A model generated the notes under the pieces. It did not search any database. It saw only the letters and a list, made by a program, of their open reading frames with translations, and was not told the origin of the DNA. From positions 808,501 through 872,500 of the forward strand of contig OZ014413.1 in the NCBI GenBank assembly GCA_963965975.1: a stretch of 64,000 bases of DNA, given 5' to 3'. Below are positions 1 to 64,000 of this stretch, piece by piece. The stretch's first letter is position 1. Each line of letters starts with the position of its first letter. Origin of the DNA: Xestospongia bergquistia (taxonomy: Eukaryota; Porifera; Demospongiae; Haplosclerida; Petrosiidae). The translations under genes and the position numbers were made by a program.

Positions 1-1092
1 GAGTTTGACCCCCTCACAGAATGTTTCGACTTCATTTTTGTAGGTTGTGATGTGAGCTGTGGCTTCTTCAATTTTGTAATGATTGACAATAACTTCCAAA
101 CAGGCAACATTGATCATGGTACACTTTTCTTGCACTATCTCCATAACATCATCAAATGATTCAGCTGTTGATAATTGAGGTTTTAACTCTGGAAAGCATG
201 TTCGAAGAAATGTTTTAAACTCTTTTAATTTAGGCATGATAGCAGATTCAATAAGAGGTTTTATAGTAAGAATCAGTAGTCCAAATTTTGCTCTTATGTG
301 ATCAAAACCATACTGATAAGTAGGTTGAAGATGGACCTCTGTTATGCAAAAGATTACAATAAACAGACATGCTATAAACACTTACCATACTCTCTGAGTA
401 TATCATTTCCTACACGCACTGTGTCTTTAGATTGTAATAAGACAGTACCAAACACTCTTAACATGTTTGGATCTTGAGATACTGTACCAGACAGTGCTTT
501 TAATGGATTATCAGTTAGCAATCCTTCTGAGCTCAGTATCTCATCAAATGTCTCCTTAGAGATAACTCCCTCTGTACATAACATTTGTGTCACCTCAATA
601 GGAAGAACAAGTTTTGATAGCCTTGCAGAGTATTTCTGGAGTACTTTACTGGACTGCTCTTGTTGCTTATGAGCTGCTGTTATAATTAAATTTTGTAATA
701 AAAATGTATTCATTCCGACTCTTACTTTTTGTTAATATTTTTATGTAATTCTTACTTCACTTACCAGTTAAATATGATAGTTTTTCTTCCAATTCTTTCC
801 CAACAACTTCCACTGGTCCACCAATGTCCAGAAGAATATCAATAAAACATTTATATCGTTGTTGTATCTCTGAAATACTCCTACACGTCTCAAAACCAGT
901 TCTGAATTGTTCAAATATAGTAGCAAATTCCATATTTAGTGAGGCTATAAAGTGTGCTGCAAATGCTCTGCCAGCAAAATCCTCAATGTTTCCCTTCAGT
1001 ACATTGCAAATTTTGTCATAGTATGAAACAAAAACATCAACAACAGCTCGTCTGTAGCTTGTAATATCGACGGTTTCAGCGTTCGAGGCCAT
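1..1092 (-). CDS. CARD-like/CARD-like death-fold gene, 5' part, runs off the left edge
   Basis: Three exons are visible: 765-1092 (starts MASNAETVDI), 386-676 and 1-338 (partial), all joined in phase 1. Exon 1 is an all-helical domain ending in a DIGGPVEVVGKELEEKL-type helix, matching the first exon of the LRR genes at 31125 and 48983. Exon 2 is CARD-like (LVLPIEVTQMLCTEGVIS, then a DPNMLRVFGTVLLQ helix) and matches the second exon of the gene starting at 20752. Exon 3 starts the conserved domain of unknown function found at 19351-20039. The gene therefore combines the front of one subfamily with the body of the other. Death-fold domains act in signalling complexes by homotypic contact; this role is inferred. 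The C-terminus lies outside the window. Confidence 0.7.
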
Positions 1093-1169
1093 TGTACAAA
1101 CAAAGGGCGTACAAGGGCGAGGTCCTGATAGATATCAACATGCGCATGCTCAGTAAGCCAATGATTAGG

Positions 1170-1310
1170 GTGGAGCTCATTTGTGGGTTATTGTACATTT
1201 ACATTAGTTGCTGAAAAATCTTCATTTAGAGCTAAACAAGAAGCATTAATATCTTTGCTCACCTCTGCCAACTTATCTTCTTGTTTCTCTTCCATATATA
1301 TTGAAGGTTT
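1170..1310 (-). other. Conserved leader region upstream of the CARD-like exon
   Basis: The minus strand has a short open stretch beginning MEEKQEDKLAEVSKDINAS. The segment is conserved in all three copies of this exon (also near 13140-13290 and 21930-22050). In the 13 kb copy it reads in frame into the CARD-like exon; here and at 22 kb it does not. It resembles a worn coiled-coil exon (EKQE...KLAE, followed by a GTGAGC donor-like site). It may be an upstream exon, a 5' UTR or a relic. Confidence 0.3.
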
Positions 1311-1698
1311 ATGAATTAATTCTTTAAATTATGTTCATCTACAATTTTGCGTTTACTTTCAAATATCTCACAACGTTCTCAATTAATTCTAAATGATTTT
1401 ACATTTATATATATATCAATTAGTAGTTTTTTATATGTACCTTTCTACATCACATCCTTTTAAAAAGAAAACATTTCATTTACTAGTAAGTTGACTAGTG
1501 AAATATAGCAAAAACATAAAACAATATTATATATTATTATGACAGCATTTTTATTAATTATTTGACAACTATATATATATATATAATTCTTAAATTGTCA
1601 ACTATGATGTTTTATATTAAGAATCCATGTATTATTATTATTATAGCAGCTAGCTAGCTATACTATACCAGTGCAGTGTGTATGTATGCCTGTTGTTT

Positions 1699-1904
1699 TC
1701 ATGTATAAACATTTGATTGAATGACTTTAATCATCATTTCCTTGTCTGATGGAGAGTAGCTTTGAGGGAAGTATACTGCTTTGTGTTTTAAACAACGTCT
1801 GAGATATTCTCTCCAACATCTTTCCTTACAACCTATAACTGGGCCCATTTCCTCTTCTGTTTTCAATAACTGTAGTGGATTGCCTACAGCAACTACAAGA
1901 GCTC
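1699..1904 (-). pseudogene. C-terminal exon fragment of a MOV10-like SF1 RNA helicase
   Basis: The minus strand encodes RALVVAVGNPLQLL, then a CWREYLRRCLKHKAVYFP-type stretch and a stop at 1699-1701. This matches the end of UPF1/MOV10-type helicases, where a conserved ALxVVGNP strand is followed by a W...L..C helix. An acceptor-like CATTCTAG lies just before the fragment. No other helicase exon is nearby and a copy sits at 22439-22644, so this is a duplicated passenger piece rather than a working gene. Confidence 0.55.
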
Positions 1905-1948
1905 TAGAATGAGAAATAACAGTATAGAAGACATTGGGATAACATTGA

Positions 1949-3470
1949 TGATGTTGCTAATGAGTTACCAACTTACCAGAACTACCATCACAATTAAGAT
2001 CACGTCTTTCAAATATGTACAGTAAGTGGGAGATAATGATGTCATCTTTGACCAATCATATTATAGGTCTGAATTTAGAACAGATCCAAACATTATTGGT
2101 AAGTATATAAACGTTAAGTAATTAAAGTAAATATAAAAGAGAGAGAGTTATTGAACTATTTCACAAAGTATTATCTATTATGTATATTGATACTTGTTAG
2201 AACAGAAATCTTGAGTGTTCATTTATAAACATTGTCATTGTTTTTTTTTAATATTATTTTAATGCCAAAGAATGAAGAAGGTGCTGTGGAGTTTTTTGAA
2301 GATGTTATTAAAAGGTATAACATATTATAATACCAGGAGTCCATAACCTTACTGAGGTAGAGGTTAGGAGAGTACAATTTCAACTTGTCTGATGACTTGT
2401 TAGTGAAAACTGTATACTCCTTCATCCTCATTAGTGAGGCTAATTAGCTAATGATATAGAAAAGAGATGAGATGTAAACACTGCATGTATTGGCTAGTTG
2501 AATCAATATGACTTTATTAGTATATCAATGATTATAGTGACTTAGTATATCTACTGATGGACTGATTCTCCTTAGATCTCCTGGAGTACCAGTGAAGACC
2601 ATATACTCATGGTCCATGGATAACATCAGAACTATATGGTATATTAGAAGCTAAGAAAGTAGGTGTGGTCTCTAGTCCAGTCTCAACTGAGCAGTTAGCA
2701 TCACTGATATCATTGGTACATGACAGGATGATGACTGGCCATTAGCAAAACAAGTGGGTGTGGTTTATAGAAATTAATTTAATCTGCTATTTAGATCCTA
2801 AAGTTGATGGCTGATGGGGACATACGGCTAGCCACACCCATTATAAATGAGTTAGGACTTGTTGATATTACTGAAGATGGACTCAATAAATTATGCATTA
2901 AAGTGATAGAAAATAATCCACAACAGGTTAGTAATCTATTGATGACTTAAAGCAAAAGATAATACAATAATGATATTTATCTCACCTTTTAAACCAAAAC
3001 ATTAACTAAATGACCAACTTGTTTTCCTGTAATATGATTTTACTACATCACAGTACAATATTATAATGTTGTATTTGTTATAGTTTTGCTACATCACAGT
3101 ACAATATTATAATGTTGTATTTGTTATAGTTTTGCTACATCACAGTACAATATTATAATGTTGTATTTGTTATAGTTTTGCTACATCACAGTACAATATT
3201 ATAATGTTGTATTTGTTATAGTTTTGCTACATCACAGTACAATATTATAATGTTGTATTTGTTATAGTTTTGCTACATTACAGTACAATATTATAATGTT
3301 ATATTTGTTATAGTTATCTTGTTCTACAGGTATCTCTCTATGTATCTGGTAAATATCAAGTAATTGGGTATTTAATTGGAGAAGTTATGAAGAGAACACA
3401 ACACAAAGGAGATCCTAAAACAATTAAACATTTATTAATTAAAGAAATAGAAAGAGCAACAAGTCAATAA
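1949..3470 (+). pseudogene. GatB C-terminal fragment, copy 1 (broken)
   Basis: Five plus-strand exon pieces encode the end of aspartyl/glutamyl-tRNA(Asn/Gln) amidotransferase subunit B. They read NIDDVANELP, LNLEQIQTLL, GAVEFFEDVI, a LMADGDIRLATPIINELG region and the C-terminal tail domain YVSGKYQVIGYLIGEVMK, with a stop at 3468-3470. Breaks are visible: an extra 8 nt near 1970 (ttaccaacttacc), an extra 7 nt near 2612 (tggtccatgg) and a lost base near 2740. No 5' part of the gene is present. Copies at 13535-14800 and 22682-24079 share the same exon pattern. Confidence 0.75.
3037..3312 (+). repeat. 46-bp tandem repeat, six units, inside a GatB-fragment intron
   Basis: The unit starts ttttgctacatcacagtac and ends tttgttatag, with a 46-bp period and nearly identical copies. 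Each unit ends in an acceptor-like pyrimidine/TATAG sequence. The 14.5 kb copy has three units and the 23.8 kb copy only one or two degenerate units, so the array expanded or contracted after duplication. Confidence 0.85.
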
Positions 3471-4622
3471 CATGGAATTGTAGGTCATATATTTACATTA
3501 TAGCTTGTTTAAATTAGTTTAAGATACTTTTGTATAATAACTTTAATTTACACAAGTAACTTCTAATGTTATATCTGGAATAATATAATATAATTTAATT
3601 ATTGAAATGCTGTAAATTGTGAAGTAGTAACACACTATTTATAGCTGCAAGGGCAATACCTAAACATAGAAACATCACTGATCTACTCTATGTGTATGTT
3701 AAATCAGTCCTATACTGTCTCCACCCATTTTAGCAGCTCTTCCATGGGTCCACTAACACAAGAAGGAGGAAGGTGGCCTCATATATTAGCTTTACTCGTT
3801 CACCTTTAGCTTATCTTCTTTATTTCTGGTTAGCCTCCTTATCTCTATCTAATATCTTTGTCTTACTCATTCCATCCAATAGTTTCAGCTTATCTGTTGA
3901 CAATACCTTATACCTCTAGTAATGTACATTACCTTAAAAATGTGTCTGTTAATGATCAGTCTTGTTGCTGTTCTTTGTCCATACTGTTATAAACTAAACT
4001 GTATAGTAACAGAAACGTAATTATTTCTATTAATAAAAGGTTTAATGAACTTTCTCTAGTAGTAGTAATGTCAATTGTTCATTGCTCATAACTCGTATAA
4101 AGCCCTCAATTTCACAACTGATATGTTTGATTGACTATTGAATATTGTACTATTTCAAACATATTTGAACAGTACTAACAAACTTAATTGGCATTTGGTC
4201 CTTAGACAAATTTAGTTTTTTTGTTGCTATGGAAATCTAATCATTAACAACTAACTAATGATCCATTGAATGAACTTATTTTTTTAATAAGGTAGTGATT
4301 GTCATGAATACATTTTGGATTGACCTCATGTAGTGGTTTGTTGTTGCAATATCATCATGTGAAGTGTTGTCAATAATATTCATAGTTATATTATTGGGTG
4401 CAAATGTCAATACAGCATTTATTATTATAATTATTTGAATTAGTAACATTTGCTGAGGCTACTATTACTGCCAAATACTAATATATAAATCACAACCAAA
4501 GATGATAATTTTTTCTGAAGCACAAAAATATTGTATACACAACAACATGTTTAGCATTAATTATCAATATCGCAGCAAATGAAGTAGCAGCTTTTAACAC
4601 ACAATACAAAATACTACACACA
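3471..4622. other. Intergenic, no gene seen
   Basis: AT-rich sequence between convergent gene ends. It is repeated with small changes at 14801-15910, so it belongs to the duplicated block. I see no convincing coding exon in either strand. Confidence 0.6.
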
Positions 4623-6353
4623 CTAATATTCTGGATCAATAGTTGTGCATAAATTTAAGTCAAGTGCTAGCTGATGGTTTACTTCTTCAGGTGGTTTTTC
4701 TCCAAATCCTCCATAGAGAATTTTACCATAACTTGTGACTTTAAACATTTGTGTACCACCAGCCTCAGCTTTGAAAGCTTCTAGTTTATCTTCATCAATG
4801 AGGACATAATACCACTTTTTAACTAGCTTGACTAGCTCTGGTTTGTGAAACATACGATCTTCCCAGGTAATTGTACTTATATCATCTAGTCCACATTTCT
4901 GATCATCTGCATTGCCACAATTAAGTTGTCTAAAGTCACCCAACCTTGTTTTTTGTCCTGATGAGAGCACTGTATGGAAGTCTGTCACAACAACTTTCTT
5001 TCTTTCATCAAATTTAATAGCTTCAGTCACATAACATAATGCAGTAGCCTCTTGATCGATATCACAGGAACTCCATACATTAAGTAAAATATTTCGACTT
5101 CTTGTATGATGACCACAAGATGGTATTTTTAAGTTGTCTAATTGCTTGGCACACTCTTTAATCCAGTTGCCAGAGTAACTACAATCAGTGTTTATGGTGA
5201 GTCGTTTCACTTGAAATTGAGCCATATATATACCATAGATCTCCTGAAAGGTGATGACACCATCTTTAAAACACCAGTTACCTGTGTTCTTCTCTCCATT
5301 ACCAGTATAAAAGATGATAGCTAAATAACAGCAATACATTATCTGTGTAATACATGTGTTATCCTCTCACCTTTATCTTGATTCCTTCTTTTGCATTCTT
5401 GAAGAAAGATTGTTATCTGTTCCAAGTAATAAAATTTGGAGTGTTGTGCTCCAAGGTGATCAAAATAAGATATAATACAATCACAATTTGTAGCCTTGTC
5501 ATGTTTTTTCTTGATAAGGTCAATCTTATCTGTTATCCATTGATCTGATCCTTTTAGATGAGGGGGTATTAACTTCTGTACAACTGTAATGGTCTGAGAT
5601 TTCACTTCTCCATACGAACCAATGATCAGAAGGTCATAAGAACCAGGAGGAAGATTTAGTGCATTTGACACTTTGTTATTGCCAGATTTAGATTCATCTT
5701 TCACCTTACCAATGTGTGTACCATCTCTATAGTCATCCTTCTCTAAATTTAAGACAGATTGGACAATTGGACTACTAACATTACTATATAATTCACCTTC
5801 TTTCTCTCTCAATTGTAAAGTTAGAGTTGATATTTTCTCCTGAAATATCTCAATCTCTTTTTGTTTCTCTACTAATAGTTTATCAGTAGCTATAGAACAT
5901 AACCATATATGGTATGTACTACTAACAGTACTATAGCTTACCTTCTTTCTCTCTGGTCAATCTCTCAATCTCTTCTTGTTTCTCTACTAATACCTTATCA
6001 GTAGCTATAGAACATAACCATATATGGTATGTACTACTAACAGTACTATAGCTTACCTTCTTTCTCTCTGGTCAATCTCTCAATCTCTTCTTGTTTCTCT
6101 ACTAATACTTTATCAGTAGCTATATAACATAACCATATATGGTATGTACTACTAACAGTACTATAGCTTACCTTTTTTTTCTTTTGTCATCCTCTCAATC
6201 TCTAATGTCTTTGCCTTACTCATTCTGTCCAATAGTTTTATGTTCTCTATTTACATTAGGTACATAGTAATATCTCAATTAATGTACATGTACCTAATAA
6301 ACTGTCAACTGATAATTGATCGTGTGGTTGTTCACTATCCATACTGGTAGTAA
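4623..6353 (-). CDS. Coiled-coil caspase-like protein, copy 1 (His of the dyad replaced)
   Basis: Exons: 6294-6353, 6172-6246, 6057-6119, 5942-6004, 5371-5889 and 4623-5320, all joined in phase 1. The N-terminal part is coiled coil (ENIKLLDRMSK, then DKVLVEKQEEIERL repeats). The last exon carries a caspase/metacaspase-like fold: a hydrophobic strand, FYTGNGEKNTGNW where YTGHGE is expected, and then TINTDCSYSGNW. The usual catalytic His is Asn here, although the 15.9 kb copy keeps His. The DCSYSG loop has Ser where metacaspases (DSCHSG, DCCHSG) have the catalytic Cys, with a Cys one residue earlier. Peptidase activity is therefore doubtful. An ATG lies in the first exon (6340-6342), but paralogues use that exon internally, and the upstream exons at 6480-6700 are degenerate. 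Confidence 0.7.
5890..6171 (-). repeat. Tandem exon-intron units, copy-1 caspase-like gene
   Basis: Two 63-nt coiled-coil exons (5942-6004, 6057-6119) are separated and flanked by 52-nt introns at 5890-5941, 6005-6056 and 6120-6171. Period 115 bp. The introns are almost identical and each holds the palindrome CCATATATGG. Confidence 0.85.
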
Positions 6354-6479
6354 CTAAAGTATACAAAAATATTTGAACAGAACTAGCTAGCTTCATCTAA
6401 TAAAACAATTGTAGGATGACATTTTCAGTTAAAAACTTGTTTAATTAGAGTTTAATGTGAAATATCCTTACCATTTTGA

Positions 6480-6700
6480 ATTGTGTGTAACTCATCAAAA
6501 CTTTTGAGTTCTATCTCTGACTGTTCCTTTGGTAGTAAGGGCTAGGTTTCCATTTGCTATATCAAAAAATAACATGTTGATCAGTAAATGTAAAGTAATT
6601 AAACCTACTTCATGAGTCACAACTTCAGAAGATATCATAGGTTCTATAATAGTGTCTCCATCTGTGGTACTATAGGTATCCCTACATTGAGCAAATACAA
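6480..6700 (-). pseudogene. Degenerate upstream exons of the copy-1 caspase-like gene
   Basis: The minus strand shows relics of two exons that are open in paralogues at 45889-45962 and 45716-45833. The first (about 6615-6695, GDTIIEPMISSEVVTHE) has lost one base after CCACAGAT, so its acceptor phase no longer fits. The second (about 6480-6560) has METHPSLP changed to ATG GAA ACC TAG. The front of this gene is therefore broken, leaving only the coil and caspase-like part usable. Confidence 0.6.
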
Positions 6701-6939
6701 ATGACAAATGATTAATTTATTAATTAACTGGATTATGATTTATGCAAAAGTGACAAGGTAATTAATATTAATTATTGTTTTGCACTATTTAAAGTGTAAT
6801 AATTAGACCACAAATTCTAATTAACTAACAAGCTTATGTTGAAACTATTGTACTACAGCTGTTGTTGCTCTTATAGATTGTGAAATCACTGGCCAATCAG
6901 TTATTGAGTAAAGATATGAAAGAAATATCAATTTTACAT

Positions 6940-8130
6940 GGTATACAGCAAAAAACACAAGGTTAAAACTACCCGCAATGGTTGTATCAACTACAATACA
7001 TGTAATTAAAGTGACACTCCTGGGTAACTTTAACTAAAATGGGTTAATGTAACTAAGTTGGTTGAAGCTACCATATTGACTGACTGATTCTATAACTAGA
7101 TTAAGTAGTTTAACACCAAAATAACAATGTAATCTAGTTATTAAAACAAATTGGTAAAGGGAGAAAAAGCAATATTAGTTTACATAACATAGTGTTTTAG
7201 ATAAATATAAGTCAAACCATCTGTTAGTTTATGACCATGATAAACATTATAATCAAATGAATCAGATATTAATGACTGATGTGAAAAAACAGAAATGACA
7301 TAGGAATAACAATGCACTTAAAATAGAATTTGTCATTTCAACCATTGTCCTTGTTACCAGAATCTCATCAAGTTGATGTAAGCCCAATATTGAGTTACCA
7401 CAAAGCCAAAAACTGGTCTAACTTAATATGTGAAAAGCCAACTAGAAGCCAAAAGTAGTCTTTGTAGTTTATTGTCCAATAACTGAAATAATGAGGGAGA
7501 AGTAGATACTATTTCAACCTAACTAATTAGGTTAATTAAGTTGAAATAGTATCTGCTTATAGCTTCAATTGAAGCCATGATTCGACTACTATAGCAAAGT
7601 GGGTGTAAAAGCAATGTGGTTGTAGATGCAACTAGTTTGTTTCATGCTTATTGAGTTACACTAGTATTGGCCTTGTAGGAACTTTGAATTGGGCTTACAT
7701 CATATTGATGTAACTGTAGTAATGAAGACCTTAGTTAAAATGACAACATTCATTTTTCAGTGTGGCTATCAAAATAAAGTACATTACATGATGAAACCAA
7801 ACAAAGAAGCATGTCACTATCAATGATTTATATTAACAATATTAGTTATAACAACCTATTTTGTTAGTTATGATAACTGCAACATATGTTAGAATCAAAC
7901 CTACTAAGTGTTACAGTAACCACAGTGCATGAAGTTAAAGTAACAGCAATTGTTACCTCAACTACTTATGTCAGACGTTACTTTAACTATAGGTGTGGGT
8001 TATAATCACCAATACATTTGACAGTTGCTTTAACTATTATTTTCATTGGGTTATTTTAACCCAAGACATGGGTTACCTGAGTTGCAGGTGTTTTGACCCA
8101 AACGTTTGGGTACTTTCTACCCATCACTTT
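6940..8130. mobile_element. Non-coding repeat element, copy 1, about 1.2 kb
   Basis: This block interrupts sequence that is continuous in paralogues (the ttttacatggta context near 18000, 18720 and 46200). The left end (acagcaaaaaacacaaggtt) and the reverse complement of the right end (acacagtaaaaagtgatggg) are weakly similar. The part from about 7376 to 8125 recurs at 10841-11563. Repeated short motifs (gggtta, aacccaa) fill it and no long ORF is seen. It is probably a non-autonomous element; family not recognised. Confidence 0.5.
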
Positions 8131-9460
8131 TTACTGTGTACTATTCATGTAGTTAATTGTTAAAATTATGATAATAAGATACTACTGGCCATTGCTTTTA
8201 CTATGAAATTCATATATATTTAATGTATTATGTAAGGATCCATGCAACCAAAATGTACATGAATTGATTAAAACATCCAATTCATTTTAACAGTGAGGGG
8301 TCTTAAAGCCTGGTACTTTGTTCTGTCATACTTCCCCTCTCATCATAGTCCTGCCAAGAATACAAAATATACTTGGTTTATTAATTTTTACATGGCAGCA
8401 ACAAATATACTATGGAATTATCATTTCAAGTAGAAGGTTAGAGTGAGTTATCGTAAGGTTAAAGGTCAAGGGTTTAGGAATACTGTTTGCCTGCTAACAG
8501 CTAACCTACATTCCAACCAACATTAAGTGTATGCCACTGATGAAAATACTTTTGTGAAATAATTTTTTATCAGTTGATCATGTTAGTACTATTACAACTG
8601 GACAGTACAGACAACATGATTGTATGCTGGATGGACCGATGATAAAATTGTCAGTTAATTGTGTATGTATATTAGTTTCTTACTTTCCTAAGAAAAATAC
8701 AACATATTTAATTTACTATGTTGTAAACATTTCTTGCTCTAGTGAAATAAACTCTATATCTTTAATAAAAGTATCATTTTCTTAATTCTAAATAAACAGG
8801 AAATGTTGACATAATTAAACAAGTTGTGGTGATTCATTATTTTCATGTACTACTGTTGACTTTAGTATCTTACATTCTAAAATAATTTATTCCATTATTA
8901 TTATAGTGTAGAGATTGTTTTGAAGAGAGAGGAGGGTTAGACTGAATATGTCAAACATTTGTGGTAATTAATTATTCATAAGCTATCAAATTATTACAAA
9001 CACAAAGAACAATTTGTGTCATACCCTGCCTGTAACTAATTTGGTGACACTAGTACCAACATTACTATCTTGGTTATATTCTATGGGTCTGCTTAGTTAA
9101 TATGGAGCCACTGGGGGTACCTTATATTACACACATTTTAAATCAAGCACTTACAATTATATGTCCCAAAAATCTTGATAAATCCCCTCATAAACACATC
9201 TGTACATATACCAGTGGAGTGTAATAAGATACATTGGCGTGTTGTAGTATTACAAACAATATACACTTCACATGTCTCTGTATAGTAATCCACTAACATA
9301 AGCTACAAATAATATGTTTATTTTTATAGTCATATAATGTGGTTTCAACCACAGACAAGAGACTATAAAAAAAGTGCAAGGACTAGTTTACAAATTAGTT
9401 GTACTGCAGACTAATACAACTGATATCCTAAACAATTGCTGTCATCAGTTATAACACAAG
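8131..9460. other. Intergenic, no gene seen
   Basis: AT-rich sequence upstream of the secreted fibrinogen-like gene. It contains no supported exon on either strand and presumably includes that gene's promoter. Confidence 0.5.
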
Positions 9461-10445
9461 ATGTCCCTACTCCTGTGTGTAGTAGTAGCTCTGTTCTACT
9501 CTATCACTCTTGTCAATGCTGCTCATGAAAATGAATGTACTGAATGTATGACACTTAACTAAACTATGTCACTATCATCATTGTTTTCTTATAGACTGTC
9601 TACCTCGAAGCTGTAAGGATTGGTATGATTTGGGAGTAAGGAAAAATTGTTATTATCCAATTTATCCTGATGGCAAGACTCAAACAATGGTAAGACAATG
9701 AGTATCCTTATAACTGCATATGTATATCACATTGACTTAGGTTTACTGTGAGATGAAGGGTACCATGTGTGATGGTAGAGGTGGTTGGACTAGAGTGGGC
9801 TATCTTAATATGACACACCCTGGTGCTGAATGCCCTCCAGGACTGACAGAGCACAAATATAGGAACCTTAAAAATGAAGTGTGCGGTCGACCTCATCGAT
9901 CTGGGGGTGGTTGTGCTTCAACTACATTTTCCACTCTTGGTCTTAGCTATTACAAAGTGTGTGGACAAGTTAGAGGATATCAATTTAATAGCCCTGATGC
10001 ATTTGTTCCTCTGGGAAGAGGTATAGACAGTTTTTACGTTGATGGTATTTCAATCACTTATGGAAAAAACCCTCGTAAACATCTCTGGACATATGCTTGT
10101 GGACTGCAAGAAGATAGAAGAGACGCTGTAGGATGTCCATGTAATAAGGGTTACCGTGGTGGCAGAAATGTTGTTTCATCCTTTATTCGCAACCATTACT
10201 ATTGTGAATCTGCTCTAAATCCTAGAACAAGCTGGAAAGCTGTTCTCTATGCTAGCGATCCTCTTTGGGACCGTAAGAACTGCGATAGTCTTGAAAGTAC
10301 CTGTTGTACTAATCGTAAGATGCCTTGGTTCTATCGACTACTTGAAGATACAATTAAAGATGATATTGAGCTGAGGGTGTGTAGTGATCAAGGTTATAAT
10401 GATGAAGGCATTCCTTTGGACATCATTGAAATATATGTTCAATGA
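9461..10445 (+). CDS. Secreted fibrinogen-like domain protein
   Basis: Three exons: 9461-9545, 9595-9689 and 9741-10445. The protein starts with a signal peptide (MSLLLCVVVALFYSITLVNA). An N-terminal fibrinogen-related segment follows (SCKDWYDLGVRKNCYYPIYP, then VYCEMKG) and a GGWTRVGYLNMTHP strand. The Cys-rich remainder contains SFYVDGISITYG, HLWTYACGL and a C-terminal DDIELRVCSDQGY. Proteins of this layout are known from sponges and cnidarians as secreted, lectin-like or matrix molecules; their ligands are unknown to me. About 265 residues, complete from signal peptide to stop. It is oriented opposite to the death-fold genes and lies between two copies of a repeat element, so it may be a newcomer to the cluster. 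I chose the ATG at 9461 because it opens the signal peptide. Confidence 0.8.
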
Positions 10446-10840
10446 AGACCGAACAGACAAATTCACTGCTATAACTTTACCTTTGAAATGGCATTGTATT
10501 AGTTTAGTTTTATCTCAACCTTTAGTTGAGATATTGTTAGAGTTTTTGATTAATAGATTTTTTTAGTTTTGAACCTTTTGATCATTATAGAAGAAAAATA
10601 TAAATTAATTATACATCACTAAAGTACAATCAGTCAACTGCTCACTGATCCAGTTCCTTGATTTAAATTTAAGAATACATAATGATCACTGGATGGTGGT
10701 GGTAAAAATACGTGTAAGAAGTCATTTGCTAATTTATTTTGCCAAATTATATCATATGCAGACTTGCCAATAAAAACCTGTTCAATCCTGTACTGGTTGC
10801 TGTTTCTCAAAACAAGTCTTTTTAAAATAGAAGTAAAGTT

Positions 10841-11563
10841 GGTGTAAGCCCAATATTGAGTTACCACAAAGCCAAAAACTGGTCTAAATTAATATGTGAA
10901 AATAGAAGCCAAAAGTAGTCTTTGTAGTTTATGTCCAATAACTGAAATTATGAGGGAGAGGTAGATACAATTTCAACTTTACTTAGTATCTGCTTATAGC
11001 TTCAATTGAAGCCATGATTCAACTGCTATAGCAAAGTGAGAGTAAAAGCAATGTGGTTGAAGATGCAACTAGTTTGCTTCATGCTTATTGAGTTACACTA
11101 GTATTGGTCTTGTAGCAACTTTGAATTGGGCTTAGATCATATTGATGTACCTGTAGTCATGAAGACATTAGTTAAAATGACAACATTCATTTTTCAGTGT
11201 GGCTATCAAAATAAAGTACATTACATGATGAAACCAAAAAGAAACATGTCACTACCAATGATTTATATTAACAATATTAGTTATAACAACCTATTTTGTT
11301 AGTTATGATAACTGTTAGAATCAAACCTACTAAGTGTTACAGTAACCACAGTGTGCAAAGTTAAAGTAACAGCAATTGTTACCTCAACTACTTATGTCAG
11401 ACGTTATTTTAACTATAGGTGTGGGTTATAATCACCAATACATTTGACAGTTGCTTTAATTATTATTTTCATTGGGTTATTTTAATCCAAGACATGGGTT
11501 ACTTGAGTTGCAGGTGTTTTGACCCAAACGTTTTGGTACTTTCTACCCATCACTTTTTACTGT
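10841..11563. mobile_element. Repeat element, copy 2 (5'-truncated)
   Basis: Closely similar to 7376-8125, including the end motif tactttctacccatcacttt, with several small deletions. The left about 430 bp of copy 1 are missing. Past its right end (from about 11570) the sequence returns to the duplicated intron context (cacattagtgtgatttatct). No coding potential. Confidence 0.55.
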
Positions 11564-11784
11564 GTAGATACCAGTTTTACACATTAGTGTGATTTATCTC
11601 ATACTTGTAAGTGATATTTGAACATGACTACTGAAGTATGTTCTAAACTATACCTAAGATTTTATACTGACTTAGTGCATAGTAATATTAGCCTCTCAAA
11701 CAATCTTGGTAATGTTTTATTCTTAATTTCTTAGTAAATGCCAAGTATATTATACAAAATAATGCAGTTATTTACTTGGTATCT

Positions 11785-13085
11785 TCGATGGTTTTTCATC
11801 ATCTTCCAATTCTAAATCACTCTTTCTTTTTGGATGTGATCTAAAAATTTCATTGTTGCATGCTGACATCTTAACTTCCATACTGCTAGATACTACAGCA
11901 CATACAAGTGAGGAAATATTACATTATACATATATTATTTCTGTACATCTTGGACATACCTTCCTCTTCTTTTGGTGTTGATATTTCCTCTCCTTCTCTC
12001 TCATATTTAGCAGGCCCAATTTCTTTACTTCTAGTATCTAATTCAATATTATTACTTGTATTCAAAGATACATTCAATTCACCTTTAACATCATCTACAT
12101 CTATTTCCTTCCCTTGTTTACTGGAGTTCAGCCTCTTTCAAAGTAGAGCAACTTCCTTTTCAAGCTCTCTCACCTCCTATATATCAACATACACATGCAT
12201 ATATCTAGCATTAATCATCTCTTACCTTGTCTCTTGTACGTTCATCCCAAACAGTACAATAGCCAATGCTTAATTTAATTAATCCAATTCCCCTCTTATG
12301 TGATCAAAACCGTACTGATAAGTAGGTTGAAGATGGACCTCTGTTATGCAAGAGATTATAATAAACATACATGCTATAATCACTTACCATACTCTCTGAG
12401 TATATCATTTCCTATACGTACTGTGTATTTAGATTGTAATAAGACAGTACCAAACACTCTCAACATGTTAGGATCCTCAGACACTGTACCAGACAGTGCT
12501 CTTAATGGATTATCAGTTAGCAATCCTCCTGAGCTCTGTATCTCATCAAATGTCTCCTTAGAGATAACTCCCTCTGTATATAACATCTGTGTCACCTCCA
12601 TAGGAAGAACAAGTTTTGAGAGTCTTGCAGAATATTTCTGGAGTACTTTACTGGAGTGGTCTTTTTGCTTCTGAACTGCTGTTATAATTAAATTTTGTAA
12701 TATAAATGTTTTCATTGCAACTCTTACTTTTTGTTACTTATTCTATGTAAATCTTACTTCACTTACCAGTTAAATTTGACAGTTTTTCTTCAATTTCTTT
12801 CCTGGTATCTCCCACTGGTCCACCAATATCCAGAAGAATGTCAATAAAACATTTATATCGTTGTTGTATCTCTAAAACACTCCCACAAGACTCAAAACCA
12901 GTTTTGAACTGTTCAAATATACTAGGAAACTCCATATTTAGTGAGGATATAAAGTGTGCTGCATATGTCCTGCTAACAAAATCCTCCATGTCTCCCTTCA
13001 GTACGTTGCGAATTCTGTCATAGTGTAGGACGAAAACATCAATAACAGCTCGTCTGTAGCTTGTAATATCGACGGTTTCAGCCAT
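11785..13085 (-). pseudogene. CARD-like/CARD-like gene, copy 2, with central domain deleted
   Basis: Exons 12767-13085 (MAETVDITSY) and 12388-12678 are intact and like those at the left edge. The third exon starts normally at 12340 (VHLQPTYQYGFDHIRG), but about 600 bp are missing. It jumps straight to the last strand of the domain (LIKLSIGYCTVWDERTRDK) out of frame, with a stop at about 12288. The coil exon near 12130 has a TGA (VALL-stop-KRLN), and the basic exon 11785-11888 is shifted by one base. An in-frame upstream Met at 13256 would add 57 residues. At most a short two-domain protein could be made. Confidence 0.65.
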
Positions 13086-13534
13086 TGTACAAACATAATG
13101 GGCAAGGTCCTGATAACTATCAACATGCGCATGCTCAGTAAGCCAATAATTAGGGTGGAGCTTATTTGTGGGTTTTTGGATATTTACATTAGTTGCCAAA
13201 AAATCCTCATTTAGGGTTAAACAAGAAGCATTAATATCTTTGCTCACCTCTGCCAACTTATCTTCTTGTTTCTCCTCCAGATATATTGAAAGTTTATGAA
13301 TTAATTCTTTAAATTATGACAACTGTTCATCTACAATTTTGCGTTTACTTTCAAATATCTCACAACATTCTCAATTAGTTCTTCATGTTTTTACATTTAT
13401 ATATATATATATATCAATTAGTAGGTTTTTATATGTACCTTTCTACATCTCATCCTTTTAAAAAGAAAATATAACATAAAACAATATTATAAGTGGGAGA
13501 TAATGATGTCATCTTTGACCAATCATATTATAGG

Positions 13535-14800
13535 CCTGAATTTAGAACAGATCCAAACATTATTGGTAAGTATATAAACGTTAAGTAATTAAAGTAAATA
13601 TAAAAGAGAGAGAGTTATTGAACTATTTCACAAAGTATTATCTATTATATATTGATACTTGTTAGAACATAGAAGACTTGAGTGTTTATTTATAAGTATT
13701 GTCATTGGTTTGTTTTAATATTATTTTAATACCATAGAATGAAGAAGGTGCTGTGTTTTTTGAAGATATTATTAAAAGGTATAACATATTATAATGTCAG
13801 GAGCTGATAACCTCACTGAGGTAGAGGTTAGGAGAGTACAATTTCAACTTGTCTGATGATTTTTTAGTGAAAACTGCTCCTTCATCCTCATTAGTGAGGC
13901 TAATTAGCTAATGATATAGCAAAGAAATATATTATAAGATGTAGAGACGGAATATACTGGCTAGTTGAATCACTATGACTTTATTAGTATATCATTGTTC
14001 ATAGTGACTTAGTATATCTACTGATGGACTGATTTTCCTTAGATCTCCTAGAGTACCAGTGAAGACCATATATTCATGGATAACATCAGAACTATATGGT
14101 ATATTAGAGGCTAAGAAAGTAGGTGTGGTCTCTAGTCCAGTCTCAACTGATCAGTTAACGTCACTGATGTCATTGATACATGACAGGATGATAACTGGAC
14201 CATTAGCAAAACAAGTGGGTGTGGTTTATAGCAATTAATTTAATCTGCTATATATTTAGATCCTAAAGTTGATGGCTGATGGGGACATACGACTAGCCAC
14301 ACCCATTATAAATGAGTTAGGACTTGTTGATATTACTGAAGATGAACTCAATAAATTATGTATTAAAGTAATAGAAAATAATCCACAACAGGTTAATAAT
14401 CTATCGATGACTTAAAGCAAAAGATAATACAATAATGATATTTATCTCACCTTTTAAACCAAAACATTAACTAAATAACCAACTTGTTTTCCTGTAATAC
14501 GATTTTGCTACATTGAAGTACAACATTATAATGTTGTATTTGTTATAGTTTTGCTACATCACAGTACAATATTATAATGTTGTATTTGTTATAGTTTTGC
14601 TACATCACAGTACAATATTATAATGTTGTATATGTTATAGTTATCTTGTTATTTAACAGGTATCTCTCTATGTATCTGGTAAATATCAAATAATTGGGTA
14701 TTTAATTGGAGAAGTTATGAAGAGAACACAACACAAAGGAGATCATAAAACAATTAAACATTTATTAATCAGAGAAATTGACAGAGCAACAAGTCAATAA
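13535..14800 (+). pseudogene. GatB C-terminal fragment, copy 2
   Basis: Same exon pieces as copy 1 but starting later, at LNLEQIQTLL; the preceding exon and the helicase fragment are deleted. The coding pieces are less damaged than in the other copies: GDIRLATPIINELG is open, and the tail YVSGKYQIIGYLIGEVMK runs to a stop at 14798-14800. AVEFFEDVI has lost one codon. Without the N-terminal glutamyl-tRNA-binding and kinase-like part it cannot work as GatB. Confidence 0.7.
14501..14640 (+). repeat. 46-bp tandem repeat, three units
   Basis: Same unit and intron position as the six-unit array at 3037-3312. The first unit is diverged (acattgaagtac). Confidence 0.8.
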
Positions 14801-15910
14801 CATGTAATTGTAGGTCATATAATTACGTTATAACTTGTTTAAATTAGTTTAAAATACTTTTGTATAATAACTTTAATTTACACAAGTAACTTCTAATGTT
14901 ATATCTGGAATAATATAATATAATTTAATTATTGAAATGCTGTTAATTGTGTAGTAGTAGCACACTGTTTATAGCTGCAAGGGCAATACCTAAACATAGA
15001 AACGTCAGTGATCTACTCTATGTGTATGTTAATTCAGTCCCATACTGTCTCCACCCATTTTAGTAGCTCCTCCATGGGTCCACTAACACAAGAAGCTTAA
15101 GGAGGAAGGTGGCCTCATATATTAGCTTTACTCGTTCGCCTTTAGCTTATCTTTTTTATATCACCCTATCTTTAATATCTTTGTCTTACTCATTCTAACC
15201 AATAGTTTCAGCTTATCTGTTGACAATACCTTATACCTCTAGTAATGTACATTACCTTAAAAATGTGTCTGTTAATGATCAGTCTTGTTGCTGTTCTTTT
15301 CCATACTGTTATAAACTAAACTGTAGTAATAGAAACATATTTCTATTAATAAAAGGTCTAATGAACTTTTTCTAGTAGTATTAAAGTCAATTGTTCATTG
15401 CACATAACTCGTATAAAGCCCTCAATTTCACAACTGATATGTTTGATTGAATATTGTACTATTTCAAACATATTTGAACAGTACTAACAAACTTGATTGG
15501 CACTTGTCCTTAGACAAATTTTTTTTTGTTATTCATTACCAACTGACTGATGTATTGAATGAACTTATTTTTCTTTAAAAGGCAATGATTATCATGAATA
15601 TATTTTTGGAGTGACCTCATGTAGTGGTTTGTTGTTGCAATATCATCATGTGAAGTGTTGCCAATATTATTCATAGTTATATTATTGGGTGAAAAATGTC
15701 AATACAGCATTTATTATTATATTTGAAGTAGTAATATTTGCTGAGGCTACTATTACTGTCATATACTAATATTTAAATCACAACCAAAGATGACAATTTT
15801 TTCTGAAGCACAAAAATATTGTATACACAAATAGCATGTTTAGCATTAATTATCAATATCACAGCAAATGAAGTAGCAGCTTTTAACACACAATACAAAA
15901 TACTACCATA
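14801..15910. other. Intergenic, duplicated, no gene seen
   Basis: Near-copy of 3471-4622 with indels. I see no coding exon. Confidence 0.55.
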
Positions 15911-18900
15911 CTAATATTCTGGATCAACAGTTGGCATAAATTTGAAATCGAGCTGACGGTTTACTTCTGCAGGTGGTTTTTCTCCAAATCCTTCATAGAG
16001 AATTTTACCATAATTTGTGATTTTAAACATTTGTGTACCATCAGCCTCAGCTTTGAAAGCTTCTAGTTTATCTTCATCAACGAGGACATAATACCACTTT
16101 TTAACTAGTTGGACTAGCTCTGGTTTGTGAAACATACGATCTTCCCAGGTAATTGTACTTATATCATCTAGTCCACATTTCTGATCAGCTGCATTGCCAC
16201 AATTAAGTTGTCTAAAGTCACCCAATCTTGTTTTTTGTCCTGATGAGAGCACTGTATTGAAGTCTGTCACAACAACTTTCTTTCTTTTATTATATTCAAT
16301 AGCTTCAGTCACATAACATAACGCAGTAGCCTCTTGATCAATATCACAGGAACTCCATACATTAAGTAAAATATCTCGACTTCTTGTATGATGACCACAA
16401 GATGGTATCTTGAAGTTGTCTAAATGCTTGGCACAATCTTTGATCCAGTTGCCAGAGTAACTACAATCACTGTTTATGGTAAGTCGTTTCCCTTGAAATT
16501 GAGCCATATATATACCATAGATATCCCGAAAGGTAATGACACCATCTTTAAAACACCAATTCCCTGTGTTCTTCTCTCCATGACCAGTATAAAAGATTAT
16601 AGCTAAGTAAGAGCAATACATTATCTGTGTAATATATGTGTTATCCTCTCACCTTTATCTTGATTCCTTTCTTTGCATTCTTGAAGAAAGATTGTTATCT
16701 GTTCCAAGTAATAAAATTTGGAGTTTTGTGCTCCAACGTGATCAAGATAAGATATAATATGATCACAATTTGTAGCCTTGTCATGTTTTCTCTTGATAAG
16801 GTCAATCTCGTCAGTCATCCATTGATCTGATCCTTTTAGATGAGGGGGTATTAATTTCTGTACAACTGTAATGGCCTGAGATTTAGACACTTCTCCATAC
16901 GAACCAATGATCAGAAGGTCATAAGAACCAGGAGGAAAATTTCGTGCATTTGACACTTTGTTATTGCCAGATTTAGAATCATCTTTCACCTTACCAACTA
17001 AATTTAAGACAGATTGGACAATAGGACTACCAACAGTATTATATAATTCACCTTCTTTCTCTCTCAATTGTAAAGTTAGAGTTGATATTTTCTCCTGAAA
17101 TATCTCAATCTCTTTTTGTTTCTCTACTAATACTTTATCAGTAGCTATAGAATATAACCATATATGGTATGTACTACTAACAGTATTATAGCTTACCTTC
17201 TTTCTCTCTGGTCAACTTCTTAATCTCTTTTTGTTTCTCTACTAATACCTTTTTAGTAGCTATAGAACATAACCATATATGGTATATACTACTAACAATA
17301 CTATAGCTTACCTTCTTTTTCTCTGGTCAACTTCTCAATCTGTAATGTCTTTGTCTTATTCATTTTGTCCAATAGTTTTATCTTCTCTATTTACATTAGG
17401 TACATAGTTATATCTCAATTAATGTACATGTACCTGATAAAGTGTTAGTTAATGATTGATCTTGATCTTGTTGTTGTTCACTGTCCATACTAGTAGTGTC
17501 TAAAGTATATGACGATTGTAATCGCAACAAAAATATTGGAACAGAACTAACTATTAATATAAATGCTTTACTAAATATTAATAATAAATTAATTTTAGTT
17601 CTCTGTTTATATACATACATGCATTTATAATATAACTTTCTTAATTTATTTATTGATATACAAATTGAATTGAAAATTGATACATTATGTATGTATATAC
17701 CGACACAGTACTAGAAATAAGTATATATTAGTATTGTTTTATGTTTTAATTGTATATATTAATTATAATGAATAATGAAATGGGCACACAATGTGCTCAT
17801 TTTATTTTATTGTTGTATACAATCATCGAAATCAACAAATGAAATTAAACTGTATCCTGTAATAATTGATGCATATAGCAGCTAATGGACTTTGATAATC
17901 CTAAGTGGAAGTACTGTGAAAATGTGATTTTTCATGTTTAAAAATGAAATCATTGACCAATCAGTTATTGAGTAAAGATATCAAAGAAATATCAGTTTTA
18001 CATGGTAAAAGCTAGTTGTACATATCAGTGATTTATCTCATTCTTATTAGTGGCTCTTGAATGTAACTACTGAAGTGTGCTTTAAACTATGCCTAAGATT
18101 CTATACAGACTCAATGCATAGAAATAGTAGCATCTTCAAACAATCTTAATATGGTTTTAGTTCCAGCTTAAATCGTGAGTACATTGTACAATGTCATATA
18201 CTCACTTGGTATCTTTGATGGTTTTTCATTATATTCTAATTCTAAATCACTCTTTCTTTTTCTATGTGATCTAGAAATGTCAATGTCATGTGCTGGCTTC
18301 TTAACTATATGCTGAGTGGTATCAGTGAGTTTGTGCTTTCTCTTTGGTAGTGAGGGATGGGTCTCTATCTCCTGTATCAATAAATAATATATTGATCAAT
18401 TGCTGCAAAGTAATTGAAGCTTACTTCATGAGTCACAACTTCAGAAGATATTGTGGGTTCTCTAATAGTGTCTCCAATCAGTGGTATCCCTACATTAAGT
18501 AAATACAAATGACAAATGATTGAATTAATAATAAACTTAATTATGCAAGATATGGTAATAGAAATTAATGTTTTATGTCATTGAAAGTGTAATAATCTAA
18601 TTAACTAATAAACTTATATTGAAACTAAGGTTTGTCACACTACAGATGTTTTGCTTTATAGATTATGAAATCACTGGTCAATCAGTTAGTGAGTAAAGAT
18701 ATCAATGAAATATTAGTTTTACATGGTAGAAGCTAGTTGTACATCAGTGTGATTTATCTCATACTTGTAAGTGGCACTTGAATGTAACTACTGAAGTGTG
18801 CTTTAAACTATGCCTAAGATTCTATGCAGGCTCAGTACATAGTAATAGTAGCACCTTCAATCAATCTTAATATGGTTTTAGTTGCAGTTTAAATGGTGAG

Positions 18901-19009
18901 TACAGTTACAGTTGGGTGAAATTTATACTGTCTTTACCTGAAAAAGACTCTCCAGTTGATGGCAGATCATCTTTGTTCATACTATTAGATACTAGCAAGG
19001 AAATATGAC

Positions 19010-19040
<31 letters not shown>

Positions 19041-20752
19041 AATAATATCACATTGACAGTATCAGATACTAGGGATAAAGAGTTTGAGCCTGCTAAATAT
19101 GAGAAAGAAAGAGAGAAAAAGCAGTTAATATCTCAAACTCTTTATCCCTAGTATCTGATATTGTCAATGTGATATTATTACATATTCAAAGAATACAAAC
19201 AGGTCACCTTCTCTGTCAATGTTTTTTTTCAGTTCTTGTTTACTGTAGTTCAACTTTTCTTTGAGTAGAGCAACTTCCTTTTCAAGCTCCCTCACTTCCT
19301 ATATATCAACAAACATATAGAAATATTATCTAGTGTTATTTATCTCTTACTTTATCTCTAGTATGGTCACTCCAAACAATGTGGTATCCTATTGTTAGTT
19401 TAATTACTTTAATTTCAGATCCTCTTAGTAGGCCAATATTCTTTTTAGCTTCCATCAGTAGAATATCCATCATATGTTGTGGAGCATAACAGGTCACAGT
19501 GATAGAGTTGTCTTCTTTTGCTTCTTTAACCAAAACTCTCTCAGCAAAATCTCCAAATGTCTTCCACAGCACCACTTTTATCTCTGTCAGTGTGTGTTCA
19601 TCTGTCTCCCATTCCAAAACAAACTCAATACTCTCACATTTGAGAAGGCAAGATGGACTTGTTGTTGCAGTCATTATGCCGACTTTGACCTTCTCACAGA
19701 ACTTTTCAACCTTTAATTGATAGTCTGCAATAAGGTCCTTAGCCTCTTCAATCTTGTAATGAGTGACAATGGTCTTCAAGCAGGCAATATTAATTATGGT
19801 ACACTTTTCCTTAACTGTATCCATAACATCATCAAATGATTTTGCTATAGATAACTGAGGTTTTAGCTCACTGAAAGTCCTTCCAAGAAACCTTTTCAAT
19901 TTTTCCAGACGAGAATTAACACAGATAAACGAAGATGGTAAAATAGCAGATTTTATAAGTGATATAACATCCTCAAAAAAATCTCCAAATTCTCCTCTCA
20001 TTACATCAAAATCACTCTGATAAATTGGTGAAAGATGAACTACTTTAGGAAGAGATTTGACTATGAAAAATACGTATATAATCACGTTCAAAAGTACAAA
20101 ATTAACTTACTGTCTTCAAGTATATTTTTTCCAACATTTACTGTATCTTCTGATTTTAATAAGATTGTAGCGAATGCTCTCAGCTTGTTTGGATCCTTAG
20201 ATACTGTACTAAGCAGATCTCTCAATGTGCCGTTGGTTAGAGACCCTCCTGATCTCTCTACTTCATTAAATATCTCCTTTGAGATGACACCCTCTGTATA
20301 TAACATTTGTGTCACTTCGTTAGGAAGAACAAGCTGTGACAGACTTTTAGAATGCTTCTGAAGTAATTTATTGATGAGGGAATGAGCTACATAATAAATA
20401 AATGTAGATGGCAATATTTATTATAAAGGCTAGATATATAAATCTCATTTTCTGTTAATACTGTCAGATATTCCTGAGCGATTGCATTTTGACCAATAAT
20501 TTCTATCCTTAATGTCTCTATAATCTCTCTTCTCTTAGCATTGGGATTGGTACTTAGCCACAGTTCAAACATCTTTAAAGCTTTAAAACCACTATCTTTG
20601 TATTGCTGTTCGATTTCTTCCAGCTTATTGGAATCTAGCTTGAGGAGTACACCGAACTGGTACCACCTAGTACTAATTTTTACATGTTGGAACATCTCAT
20701 CCAGAGTCGGTCTTTCGTTTAAAAAGGCATCAAAGTCTGCTAAGTCTTCCAT
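15911..20752 (-). CDS. Death domain-CARD-coiled-coil-caspase-like protein
   Basis: Exons: 20462-20752 (Death domain, ISTRWYQFGVLLKL, WLSTNPNAKRREIIETL); 20111-20386 (CARD-like, LVLPNEVTQMLYTEGVIS); 19351-20039 (conserved domain: helices, then CESIEFVLEWE and NSITVTCYAPQ strands); 19208-19298 (coil); 18938-18991; 18425-18489; 18206-18371 (basic, RSHRKRKSD, possible nuclear signal); 17434-17499; 17312-17386; 17197-17259; 16653-17144; and 15911-16602 (caspase-like, FYTGHGEKNTGNW, TINSDCSYSGNW). The catalytic His is present, but the loop is DCSYSG, with Ser in the usual Cys place. The first exon lacks a phase-1 GT donor. A phase-0 donor at 20461 joined to an acceptor before 20357 restores frame, giving about 996 residues. 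Likely a death-fold signalling protein; role inferred. Confidence 0.65.
17145..17311 (-). repeat. Tandem exon-intron unit, copy-2 caspase-like gene
   Basis: One 63-nt coil exon (17197-17259) between two 52-nt introns of the shared type (17145-17196, 17260-17311). This is the shortest array in the window. Confidence 0.8.
19035..19185. repeat. Fold-back repeat with 54-bp arms around an inverted exon relic
   Basis: Arms 19035-19088 and 19132-19185 are inverted copies with one mismatch. The 43-bp loop (cctgctaaatatgagaaaga...) matches, in opposite orientation, a minus-strand exon stretch near 12000-12050 (cctgctaaatatgagagaga). It lies in an intron of the 15911-20752 gene. Confidence 0.8.
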
Positions 20753-20868
20753 CGTAAAATTCAAGGTGTGGCTCAGATTGCATTCAAAACTGCGCGTGCG
20801 CATATTTTTCAGTCTTGCCTAGCTGCCCCTCCCTCAAGGAAGCAGGAAAGGATAGCGTCGGTTTAGAG

Positions 20869-21060
20869 TGACTGGTAAGAGTAGCCCCTTTGTTTTACAG
20901 ACGAATGTCTGGTAGTGCACTCATAGTAAATACATCTACTTCCCCAACAGCCTATTGACAAGTTATAAATATTCACAATTTCTTATCAACAACTGTAATA
21001 TAATGTGTGTACTACCAGACCCTTCCTCTCTAAGCAAAGGGGCTGATCTCACTAGACTAG
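20869..21060. mobile_element. MITE-like element with AGCCCCTTTG terminal inverted repeats
   Basis: Left end tgactggtaagagtagcccc and reverse complement of right end tagtctagtgagatcagccc are inverted repeats of about 24 bp, both followed by ctttg. Length about 190 bp, no ORF. The ends resemble those of the element at 30142-30481. Confidence 0.6.
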
Positions 21061-21119
21061 TAGCTTACTATGTCTATCGATGGAAGAGATTTTCTTATGT
21101 CTGAAGAAATTTCACTGAC

Positions 21120-21248
21120 AAACACTAGATAGCTATCAAAGATCCATCGTATTTAATATGATGGCTCTTTGATAGCTATCTAGTGTTTATACTCCTCCCT
21201 GCAGCCAATGTTCTAAATAATTTGGAACATTGGTTGCAGGGAGGAGTA
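21120..21248. repeat. Two adjacent long hairpins
   Basis: Hairpin 1 has perfect 23-bp arms at 21120-21142 and 21166-21188. Hairpin 2 has 24-bp arms at 21190-21213 and 21225-21248 with one mismatch. Only one base separates them. They lie in the gap between the 20752 gene start and the orphan exon at 21501. Confidence 0.85.
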
Positions 21249-21500
21249 CAAAAACTCCAAAAAAGGGTAAAAATTATGCAAAAAAATTGAAAGTAGACAC
21301 AAAAATATTTATTGTACATTAATGTGTTGAACAATGGAGTTGACTAACTTGACTTGAAGCTGAAGGGATGTTTTTATCAATAAATATTGAAATGGATTAT
21401 TAATGGAGGCAAGTTAGCGTCTCAAGTAAATATCATAATTGTTTATATTTATTGCAACTCTTACTTTTTGTTACTATTTTATGTAATTCTCACAACTTAC

Positions 21501-21828
21501 TAGTTAAATTTGATAGTTTTTCTTCAATTTCATTCCCAACAACTTCCACTGGTCCACCAATATCCAGAAGAATATCAATAAAACATTTATATCGTTGTTG
21601 TATCTCTAAAATACTCCTACACGACTCAAAACCAGTTTTGAACTGTTCAAATATACTAGAAAATTCCATATTTAGTGAGGATATGAAGTATGCTGAAAAT
21701 GCTTTGCTAGTAAACTCCTCCATGTCTCTCTTCAGTACATTGCGAATTCTGTCATAATGTGAGACGAAAACACCAATAACAGCTCGTCTGTAGCTTGTAA
21801 TATCGACGGTTTCAGCGTTGGAAGCCAT
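21501..21828 (-). pseudogene. Orphan CARD-like first exon, copy 3
   Basis: Open from MASNAETVDITSYRRAV to a normal GTAAGT donor and very close to the exons at 765-1092 and 12767-13085. The expected second and third exons are absent; TIR and hairpin sequence follows instead, then the start of the Death-domain gene. Translated alone it would give a single-domain protein of about 112 residues ending in the intron. Confidence 0.6.
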
Positions 21829-22438
21829 TGTACAAAAAAAGGGCGTATAAGGGCGAGGTCCTGATAGCTATCAACATGCGCATGCTCAGTAAGCCAATAA
21901 TTAGGGTGGATGGAGCTCATTTGTGGGTTTTTGGACATTTATATTAGTTGCCAAAAAATCTTTATTTGAAGCTAAACAAGAAGCATTAATATCTTTGCTC
22001 ACCTCTGCCAACTTATCTCCTTGTCTCTCCTCCAGATATATTGAAAGTTTATGAATTAATTCTTTAAATTATGACAACTGTTCATCTACAATTTTGCGTT
22101 TACTTTCAAATATTTCACGACATTCTCAATTAACTCTTCATGTTTTTATATTTATATATATCAGTTAGTAGGTTTTTATATGTACCTTTCTACATCACAT
22201 CCTTTTAAAAAGAAAACATTTCTTTTACTAGTAAGATGACTAAAGAAATATAGTAATAACATAAAACAATATTATATATTATATGACAGCTTTTTATTAA
22301 TAATTTGACAACTATATACATATATATAACTCTTAAATTGTCAACTATAATGTTTTACATTAAGAATACATATATTATTATTGTAGCAGCTACCTAGTTA
22401 TTCTATACTAGGTCAGAGTGTATGTATGCCTGTTGTTT

Positions 22439-22644
22439 TCATGTATAAACATTTGATTGAATGACCTTAATCATCATTTCCTTGTCTGATGGAGAGTAGC
22501 TTTGAGGGAAGTACACTGCTTTGTGTTTTAAGCAACATCTGAGATATTCTCTCCAACATCTTTCCTTACAACCTATAACTGGGCCAATTTCCTCTTCTGT
22601 TTTCAATAACTGTAGTGGATTGCCTACAGCAACTACAAGAGCTC
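22439..22644 (-). pseudogene. MOV10-like helicase C-terminal fragment, copy 2
   Basis: Near-identical to 1699-1904 (RALVVAVGNPLQLL, then CWREYLRRCLKHKAV) and open to its stop. Isolated exon in a duplicated block; see copy 1. Confidence 0.55.
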
Positions 22645-22681
22645 TAGAATGAGAAATAACAGTATAGAAGACATTGGGATA

Positions 22682-24079
22682 ACATTGATGATGTTGTTAA
22701 TGAGTTACCAGAACTACCATCACAATTAAGATCACGTCTTTCAAATATGTACAGTAAGTGGGAGATAATGATGTCATCTTTGACCAATCATATTATAGGT
22801 CTGAATTTAGAACAGATCCAAACATTATTGGTAAGTATATAAAACATTAAGTAATTTAAGTGAATATAAAAGAAGAGAGAGTTATTGAACTATTTCACAA
22901 AGTATTATCTATTATATATATTGATACTTGTTAGAACATAAAAGACTTGAGTGTTCATTTATAAGTATAATCATTGGTTTGTTTTAATATTATTTTAATA
23001 TCATAGAATGAAGAAGGTGCTGTGGAGTTTTTTGAAGATGTTATTAAAAGGTATAACATATTATAATGCCAGGAGCTGATAATCCCACTGAGGTAGAGGT
23101 TAGGAGAGTACAATTTCAACTTGTCTGATGATTTGTTAGTGAAAACTGTATGCTCCTTCATCCTCATTAGTGAGGCTTATTAGCTAATGATATAGCAAAG
23201 AAATATTATAAGATGTAGAGACGGAATATACTGGCTAATTGAATCACTATGACTTTAATAGTATATCATTGCTCATAGTGACTTAGTATATCTACTAATG
23301 GACTGATTTTCCTTAGATCTCCTGGAGTACCAGTGAAGACCATATACTCATGGATAACATCAGAACTATATGGTATATTAGAGGCTAAGAAAGTGGGTGT
23401 GGTCTCTAGTCCAGTCTCAACTGAGCAGTTAGCATCACTGACATCATTGGTACATGACAGGATGATAACTGGACCATTAGCAAAACAAGTGGGTGTGGTT
23501 TATAGCAATTAATTTAATCTGCTATTTAGATCCTAAAGTTGATGGCTGATGGGGACATATGACTAGCCACACCCATTTTAAATGAGTTAGGACTTGTTGA
23601 TATTACTGAAGATGAACTCAATAAATTATGCATTGAAGTAATAGAAAATAATCCACAACAGGTTAGTAATTTATGGATGACTTAAAGCAAAAGATAATAC
23701 AATAATGATATTTATCTCACCTTTTAAACCAAAACATTACATTAACTAAATGACCAACTTGTTTTCCTGTAATACGATTTTGCATTCTACATTGAAGTAC
23801 AACATTATAATATTGTATTTGTTATAGTTTTTGATACATCACAGTACAATATTGTTATCATATTACATTTATTTATTGTTCACTAGTAATATTTATAATG
23901 TTGTATTTGTTATAGTTATCTTGTTGTACTACAGCTAGGTATCACTCTATGTATCTGGTAAATATCAAGTAATTGGATATTTAATTGGAGAAGTTATAAA
24001 GAGAACATATTACAAAGGAGATCCTAAAACAATTAAACATTTATTAATTAGAGAAATTGACAGAGCAACAAACCAATAA
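22682..24079 (+). pseudogene. GatB C-terminal fragment, copy 3 (nonsense mutation)
   Basis: Best copy for the first exon (NIDDVVNELPELPSQLRSRL, undamaged). Later it carries GAC ATA TGA where the other copies read GDIRLATP (near 23560). The tail ends KHLLIREIDRATNQ with a stop at 24077-24079. The intronic 46-bp repeat is reduced to one or two poor units. Confidence 0.7.
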
Positions 24080-25034
24080 CAATACCATAATAATGTGTAA
24101 TTAATGTTAATTATTGTAATCAACTATTTGTAATTAATTGAATAAGTTTCATTATACTCATTGTTGAATCACAATATATTAAAACAAGTTAAATTAATTA
24201 ATAATTATAATAATAATCATTGGCAGGGCAAGTACAGATTTCCCACTAAAACCAGCTGAATTATTTATTTATTCACTGTATCTCTGCTTATATACTGAGA
24301 ATCCTTACACAAGAGATTCACTGCATGTATTTTAAATGATATTATTTATTTTAATTTTTTTAAATTCTTAAATACATTTGTGTTAACTACTTATGTAGAT
24401 ATTCTTAGTACATTATGATGCTGTTATGGTCGCCTTGTTTCTATATTTTTTGGCATTGTCATCTCTACGTTAATTTTATTTTCATTTCAAAAACATTTTA
24501 TTACTTGCATATATTACATACTACTTAAACTATTTACTATGTACACAAGTACAGTAAATCTAGAGTAGCTTTTTAGTGGCATAAAGATAGTTAACTAGTA
24601 TAGTATACAATAATCTAAGGGAAGCTTCTGAAATTTCATAGACACTTTATCCAGTGTTTTCCTTTGATGTAGACTTCAGATATTTATTTTATTCCTTCTT
24701 GAGTAACGCTGTTGGAATGTATATATAGCTCTTTCAATGTTGTATTATTATTGGATACAATTAATAATAATAATATATATAATCTATAATGTTTTTGTAA
24801 AACCACAAAGTATTGGAAGAGAAAGCACTAGCTAGCTCCCCTAAATTATAAAATTTTTAATTTGATATAATGGCACCCTATAAGACTCCACAAGTACTAG
24901 TTACAAATAATTACTTTGTTTTAATTTTTTGAAGTCACTAGTCCATTTAAATAATTCAATAACTATAGTTATTATATATATTGTAATAATCTGTAACTAA
25001 TGAATAACAATACACAAAGATAAGTATATACTAC
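24080..25034. other. Intergenic, no gene seen
   Basis: Very AT-rich (many TATATA and AATAAT runs) between the convergent ends of the GatB fragment and the LRR gene. No exon supported. Confidence 0.55.
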
Positions 25035-28000
25035 TTAGTGTATTATTTCTACTTTTGTATCTTTGGAAAGTTGCTCTTCTCCAGATTCAGTGATATTGGG
25101 ACATTCCTTCAGAATTAACCGTTCTAATGTAGCATTAACAGCTAACATATTAGAGATGTAATGGAGAGTTTTGTCTGTGATGGAGTCATCGTTATCCAAT
25201 GTTAATGTCTTAATTGAAGTATTGGTAGATAAGGCTTTCATTATCATCTCCAGACCATTATGTGGGTGAGGACAAGAGACAAGACGTAGGTAGTTTATTC
25301 TATTCTTATTAGTGAGTACATGAGATAATTCAGAGACACAGTCAATATCAAGAGGAGACTTCCAAATATCCAGTTTTTTCACTGGACATTTGTTTATGTT
25401 ACAAAGCACAATTTGCAGACTTTCAGGAGATACTGAGTCAAGTATAATCATCCAATGTTCTCTTGAATGTTTCTGCTTTAATTGTCTCATCACTTCTTCA
25501 CATCCCTCCGCAGTAGGTGATATGAGTTCAACAGTATAGCAATCCCAAGTAATCCCTATTAGAGATAGTATATGCATGCATAAATATAGTGCACAGAGAC
25601 ATAATATACAATGAGAAATGACTCCAAGCAACAAAAGTACATGCTATAATTTTAATTTCATTAAACACTGGAACATTACATTGGGTATATGTTGCTTATT
25701 AGTCAAACATGACAGTCAATATTTATATATATATATTCTAAACACATGCAATATCCATCTTAGGTTCTCTATTAACTGCATATTTCTATCAATTTTGTCT
25801 CTTAGTTTTTTCTCTAGTACCACAATCTCTTTTTATTTGTCTTTATAGAGCATGACCATACATGGTATGTACTACTAACAGTACTATAGCTCACCTCTGG
25901 TCAACTTCTCTATTTCTTCTTGTTTCTCTACTAATACTTTATCAATAGCTATAGAACATAACCATATATGGTATGTACTACTAACAGTACTATAGCTCAC
26001 CTTCTTTCTCTCTGGTCAACTTCTTAATCTCTTCTTGTTTCTCTGCTAATACTTTATCAATAGCTATAGAACATAACCATATATGGTATGTACTACTAAC
26101 AGTACTATAGCTCACCTTCTTTCTCTCTGGTCAACTTCTCAATCTCTTCTTGTTTCTCTACTAATACTTTATCAGTAGCTATAGAACATAACCATATATG
26201 GTATGTACTACTAACAGTACAATACATAATGACAAATGATTCCAAGCAACAAAAGTACATGCTACAATTTTAATTTCATTAAACGTTGCAACATTAGATT
26301 GAGTATATTTGGCTTATTACTCAATCTAGAGACAATTAAAAGAATTAAAAAATTAATGTATAATGTTTTAAGTGGATATAATTGGTTTTCTTTTCCACAC
26401 ACTTAAACAAATTCGTACAGTCATGAGTTTAAATTGTTTAATTTTAGAGCTGGGTGCATGGAAATATTCAAGTTACAGAATGGATTGCAATGTCAGCACA
26501 TATAGTGCTGTTTTTTTACCTTTATGATCATCATCTTTACTTAGATGTGTCTCTTCCTCTTCACTTTGTATAATATCTGAACTACTTGTTGATGTATTCA
26601 GTTTAACAGTTGCTATCTCATCAAGTCTTTGATTTAACTCTGGAGTCAATGATGTTATTTTCTCCTGTAGTATCTCAATCTCATCTTGTTTCTCTACTAA
26701 TACTTTATCAGTAACTATAGAACATAACCATATATGGTATGTACTACTAACAGTACTATAGCTTACCTTCTTTCTCTCTGGTCAACTTCTCAATCTCTTT
26801 TTGTTTCTCTACTAATACTTTATCAGTAGCTATAGAACATAACCATATATGGTATGTACTACTAACAGTACTATAGCTTACCTTCTTTCTCTCTTGTCAA
26901 CTTTTCAATCTCTTCTTGTTTCTCTACTAATATTTTATCAGTAGCTGTAGAGCATAACCATATATGGTATGTACTACTAACAGTACTATAGCTTACCTTC
27001 TTTCTCTCTTGTCAACTTCTCAATCTCTTCTTGTTTCTCTACTAATACTTTATCAGTAGCTATAGAACATAACCATATATGGTATGTACTACTAACAGTA
27101 CTATAGCTTACCTTCTTTCTCTCTTGTCAACTTCTCAATCTCTTCTTGTTTCTCTACTAATACTTTATCAGTAGCTATAGAACATAACCATATATGGTAT
27201 GTACTACTAACAGTACTATAGCTTACCTTCTTTCTCTCTGGTTAACTTCTCTATCTCTAATGTCTTTGCCTTACTCATTTTCTCTAATAGTTTCAGTTTC
27301 TCTATTTACATTAGGTACATAGTTATATTTCAATTAATGTACATGTACCTGATAAAGTGTCAATTGATGTTTGGTCTTGTTGTTGTTCACTGTACATATT
27401 AGTAGTAACTAAAGTATATAACAACTGTAGTCACAAAAATATTGGAACAGAATTAACTATTAATATAAATGCTTCACTAAATAGTAATAAATTAATTTTA
27501 GTTCTCTATTTATATACATACATTTATATTGTAACTTTCTTAATTATTGATATACAAATTGAAAAGATAATCGATACATTATGTACATATATACTGACAC
27601 AATACAAGAAATAAGTATATATTAGTATTGTTTTATGTTTTAACTGTATAGATCAATAACAATGAATAATGGAATAACAAAATTAATTATGTATGGTTGT
27701 TTGATTGCTTATTAAAAGAGTGATTTTGTTGTATATAGTAATATATTACCTTACAAACACTATATGTAATAAGACATCATATTAATCTTAAATTGAGATC
27801 ATATTAAATGTTAAAATTGGTTAAATTCTCTTGAATGTACTAAATTAAGTCAACTTATCCACATCAACAATCAAGTTATACATATTGTTGTCACAAGCTA
27901 TATAGAGTATATCCAAACTTCATATTTATATTGAATTTAATTTCATTTTATTCTGTATTTACAATGTTGGAAGGTGTTGCTTGACATTACTGAAATCATT

Positions 28001-31000
28001 TTGACTATGATTTCAGTAATGAAATGAAACAAATGAAATTAAACTAACAGTTAATGCAGCAGCTAAGTTATTAATTTGTGCTTTTATCACTATTGAGCAT
28101 TGAATAATGTTATTTAAGCTTTGGTTTTATTCATTCTAATCAACACAGAAACAATAAACATAGTAAATGATTTGATCAAAAGCTTGACCACACTGAAAGA
28201 GTATAAGTCTTAGTACACAATTGTTCATTATTGGCAATTACTCAAAAGTCAAATGATTTGTGTAATACAATACAATTAGACTATATATGCATTATGCACC
28301 TCTTCTTTCCTTAAAGGTAGATTCTGACTCAAAGATCTTTTGATCTTTCAAATCCAGCTGTCTTTTATAATCACTAAGTGAGTCTGTCAGATGACTTTTG
28401 ACCTCCTGTAAAAAACAAGATTCACATGAATATTGGAACAAATTTACCTCATCCCTTTGTTTTGTATTTTCACTTTCCAGCAAGGAAGTAGCCTCTTTAA
28501 GAAAAACCTTTTCCTGCATCAACTTGATAAGTATAGATGTTTCTGCATTGTCAGAATATGATCTAACAAACATTGAAAGATAGATTTGAAGTTGAAGTAA
28601 CGTTATAGCTACTTACAGCACAGTAGCTAGATCAGCATTAATTTCATAACAATTTTTTGACTTTTTCCATTCAATAAATGCAAAAAGCTGAGATTTAGGG
28701 GAACTTTCATTTAATACAACTAATGGAAGGCTAAATACTAGCTCAATAGATCCAATGTTATAATCTTCAAACTGTAAGATGTATCCATCTTTTAAGTCCA
28801 ACAATTTAGCAAGGTTACGTTGAACTGCTTTCACTTCATTTCCAGTTACGCAGAGATCTGTAGGGACTTTAAAATTGAGATTGGTACATTGAGATTGACT
28901 ATGTACATCACATGGTATCTCAAAAATAGAACGTTTAAGATATGGTATAAGATTATCTTCTTCATTTGTCTTTAAATATGTTTTTTCATCTTCATTTCCT
29001 AAAATATCAACTACAACTTTAAATGACTCATAATTGAACCATGTGCAGTGCCTAGATAACTCATCAAGCACATCAGCAATACTATCACCTTTATCAAAGT
29101 CAGGTGGATGTTGATTGTCATCTGAAGTACCATAGCTACGAATAAGAGGCTTAACTAACCTTGGCTCAACCTGACGTTTTATAAATGATTGGATAAGTTG
29201 GACAACAAAAGTTGCATATGCTTTACGTACACAATGATTGTCATCTATTAACTGGTTTCTCACTGCTTCCTTCTCACTTTCAGTCAATTTGTCCCAATTT
29301 GGATAACGATCTTTTGCTTTTTCTGGAGCAATGACAAATCTCCTTGTCAGTGGCTTTGGTGCAGCTTTCTTTGAAAGATATCTTAAAATGGATTCAGCAA
29401 TGATCCCATCTTCCATTTTCAAGAAGGCTTTTACAAGTTCCATAGAAGTAGCATCACTACCATTTATTGTTTTCCATTCCCACAACATGTCAATCTCTCT
29501 TTTCACATCATCTTGTTTATCTTGTGTAATACTCTCCATTGTTTTACTTGATAAGTTCAGACAATGACCTAATTTAATGTGGTCAATCAATTGTAAGTGC
29601 CGAGATACTTCAATCAAAAGACTGTCATCACACTCTTTGTCCAAGTCTTCATATTGTAAACCATATGGGACCAAAAGATTTAACAAATCTAAAATCAATA
29701 AAATTAAATTTAATAATAAACTAACTACAAAACTGCTAAACTCTTTCATAGATGAATATTTAAATATATCTTAATGGTAGGTCTCAGAATGTTAACTCCC
29801 ATTATGTCAACTCTCATAATACCAACTTTCAAAATGTCAACTTAAAATGACAATTCAAAATATCTATTCCCACTATGTCAGCTATCAAGAAAATCAGTTA
29901 TACTATAAAAGATGGAGTATTTTCATTACAACGGAATTAATAATGACTCAAAGTCCAATAACATATGCAACAGCATTGACATACTCACTCAAGGAATTTT
30001 CACTAGTTTCCATTGCTCTTTAAAGCTAGACACATTTGATGACATTTCAATAGTAAAGATTTTAAGATATGTTAGACTTAGGAGCTGAGCTGCAATTATA
30101 TTTAATTTAATATCACTTACAACATTCTTTAGATTACCAAGTAGTCTGGCGAGCTAGCCCCTCCTCCTTTTTACATAGTTATAAACTGTTATTACAATTG
30201 CCACCAAGTTGATGAAGAACCATTTTCCTACATGAGTGAACTGTCTTGTATTATTCCATTCTTTTCATCGTGTAAGTTGATAGCATAACATCTCAGCTTC
30301 CAATTTGGAAGGACAGCAACACAAAAAAGAACTCATGAATCCATGTCACATGGCAATTGCAATAACAGCTTTATAACCACTATGTAAACATTGCAGTACT
30401 ACCTCAAATTCCAGTTTGCTTCTAGATTCTCCTCCACATGTCAGCTTTCCAAAAAGGAGAAGGGGATAGCTCACTAGACTAGGTACCCATGTAAATGTGT
30501 GGAACTGCTAACACTATTGCTTTTATATACTGACTTGATAAACACAGTTTGTGCAATTACATCTTGTATCACCAAAAACATCAAAGATCACAAGGCTATA
30601 ATCCTAAAAGGAGGGACTGCTGTTTGTTCAATTACTAATGTACCACCAAATTATCATCTAATAGCTAATTCTAATACAGTAATGAAAGTTGGTTTTGGGG
30701 AATTGATATTTTAAGAGTTAACATTCTGGGAGTTTAATTTGTATTCTAGTAAGTAACTATCATAATCGCATACCAGGTAATGTAGATAGCTTTGAATCAA
30801 CTTCATTACCAACAATTGCCACTGGTCCACCAAGATCTCTGAGAATTTGTGTAAATTTTTGACAATGCTTCAGTACATCGTCAACATTCTTCATTAACTC
30901 CAACCCTACTATCAAATCATTAATTATGTCTGCAAAACATTCGCTATATTGATCATGACTACATCGTACAGTGGCTCTCATAACAGGAAAACTTATCAAA

Positions 31001-31125
31001 CTAGCCTGAAGTGCTACCCCAGCAAGTTCATTTATACATTTTTCTAGTACTGATTTAAGGTCAGCGTAATGGGAAGTCAAAATATAGACAACAGCTCTTT
31101 TGTAAGTTTTTAAGCAGCCGGCCAT
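25035..31125 (-). CDS. CARD-like-Death domain-coiled-coil-LRR protein (gene A)
   Basis: Exons: 30774-31125 (CARD-like helical domain, TYKRAVVYILTSHYADL to DLGGPVAIVGNEVDSKL); 28617-29688 (Death domain LLIEVSRHLQLIDHIKL, then CTWFNYESFKVVVDILG and DYNIGSIELVFSLP regions); coil exons 28448-28562 and 28300-28405; 27349-27408; 27227-27301; four 63-nt coil exons (26767-27174); 26520-26714 (Ser/acidic linker); three more coil exons (25895-26178); and the LRR exon 25035-25555 (INYLRLVSC, IKTLTLDND, LERLILKEC). All junctions match in phase and sum to about 975 residues. The layout resembles a receptor or scaffold: death-fold head, long rod, LRR sensor end. No NACHT domain is seen, so it is not a classical NLR. 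Confidence 0.7.
25895..26178 (-). repeat. Tandem exon-intron array, gene A distal part (3 units)
   Basis: Exons 25895-25948 (54 nt, lacking the last three codons but still phase 1), 26001-26063 and 26116-26178, with 52-nt introns. A decayed fourth unit lies near 25800-25860 and contains an in-frame TAA. Confidence 0.85.
26715..27226 (-). repeat. Tandem exon-intron array, gene A proximal part (4 units)
   Basis: Exons 26767-26829, 26882-26944, 26997-27059 and 27112-27174 are spaced exactly 115 bp apart. Each encodes a version of DKVLVEKQEEIEKLTREK. Introns are nearly identical to each other. Confidence 0.9.
29780..30733. mobile_element. TIR element, about 0.95 kb, in the first intron of gene A
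   Basis: The ends carry inverted copies of CAGAATGTTAACTC (29785 and around 30715-30728). The paralogous intron of gene C (48558-48640) is only about 80 nt and lacks this block. A second TIR element is nested inside. No coding capacity. Confidence 0.6.
30142..30481. mobile_element. Nested MITE-like element, about 340 bp
   Basis: Left end tagtctggcgagctagcccc and the reverse complement of the right end tagtctagtgagctatcccc are imperfect inverted repeats of about 30 bp. Same TIR family as 20869-21060. Inserted into the element at 29780-30733. Confidence 0.6.
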
Positions 31126-31245
31126 TTCCAACGAGAAAGGTGGGGCTCATTTGTGCAAAAATCGGGTGATGTAATCGAGTCCCACCCTGCTAAATGCATG
31201 CAAATACATGCAAATACATGATGTATAGATACACTATCTCATAAT

Positions 31246-31956
31246 CATAGGCGTATTTAGACCCTGGCCAGCACGGGCTTTGCCCGGGTAAACTTGCTCA
31301 GACCAAAATTAATTACATTTTTTCAAAAAATAAGTTCATTGCTTTAACCAAAATGAAATTCTTAATCTGTTTAATTACAAGAAGATTAACCACTAACACA
31401 TACCAGTCCAAATGTATGACTTCACAGTTAGCAATTAGCATCTGCACCTGTATAGTAGAGTTTTGCCTTATGGTTTCTTTTAAGTGAGTTTTGAACACTT
31501 TGTGAACTGTGATCTGAGTCAGACTGAATGCCAATACGAAAAGAACTCTTAAAGACTTTTGAGCTTCTAGTAATAGCAGCAGTAGTGGTGTAGATCCATC
31601 AAAACAGTAGACATTGTTCCAGAGAGTGAGGAAGATGACAGTGGAAATGACAGCAATGAAGAAATTGACAGAGAAATTAGAGGATTAAATGATCAAGATG
31701 GCTAGGTGTGAATCTAATAACAAAGTAATTTGAAATTATTCTTTCTACTTTTCTTGTACTGTACAGATATAGATGATGATGGTGTTGATCTAGAGAGTCC
31801 ACAGGGTTTAGTGATATACCACAATACCAGAAGTTAATGTACATGTACATGGTTGAGTAAAGGTTTAAAATTGTTAATAACTATTAATAACTACTAATTA
31901 ATAATGATGAATAATTAATAAGCCCTAGTACTATTAGAGACCTAGATACGCCTATG
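31246..31956. mobile_element. hAT-like non-autonomous element with 8-bp target duplication
   Basis: The ends are cataggcgtatttagacc and, reversed, cataggcgtatctaggtc. The perfect 8-bp direct repeat CTCATAAT lies at 31238-31245 and 31957-31964. An 8-bp target site duplication is typical of hAT transposons. The inside shows only short broken reading frames (for example an acidic stretch near 31615-31700). It lies upstream of gene A. Confidence 0.75.
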
Positions 31957-32167
31957 CTCATAATTACATGAGGTAATTGAGCCCCACTCTGTTAAACGCG
32001 TGCATGTCAATCATAATGCATAGATACAAATCCTATGTATATACAAAAATGTTATAAATACAAACCTTCTACCAAATAAACATTATAATTATATAATATT
32101 ATTAAAGTCTATGTCATAATTAAAGGTACATTGATTCTAATAATATTAAATTATACATAATATATCT

Positions 32168-32757
32168 TTATTGATTTTTAAAATAGTCCAATGATCGACA
32201 TAGTCCTTCCTCATATGACACAACAGGTTGATATCCAAAGTCATCTTTAGCTCTCTGACAATTATAATAATGATATGTACCAGCTAATCTAACTCTCATT
32301 GGTGTAAACAATGGTTTAATTGTTACTAGAGGACTCAGTAACCACAATACCCATTGTAATATAATAGCTAGTATTAATATTAGTTTATAAGGGAGATGTT
32401 TTGAGGGAGGAGGATAATGGAGACCAGTTACTACTTGAGTAATATAGTCTGCAAACTTCACTGGTTCATCATTAGTTATATTATATGCCTATAGTAGGGA
32501 GAAGGAAGGTGTGGTTAAATAATGGTATCCTACATATGACAGTAATATGTACATATTACTATAATTATCGAACATTGATTATATACCCAAATAAGGACTG
32601 TCCATTAGGTACAGTGGTATAAGAGTAACTGTATACCCACTTAATGCATAATTACAGTGACATATGATATATTGATAGGTAAGTACCTTTCCATAGACTT
32701 TAGAGTCATTATGTAAGTGTTCATGCACCAGCTAATACATGTCCATGAGTAATATAT
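32168..32757 (-). pseudogene. NSDHL 3' fragment, copy 1
   Basis: Exon 32168-32488 repeats the last exon of the NSDHL gene at 49199-51153 ([16 protein letters not shown], then the C-terminal membrane segment and RSLDYFKN). A piece of the preceding exon (near 32695-32757) carries a 4-base insertion (catgcaccagc). The fragment ends abruptly at atatatgaatttcaaac, the same breakpoint as copy 2. Confidence 0.85.
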
Positions 32758-32782
32758 GAATTTCAAACAATATTATAGTTAC

Positions 32783-33575
32783 TTACAGCACAGTAACTAG
32801 ATCAACATTAATTTCATAACAACTTTTTGACTTTTTCCACTCCATAAATGTAATAAGCTGAGGTTTAGGGGAACATTCATTTAATACAACTGTTGGAAGA
32901 CTAAATACTAGCTCAATAGACCCAATGTTGTAATCTTTAAAACATAACGTCACTGCATTTTCTAAGCCCAATAATTTTGCATTTAAGTTATGTTGAACTA
33001 CTTTCACCTCACTTTCAGATATACAGAGATCTGTAGGGACTTCAAAAAGGAGACTGCTGTGTTGAGATTAACAGTATGAACTACACAATATCCCAAAAAT
33101 AGTGTTTTAGATGTGGTGTGAGATGATCCTTTTTGATATGTTTTCAAGTAAATTTTTATCTTCATTCCAAAACAAAACTTTCCACATACAGTGCCTAGAT
33201 ATCAGCAATACTGACATCTTCACCAAAATTAGGTTGATGTGAATTGTCATAACTATGAACAAAAGGTTTAACTAACTTTGGATAAACCCCATGTTTTCTA
33301 AATGGTTCTATATGTTGGACAACAAAGATTGCATAGGTTTAATGATTCTCATCATTTACTGGTTACTCACTGCTCTTTCTCACTCTCTATTAAATATTTT
33401 TCATTAGAATAATGACCTTTTGCTTTCTCTACTACAATCTGAAATATTCTTGTCAGTGGCCCTGGTGCAGCCTTCTTTGAAAGATACCTCAAAATGGATT
33501 CAGAAGCAACCCTCTCTACCATTCTACCAATGTTTTATTAGTTCCATAGAAATAGCAGCATTACTTAAATTTTTT
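32783..33575 (-). pseudogene. Death-domain gene exon relic, copy 1
   Basis: Matches the 3' half of the large exon at 47501-48557. KDYNIGSIELVFSLPTVVLN and the VDLVTVL end are open, but upstream the frame is lost by many indels. The PLT..F.IAPEKAKGRY region can still be traced near 33410-33480. No acceptor or upstream exon fits. Confidence 0.75.
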
Positions 33576-33824
33576 ATTTCAGTTCAACTCTCAACTTGAC
33601 CTCCACTTTATCGGAGATTTTGATGACAGTCTTGTTTCACTCCTATTTTTATTCAAGCCTTTACGTTAACATTTTTAGCTGAATATTATGATCGATCTCA
33701 ACTCACAACAATAGTACTATTAACTCATGATCTATGTATATTGCAATAAGATGGATGGATAGATAAATTAATGTACATATTGGTTATTTTGTGAAAAATA
33801 TGTGGCATCATTTATTATTATTAG

Positions 33825-34069
33825 GATCCAGTAGGTGTAACATTAGGAGGTACGCTGGGTCATGCCCTTTGTACTGCATTAGCTGTTTTAGGAGGGAAAA
33901 TAATAGCTCAGAGAAATTTAGTGAGAATGGATAAGTCCCTATAATTATTATCATTATGTCATGGTTTGTTCTATATTTAGTAACATTAATAGGAGGTGTG
34001 GTGTTTATTATATTTGCTGTCACTGCATTTTTACACAATCCTAATTCAGAACAAGTAGTAGTTTATTAA
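33825..34069 (+). pseudogene. TMEM165/GDT1-type C-terminal fragment, copy 1
   Basis: Plus-strand piece reading DPVGVTLGGTLGHALCTALA, then GGKIIAQRN. A second piece reads TLIGGVVFIIFAVTAFLHN and ends at TAA 34067-34069. This is the last part of the UPF0016 (TMEM165/Gdt1) cation-exchanger family, membrane proteins of Golgi or plastid. The donor after the first piece is damaged (ggataagt instead of ggtaagt). The rest of the gene is missing. Confidence 0.65.
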
Positions 34070-34738
34070 TTAATTAAACATAATTGCTATTAATGAAACA
34101 TCAAAACTAAATAAAACTAACTTCATGATTTTTCTGTATGGTATGTCTAGGAAAATAAAATTACTGTTCATATTAAATTTTAATCTTAGATCCTAGTGTA
34201 ACAACTTTTCTGTTAATTAAGGTAATATTTGAAAATGCTCACAAAGTTATTAGAAGTGAATAAGCATGCATGATTTTTGCTGACATTTCCTAAAATATTT
34301 ATCACTGTTATCCAAGGTGTATATACACATAATGTACTCTTATTCTTTGAGGTTTAGAAATTGTACTTTTTTACATATTGAATTGATTATAGATCAGCCA
34401 ATGTCAATAATATGTTTATAAACTAAAGAAAGATAAATTGCAGCTTATGACAATTATTAACTATATAAACTAAATGACTATAGCATTTTAGTAATATATG
34501 TGCAAAAAAACTTATGTAAAATAATACTCTAGTTTCAAATGTACTGTATGGATATGTACAGCAATAAACTAACATATCTACACACAATAATACATTCAGG
34601 TAAGACATACAACAATAAAGGTGAGCAGTGCCCCTTCCAAGATAATTTTGTAAAAGAATCAAAGACCAAATATTAGGTTAATAAACAATAAACAGCCATA
34701 AAATATAATAAATGACTAATAGACAATTGTTACATGTA

Positions 34739-37700
34739 TTAAAATAGATGATCACTAACAACTTGAAAACGAACTATCTTATTTATAGCTTGGACTTGTA
34801 ACAAATCTTGTTTCCCATCATTACTGATGTTGTGACAGCTGATTAGCGATAGTTTCTTTAATGTCGTATTAATGGATAACATTTCACACATATGAGGTAT
34901 ATCTTCATCTGTGATGGTATTATCATACCAAAACTTTAATTTCTTAAGTGTAGTGTTATTATGTAGTGCTTTCATTATCTTCTCTAGACTGTTAGGAGTG
35001 AGAGGAGATGATTGAAGACATAGATATTCTATTGACTTGGTATTATTGAGTACATCACTTAGCTTGGAGACACAATGATCATCAAGAGGAGTGTGCCCAA
35101 TATGAAGCTTCCCTACCGGACATTTATGATCGATCTTAGTTAGCAGTGCTTGTAAGCTCTCACGAGATGCTCTGTTTAGCCAAATCTCCCAGTGTTCCTG
35201 TTTCTTTGAAATTATTTCACCGATCACTTCCTCACATTGCTTTACAGTAGGTAGGGTCAGTGTAACATTCAACATAACACATGCTGAGTCTTCTATTCAA
35301 TGATAAAAAAGTCAGTATAATAAAATGTATATTATGGTTCGAAATCTATTATATAATATGTATAATATATAAATACATAAGTACACCAGAGTTATGTGTG
35401 TATATTCATGTATTAATGCTGCATGATTGAACATCACTAGTACAGTATTGTGGTAACATGCTAATGTGCTATATTTTGGTAATATGTACTTAAACAGCAT
35501 TTGCAAACAAAATATTCAAGTTGTTAGTGTTTGCTGGAGCTACATCCGCTCTAGGATTTATGACTTTTAAATCTGTGTGTCTAGGATATGCCACCATTAT
35601 TATTCCTAGTAATGATAAATGTGTACATTATCAAGAATCCTCTCTCCCTCTCTTTTACACATACAGATGGGTAACATTTTAAATGATAAAGGATAAATAT
35701 AAGACTATAAAATATTCTTAAGGCATAAAAGTTTCAAAAATACATAAATGAATGAGGTTGAACACATATATATGCACACACACACACATACTTCCTAATC
35801 TCTTCTTGTTTTTCTACTAATACTTTATCAGTAGCTATATAACATAACCATATATGGTATGTACTACTAACAATACTATAGCTTACCTTCTTTCTCTCTG
35901 GTCAACTTCTCAATCTCTTCTTGTTTCTCTACTAATACTTTATCAGTAGCTATAGAACATAACCATATATGGTATGTACTACTAACAATACTATAGCTTA
36001 CCTTCTTTCTCTCTGGTCAACTTCTCAATCTCTTCTTGTTTCTCTACTAATACTTTATCAGTAGCTATAGAACATAACCATATATGGTATGTACTACTAA
36101 CAGTACTATAGCTTACCTTCTTTCTCTCTGGTCAACTTCTCAATCTCATCTTGTTTCTCTACTAATACTTTATTAGTAGCTATAGAACATAACCATATAT
36201 GGTATGTACTACTAACAGTACTATAGCTCACCTTCTTTATGTCTGGTTAACTTCTCAATCTTTTCTTGATTTTTTTTATCATTAGCTATAGAATATAACT
36301 ATATTGCTATTTGTATTTTTTGTCCCATAATCATTAGAGAGTCCACCCATGTACTGAAACACCAGGTGTAGGGATGTAGCAATCCCTACATATAAGTACG
36401 TAGCGAGTACTTCATGCAGTTTAATTCACAACACAAATTTTTCACATCACACTGCTACTTATATAGGATTGTTATATCCCTATTTTGTTTCTGTAGTTTT
36501 GGGGATTGTTATCCTTACATTCTCTAGTTGTTTAGCTAAATGGCTACAACTTATAAGAAACTATTATTTCCTAAACTATGAGGAAGCTATGTAGCCTGTT
36601 TCCAAGCACTTTTTAAATTGCTTTTTTACGGAAAGAGAATAACAATTTTGTTGCTTAGCTAGTTGCCAGTTCTTCACTATGGCAACCAATTTTTAAGACA
36701 ATTAAGGCTATAAAAAACCATTTGAAAGCATCATAGTGTAATAGAGTGGTGGCCATTTTTGAGTGCATGAACCCATCAATACATATAATAAGCACCAATA
36801 ATTATTATACAATGAAGCTGTATTTAATTATTATTATGGAGTGTTCCTAATATATGTAGATGTATATGTGAAATACATGACAGTGTTGTTGGTCATACCT
36901 TTACTTTCTTTGAGAGACAATTTCAATTTCTCAACCTCCTTTTGTTCTTCTTTGAGTTCATTCTTGGTAACTGAATGTAACTTCTTTGTATCAACTATAT
37001 AATTAATTGATATAATTAGTTTATTATAATTATGATAGTTTATACCTTCATGTTGTTTGTCTTTAGATTTTAAGTCATCTATTTCTGCAGACATTTCTCT
37101 AATCATTTTTAATTGCATTTCGTTTTGACTTTTCATTTCTCTTTCCATCATCAATCTAAACTCCTAAAATATATCAGATAGTATATTATAGTGTCTAAAA
37201 TATTGACTCATTCCTTACCTCATCTCTTTTGTACTTATCAAAAACAACACAGTGTCCAACAATAAGTTTAATTAATCCTCTCTCTTTCAATGATTCAAGA
37301 GTTTCTTGAGCTTTGGCAATAAGTAGAGTTGTTAGGATGAATGGAAAGGTACATGTCACAGTTATGGAGTGCACCTTCACAAATACTTTCACTTGAACAA
37401 TCTTGGCTAATCTCTCAAAGGAGACTGTTAATATATCCTCGACATCTCTTAATGCATCTCTTAATGCATAATCTTCTTCAAACTCCCAGTCCAAAACGAA
37501 TTCAATTGTTTCACATTTGAGAGGAGACGAAGTTGATACCACTTCAAATGTTTCCGCTAAGGCAAGGCGAGCAGAGATGTTGTCACAAAACTTGTTTAAT
37601 TCGTTTTTATAATCTTCAATATGTTTCTTAGCCTCAAGAAGATTAAAAGAATCCACAATGACCTCCAAACAAGTGATGTTAATCAATGAACATTTCTTTC

Positions 37701-39084
37701 TCACAATGTCTAGTACATCATCAATTGAGTTAGCATCTGTTAGTTGAGACATAAGGCGAGGATTGTAATCTTGAAGGGAACGTTTTAACTTGTCGACTGG
37801 TAGTTGAGCTGCATTAAAGACATCTCGAACTTTTGTGAAAAATATTGCAAATGCTGCTCTGATTGAGTTAAATTTCTGACTAAACACTTCGGGTATAATG
37901 TTATCAGGAGGATGAAATATTTGCTCTACATAAACAAAATAAATATTCAATCAATTATTATTACACTTACTGTAATCATTAAAAATCAAACCAGCTACTT
38001 GTGCATTTTCAATACGTAATACACTAGCAAACACCTCCAGATTATGATAATTGTTGCGAACAGCATGACGTATAGCTTTTAACAAGACTATTCTTCTTTC
38101 TGACTCAGATCGTTCAATAACTTCTATAGCTTTTAATGTTTCCTCTGATAATACTTTCTCTCTAAAAAGTATTTGTGCTACACAGAAAGTATTGTAAAGA
38201 AATCGAGAGAGAGAACCATAGTGATAGCGTAATATATCACTAGCATGATCTTCATGACTCATCTGATCATTGATACTCCTTGTTAATCTCCTCTGAAGAC
38301 CTGACTCCTTATCATCTGGATATTTAAGAGCTAAATGAAGATGGATTGTTAGACTTGCTTATAATAAACTATTTGATCATTACTCACTATATTCACTGTA
38401 GATATTATCTCCTAATAATCTCATCTCCTCAAATTTGGACAGAGTTGTAGCTAAAATTTTGAGCTTTTGATGATCTGAAGACACTGCTGTAGATATGGCA
38501 TTCAAGAGAGTTGTCTTCTTATCATCTAACGAGCTCTCCAGTGTCTCTATTTCATCCAGGGTTATTTCACTGATACATATCTCACTATATAATAACTGAG
38601 ACACTTGTACAGGATAGATTAAAGTCTGAGACAGAGCAGCATAATGGTGTTGTAGAATACCACTAGCTTCATTAGGAGTTTGTTCTGGTACTATATAGAC
38701 ATATATATTAAGAGACATTTATTAATTTATTTTTAATCAGATAATTTGGTTCACTGACTTACCATTATTGCTATACAGTTCTCTCAATTTTGTTTCATAA
38801 TTCTGAGCAAGAGTGTTCTCCTCTATGGTACCCATCTTCAATGTGTCCACAATTTGTCGCCTTGTAGCTTGTGGATTTGTATCCAGCCATAGCTCATACA
38901 TCTTTGATATTTTGTAAGTGAAACTTCTTGGTAGTTCTTCAATTTCATTCAATTTCTTAACATTGAGTTTAAGCAGGATTCCCATCTGATGCCATTTAGT
39001 ACTAATTGGTACAAGTTCACATAACTCTTCTAGAGTTGGTCTTTGGTTTAATATCTCTTCATATAACATATCTCTGGCAGCCAT
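34739..39084 (-). CDS. Death domain-CARD-CARD-coiled-coil-LRR protein (gene B)
   Basis: Exons: 38763-39084 (Death domain, ISTKWHQMGILLKL, WLDTNPQATRRQIVDTL); 38388-38684 and 37971-38330 (two CARD-like helical domains); 37219-37925 (conserved domain with CETIEFVLDWE and HSITVTCTFP strands, as in the 20752 gene); coil exons 37046-37163, 36899-36994, 36232-36285, 36117-36179, 36002-36064 and 35887-35949; LRR exon 34739-35289 (IEYLCLQSS, LKKLKFWYD, LKKLSLISC). A last coil unit at 35792-35834 is cut short by a CA repeat and would shift frame; skipping it gives an open protein of about 897 residues. The head is like the caspase-like gene at 20752 and the tail is like genes A and C. Confidence 0.65.
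35792..36285 (-). repeat. Tandem exon-intron array, gene B (5 units, last one truncated)
   Basis: Exons 36232-36285 (54 nt), 36117-36179, 36002-36064 and 35887-35949, plus a remnant at 35792-35834. Introns are 52 nt with CCATATATGG. The remnant stops at a (CA)n tract (35773-35788). Confidence 0.85.
36290..36890. other. Intron, no exon seen
   Basis: AT-rich intron of gene B between coil exons. It has no repeat unit or open exon that I can support. Confidence 0.5.
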
Positions 39085-39256
39085 AATTTTGTTTACAGAT
39101 CAAGTTCAAAATTACACCACCTGTTACAAATAGAATCATAGCACCACCCAAGGTAGTACACAAGATTGTAATTAGATGAATATATATATATAAATATATT
39201 CACGAAGTGAAAGATATTTTAAGTAATTAAACACACAAAAACAATTAAAAAAATCT

Positions 39257-39843
39257 TTATTGGTTTTTAAAATAGTCCAATGATCGATGTAGTCCTTCCT
39301 CATATGACACAATAGGTTGATATCCAAAGTCATCTTTAGCTCTCTGACAATTATAATAATGATATGTACCAGCTAATCTAACTCTCATTGGTGTAAACAA
39401 TGGTTTAATTGTTACTAGAGGACTTAATAACCACAATACCCATTGTAATATAATAGCTAGTATTAATATTAGTTTATAAGGGAGATGTTTTGAAGGAGGA
39501 GGATAATGGAGACCAGTTACTACTTGAGTAATATAATCAGCAAACTTTACTGGTTCATCATTAGTTATATTGTATGCCTGTAGTATGGAGAAGGAAGGTG
39601 TGGTTATAAGTAATAGTATCCTACATATGACAGTAATATGTACATATTACTATAATTATCGAACATTGATTATATACCCAAATAAGGACTGTCCATTAGG
39701 TACAGTGGTATAAGAGTAACTGTATATCCACTTAATGCATAATTACAGTGACATATGATATATTGATAGGTAAGTACCTTTCCATAGACTTTAGAGTCAT
39801 TATGTAAGTGTTCACCAGCTAATACATGTCCATGAGTAATATA
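39257..39843 (-). pseudogene. NSDHL 3' fragment, copy 2
   Basis: Last exon 39257-39577 and part of the preceding exon, almost identical to copy 1, with the same right-hand breakpoint. It lies directly upstream of gene B's start, as the intact NSDHL does for gene C. Confidence 0.85.
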
Positions 39844-39868
39844 TGAATTTCAAACAATGTTACTTACA

Positions 39869-40660
39869 GCACAGTAACTAGATCAACATTAATTTCATAA
39901 CAACTTTTTGACTTTTTTCACTCCATAAATGTAATAAGCTGAGGTTTAGGGAACATTCATTTATTATGACAGTTGGAAGACTAAATACTAGCTCAATAGA
40001 TCCAATGTTGTAATCTTTAAAACATAACATCACTGCATTTTCTAAGCCCAATAATTTTGCAGTTAAGTTATGTTGAACTACTTTCACCTCACTTTCAGAT
40101 ATACAGAGATCTGTAGGGACTTCAAAAAGGAGACTGCTGTGTTGAGATTAACAGTATGAACTACACAATATCCCAAAAATAGAGTGTTTTAGATGTGGTG
40201 TGATATGATCCTTTTTGATATGTTTTCAAGTAAATTTTTTATCTTCATTCCAAAACAAAACTTTCCACATACAATGCCTAGATAACTCATCTAGCATATC
40301 AGCAATACTGACATCTTCACCAAAATTAGGTTGATGTGAATTGTCATAACTATGAACAAAAGGTTTAACTAACTTTGGATAAACCCCATGTTTTCTAAAT
40401 GGTTCTATATGTTGGACAACAAAGATTGCATAGGTTTAATGATTCTCATCATTTACTGGTTACTCACTGCTCTTTCTCACTCTCTATTAAATATTTTTCG
40501 TTAGAACAATGACCTTTTGCTTTCTCTACTACAATCTGAAATATTCTTGTCAGTGGCCCTGGTGCAGCCTTCTTTGAAAGATACCTCAAAATGGATTCAG
40601 AAGTAACCCTCTCTACCATTCTACCAATGTTTTATTAGTTCCATAGAAATAGCAGCATTA
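39869..40660 (-). pseudogene. Death-domain gene exon relic, copy 2
   Basis: Same relic as 32783-33575 with further loss: one base missing near 39950 shifts KDYNIGSIELVFSLPTVIIN out of frame before the C-terminal end. Confidence 0.75.
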
Positions 40661-40919
40661 CTTAAATTTTTTTATTTCAGTTCAACTCTCAACTTGACCT
40701 CCACTTTATCGGAGATTTTGATGACAGTCTTGTTTCACTCCTATTTTTATTCGAGCCTTTACGTTAACATTTTTAGCTGAATATTATGATCGATCTCAAC
40801 TCACAACAATAGTACTATTAACTCATGATCTATGTATATTGCAATAAGATGGATGGATAGATAAATTAATGTACATATTGGTTTTGTGAAAAATATGTGG
40901 CATCATTTATTTTTATTAG

Positions 40920-41167
40920 GATCCAGTAGGTGTAACATTAGGAGGTACGCTGGGTCATGCCCTTTGTACTGCATTAGCTGTTTTAGGAGGGAAAATAATA
41001 GCTCAGAGAAATTTAGTGAGAATGGATAAGTCCCTATAATCATTATTATCATTATGTCATGGTTTGTTCTATATTTAGTAACATTAATAGGAGGTGTGGT
41101 GTTTATTATATTTGCTGTCACTGCATTTTTACACAATCCTAATTCAGAACAAGTAGTAGTTTATTAA
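40920..41167 (+). pseudogene. TMEM165/GDT1-type C-terminal fragment, copy 2
   Basis: Near-identical to 33825-34069, including the damaged donor (ggataagt). Confidence 0.65.
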
Positions 41168-41840
41168 TTAATTAAACATAATTGTTATTAATGAAACATC
41201 AAAACTAAATAAATCTAACTTCACGATTTACTTCATCTTCTGTATGGTATGTCTAGGAAAATAAAATTACTGTTCATATTAAATTTTAATCTTAGATCCT
41301 AGTGTAACAACTTTTCTGTTAATTAAGGTAATATTTGAAAATGCTCACAAAGTTATTAGAAGTGAATAAGCATGCATGATTTTAGCTGACATTTCCTAAA
41401 ATATTTATCACTGTTATCCAAGGTGTATATACACATAATGTACTCTTATTCTTTGAGGTTTAGAAATTGTACATTTTTTACATTGAACTGATTATAGATC
41501 AGCCAATGTCAATAATATGTTTATAAACTAAAGAAAGATAAATTGGAGCTTGTGACAATTATTAACTGTATAAACTAAATGACTATAGCATTTTAGTAAT
41601 ATATGTGCAAAAAAACTTATGTAAAATAATACTCAAGTTCCAAATGTACTGTATGGATATGTACTGAGATAAACTAAAAACATATCTACACACTCAATAA
41701 TACATTCAGGTAAGACATACAACAATAAAGTGCCCCTTCCAAGATAATTTTATAAAAGAATCAAAGACCAAATATTAGGTTAATAAACAATAAACAACCA
41801 TAAAATATAATAAATGACTAATAGACAATTGTTACATGTA

Positions 41841-43530
41841 TTAAAATAGATGATCACTAACAACTTGAAAACGAACTATCTTATTTATAGCTTGGACTTG
41901 TAACAAATCTTGTTTCCCATCATTAGTGATGTTGTGACAGCTGATTAACGATAGTTTCTTTAATGTTGTATTAATAGATAACATTTCACACATATGAGGT
42001 ATATCTTCATCTGTGATGGTATTATCATACCAAAACTTTATTTTCTTAAGTGTAGTGTTGTAATGTAGTGCTTTCATTATCTTCTCCAGACTGTTAGGAG
42101 GGAGAGGAGATGATTGAAGACATAGATATTTTATTGACTTGGTATTATTGAGTACATCAGAGAGCTTGGAGACACAATGATCATCAAGAGGAGTGTGCCA
42201 AATATGAAGCTTCCCTACCGGACATTTATGATCGATCTTAGTTAGCAGTGCTTGTAAGCTCTCACGAGATGCTCTGTTTAGCCAAATCTCCCAGTGTTCC
42301 TGTTTCTTTGAAATTATTTCACCGATCACTTCCTCACATTGCTTTACAGTAGGTAGGGTCAGTGTAACATTCAACATAACACTTGCTGAGTCTTCTATTC
42401 AATGATAAAAGTCAGTATAATAAAATGTATATTATTATGGTTCAATATCTATTATATAATATTTATAATATTATAAATACATAAGTACACTATAGTTATG
42501 TGTGTATATTCATGTATTAATGTAGCCTAGGTGTTTGCAAAAGAAAAGAACGCCTGGTAACTACTGTTTGCGCATGCGTTTAATTTTCATAGGTTTCTTG
42601 CAAAATAGTATACTCCGTCTACTATGATGTAAAAAATTTCTTTTACCACAATGTTAGACTATTTGTGATGGCTACTTATAGTTCTGGTAGAAACTTTTCT
42701 GCTGCTCTACTCTATGCTCTAAAGTAGCTAGGAAGGCCAAATCTATCTCTTAAAAAAGAGCAACTTTTGTTCGTTGAAGCTATATATATATATGACGGAA
42801 AAGATGTCTTCGTGTGGTTTGTATCTTGATCCCAACAGCACTGAACAAGTTTGTTGCTCTTTTGCCTTCCACTAAATCTCTGCACAACCGACAAACTTGA
42901 CTAGCCATGTTTAAACTCGCATAGTGAATGAAATGTCATCAATATAAACCCAGCCATTTATTCGTCATTTAATTTAAATGTTGTAATTATGATGTCACTA
43001 TATTTGCTTAAATTACAATAATTGCGCACATGCGTAAGCAGTAGTTACCGGGTGTTCTTTTCTTTCGTGAACGCTTGGGTACAAGTCTAGTATTAATGCT
43101 ACATGATTGAACATCACTGGTACAGTATTTTGGTAACATGCTAATATGCTGTATTTTGGTAATATGTACTTAAACAGCATTTGCAAACGAAATATTATAA
43201 ATATAAATAAAAATAATAGGTATTTGCTGGTGCTAGGATTTATGACTTTTTAATCTGTGTGTCTAGGATATGCCACCATTATTATTCCTAGTAATGATTT
43301 ATATGTACATTATCAAGAGTCCTCTCTCTCTCTTTTATATATACAGATGGATAACATTTTAAAAATGCACATTACCATTAGTGTATAAGGATAGAACATG
43401 AATAAACAAAAACATAAACAAACTTTAAATGATAAAGGATAAACATAAGACTATAAAAATATTCTTAAGGCAAAAAGTACATCATAAGTGTCAAAAGTAA
43501 ATAAATGAATGAGGTTGAACACACATATAT

Positions 43531-43575
<45 letters not shown>

Positions 43576-45287
43576 AAACTTAGTACTATAGCTCACCTTT
43601 TTTCTCTCTGGTCAGCTTCCTAATCTCTTCTTGTTTTTCTACTAATACTTTATCAGTAGCTATAGAACATAACCATATTATAGTATGAATGACTAACAGT
43701 ACTATAGCTCACCTTCTTTCTCTCTGGTCAGCTTCCTAATCTCTTCTTGTTTTTCTACTAATACTTTATCAGTAGCTATAGAACATAACCATATTATAGT
43801 ATGAATGACTAACAGTACTATAGCTCACCTTCTTTCTCTCTGGTCAGCTTCCTAATCTCTTCTTGTTTTTCTACTAATACTTTATCAGTAGCTATAGATC
43901 ATAACCATATTATAGTATGAATGACTAACAGTACTATAGCTCACCTTCTTTCTCTCTGGTCAATGTCTTAATCTTTTGTTCTGTCTCTACTAATACTTTA
44001 TCAGTAGCTATAGAACATAACCATATATGGTATGTGTACTACTAACAGTACTATAGCTCACTTTCTTTCTCTCTGGTCAACGTCTTAATCTTTTGTTCTG
44101 TCTCTACTAATACTTTATCAGTAGCTACAGAACATAACCATATATGGTATGTACTACTAACAGTACTATAGCTTACCTTCTTTAAGTCTACTTAACTTCT
44201 CAATCTCTAATGTCTTTGCCTTATTCATTCTATCCAATAGTTTCATCTTCTCTATTTACATTAGGTACATAGTAATATCTCAATTAATGTACATGTACCT
44301 GATAAAGTGTCAATTGATGATTGATCTTGTTGTTGTTCATTATCTATAGTGGTAGTAACTAAAGTATACAACAATTGTAGTCATAAAACATTGGACAGCT
44401 ACTAATATAAATGCTTTACTAAATAATAATTAATCAATTTATAACAAAATTATGTATGGTTCATTGGTTGCTTGTTCAAAGAGTGAATTTTGTTGTATAT
44501 AGTAACTTATTAGCTTACAAACAGTATATATAATAAGATATTCTATTAATCTTAAATTGCCATCATATTAAAGGTTAAAATTAATTAAATTCTCTTGAAT
44601 GTACTAAATAATTAGTCAACTTATCCACATCAACAATCAAGTTATACATATTGTTATCATAAGATATAGAGTATAGAAGTACCCAAAACTTGATGTTTAT
44701 ATTAAATTTAATTTCATTTTATTCTATATTTGCAATGTTTGAAGGTGTTGCTTGACATCACTGAAATCATTTTGACTATGTTTGTATAGCTTAATCCTTT
44801 CAAGAGATAACTACATTATTCAGCTACCACTTGTAAGTTAAATGATATAATAGCACTATGAGCTTAACTTAATACAATGGTTAATATTTTTGTAAGAAGT
44901 TTTCAGTTTATAAAGGCAATCCTATTTTTCTAACTTTGTGAGGTCTAACGACATTGTCATTTGATAATAAAAAATGATACTAAAAAAGAAATTAAAGGAT
45001 AGTTGTACAATTTTCTGATAACAATTCATTCCACACAATTAAGCAAAAAGCTCACTGTATCACTACATGAAATTGTTAGTGAAATGCTTTTCTCAACTGT
45101 ATATCAGAGTAATATAACAATTTCTAAAATCTTACTATAGTTTTTAAATTAGTGTTTACAGCTATGAATGATAAAACTCTGACACAATCATTGTTAAAAT
45201 AGATTGGATATTTTAAATGATTCACGGTCACTTTTTATTGCCTAGCATATGTAGCTAACTAGGCAGTCCTATAATTGTTTTGGATCA

Positions 45288-45322
<35 letters not shown>

Positions 45323-48300
45323 GCCTTTGTGTGTCCATTTGCTTCATTTTTTTATTGTTGTATGCAATAATTAAAAGCAACAAATGAAATTAAACTGTAT
45401 CATGTAACAGTTGATGCATATAGCAACCAATGAATTTATTAATCCTAAGTGCAAGTGCTATGAAAATGGGTGTGACTTTTCATGTTTAAATTTTCTCACT
45501 ATAGCTATATACCTTGCTTTTCTATCTATATACATATATCTAACATTCATAGCTAGTATTCCACAGATACTGCTGCTAAATATTCAATATCTATAGCTTT
45601 CTCTAGTCAGTGTTTCACTATAAAGTCAGTGTCATCTAATAAAATAATTGTAGGATGAAATTTTCAATTATAATCTTGTTTAATTTAATTAGAGTGTCAT
45701 GTAAAGTATCCTTACCATTACCGTGAGTACTTTGTAACTGTTCAAAGCTATTGAACTTATTATCTTCTATTTCTAAATCACACTTTTCTTCTGAATGTTC
45801 CATTGGTAGTGAAGGATGGGTTTCCATCTGCTGCTATATCAAAAAATAAAATGCTAATCAGTAAATGTGAAGTATAAATTAAACCTACTTCATGAGTTAT
45901 AAATTCAGAAGATATCATAGGCTCTCTAACAGTGTCTCCAATCTGTGGTACTATAGGTATCCCTGCATTGAGCAAATATGCAAATGACAAATGATTGAAT
46001 TATTAATAAACTTGATTATGCAAGATATGGTAATATTAATTAATGTTTTGTGTTATCGAAAGTATAATAATCTAATAAACTAACAACCTTATATTGAAAC
46101 TAAAGTTTGTTGCACTACGTATACAGCTGTTTTTGCTCTAATTATTATGAAATCATTGGCCAATTAGTTATTGAGCAAAGATATTAAAAAAAATATCAGT
46201 TTTACATGGTAGAAGCTATAGTTGTACATATCAGTATGATTTATCTCATACTTGTAAGTGGCACTTGAATGTAACTACTGAAGTGTGCTTTAAACTATGC
46301 CTAAGATTCTATACAGACTCAGTGCATAGCAACATTAGCCTCTTCAAATGATCTTAGTATGGTTTTAGTTCTGATTTAAATGCTGTACAATGTCATATAC
46401 TCACTTGGTATCTTTAATGGTTTTTCATCATCTTCCAATTCTAAATCACTCTCTCTTTTTCTATGTGATCTAGAAATGTCAATGTCATATGCTGGCTTCT
46501 TAACTTCATGCTGAGTGGTATCAGTGAGTTTGCGCTTTCCCACTGTTAGTGAGGAATGGGTCTCCATATGCTGTATCAATAAAGAACATACCAATCAATT
46601 AATGCAAAGTAATTAAACCTACTTCATGAGTTATAAATTCGGAAGATATCATAGGTTCTCTAATAGTGTTTCCAATCTGTGGTACTATAAGTATCCCTAC
46701 ATTGAGCAAATATGCAAATGACAAATGACTGAATTATTAATAAACTAGATCATGATTTATACAAAGGAGACATGGTAATATTAATTAGTCCCTTGTTTTA
46801 TTTAAAATGTAATAATTAAACCACACATTCTAATTAACTATTATAATAATGGTCAATAGATAATATTTATATCTTTTGGTAATAAGGCAAGAAATAAAAT
46901 AACATCAAATTTAGCACAGTGGCTACAAATTCAAACAGCAATGAAAAAAGATATTAATTTGTGCTTTTATTACAAGCACTATAATAATGAATGAGCATTG
47001 AATAAAGTTATTTTAAGCTTTGGTTTCAATCATTCTAATCAGCACAGAGACAATAAACATAGCTAGTCACATTGATCAAAAATTTGACCACACTTAAATA
47101 GTAAGTCTTAGTACACAATTGGTCATTTTAGGGGCTTTTCTGGTAATTATTCAAAATTTAGTCAAACGATTTGTGTATTATAAAACAATTAGACTAAATG
47201 TACCTTTTGTTTCTTTAAGGAGCGATTCTAACTCAAAGATCTTTTGATCTTTCAAAGCCAGCTCTCTTTTATAGTCTGTGAACTGACTTTTGATTTCCTG
47301 AAAAAATATGATTCACATAAATATTGGAACAAATCTACCTCATCTCTTTGTTTTATCTTTTCAATTTCCAGCAATGAAGTATCTTCTTTTTCCAGCTGCA
47401 TCAACTTGATAAGTAGAGATGTTTCTGCATTTTCAGAATAAGATCTAACAAATACAGAAAGATGGTTTTGAGTTTTTGAAGTAATGTTATAGCTACTTAC
47501 AGCACAGTAACTAAATCAATATTAACTTCATAATAATTTGACTTTTTCCACTCAATAAATGTAAAAAGCTGAGATTTAGGGGAACTTTCATTTAATACAA
47601 CTGTTGGAAGACTAAATATTAATTCAATAGATCCAACGTTGTAATCTTCAAAGTGTAAGACAGTCCCATCTTCTAAGCCTAACAATTTAGCAAGGTTACG
47701 TTGAACTGCTTTTATTTCATTTCCAGATATGGAGAGATCTGTAGGGACTTTAAAAAGTAGATTGGTACATTGAGATTGACTGTGTGAACCACATGGTATC
47801 TCAAAAATAGAGCGCTTTAGATAAGGTGTGAGATGATCTTCTTCATATGTCTTCAAATATGTTTTTTCATCTTCATTTCCTAAAATCTCAACTACAACTT
47901 TAAATGACTCATAATTGAACCATGTGCAGTGCTTAGATAACTCATCAAGCACATCAGCAATACTGTCATCTTTATGAAAATTAGGTTGATATGAATTGTC
48001 ATAACTACGAACAAAAGGCTTAACTAACTTTGGATCAACCTCACGTTTTCTAAAAGATTTTATAAGTTGGACAACAAAGATTGCATAGGCTTTACGTACA
48101 TCTTGATTCTCATCCATTAACTGGTTTTTCACTGCTTCCTTCTCACTGTCTGTTAAATCTTTCCAGTTACGGTAACGACCTTTTGCTTTCTCTGGTGCAA
48201 TGTGAAATGTTCCTGTCAGTGGCTCTGTTGTATCCTTCTTAGAAAGATACCTCAAAATGAATTCAGCACCAACCCTCTCTTCAATTTTCAAGAAAGCTTT

Positions 48301-48983
48301 TACAAGTTCCACAATAGTAGCAGCACTACCATTTATTGCTTTCCATTCCCACAGTATAGCAATCTTTTTTTCTACATCATCTTGTTTGTCATGTGTAATA
48401 CTCTCCAATGTTTCACTTGATAAATTCAGACAATGACCTAATTTAATGTGGTCTATTGATTGTAAGTGTTGAGAGACTTTAATCAAAAGACTATCATCAC
48501 TTTCTTTATCCAGGTCTTCATATTGTAAACCATACGGATCCAAGAGAGTTAAAAAATCTAAAATCAGGGAAGTGAAATTTAATGATAAAATACTAGCAAA
48601 AGATATTATGTAGGTGGATAATTATGTCATAATCACATACCTACTAAAGTAGACAGCTTTGTATCTAGTTCCTTACCAGCATCTTCCACTGGTCCACCAA
48701 GGTCTTCAAGGATTTGCGTAAGTTTTCGACAATGCTTCATTATATCTTCAATATTCCTCTTCAACTGAAACCCTCCTGTGAACTCATTGACTATGTCAGC
48801 AAAACATTTACTATATTGATCATGAGTGCACTGGACAGTAGCTTCCTTAACTGGACCACTTATCAAACCAGCTGAATATGCTCTCTCGGCAAATGTCATT
48901 ATAGATCCTTGTAGTATTGAGCTAAGGTTAGCGTATTGGGAAGTAAATATATAGACAACAGCTTTCTTGTAAGGCTCTGCCAT
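41841..48983 (-). CDS. CARD-like-Death domain-coiled-coil-LRR protein (gene C)
   Basis: Exons: 48641-48983 (MAEPYKKAVVYIFTSQYANL, CARD-like); 47501-48557 (Death domain LLIKVSQHLQSIDHIKL, then CTWFNYESFKVVVEILG and DYNVGSIELIFSLP regions); 47339-47444 and 47204-47297 (coil); 46623-46696 and 46405-46570 (RSHRKRESD basic segment); 45889-45962 and 45716-45833 (second copy of the same exon pair); 44299-44358; 44177-44251; five 63-nt coil exons (43597-44124); LRR exon 41841-42391. All phases fit and the sum is about 1010 residues. Exon 44299-44358 has no Met here, which shows it is internal in this family. The intact NSDHL gene starts its 3' end 216 bp upstream. Function inferred: innate-immune or cell-death signalling. 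Confidence 0.72.
42523..43090. mobile_element. 568-bp TIR element with 8-bp target duplication
   Basis: Target duplication TATTAATG at 42515-42522 and 43091-43098. Inner inverted repeats of about 40 bp share AAAGAAAAGAAC and GGTAACTACTG. Gene B's matching intron (near 35415) has the uninterrupted site, so this is a recent insertion into gene C's last intron. It is hAT-like by target-site length. Confidence 0.8.
42783..42908 (-). CDS. Short ORF with CxxC motif inside the TIR element
   Basis: 41 codons from ATG to TAG. It starts MASQVCRLCRDLVEGKRATN and continues with LFSAVG, which resembles the start of a ZAD-type zinc-binding domain (CRLC, then a NLFS loop). Later zinc ligands are missing. 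It may be a captured first exon or chance. Confidence 0.3.
43532..43574 (+). repeat. (CA)n microsatellite
   Basis: About 21 CA units in gene C's intron next to the last coil unit. The matching tract in gene B (35773-35788) is shorter and abuts a truncated exon. Confidence 0.9.
43597..44176 (-). repeat. Tandem exon-intron array, gene C (5 units)
   Basis: Exons 43597-43659, 43713-43775, 43829-43891, 43945-44007 and 44062-44124, all 63 nt. Introns are 52-54 nt. Three of them have a variant core (ccatattatagtatgaatga) in place of CCATATATGG, so part of this array expanded on its own. Confidence 0.9.
44360..45710. other. Intron, no exon seen
   Basis: Long AT-rich intron of gene C. It resembles the corresponding intron of gene A (27410-28290) in part and holds a (GT)n(AT)n microsatellite at 45291-45322. 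Confidence 0.5.
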
Positions 48984-49198
48984 TTCTAGCGAGAAGGGTG
49001 GGCTTATTAACACATTAATCATGTGATGTTTTGAGTGCATAGCAATCATAATGTATACATAAATACACAATCCTATGTATATACAAAGATGTTATAAATA
49101 CAAACCTTCTACCAAATAATTATATAATATTATTAAAGTCTAGGTAATAATTAAAGGTATATTGATTGTAATAACATCAAGTTATATATAATATATCT

Positions 49199-51153
49199 TT
49201 ATTTATTTTTAAAATAGTCTAATGATCGATGTAGTCCTTCCTCATATGACACAATAGGTTGATATCCAAAGTCATCTTTAGCTCTCTGACAATTATAATA
49301 ATGATATGTACCAGCTAATCTAACTCTCATTGGTGTAAACAATGGTTTAATTGTTACTAGAGGACTCAATAACCACAGTACCCATTGTAATATAATAGCT
49401 AGTATTAATATTAGTTTATAAGGGAGATGTTTTGAGGGAGGAGGATAATGAAGACCAGTTACTACTTGAGTAATATAATCAGCAAACTTTACTGGTTTAT
49501 CATTAGTTATATTGTATGCCTATAATAGAGAGAAGAAGGTGTGGTTAAGTAATAGTATCCTATATCTGATAATAGTACATATATATCCCTATATTTGAAC
49601 ATTACTTATATACCCAAATAAGGACTGTCTCATTGATATAAGAATAACTGTACACCCACTTAATACATAGTGACAAATATATTTCAGTGACATGTACATT
49701 TATGTCTATTAGTTAGTAGGTATTTATAAGTACCTTTCCACAGACTTTAGAGTCAATATGTAAGTGTTCACCAGCTAACACATGTCCATGAGTAACATTA
49801 TCAACATAAGTGAAGTCAACTACATTCTTTCCATCACTATAACAGTAAGTGACAGTACTATATTATATTTCTTTGTTAATATATTACTTACCCAATAATG
49901 AACTTTAGTTTGCCTGCTTTAGCTGCCTTAGCAATTGTAGGTATGTTCTGAACATCACGAGGTCCAAATATGCCATGGGGTCTGATAGCTACTGTTAATA
50001 ATATAGGACCCTTATTGATATCAGTATTATTAGCAGAAAGAACTAGCTAAATTAGAGAGAAAGAGGTATTAGTAAGAAAACAGATAGAACATCTGAATTA
50101 TAAAAGGAGACAGGTCAATTGCTCTATATAATAGTAATACCAGAAGTATTCTCTAAATTATTGAAAATATTAGATATATACCAGTAATGTCCTATAGTTA
50201 ACAATATTTGTATGTCCTTACCTGTTCCTGTAGTATCTTAGTCTCTGTATAGTAGTCCATTGGAGGATCAGCATAAGGGAGATCTTCATTTCCATTCTTA
50301 ATATCACTTCCATTATAAACTACACTAGCTGTACTAGTTAATACAAACCTCTATATATCAATTATAAAGTTATAAAAGAGAGAAACTATTAATATTACCT
50401 GTACTCCAGCCTCTTTACAAGCCTCTAATAATGTTTGTGTACCTTCTACATTAACTTTATAAAAGAGTTTCTTATTTTCACAAGATGCTGGAGGTGATGC
50501 ATGATGAAAGACAATATCTACACCTTCCAATGCAGGAAGAAGGTCCTGTGCATGAAAGAGAGAGAAAACATCAGTAGACTGAACTCAGTGAATACAAAAT
50601 ATAAGCTAAGTCAAAAATGATGATATAATACTAGAAAGTAAAGTTACTTTCAAGTGTTCTATATATAAGTACTTGTCTACTGTATTATTTATTGCTATGA
50701 TTTATATAATACAAAGTGCATTGAGTGAATGGTACAATACTGCACTCAAAGTACATTCCATTAGTTTCTAGCATTGCCCACACATTTGGAGATCTTGCCT
50801 TAGTACTTAATGAGTTTTTTACTATGTACAAAGTATATGAGTTTAATACTACTTAATACAAATATATAAATGTATTAACAAAAGATAGACATGTATATAT
50901 TTGGTGTTTAATGTTTAGTACCTCTTTCGTACAGAGATCTCCAGTAAAGAACTGAACACATTCATCATCAAATGTAATACGTAAATCAAATACTTTCACT
51001 TGATATCCTCGTGAGAGAAGTGTCTCTACCATGTGTCGTCCCAGGAAGCCACATCCACCAACTACAGTACAGACAGTCTTTGACTATAAGAAAGAAAAGC
51101 TTTGACTTATGAAATTACTAGTATTAACTAACCTTTCTAATTTGTGCAGCCAT
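49199..51153 (-). CDS. NSDHL: Sterol-4-alpha-carboxylate 3-dehydrogenase, decarboxylating (NSDHL)
   Basis: Starts [20 protein letters not shown]; first exons 51133-51153 and 50922-51083. The Rossmann motif [20 protein letters not shown] binds NAD(P). The short-chain dehydrogenase YxxxK motif is present ([10 protein letters not shown]), and an [11 protein letters not shown] segment follows. A C-terminal hydrophobic segment ([20 protein letters not shown]) would hold it in the ER membrane or lipid droplet. The enzyme removes the C4 carboxyl group during sterol synthesis downstream of the C4-methyl oxidase. About eight exons, stop at 49199-49201. The gene is divergent from CLN5 with 163 bp between the starts. 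Its last exons were copied twice into the cluster (32168, 39257). Confidence 0.88.
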
Positions 51154-51316
51154 TACTAGAGTTAATAGAGTGTATGGTAGTTAATTCTCTTGTTGTTTAA
51201 TGGTGTGATAATGAGCTGATGAATGGAGTGACCTCTGAGAGCATGCAAGAACCAGCCACACCCCTAGAATAATATTCCACACCCATTAGCCTAAACTCGC
51301 ACTATTTTCTCGAAGG
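51154..51316. promoter_or_regulatory. Shared divergent promoter, NSDHL/CLN5
   Basis: 163 bp between two start codons facing away from each other. Contains catgcaagaaccagccacac and a CCACACCC-type motif at both ends. Promoter role inferred from spacing only. Confidence 0.5.
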
Positions 51317-52419
51317 ATGGGTTACCTTTTCCTTCTATCAATCTGTCTTGTTATCTTCTACTCCTCGGTATCTGATAGTACGACATGGCCTATAACACCG
51401 TCTATACATAATGTTAGACCGCGTGTTGATCCTTACTGTAATGGAGCTGTCTATGCCTTTTGTCCCACAGGTATATATGTCATCAAATGATGTAATGATA
51501 TAGTAGGTGGACAAATGGTTAAGTTTATTCTTTCTTCTTTAGGTTATAAAGATAGTCACATACCAAGTTTTGCAGATGATGATGTTATTGAGATTTTCCT
51601 TCTCAAAGCTCCAGTCTGGGAGTTTAAGTTTGGGAATCTGTTATCAGAATTTGTAAGTCTAAAACTTAGCCATCATAGTGAAATTACTATCTCCTATAGA
51701 ATATCATTCATGATGCTATTGGTTTCCGTAACAAAAGAACAGGTCTCAATTACACCACAGAATGGTATGAACTCTACCAACTTTTAAATTGCACCTTTCC
51801 TCATATTGTTGCTAATCGTACCTCACCAGTCTGGTGTAATCAAGGCGCTGTCTGTTTCTATCCTGGCATAACAGATGACCACTGGAAAGTAAATGGCACA
51901 CTGAAAAAAATTGGAGAAATAACAGGTGCACAATTTGCTAATCTCTCTATTTATATGAAAGCTTATAATCACACCTTGCCATTTTATGAATCATGGCGTG
52001 CTCGCAGTTCCCCAGATCCCGATGGCAAGCTGTGGTTTACTCCATGTGACTGTGCTACATATGTTCAAAACGTTTTTTGTCAAGCTGAGAAATTAGGTGC
52101 CAAATTCTATGATAACTACGTCATTAATTACACATATATCACATTGTTTTGTGATGAACCAATATATCTTGGAAATGCCTCATACATATTTGGGCCACAA
52201 GGCAATAAGACATATGCTGATGATATGATGAGATTTTATGCTAATTTCCAACCACATCAACCAGTGTTCCATTTTCTGGAGAGCTTGTTGGACATGTATT
52301 ATTATATCGTAATGGAGAAGAAATTCTATTTGTTTTACAATGAAGAGTATTGGTTGTTACCGATGAAGTCACCTTATATAAGGTTATCATATGAAAAAGT
52401 TGACTATAGTGGTTGTTAA
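51317..52419 (+). CDS. CLN5: CLN5-like lysosomal protein (BMP synthase family)
   Basis: Exons 51317-51470, 51543-51652 and 51700-52419. Signal peptide MGYLFLLSICLVIFYSSVS; then RPRVDPYCNGAVYAFCPTG, DDDVIEIFLLKAPVWEFKFG, IIHDAIGFRNKRTGLNYTTE, CNQGAVCFYPG, HWKVNGT and, near the end, FYLFYNEEYWLLPMKSP. These are signature stretches of ceroid-lipofuscinosis protein 5, a soluble glycosylated lysosomal enzyme reported to make bis(monoacylglycero)phosphate. The conserved His (DDHWKVNG) and Cys (CDCATYV) expected for its thioesterase-like fold appear present, and several NxT/S glycosylation sites are visible. About 327 residues, complete. Confidence 0.9.
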
Positions 52420-52656
52420 ATTGATATATTTGAATGCTCTTATTTTCCCTATTACCTTATAAATTTTTATCTATATTTTTTAATTGGTTTGTATAACTGT
52501 TTGTTTCATTTTGGCTGCTACAAATTTTATTTAAAAAATTAAAACTCAAAAATTTTCTTAACACAGGTACTAGAGGATATATATAGCTGATTTAATAACA
52601 TTAGTAATGTCAGTGATCTTTCAAAAAACTAGGAGGTAGTCCAGTTACAATAACTC

Positions 52657-55600
52657 CTACTCTTGTCTTCCTCTACTTGTATCATATACTCTAGTAATAG
52701 CAGTGTTAGATCTATATTTGGACTTAGCAGTTTTCTTAGGTGATGCACATTTAGTGTTGGGATGAAAGTCCCATATCTTTAGAGTACAATCATCAGAGAC
52801 ACTTACCAGTCGCATAGTGTCTCTATGAATATCATTAACTGTAGCCTTGTGATTCTCTAGTGTTCGTATACATCGCCCACTATTAAAGATAAAATGAATG
52901 AATAAATGAGGAATGTTTTAAAGAAATAGATATTAAACTTAATGTATGAATGTATCAATTGACAGATATTAATAATATCTGTTAATATTAATATCTGTTA
53001 ATATTAATAATACCTGTTAATATTCCAGTATTTGATGAGGTGGTCTTTACTACAACTGATCACAGTATTAGCATTACTACCACTAGTAACTAAATGAACA
53101 CTCTCAACTCTATAATGAGAAAGATGACAAGTGATATTTAAAGTAATGTATAATATCATATACACACATATACTAATGTACATTATGTATGTCCACTATT
53201 GTCTATATTACTTGTTCAAATGTCACCAATAATAGTCTAGTTACTGTACTTGGTCTATATTAATATGACAATATCTCTCTCAACTACTTTTAACACACAG
53301 TACTGTGTATATATTATACCAAACAGTGTCTCTATAATACATACCTGTCTTGATGTCCTTTTAGTTGTAATGTTTTTATTCCATTATTAACTGACCATAG
53401 AGATATGATTGAGCCAGCAGAACAGACTAGAAGTCCCTTTAGAAGAAAAACAAACAGACTTAGTATTTTCAATATGAAGTAATACTTACTTTACTATAAT
53501 GAAGTGATACCACTGGATGTTGATCACTGATTGATAGTGTTCTTATACACTGACTATCATTAATATTCCATATACGAACAGACTAATAATAGTAATATTA
53601 ATTATATTAATTATTAGGGACATCATTTTATTATAATATTACTTATACCTTATCTCCACTAGCAGTAAATGCAGTAGTAGTTGTATCATTAAGATCAACA
53701 GCAAACACAGCACCAGTGTGACCTCTAAGATGACAAAGATACTGACATTGTCTAATATTCCAAATTATAGCCTACAGCAAAAAAGAGACATCTGTTTAAT
53801 ACATCTGTTATTTATTTGTCCATTAACAACGATTCATTCATTTATCTCTTCATTAATCCTTACAGTATTATCATGAGATCCACTTATCATTAGATCTCCT
53901 TTCTGCTGTACAGACCACACTGTACCAGAGTGTCCTTCTAGACTACGTTCACAAGTCCCATTCCTAAAATTCCATATTCTAATACTACAATCACCTGATC
54001 CACTGACTAGTAAATTAAGACCATAGAAAGTTAAACACCAAATGTTCTTCTGTGGATGGATGAATGAATAAATGGTAAATAGATGGATGAATAAATGGAT
54101 GGATAGACTGCCAAATGGACTCACTACATGTCCATATATGGTGTTCATTAGTCTTCCATCTTTCATAGACCATATTCTAATTGTACGATCAGCTCCTCCT
54201 GAAGCACATATCCCCTCATCCTCCTTCACCCTCACACAAAGCACTCTGTGAGTATGAGCAGTGAGAGTTGTGATCTTAGCTTGACCAAGGCGCCAATTTC
54301 GTTTTAACTTAATATCATCAATAAATAATTGTTTCCAGGACACAGTTACTATAGCAGGTACTCCTGGAACAGAAGCATGTGTTACAGTAAAATGGACGCA
54401 TGATATTGAGTAATAGATGCATAAGTTAGTGAGTATCAGTTACCTAGTGGTATTTGTGAGCACTTTATTCTCCACAGACTATCATTAGAACAACGATCTC
54501 TCCAACTACGACATACCTGATGATAGATATATATAATACCTTTATCTATACATCCATTTATAGCTATTTATGCATCCATTTCTTTTTATTTATCCATTTC
54601 TACTTATTTATGCGTCCATTTCTACCTATGCATCCATTTTCCTACACATATATCTATTTGTTCAAACTATGAATCCATTTAAAGTGTTTACACATTCCTT
54701 AAAACATGTTATTGAACTATGAATCTATTTAGTTACTCATGTATCCATTTTTCACTAGCCACATGCATATGCATCCATTCTTACTCTGCATGCTTGCAAT
54801 AAATCCTTTCCTGGTACATACGACAATATCATTATTACAATAGACTCAGGAAGATCACTGATAAAATCACGATACTGTCGAGACTATAGAACAAATAATA
54901 CATACTAATATTACTATAATAGGTTAACATTAACTTACTAATAATAATGTCACTAAACAATATAGTTCTCTTACATCTAAACTCCATACTACTAATTGAA
55001 GGATGTCTTGTTGTTGCCAATCTAAAGAGAAATGTTTAATATAGACATCTTATATTATAATATATATGTGTATATATTGAGTCTATTCCTTCAAAATGAG
55101 TCCATTACTATTATAATAGATTTATTATAATATAATGTAGTGATAATGTTTTGTATAAGAGGCTACTGGACCCTATTAGACACCATTTAGTGTGATCAGT
55201 ATTAAGTCTTAAGTTTTAATCCCATATTATTAATTCAGATACATTAAAACAATAGTCCCATATTATTAATACATATATACTCACTATATACACTATGAAC
55301 ATTATATATTGGTTACCTTTATCCAATGAACTGAACCAATTGAGAAATGTTAAAGCACCTTCTGGTAACTGTAGGTAACTACTACTACTACTGAAGTAAG
55401 GATCTTGTAAATATGGTAATCTTGATCTTCTTGTTGTAGTAGACCTTGTATAACAATGTGGAGTACCAAGATGTGATAATGTAATTTGCATATGACGACG
55501 ACCAGGACTGCATAGCCGAACTGATAAAGAAATGAGCCAATTAATATAACATATTGATATTTTCTTTATTTGAATATAAGCATTCATCCATCTGACATTA

Positions 55601-56451
55601 ATCTACCCACTTATCTGTCTGTCCATTACCTGAGTATTGAGGTTTTTCCAATGTTATTTGTTCCGGAGCAGTTGATGGACGGATACCTGGTAGCTTTTCA
55701 ACAGGTGTGGTTTCATGTGGAGTAGTTGGTAAGATCATATGGAGTGACATTGACATTGATATTTCACTATTTATCAATGTACTCTCTGTTCTATAAAGTC
55801 TTTTATTCTAATGGAAAAATTAATGAAAGTATAACTTGATGTATTAGTAGATAATATTAATGGCTGTACTAAGTATAATGTACAAACAGTTCTTACTTCT
55901 GGACGTCGTGATTGATGTAGTTTTTCTTTCAATTGTCTACTAATAGGAGTGGAAAGTGGTGAGAATTGAAATGAAGGAAATTTTCTTTTAGCATGATATA
56001 GAAAATCATGATGAGGAACAGACTCTAACGCCTGCAATGAAGATGACATGCACATCAAACAAACCATTGATCTATTCCATTATATATCTGTCCATACATA
56101 TAGTCATCTGTCCATTCATCTATCTTTCCATTTGTCCATTAATAACATACTGTCTTTAAAAATCCCAGTTGAATCACGTTACAATGCTTGACTAACACTT
56201 CCAGTACAGACCTTATCTACAAAATATAATTATATCAAATATACAGAGCTATATCCTCCATTTCATACTTGTTCACTATCCCACATATTCAACCACATTC
56301 CAACACAGTCCTTTCCTTGTTCATAACTCAGAATTGTCGGTCGGACTCTTCTTCGAGACACAGAAGACACACTGATTGGAGATGTGGAACGATGTGTAGT
56401 TAAAAATGGCGGTGGCTCTGAAGTACTTCTTCGCAAAAAGTGCTTCTCCAT
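52657..56451 (-). CDS. F-box/WD40-repeat protein (SCF substrate receptor type)
   Basis: Starts MEKHFLRRSTSEPPPF at 56451 (exon 1 56269-56451). A Ser/Arg-rich N-terminal region spans exons down to about 55314. The F-box lies across exons near 54790-54890 and 54485-54515: DLPESIVIMILSYVPGKDLL, then VCRSWRDRC. WD40 blades follow: ASGGADRTIRIWSM, VSGSGDCSIRIWNF, ISGSHDNTV, TASGDKSVRIWN, CSKDHLIKYWN and SVSDDCTLKIWDF. The stop is at 52657-52659. F-box/WD proteins bring phosphorylated targets to SCF ubiquitin ligases. The layout is like FBXW1/FBXW7, but I cannot assign the orthologue. About 14 or more exons. Confidence 0.82.
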
Positions 56452-56624
56452 TGTTAATTGAAGGCTTTAAGGTGTAAGTGTTAATGCTTTGAAACTATAG
56501 AAGTATTGGTCCTGTTGATTAGTGACCATGGAAACAAAGTAAAAAGTGGGCGTGTATACCCACGTGGAAATAATGAAATTCATAGAACTTTGTTGGACAC
56601 CACCCATTTTGTTTACTTCAACAA
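56452..56624. promoter_or_regulatory. Shared divergent promoter, F-box-WD40/NUDT6
   Basis: 173 bp between opposed start codons. No TATA box is apparent. Role inferred from layout. Confidence 0.45.
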
Positions 56625-58242
56625 ATGGCTATATCAAGGAAGTTTTATAGAAGATTGGCAGCTCCTTTCAGTAGTTTACTCTCGTCTTTCTCAGTACCAT
56701 ATACTAACCAGTTATCAATATCTGGGAGTCAACAACATCAAACAATCCAACCATGTAATGCAAGAATGCTTTGTCAACAATATAGTTCATTTTCATTGCC
56801 ATGGTCAGAGGTGCAGCCTTATAATGCAATTAGAGTGGAATTAGATAAAAATGAAAGTGAAACCAAAGAATGGTCACTTGTAGAGTTTGGAAAGACATTA
56901 AAAGGTATGACATCACTATGATATAATGTGTGGTGTATCATTGTAGACCATATCCACAATACTCAACATAAAATCATTAACAATTAATTACTTCAACAGG
57001 ACATTAATTTCTATTGAATTTTACATATAATATTTCCTTTCTAATGAAACTAGTTTAACTCTACCTCAATACTATGTTCATTAGGTCACATAAATCAATG
57101 GACTAAAGAAGGTCGTTCTGCTATTTGGTTACATGTACCTGTTGAACACAGTGCTCTAATTAGTGAGGCAGTACAACATGGATTCCTATTACATCATACT
57201 TTACATAATGAGATAGTACTAAGTCGATGGTTAGACAAGTCTAGACCAAGTAAAATACCTCACTTTGCATCACATCAAGTTGGAGTATGTGGTAAGTTTG
57301 ATCTTCTAACCGATACATTCCTAAGTAATAATATATTGCTATGATACACTAAACGTAACTTTATATAAAATTAATATATTAACTTTATATAAAGTTAATA
57401 TATTAACTTTATATAAAATTAATATATTAACTTTATATAAAGTTAATATATGGATGAATTTGAACTTAATTGTTTTTATTTGCTTCCTTATTATAGGAAT
57501 TGTTTTACGTGAGGAGACTAAAGAACTATTAGTAACACAAGATAAATATAAGGTCATTATATTACTATAATAACTGGTATCATGTATTATTAGTAATACT
57601 ATAATTGGTAATATCTTACTATTAATATAATAGCGTCTGAAGATAAGATTATTTTCTATTTATTTTTATTTATTAGCCTGCTAAATGGAAGTTTCCAGGT
57701 GGATTATCAGAGTTGTCAGAAAACATAGGTTAGCATCTGAACTTGTATGAATAATGATAGCTTGTTTAATTAGCTGACACTGCTGAGAGAGAAGTACTTG
57801 AAGAAACAGGCATAGTAGCTGGTAAGATTATCAATAAGTATTTTATACTCTATTTAAACAAAAAAATCTTATCATTTCAATTATAAGTATTTTTGTTATA
57901 GAATTCCAGTCTGTAATTGCCTTTCGTCAACATCATCATTTACCAATGGCATTTGATCAATCTGATCTCTATTTCATTTGTCGTATGAAACCTCTTACAT
58001 TTGATATCATTCCTTGTGAGGATGAAGTCCTCAAATGTCAGTGGGTGGGGCTGAGAGAACTTCAGTTGTCTCCATTGGCAACACAATTGACAAACCGGAT
58101 AGCAGAACTGGTTTTACAAGAAATGGAAACAGGTTTTAAAGACATCGATATAGTTCCTGAACAGTGGCCATCTTTGTTGCCTGGGCATACTTACGAATTA
58201 TTTGTTAGAAAATTGTTGGCAAGAGAGAAAGAAGAATGGTAA
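56625..58242 (+). CDS. NUDT6: Nudix hydrolase, NUDT6-like
   Basis: Exons 56625-56904, 57085-57291, 57497-57552, 57677-57728, 57774-57821 and 57902-58242. The N-terminus (MAISRKFYRRLAAPFSSLLS) is basic and serine-rich, as for a mitochondrial presequence. Then SAIWLHVPVEHSALI and FLLHHTLHNEIVLSRWL, typical of NUDT6. A complete Nudix box is split over two exons: GG-LSELSENI / ADTAEREVLEETGI (pattern Gx5Ex7REUxEExGU). The Nudix box binds Mg2+ and cleaves nucleoside-diphosphate linkages; the physiological substrate of NUDT6 is uncertain. In vertebrates NUDT6 is antisense to FGF2; no FGF is seen here. Confidence 0.85.
57350..57451 (+). repeat. 24-bp tandem repeat, about four units, in a NUDT6 intron
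   Basis: Unit taactttatataaaattaat with atat, alternating aaatt/aagtt. Units with aagtt are palindromic (ttaactttatataaagttaa). Confidence 0.85.
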
Positions 58243-58673
58243 GAATAAGTTGATCTTTTAAAAATGATTTTCAAACTTAAATACATGTACTACTAAATTA
58301 TATATATTACATATATTTTAATATTATATTTATCAAATTATTAAATTATATAAGGTCTAGGACTTTATCTTTTCTCTGTATATATATCCTTGACCTTGCC
58401 TCCTTTACCAGTTACATTTAACATGTATAGCTGTTGATGAGATTACATATATAATATTGTAATGATTATATTAGTGCTGCTTTATAATAGATCTGTTGTT
58501 GGTTTAACTAAAGAATTCTTTTCTACATTTTACTACAAAAATTGACAAATTTGTAATTTTTTGTACTTTTATTAAGAAAGAATTTCAATTTTTCATTGAT
58601 ATCACAAACATGGAGAGTGGGAACAGAGTCAGAATAAATATGAAAAAAGAAATCACAAAAATTATTCAATTAG

Positions 58674-61600
58674 TTAATAAAAGATGGAATCAATGTTGTG
58701 TTTATTGCACTGCTATTACTAACATGTTCAATTGCTAGACCAGTAGTTTTATCTGTAAAAAGACGAGCCAATGCATCTTGTGTACCTATAACAGTACTAA
58801 AGAAAGAAAAATGGAAGAGAATTATAATACTTCAATATAACAGCGAGAGTATCAGTTATTTTTTTTAGTGTTGAATAAAATGTATAAATGTAAGTAATGA
58901 TATGTGTGTGTGTGTGACAGTGTTCACTAACCCAACAATACCGACTGCTATTATAAATATATCAAATAACAACTGGAGATTTGTTAATTCCCTAACGTAA
59001 TGAAAAAAAGTAGAGTAACATTTATTACCATTAATTTAATTAATTGCCTAATCATTAATTAGTCTGTGGTTTGTATATGATGTTACTTTTTAAATAATTT
59101 CATATGAAATAGTGCTGGTAGGATAAAAGCAAGTAATGTACAACAGGAGGATCCCACAAGTGCCATCAATGTTGCAAAATTAGGTATCAAGAGAACAACG
59201 ATTCCAGTTAGTATTACTAGACATGTTCTTAAGATACACTAGAAAGTAAAATGAGAGGGAGGGAGGGAGGGAGGGAGGGAGGGGGAGAGAGGGAGGGAGA
59301 GGGAGGGGGAGAGAGAGAGAGAGGGAGAGGGAGGGGGAGAGGGAGGGAGAGGAAGAGGGAGAGAGGGAGGGAGGGAGGGAGGGAGAGAGAGAGAGAGGGA
59401 GAGAAAGAGAGAGGGAGAGTACAGATAACACAGCTGATTCTACTTTACTTACTCCATAAATGTATTTGTAATAAGCTGATAATGTATTCCAACAAAACAG
59501 TCTTTTCTCAAGTATTTCAGTAACTGGAAACATCATAACTAAATGAACAATAGATAATGTTCAGCATTCATTTGGTAAAAAGACAATTACATACCAGGAT
59601 AAGTAAAAAAGAGTGACAGACAGAGACAAGCCTTTACAATGAAGGGAAATGGCCCTAAAGTAACAAACTGTTGATGACATTTTATTACATTTATTTTATT
59701 ACCGTCAGGAAGATTTAAAGTGATAATACTCTGTGTATGAGGTCCAAAGGACTATAAAAGGAAGGAAAAAATATATAAAGAACAAGTGAATGGATTGTTG
59801 ATATAGACAAACTATGATTGTATTGGTAAACATTAAGACGAATGAATGAACACGAAAGTTTAAAGAATGGTTGAATAGACAAATGAATTATTGTTTACTT
59901 ACCAGATATCCCATCATTCCAAATACAATATAAAGTAGTGTTACCAAAAATAGAGCAAATTTAAAGATACTATATAAATAACAATTAATATATATAACAA
60001 TTAACTTTTTAGCAATGAAAGTACCTCCGAAATGTGCCTCTACTTTCCTGGACTACAGATTGTTCAAGTGATAAAACCATCCCAGCTCCCTAGAGTGATA
60101 ATATAAGAGCATTAATAAAACTATGTATAGTAATGCTATACTATTCGAGAGTTAACAGTTTATTTGGTGTTACTAATATAAGGCAACTAGTTGATACTAG
60201 ACTTACAAAGTCATTACTTAGATCTCACCTCGTAACAGTAAATAGCTACACCCAAGAAAAATGGCAGACCATCCAGAGAAATACTTCGTATATGTAAACT
60301 AAAGAATAAAGTTATACTAGATTAGATAATATAGACCAGCTGATTAGATGTACTATATAATATAGACCAGCTGCATTTTTGAATGTGTTTAACCACATAG
60401 CTAGCATTTATTTGTATTTAGTATCTATGGTAACTAGCCAGTATTATATCAAGATCAATTGGTACATTAATAACTATATAATCTACACATACAGTAAAAT
60501 ATGTCTAACAGATAACAGATGGAAGAAATGTGACATATATATATATATATATATGTACAATTAAGTGGACATTGTCATCTTACTTGACTAAATGAAAATG
60601 CTCCATGTCAAACCAAAAGACAATACTGTATGCAAAGACATTAGCAAAGTCTGCAAATAAACTAGTAACAAAAAATTATAAGTCATTGAAAATTATATTT
60701 CTTTGACAAAACATACCTGAATGGAGCAAGTGCTTTTAAATGTCTGAGATTTGAGAGAAATGCCAATGGTACTAGTAAGATAGCAACATAGGCAATCCTA
60801 TAAAGAAGAATGTAAGTTCAAACTCATGCCAAAGATTGTGGTACATGTTACAAATTACTTCAGTGGTAAAGGATTACATGTTTACATGTATTTTAATGTA
60901 TTTTATGATAAAAAGTAAATATAATAATAGTATTTATATTGGATATATGGGACTGTTAGAGATGATGTAATAATGATGTAATAGTTATCTTACTTTGGTA
61001 ACAATGTAGAAACACTATATAAATTTTCTGATATAAATATGAGATAAGCACATGTGAAACCTAAAGAGTAATTGATTGAACAATTAGATATTATGTAAAC
61101 ATTTGAAACCTAAAGAGACATAGAAATATTATATATTATATAAACATATAACTATACATGAAAAGTATATCTTTAATAAACAAATATTCTAAACAATAAA
61201 AAAAGATAATATATCACTGAATATTATGGTAGAGTGATATAGGGGGTGTGTCATTGATGTGGGTGTGTCCACCAATACAAGTGACACACAAGTACTAAGG
61301 TGTATATGTAAAATATTTCTTGTCATTATATATAATTAAACTGACCAATCTGTGTTATTATAATTGACAAATCTACCAGGAACTTCCCCATTGATCCATA
61401 CGTTGAAAATCCTTCATAAAATTTTAATTTAATATGACGGTTTACTCAATTGCCACGCCCACTTACCTATTTCTCCATAATCAAGATGAAGAGTAAATCC
61501 CTTACCATTAGGGTTCTCTGATTTAATACCATTCTGTAACGCTACTATCTGCATGTCTTGAGCTATTCTATCTTTACAATCGATCAATAACAACATTGCC

Positions 61601-61857
61601 TTGACACTACATTACAACAATCACAAAAATGTCATGTGATGATCATGTGACTCACCTGATAGTCCCAACTAAAGACATAACCACTATACCCTCTAAAAGA
61701 CCACCCTAGGAAGAAACATTGTAACACATCATAGCAACCAAGGTATTCTTACCTCTTTAAAGGCATAAGGTAGACCAAGGATTCCTGCTCCAATAAATGA
61801 TATGAAAATGTTACCAAATATCTTAATCTTGCTGTCTGTGCCTTCATCATCATGCAT
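58674..61857 (-). CDS. Proton-coupled amino acid transporter, SLC36-like
   Basis: Starts MHDDEGTDSKIKIFGNIFIS at 61857 (exon 1 61754-61857), then FIGAGILGLPYAFKE, the first transmembrane helix of the Aa_trans (SLC36/38/32) fold. Later exons read GGLLEGIVVMSLVGTIR, GFTCAYLIFISENLY, SNLRHLKALAPFSLFADFAN, LPFFLGVAIYCYE, GAGMVLSLEQSV and VMMFPVTEILEKRLF, ending in TVIGTQDALARL and a stop at 58674. GAGI, APFSLFA and the CYEGxG turn point to SLC36 (PAT) rather than SLC38. Such carriers export amino acids with protons from lysosomes or take them up at the plasma membrane. About 15 short exons. Confidence 0.8.
59251..59418 (+). repeat. 168-bp pure purine GA-rich tract
   Basis: Plus strand consists of gaggga, gggagg and gagaga repeats with no pyrimidine over about 168 bp. 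In an intron of the SLC36-like gene. Confidence 0.95.
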
Positions 61858-61967
61858 TTTGCTAGACAATACCCCTACTAAACAAGGATGCTTTATTACA
61901 AGCTCCACCCATCAAGGCAAGACCCTACCTACTAATCACGTGAGCACGTGTTGTTAGAAGCGACAAA
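61858..61967. promoter_or_regulatory. Divergent promoter with two E-boxes
   Basis: 110 bp between the SLC36-like start and the start at 61968. Contains CACGTGAGCACGTG (61938-61951), two CACGTG E-boxes 8 bp apart. In vertebrates such sites bind bHLH-zip factors (MYC/MAX, USF, MITF/TFE); the first reads TCACGTGA, close to the lysosomal CLEAR motif. Binding here is inferred. Confidence 0.6.
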
Positions 61968-63359
61968 ATGGCTGCTGTCTGCACTCGTTTATCGTTGTCT
62001 GCTGGCAGAAGAGTGAGATGGAGAATGTATTGCAGTTGGCAAGGTGTGGCTAGGGCACCATCATCACTTCGTAAGTTTCTACAACACAAAATGCAACATT
62101 TATAGTTAGTTTTTGATGTACTTATTGTTGTTGCTGAAGGTAGACTTGTTTTAAACTTGTCATATCCTGGTATTACAACAATATTCTAACATTACAATGA
62201 TATATATAGGTTAGTATATTATCTTTGATATAAAGATTGTTATGGTCAACTTTTGTAACGATCATAAGACTGTTATCTCTGGCCACACCCATTAAATTTC
62301 AAATAACAGCTGATAGACACAATCCTAATATAAATTGAAATGATCACTTGTTTATTAGTAAATAATTTAAAATGGATAAATTATGAACTTATATGAATTA
62401 ACAGTCAATTATTAATGGACAAATGATTTATACTTGTTAGACGTTATGGATGTATATGTAGATATGTTCAGTTCATCTTGAGGATGACTACAGTTTAGTA
62501 TAACTCCAATATTAACCTAAAATTGTTAACTTAACTTGGACACATGGTGTCGTAGTTGCAAAGTTTTTGTGAGTCATAGTTTTGGTTGCTGTTTGTAGCT
62601 CTCTTCTTTGTCTATCAAACTTTTACTATTAAAGATATTTTTGACACTTTCATGCTTGATGCTTGCATGAATGTTTGTTGATACATGTTATACATGATGT
62701 CAGGTCATGGAAGAACTCCATCCACTTAATGTGAGATGTATGATATGTAACATTCTGACTAGCTAGTGCTCTAGGTTTTTCAGTAAAATTTTAGAACTTG
62801 TAAATCCTTTTAAATGGTACAAACATTTCTCTCTAGTTTGTTCCTAGCCATAGTTATAGCACTGTGTTAGTGGTCATTGTCAAAATGAACAGAATATATA
62901 TATATATAAATGAATGATATATTGTTAATAGAGCCATTGAGTGTGGTAAAGATCAGACTACTCTCTACTAAAGTAATTGAGAGTGAAGTGCCATTGTCTG
63001 GAGAAGAAGAGAAGGCCTCGCGTAAACTTAATAGAACTTTTATTGGACGCTTCTTTGATTGGATGAACAGTGACATAGGAAGAGATGAATATGTAAGTGT
63101 GTGTGTGTATTTGAATGGTTGGTCGATATGTAAATGGTATACTTACATACATAATCTGTTTTATGTTAACAAGCTTTTGACTTTATTGTCATCTATATGA
63201 TGTTGAACATGGTAAAGTTGTAATGAGGAATGGCACTAGGCACTAGTTAGTTGTTTTGATAGGTAAGTGAATGTTTACTAACCTGATTATTAATATACAC
63301 CTTAGAGTGAGACAACAAATCTGAACAGTGCATCAAAATATCATATTAGCTTATATAAC

Positions 63360-63394
<35 letters not shown>

Positions 63395-63834
63395 ATTTGG
63401 TCATTCTTAGGAATGTTATAATTGCTTTACTTGAACCGAGAATTTACAGGTATCACAGGAGCATGTATTTAGTTGTATTTACGGAAAACAAATTACTACA
63501 TTTAGTAATGCAAGAAACTTGAAGAAAGAAAAGACCAGACAAATTTAAAAGAACAGGAAGAAGCATGTAATGTGTTTAGAGCAATATGAAAGTGAATGAG
63601 ATCAAAGACTAAGTTAGAGAAGCCATAGCATATAGATATAGCTGTAATTAATAGTTTGTTTTTTTTCTGGACAGACTAAGAGATCAAAGCCATACTTATT
63701 AATAAATCGTCTAGCCTTTTACTGTGAGAAGCTAGCCTTGTATATAAACATATTCCTAGTAAACTATTTAGGGACTACGACAGATGTTTGTGGTATACAA
63801 CTAGTAGTTAGTATTAATGGAAGAAACAAGTAAA
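61968..63834 (+). CDS. Probable mitochondrial protein, family not recognised
   Basis: Exon 1 61968-62071 encodes MAAVCTRLSLSAGRRVRWRM, an Arg-rich, acid-free leader typical of mitochondrial import. Exon 2 (about 62931-63089) encodes PLSVVKIRLLSTKVIESEVP and a conserved-looking KLNRTFIGRFFDWMNSDIGR stretch, ending at a GTAAGTG donor. A possible third exon (63676-63834, TKRSKPYLLINRLAFYCEKL, stop) follows a good acceptor but is less certain, and the gene may instead continue past the window. No name offered. Confidence 0.45.
63362..63392 (+). repeat. (CA)n microsatellite
   Basis: About 15 CA units in an intron of the gene starting at 61968. Confidence 0.9.
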
Positions 63835-64000
63835 ATGTTCTATTTCTGTAATTTTGTATTTAACTTATCATATTTGGTAGTGTTTTTATCTAGTAATTCA
63901 ATGAAATTGAAAGTAATGTAAAGGGTAACTTCTTTAATTTAATAGTGATAAGGTTATGCCAGTGTGGCCTCTAGTGAATATAGTGGTCAGATTATGGCCT

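Follow-up and report, generated by a model that had tools for sequence, protein, structure and literature searches.

Our analysis identified a gene (L031) that is a chimera at the DNA level, with the front of a caspase-tailed gene (L032) and the leucine-rich repeat (LRR) end of another gene (B). The switch lies at the 5' edge of an array in which a small exon-plus-intron unit is tandemly repeated, and we infer an exchange event behind it. This array is found in a lineage-expanded family of death-fold genes, where it probably serves both as the linker between heads and tails and as the point at which they are exchanged. The earlier note on this DNA had described a mix-and-match cluster, in which common heads and rods are joined to caspase-like or LRR tails, and this observation largely holds. 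The window (the whole stretch analysed, 64,000 nucleotides) corresponds to C3:808501-872500; the genome measures 146 Mb and has 21 contigs.

Genes of the window and the repeated unit

The minus strand of the window carries five coil-bearing genes (A to E) and the start of a sixth at the left edge (F). Gene A (48983-41841) was modelled with 16 exons encoding 1010 aa and gene B (39084-34739) with 11 exons encoding 900 aa, both without internal stops and with GT/AG at all inner splice sites. Gene C spans 31125-25035, and each of C, D and E has an open frame in its 3' part if this is entered in phase 1. As had been described, the tails are LRR in A, B and C and caspase-like in D and E. The phase-1 joints claimed for the modules were seen at module borders, but not throughout, since the introns in the head and linker of A include phases 2 and 0. 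The features are as follows.

48641..48983, minus strand: gene A exon 1, helical first exon of the type-1 head, with ATG (phase-0 start, GT donor; no Pfam match)
47501..48557, minus strand: gene A exon 2, Death, helical part (HCTWFNYE) and TRADD-N-like beta domain with G-S turn (Pfam Death 28.4 bits)
44177..44251, minus strand: gene A leader coil exon, 75 bp, directly before the array (gene model)
43597..44124, minus strand: gene A array, five 63-bp mini-exons with mini-introns (Tandem Repeats Finder, splice sites, gene model)
41841..42394, minus strand: gene A LRR tail, single exon with phase-1 start and stop (gene model; LRR relatives in PDB)
38763..39084, minus strand: gene B exon 1 of the type-2 head, a DD-type exon that has ATG and keeps its donor (gene model, donor comparison)
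37971..38690, minus strand: gene B exons 2 and 3, both CARD-like (gene model; CARD weak)
37219..37925, minus strand: gene B exon 4, helical part and TRADD-N-like beta domain (gene model, profile comparison, turn motif)
35887..36285, minus strand: gene B array, four mini-exons, of which one has 54 bp and three have 63 bp (Tandem Repeats Finder, gene model)
34739..35292, minus strand: gene B LRR tail (identity to the tail of A, gene model)
30774..31125, minus strand: gene C exon 1, type-1 head (gene model)
28617..29688, minus strand: gene C exon 2, Death, helical and TRADD-N-like (Death match, gene model)
25895..27174, minus strand: gene C arrays, with a 195-bp variant exon preceded by four 63-bp mini-exons and followed by exons of 63, 63 and 54 bp (repeat finding, reading frames)
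25035..25555, minus strand: gene C LRR tail, different from that of B (44%; identity, open frame)
21502..21828, minus strand: gene D probable first exon, of type 1, donor intact (donor comparison)
20444..20752, minus strand: gene D DD exon with AT, not GT, at the 5' splice site (Pfam Death 27.4 bits)
19208..20386, minus strand: gene D CARD-like exon, helical and TRADD-N-like exon, and linker exon (reading frames)
17197..17259, minus strand: gene D mini-exon (splice sites, frames)
15911..17144, minus strand: gene D caspase-like tail, two exons (16653-17144, 15911-16602) with TGHGE .. DCSYSG (motifs, open frame)
12383..13313, minus strand: gene E hybrid head, composed of a first exon of type 1 (12768-13082) and a CARD-like one (12383-12733; ORF matches)
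5942..6119, minus strand: gene E array, two 63-bp mini-exons (repeat finding, splice sites)
4623..5889, minus strand: gene E caspase-like tail (5371-5889, 4623-5320) with TGNGE, His replaced by Asn (motifs, open frame)
1..1134, minus strand: gene F at the left edge, with a first exon of type 1 (766-1092), then a CARD-like exon (375-731) and a helical and TRADD-N-like exon (1-381)

The last exon of gene F continues in the neighbouring locus L030, to a caspase-like tail, and in gene B a GT repeat truncates a fifth unit near 35790-35836.

The coil exons that the five genes had been said to share were seen in all of them, as a tandem array of one 115-bp unit made of a 63-bp exon and a 52-bp intron; Tandem Repeats Finder gave a period of 115-116 in 5/5. 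On the coding strand the commonest form of the mini-exon is ATDKVLVEKQEEIEKLTREKE and the mini-intron reads GTAAGCTATAG...TCTATAG. The mini-exon encodes 21 residues and is in phase 1 at both ends, so that the number of units is frame-neutral. Since 52 is not a multiple of three, a retained mini-intron would shift the frame and the array makes sense only if spliced, as the mini-exons presumably are. A census of the window and the fetched loci gave 179 distinct candidate units, 123 of which have both splice sites by our own pattern. The exon of these 123 measures 63 bp in 112 units, 60 bp in five, 54 bp in four, and 69 and 67 bp in one each; the reading frame is kept in 122 and one has an in-frame stop. 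The unit has at least 223 matches in its own genome, at 90-99% identity, and among those listed eight are on C12 and the others all on C3. Arrays span 0.1-2.5 kb, and the longest that was counted has 19 units (L022).

Divergence from the consensus is slightly higher in the mini-exon (0.0415) than in the mini-intron (0.0299), which points to homogenisation at the DNA level rather than to strong selection on the protein. Nonsynonymous changes are nevertheless rarer per site than synonymous ones (ratio of 0.57); residue 13 of the 21-mer is Ile in 112/112 and residue 6 is Leu in 111/112. The common rod that had been proposed to join heads to tails thus survives as a common linker, but not as a proven heptad coiled coil, because a hydrophobic period of 3.5 residues is not significant in the 21-mer (among 20000 shuffles, 5107 have an amplitude as high as the observed one). 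In the protein, the linker probably forms a charged and helical spacer.

Heads and tails around the array

Two types of head precede the array. The type-1 head (A, C, L029) has a helical first exon, taken for CARD-like in the earlier note and without match in Pfam, and then one long exon with Death, helical and beta domains. The type-2 head (B, L016, L021 and D-like genes) has DD and/or CARD-like exons, followed by a helical plus beta exon. The C-terminal parts of the two types are distantly alike (hhalign E 5e-4, probability 32%). Of the CARD and DD domains that had been proposed, the latter is well supported: Death exceeds the Pfam cut-off of 22.6 bits in A (28.4) and D (27.4), it is matched by type-1 exon 2 in 17/17 proteins at E<=1 (best 1.1e-10), and the type-1 head matches the FADD death domain in PDB at E 9.1e-5. 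At least 112 matches to this exon were found in the genome. CARD is weaker, with matches for 7 of the 16 exons at E<=1, the best of which (gene D) reaches 20.6 bits against a cut-off of 23.9, and CARD-like exons had no death-fold match among PDB sequences.

The beta domain may be related to TRADD-N, an assignment suggested by motifs. TRADD-N domains have a "uS" motif, in which the beta2-beta3 turn holds a tiny residue followed by Ser, and in some cases by Cys instead, according to the excerpts of the description used here (PMC8195603). With the turn placed by our own reading, the type-1 domain has Gly followed by S (5) or C (9) in 14/17 exons, and the type-2 domain, its turn placed in the same manner, has Ser in 14/14 and a tiny residue before it in only 1/14.

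In the left-edge gene, as had been noted, a first exon of type 1 (766-1092) does lead to exons of type 2 (375-731, 1-381). Such hybrid heads, in which a type-1 first exon leads to a CARD-like exon with no DD between them, are common and not peculiar to this gene, as they also occur in E, L031, L032 and L023. Gene D had been thought to start at 20752, with its DD exon. The donor of this exon is AT, where the DD exons of L009, L011, L012, L014, L024 and L025 have GT, while the type-1 first exon upstream (21828-21502) keeps its donor, and D more likely starts there. We rejected an NLR identity for these genes: the earlier note had seen no NACHT domain, and among the listed matches, of at least 95 in the genome, none lies on C3 below 10.4 Mb, the window included.

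The tails are of three kinds, LRR, caspase-like and ZU5-like, and not only of the two first recognised. The LRR tail of A is 96% identical to that of B and the tail of L031 89%. The tail of C, at 44% identity to that of B, is a separate LRR tail. Gene B therefore has a DD-first, type-2 head with the tail of A, as claimed, but not with that of C. Among PDB sequences the LRR tail matches RNase inhibitor (E 8.2e-13), as well as the LRRs of NLRs and other LRR chains; Pfam LRR gave no match for the tails of B and C. The LRR exons of A, B, C and L027 start in phase 1 (L027 read by eye).

For the caspase-like tail, a caspase fold may be proposed from two motifs, TGHGE and DCSYSG. In its 14 copies DCSY[SA]G is always present, and the His of the first motif is kept in 8 and replaced by Asn in 6. 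By the D-x-C pattern, Ser would stand at the place of the nucleophile. None of the 22 aligned pieces of the tail matches Peptidase_C14, and among the listed Peptidase_C14 matches, of at least 105 in the genome, none falls at the place of the tail. A comparison of its profile with four of the genome's own caspases failed (0.4%), and searches of Pfam, NCBIfam, PDB sequences and profile-profile searches gave no match to it. With Peptidase_C14 matches missing and His replaced in 6/14 copies, the effector role that had been suggested for this tail is not supported. Altered motifs of this sort have a precedent in pseudo-orthocaspases, described in the consulted part of the source as having the His/Cys positions of a caspase-like motif changed to Tyr-Ser; here His or Asn occurs with DCSYSG, and the likeness is one of motif only (PMC6426788).

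The third tail lies after or near the array in ten fetched loci (L010, L013, L016-L023). The Pfam ZU5 cut-off of 21 bits is passed by L023 only (23.9 bits); L019 stays below it (17.5), and the tails of L010 and L021, without Pfam ZU5 match, are tied to L023 by BLAST. Read by eye, the ZU5-like exons of L010, L018, L019, L021 and L023 start in phase 1, and the order in L018 is LRR exon, array, DD-like ORF and ZU5-like exon. The LRR exons of L018 and L020, upstream of the array and with a possible phase-1 donor by eye, may be internal.

Exchange at the array

Nine neighbouring genes share the array at >=80% DNA identity in 36/36 pairs, and it is the sole DNA at that identity in 8 pairs and all but one base of it in a ninth. 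Gene B has no such DNA upstream of the array in common with any of the eight other genes. In the 378 pairs of 28 arrays, which are not independent, DNA is shared only upstream in 35, only downstream in 10, on both sides in 11 and on neither in 322, with thresholds of our choice and with overlapping BLAST pieces summed. A second test at the array edges of these 378 pairs, subject to the same non-independence, found identity continuous on both sides in 24, only 5' in 95, only 3' in 21 and on neither side in 238. Sharing of DNA within the cluster, such as the 96% identity of A and B over 3.3 kb, is beyond chance.

In L031 the join can be seen directly. Its identity to L032 comes in five blocks of 89-96%, from positions 1883 to 6844 of L031, after which homology ends; one block of 0.5 kb is differently ordered in L032. 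Its identity to gene B is 93.75% over 1568 bp from 6601 onward, and none was found before. Between 6611 and 6832, L031 agrees only with B at 16 diagnostic sites and only with L032 at 2, which places the switch at the 5' edge of the array. One LRR tail (89-96%) stands behind three heads, of type 1 in A, type 2 in B and hybrid in L031.

Phylogenies of the separate domains, proposed in the earlier note as a check of its claim of exon shuffling between neighbours, are incongruent and agree with this. The tree of LRR tails groups A, B and L031 (99/99), separately from C and L029, and the tree of heads groups L031 with L032 (96/99) and B with L016 and L021 (95/99). The AU test rejects A, C and L029 as a clade of tails (p 0.034) and B and L031 as a clade of heads (p 0.027), both modest values for groups chosen after the architectures had been seen and with a warning of long branches from the program. 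Together with the chimera, these trees bear out shuffling between neighbours.

Concerted evolution could produce similar arrays on its own. Gene conversion would then homogenise the arrays, and the combinations of heads and tails would be old, made by ordinary segmental duplication and fusion with breakpoints elsewhere. The mini-intron is as conserved as the mini-exon, and there are large segmental copies in the family, in A and B over the 3.3 kb mentioned and in C and L029, which are 95-99% identical through head, array and tail. We still find this explanation unlikely, because the homologies of L031 to L032 and to B meet at the array edge (about 60 bp), and because B lacks >=80% DNA in common with the eight other genes upstream of the array.

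We are equally doubtful that the shuffling is neutral debris of genes in partial decay. Some genes do show losses: D has lost the donor of its DD exon, E an exon, and 6/14 caspase-like copies their His, and broken type-1 pieces lie at 32786-33534 and 39881-40631. Yet A and B are intact, the frame is kept in nearly all units (122/123), and DCSY[SA]G in every copy of the tail.

It is rather improbable that the heads, the rods and the tails belong to different genes that merely follow one another. The joining of exons was read from the genome sequence, heads may lie up to 2-3 kb from the array, and E had no ORF of at least 40 aa matching the CARD/beta exon. Against this, the frames of A and B stay open, and in consistent phase, through every exon, tail exons start at phase-1 acceptors, and a coil unit runs without intron into the caspase-like exon in D, where it follows the mini-exon, and in E, where it is the third unit. 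Finally, near-identical arrays, as short repeats of 90-99% identity, are a known risk for the joining of wrong flanks by an assembler, but such an artefact is very improbable here, because the halves of L031 differ by about 4-11% from L032 and by 6% from B, which speaks against a mis-join of those two loci, because arrays of 0.1-2.5 kb are below the usual length of long reads, and because an assembly of 146 Mb in 21 contigs points to long reads.

A model of the family and known systems

Exchange between heads and tails at the array thus seems to us the best account of the cluster. Members of this family of animal death-fold proteins would begin with Death-like domains, one to three in number, and a TRADD-N-like part, with a variable domain behind, and the tandem 115-bp units would join front and back. 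Any number of units keeps the frame, and any phase-1 tail fits any phase-1 head. Because units are nearly identical between genes with unrelated heads and tails, they offer homology for unequal crossover or gene conversion, which within arrays might lengthen or shorten the linker and at the array might transfer a tail from one head to another, with L031 as a putative product. The LRR tail, for which the earlier note suggested a sensor, may provide a surface for binding; regulatory or adaptor functions may fall to the ZU5-like and caspase-like tails, and the head may recruit partners via death-fold contacts. Judging from the family, a role in innate immunity or cell death is most likely. More speculatively, the exon-intron minisatellite might be a recombination adaptor that is itself under selection, with germline reassortment of heads, linker lengths and sensor or regulator tails, through crossover inside arrays of a sponge-like animal, leading to a combinatorial set of innate receptors in individuals or lineages; we hold this to be possible, if somewhat doubtful.

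The class of architecture, with the Death-like and TRADD-N domains of Amphimedon, is already published (PMC8195603). In the excerpts of that study used here, TRADD-N proteins of the NCOA6 clade have one to three N-terminal Death-like domains and a variable C-terminus, including LRRs and caspase, and form a very large lineage-specific expansion; ZU5 is noted for TRADD-N proteins in general (PMC8195603). The cluster has N-terminal Death-like domains, a variable back and a large expansion in common with them, and perhaps also a TRADD-N-like part with a G-S/C turn, and the family is thus known in kind. The repeated mini-exon linker and the putative crossovers at it are features of the cluster that the same excerpts do not mention for the Amphimedon set (PMC8195603), and we found no report of a frame-neutral exon-plus-intron linker, or of exchange there, in the portions of the literature consulted, which included PMC8195603 and PMC12909245. 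Domain lists had revealed hundreds of sponge death-fold proteins with changing tails, and not the means by which tails change. A physical device is now visible, in the form of a frame-neutral repeat common to genes that otherwise share nothing and of a chimera joined at its edge. If arrays are used for exchange, both tail exchange and linker length could be measured by long reads of a few individuals.

The length of a protein is also set by the copy number of a unit in fibrillar collagen, with its 54-bp exons and their introns, and in the zinc fingers of PRDM9, a coding minisatellite. The unit of the cluster differs from both in that it holds an exon and an intron, is nearly identical across genes, and stands between exchangeable domains. 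PIDD1, UNC5 and NLRP1-CARD8 presumably differ from the cluster in domain order and linker. They resemble it in uniting LRR, ZU5 and death-fold domains in one set of proteins, as far as the consulted parts of their descriptions go (PMC3210808, PMC7794386); L018, with the order read by eye, is an example here. Exon shuffling is also discussed, in the sections consulted, for the NLR-B30.2 genes of zebrafish, another large family of immune type (PMC4852459). These are NACHT proteins, whereas none of the listed NACHT matches lies in the cluster, which would exchange its domains at an exon-intron minisatellite.

Repeats and gene fragments in the death-fold cluster

Several repeated elements lie in the window that holds the five minus-strand death-fold genes:

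7370-8140 and 10836-11566: 771-bp direct repeats, 91% identity
3038-3315 (six copies) and 14503-14642 (three copies): 46-bp tandem repeats
32168-32488, 39257-39646 and 49199-49519 (-): 106-aa exon piece, three intergenic copies
39881-40631 and 32786-33534 (-): broken intergenic copies of type-1 exon 2, the second exon of the type-1 head

The direct repeats flank an ORF (9741-10445, +) on both sides, for which a Pfam search returned no match, and both 46-bp tandem repeats lie upstream of neighbouring heads. Within the window, the copies of the 106-aa piece share 96-98% amino acid identity; the piece may resemble the C-terminus of a sterol dehydrogenase, but a Pfam search with one copy gave no match.

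A MITE-like stretch and palindromes within genes A and D

The last intron of gene A, which has an LRR tail, carries about 570 bp (42523-43089) that are absent from the LRR-tailed gene B. This stretch has inverted arms of 60 nt (42526-42585 and 43020-43079, 77%), and we regard it as MITE-like. In gene D, which has a caspase-like tail, two near-perfect palindromes (94% and 89%) stand side by side at 21120-21256, between the type-1 exon and the death-domain exon.

Neighbouring genes and related loci

Ordinary genes neighbour the cluster:

51700-52419 (+): CLN5
53837-54439 (-): WD40 protein
57054-57344 (+): Nudix-type domain

A second cluster with caspase-like tails occurs on a separate contig (G000 C8:1493554-1620335), where some of these tails form a single unbroken exon. 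At a further locus (L018, 4681-9489 in its own coordinates), an LRR exon is followed by the mini-exon array, an ORF that looks DD-like by eye, one more array unit and a ZU5-like exon. This domain set (LRR, DD-like by eye, ZU5-like) is PIDD-like.
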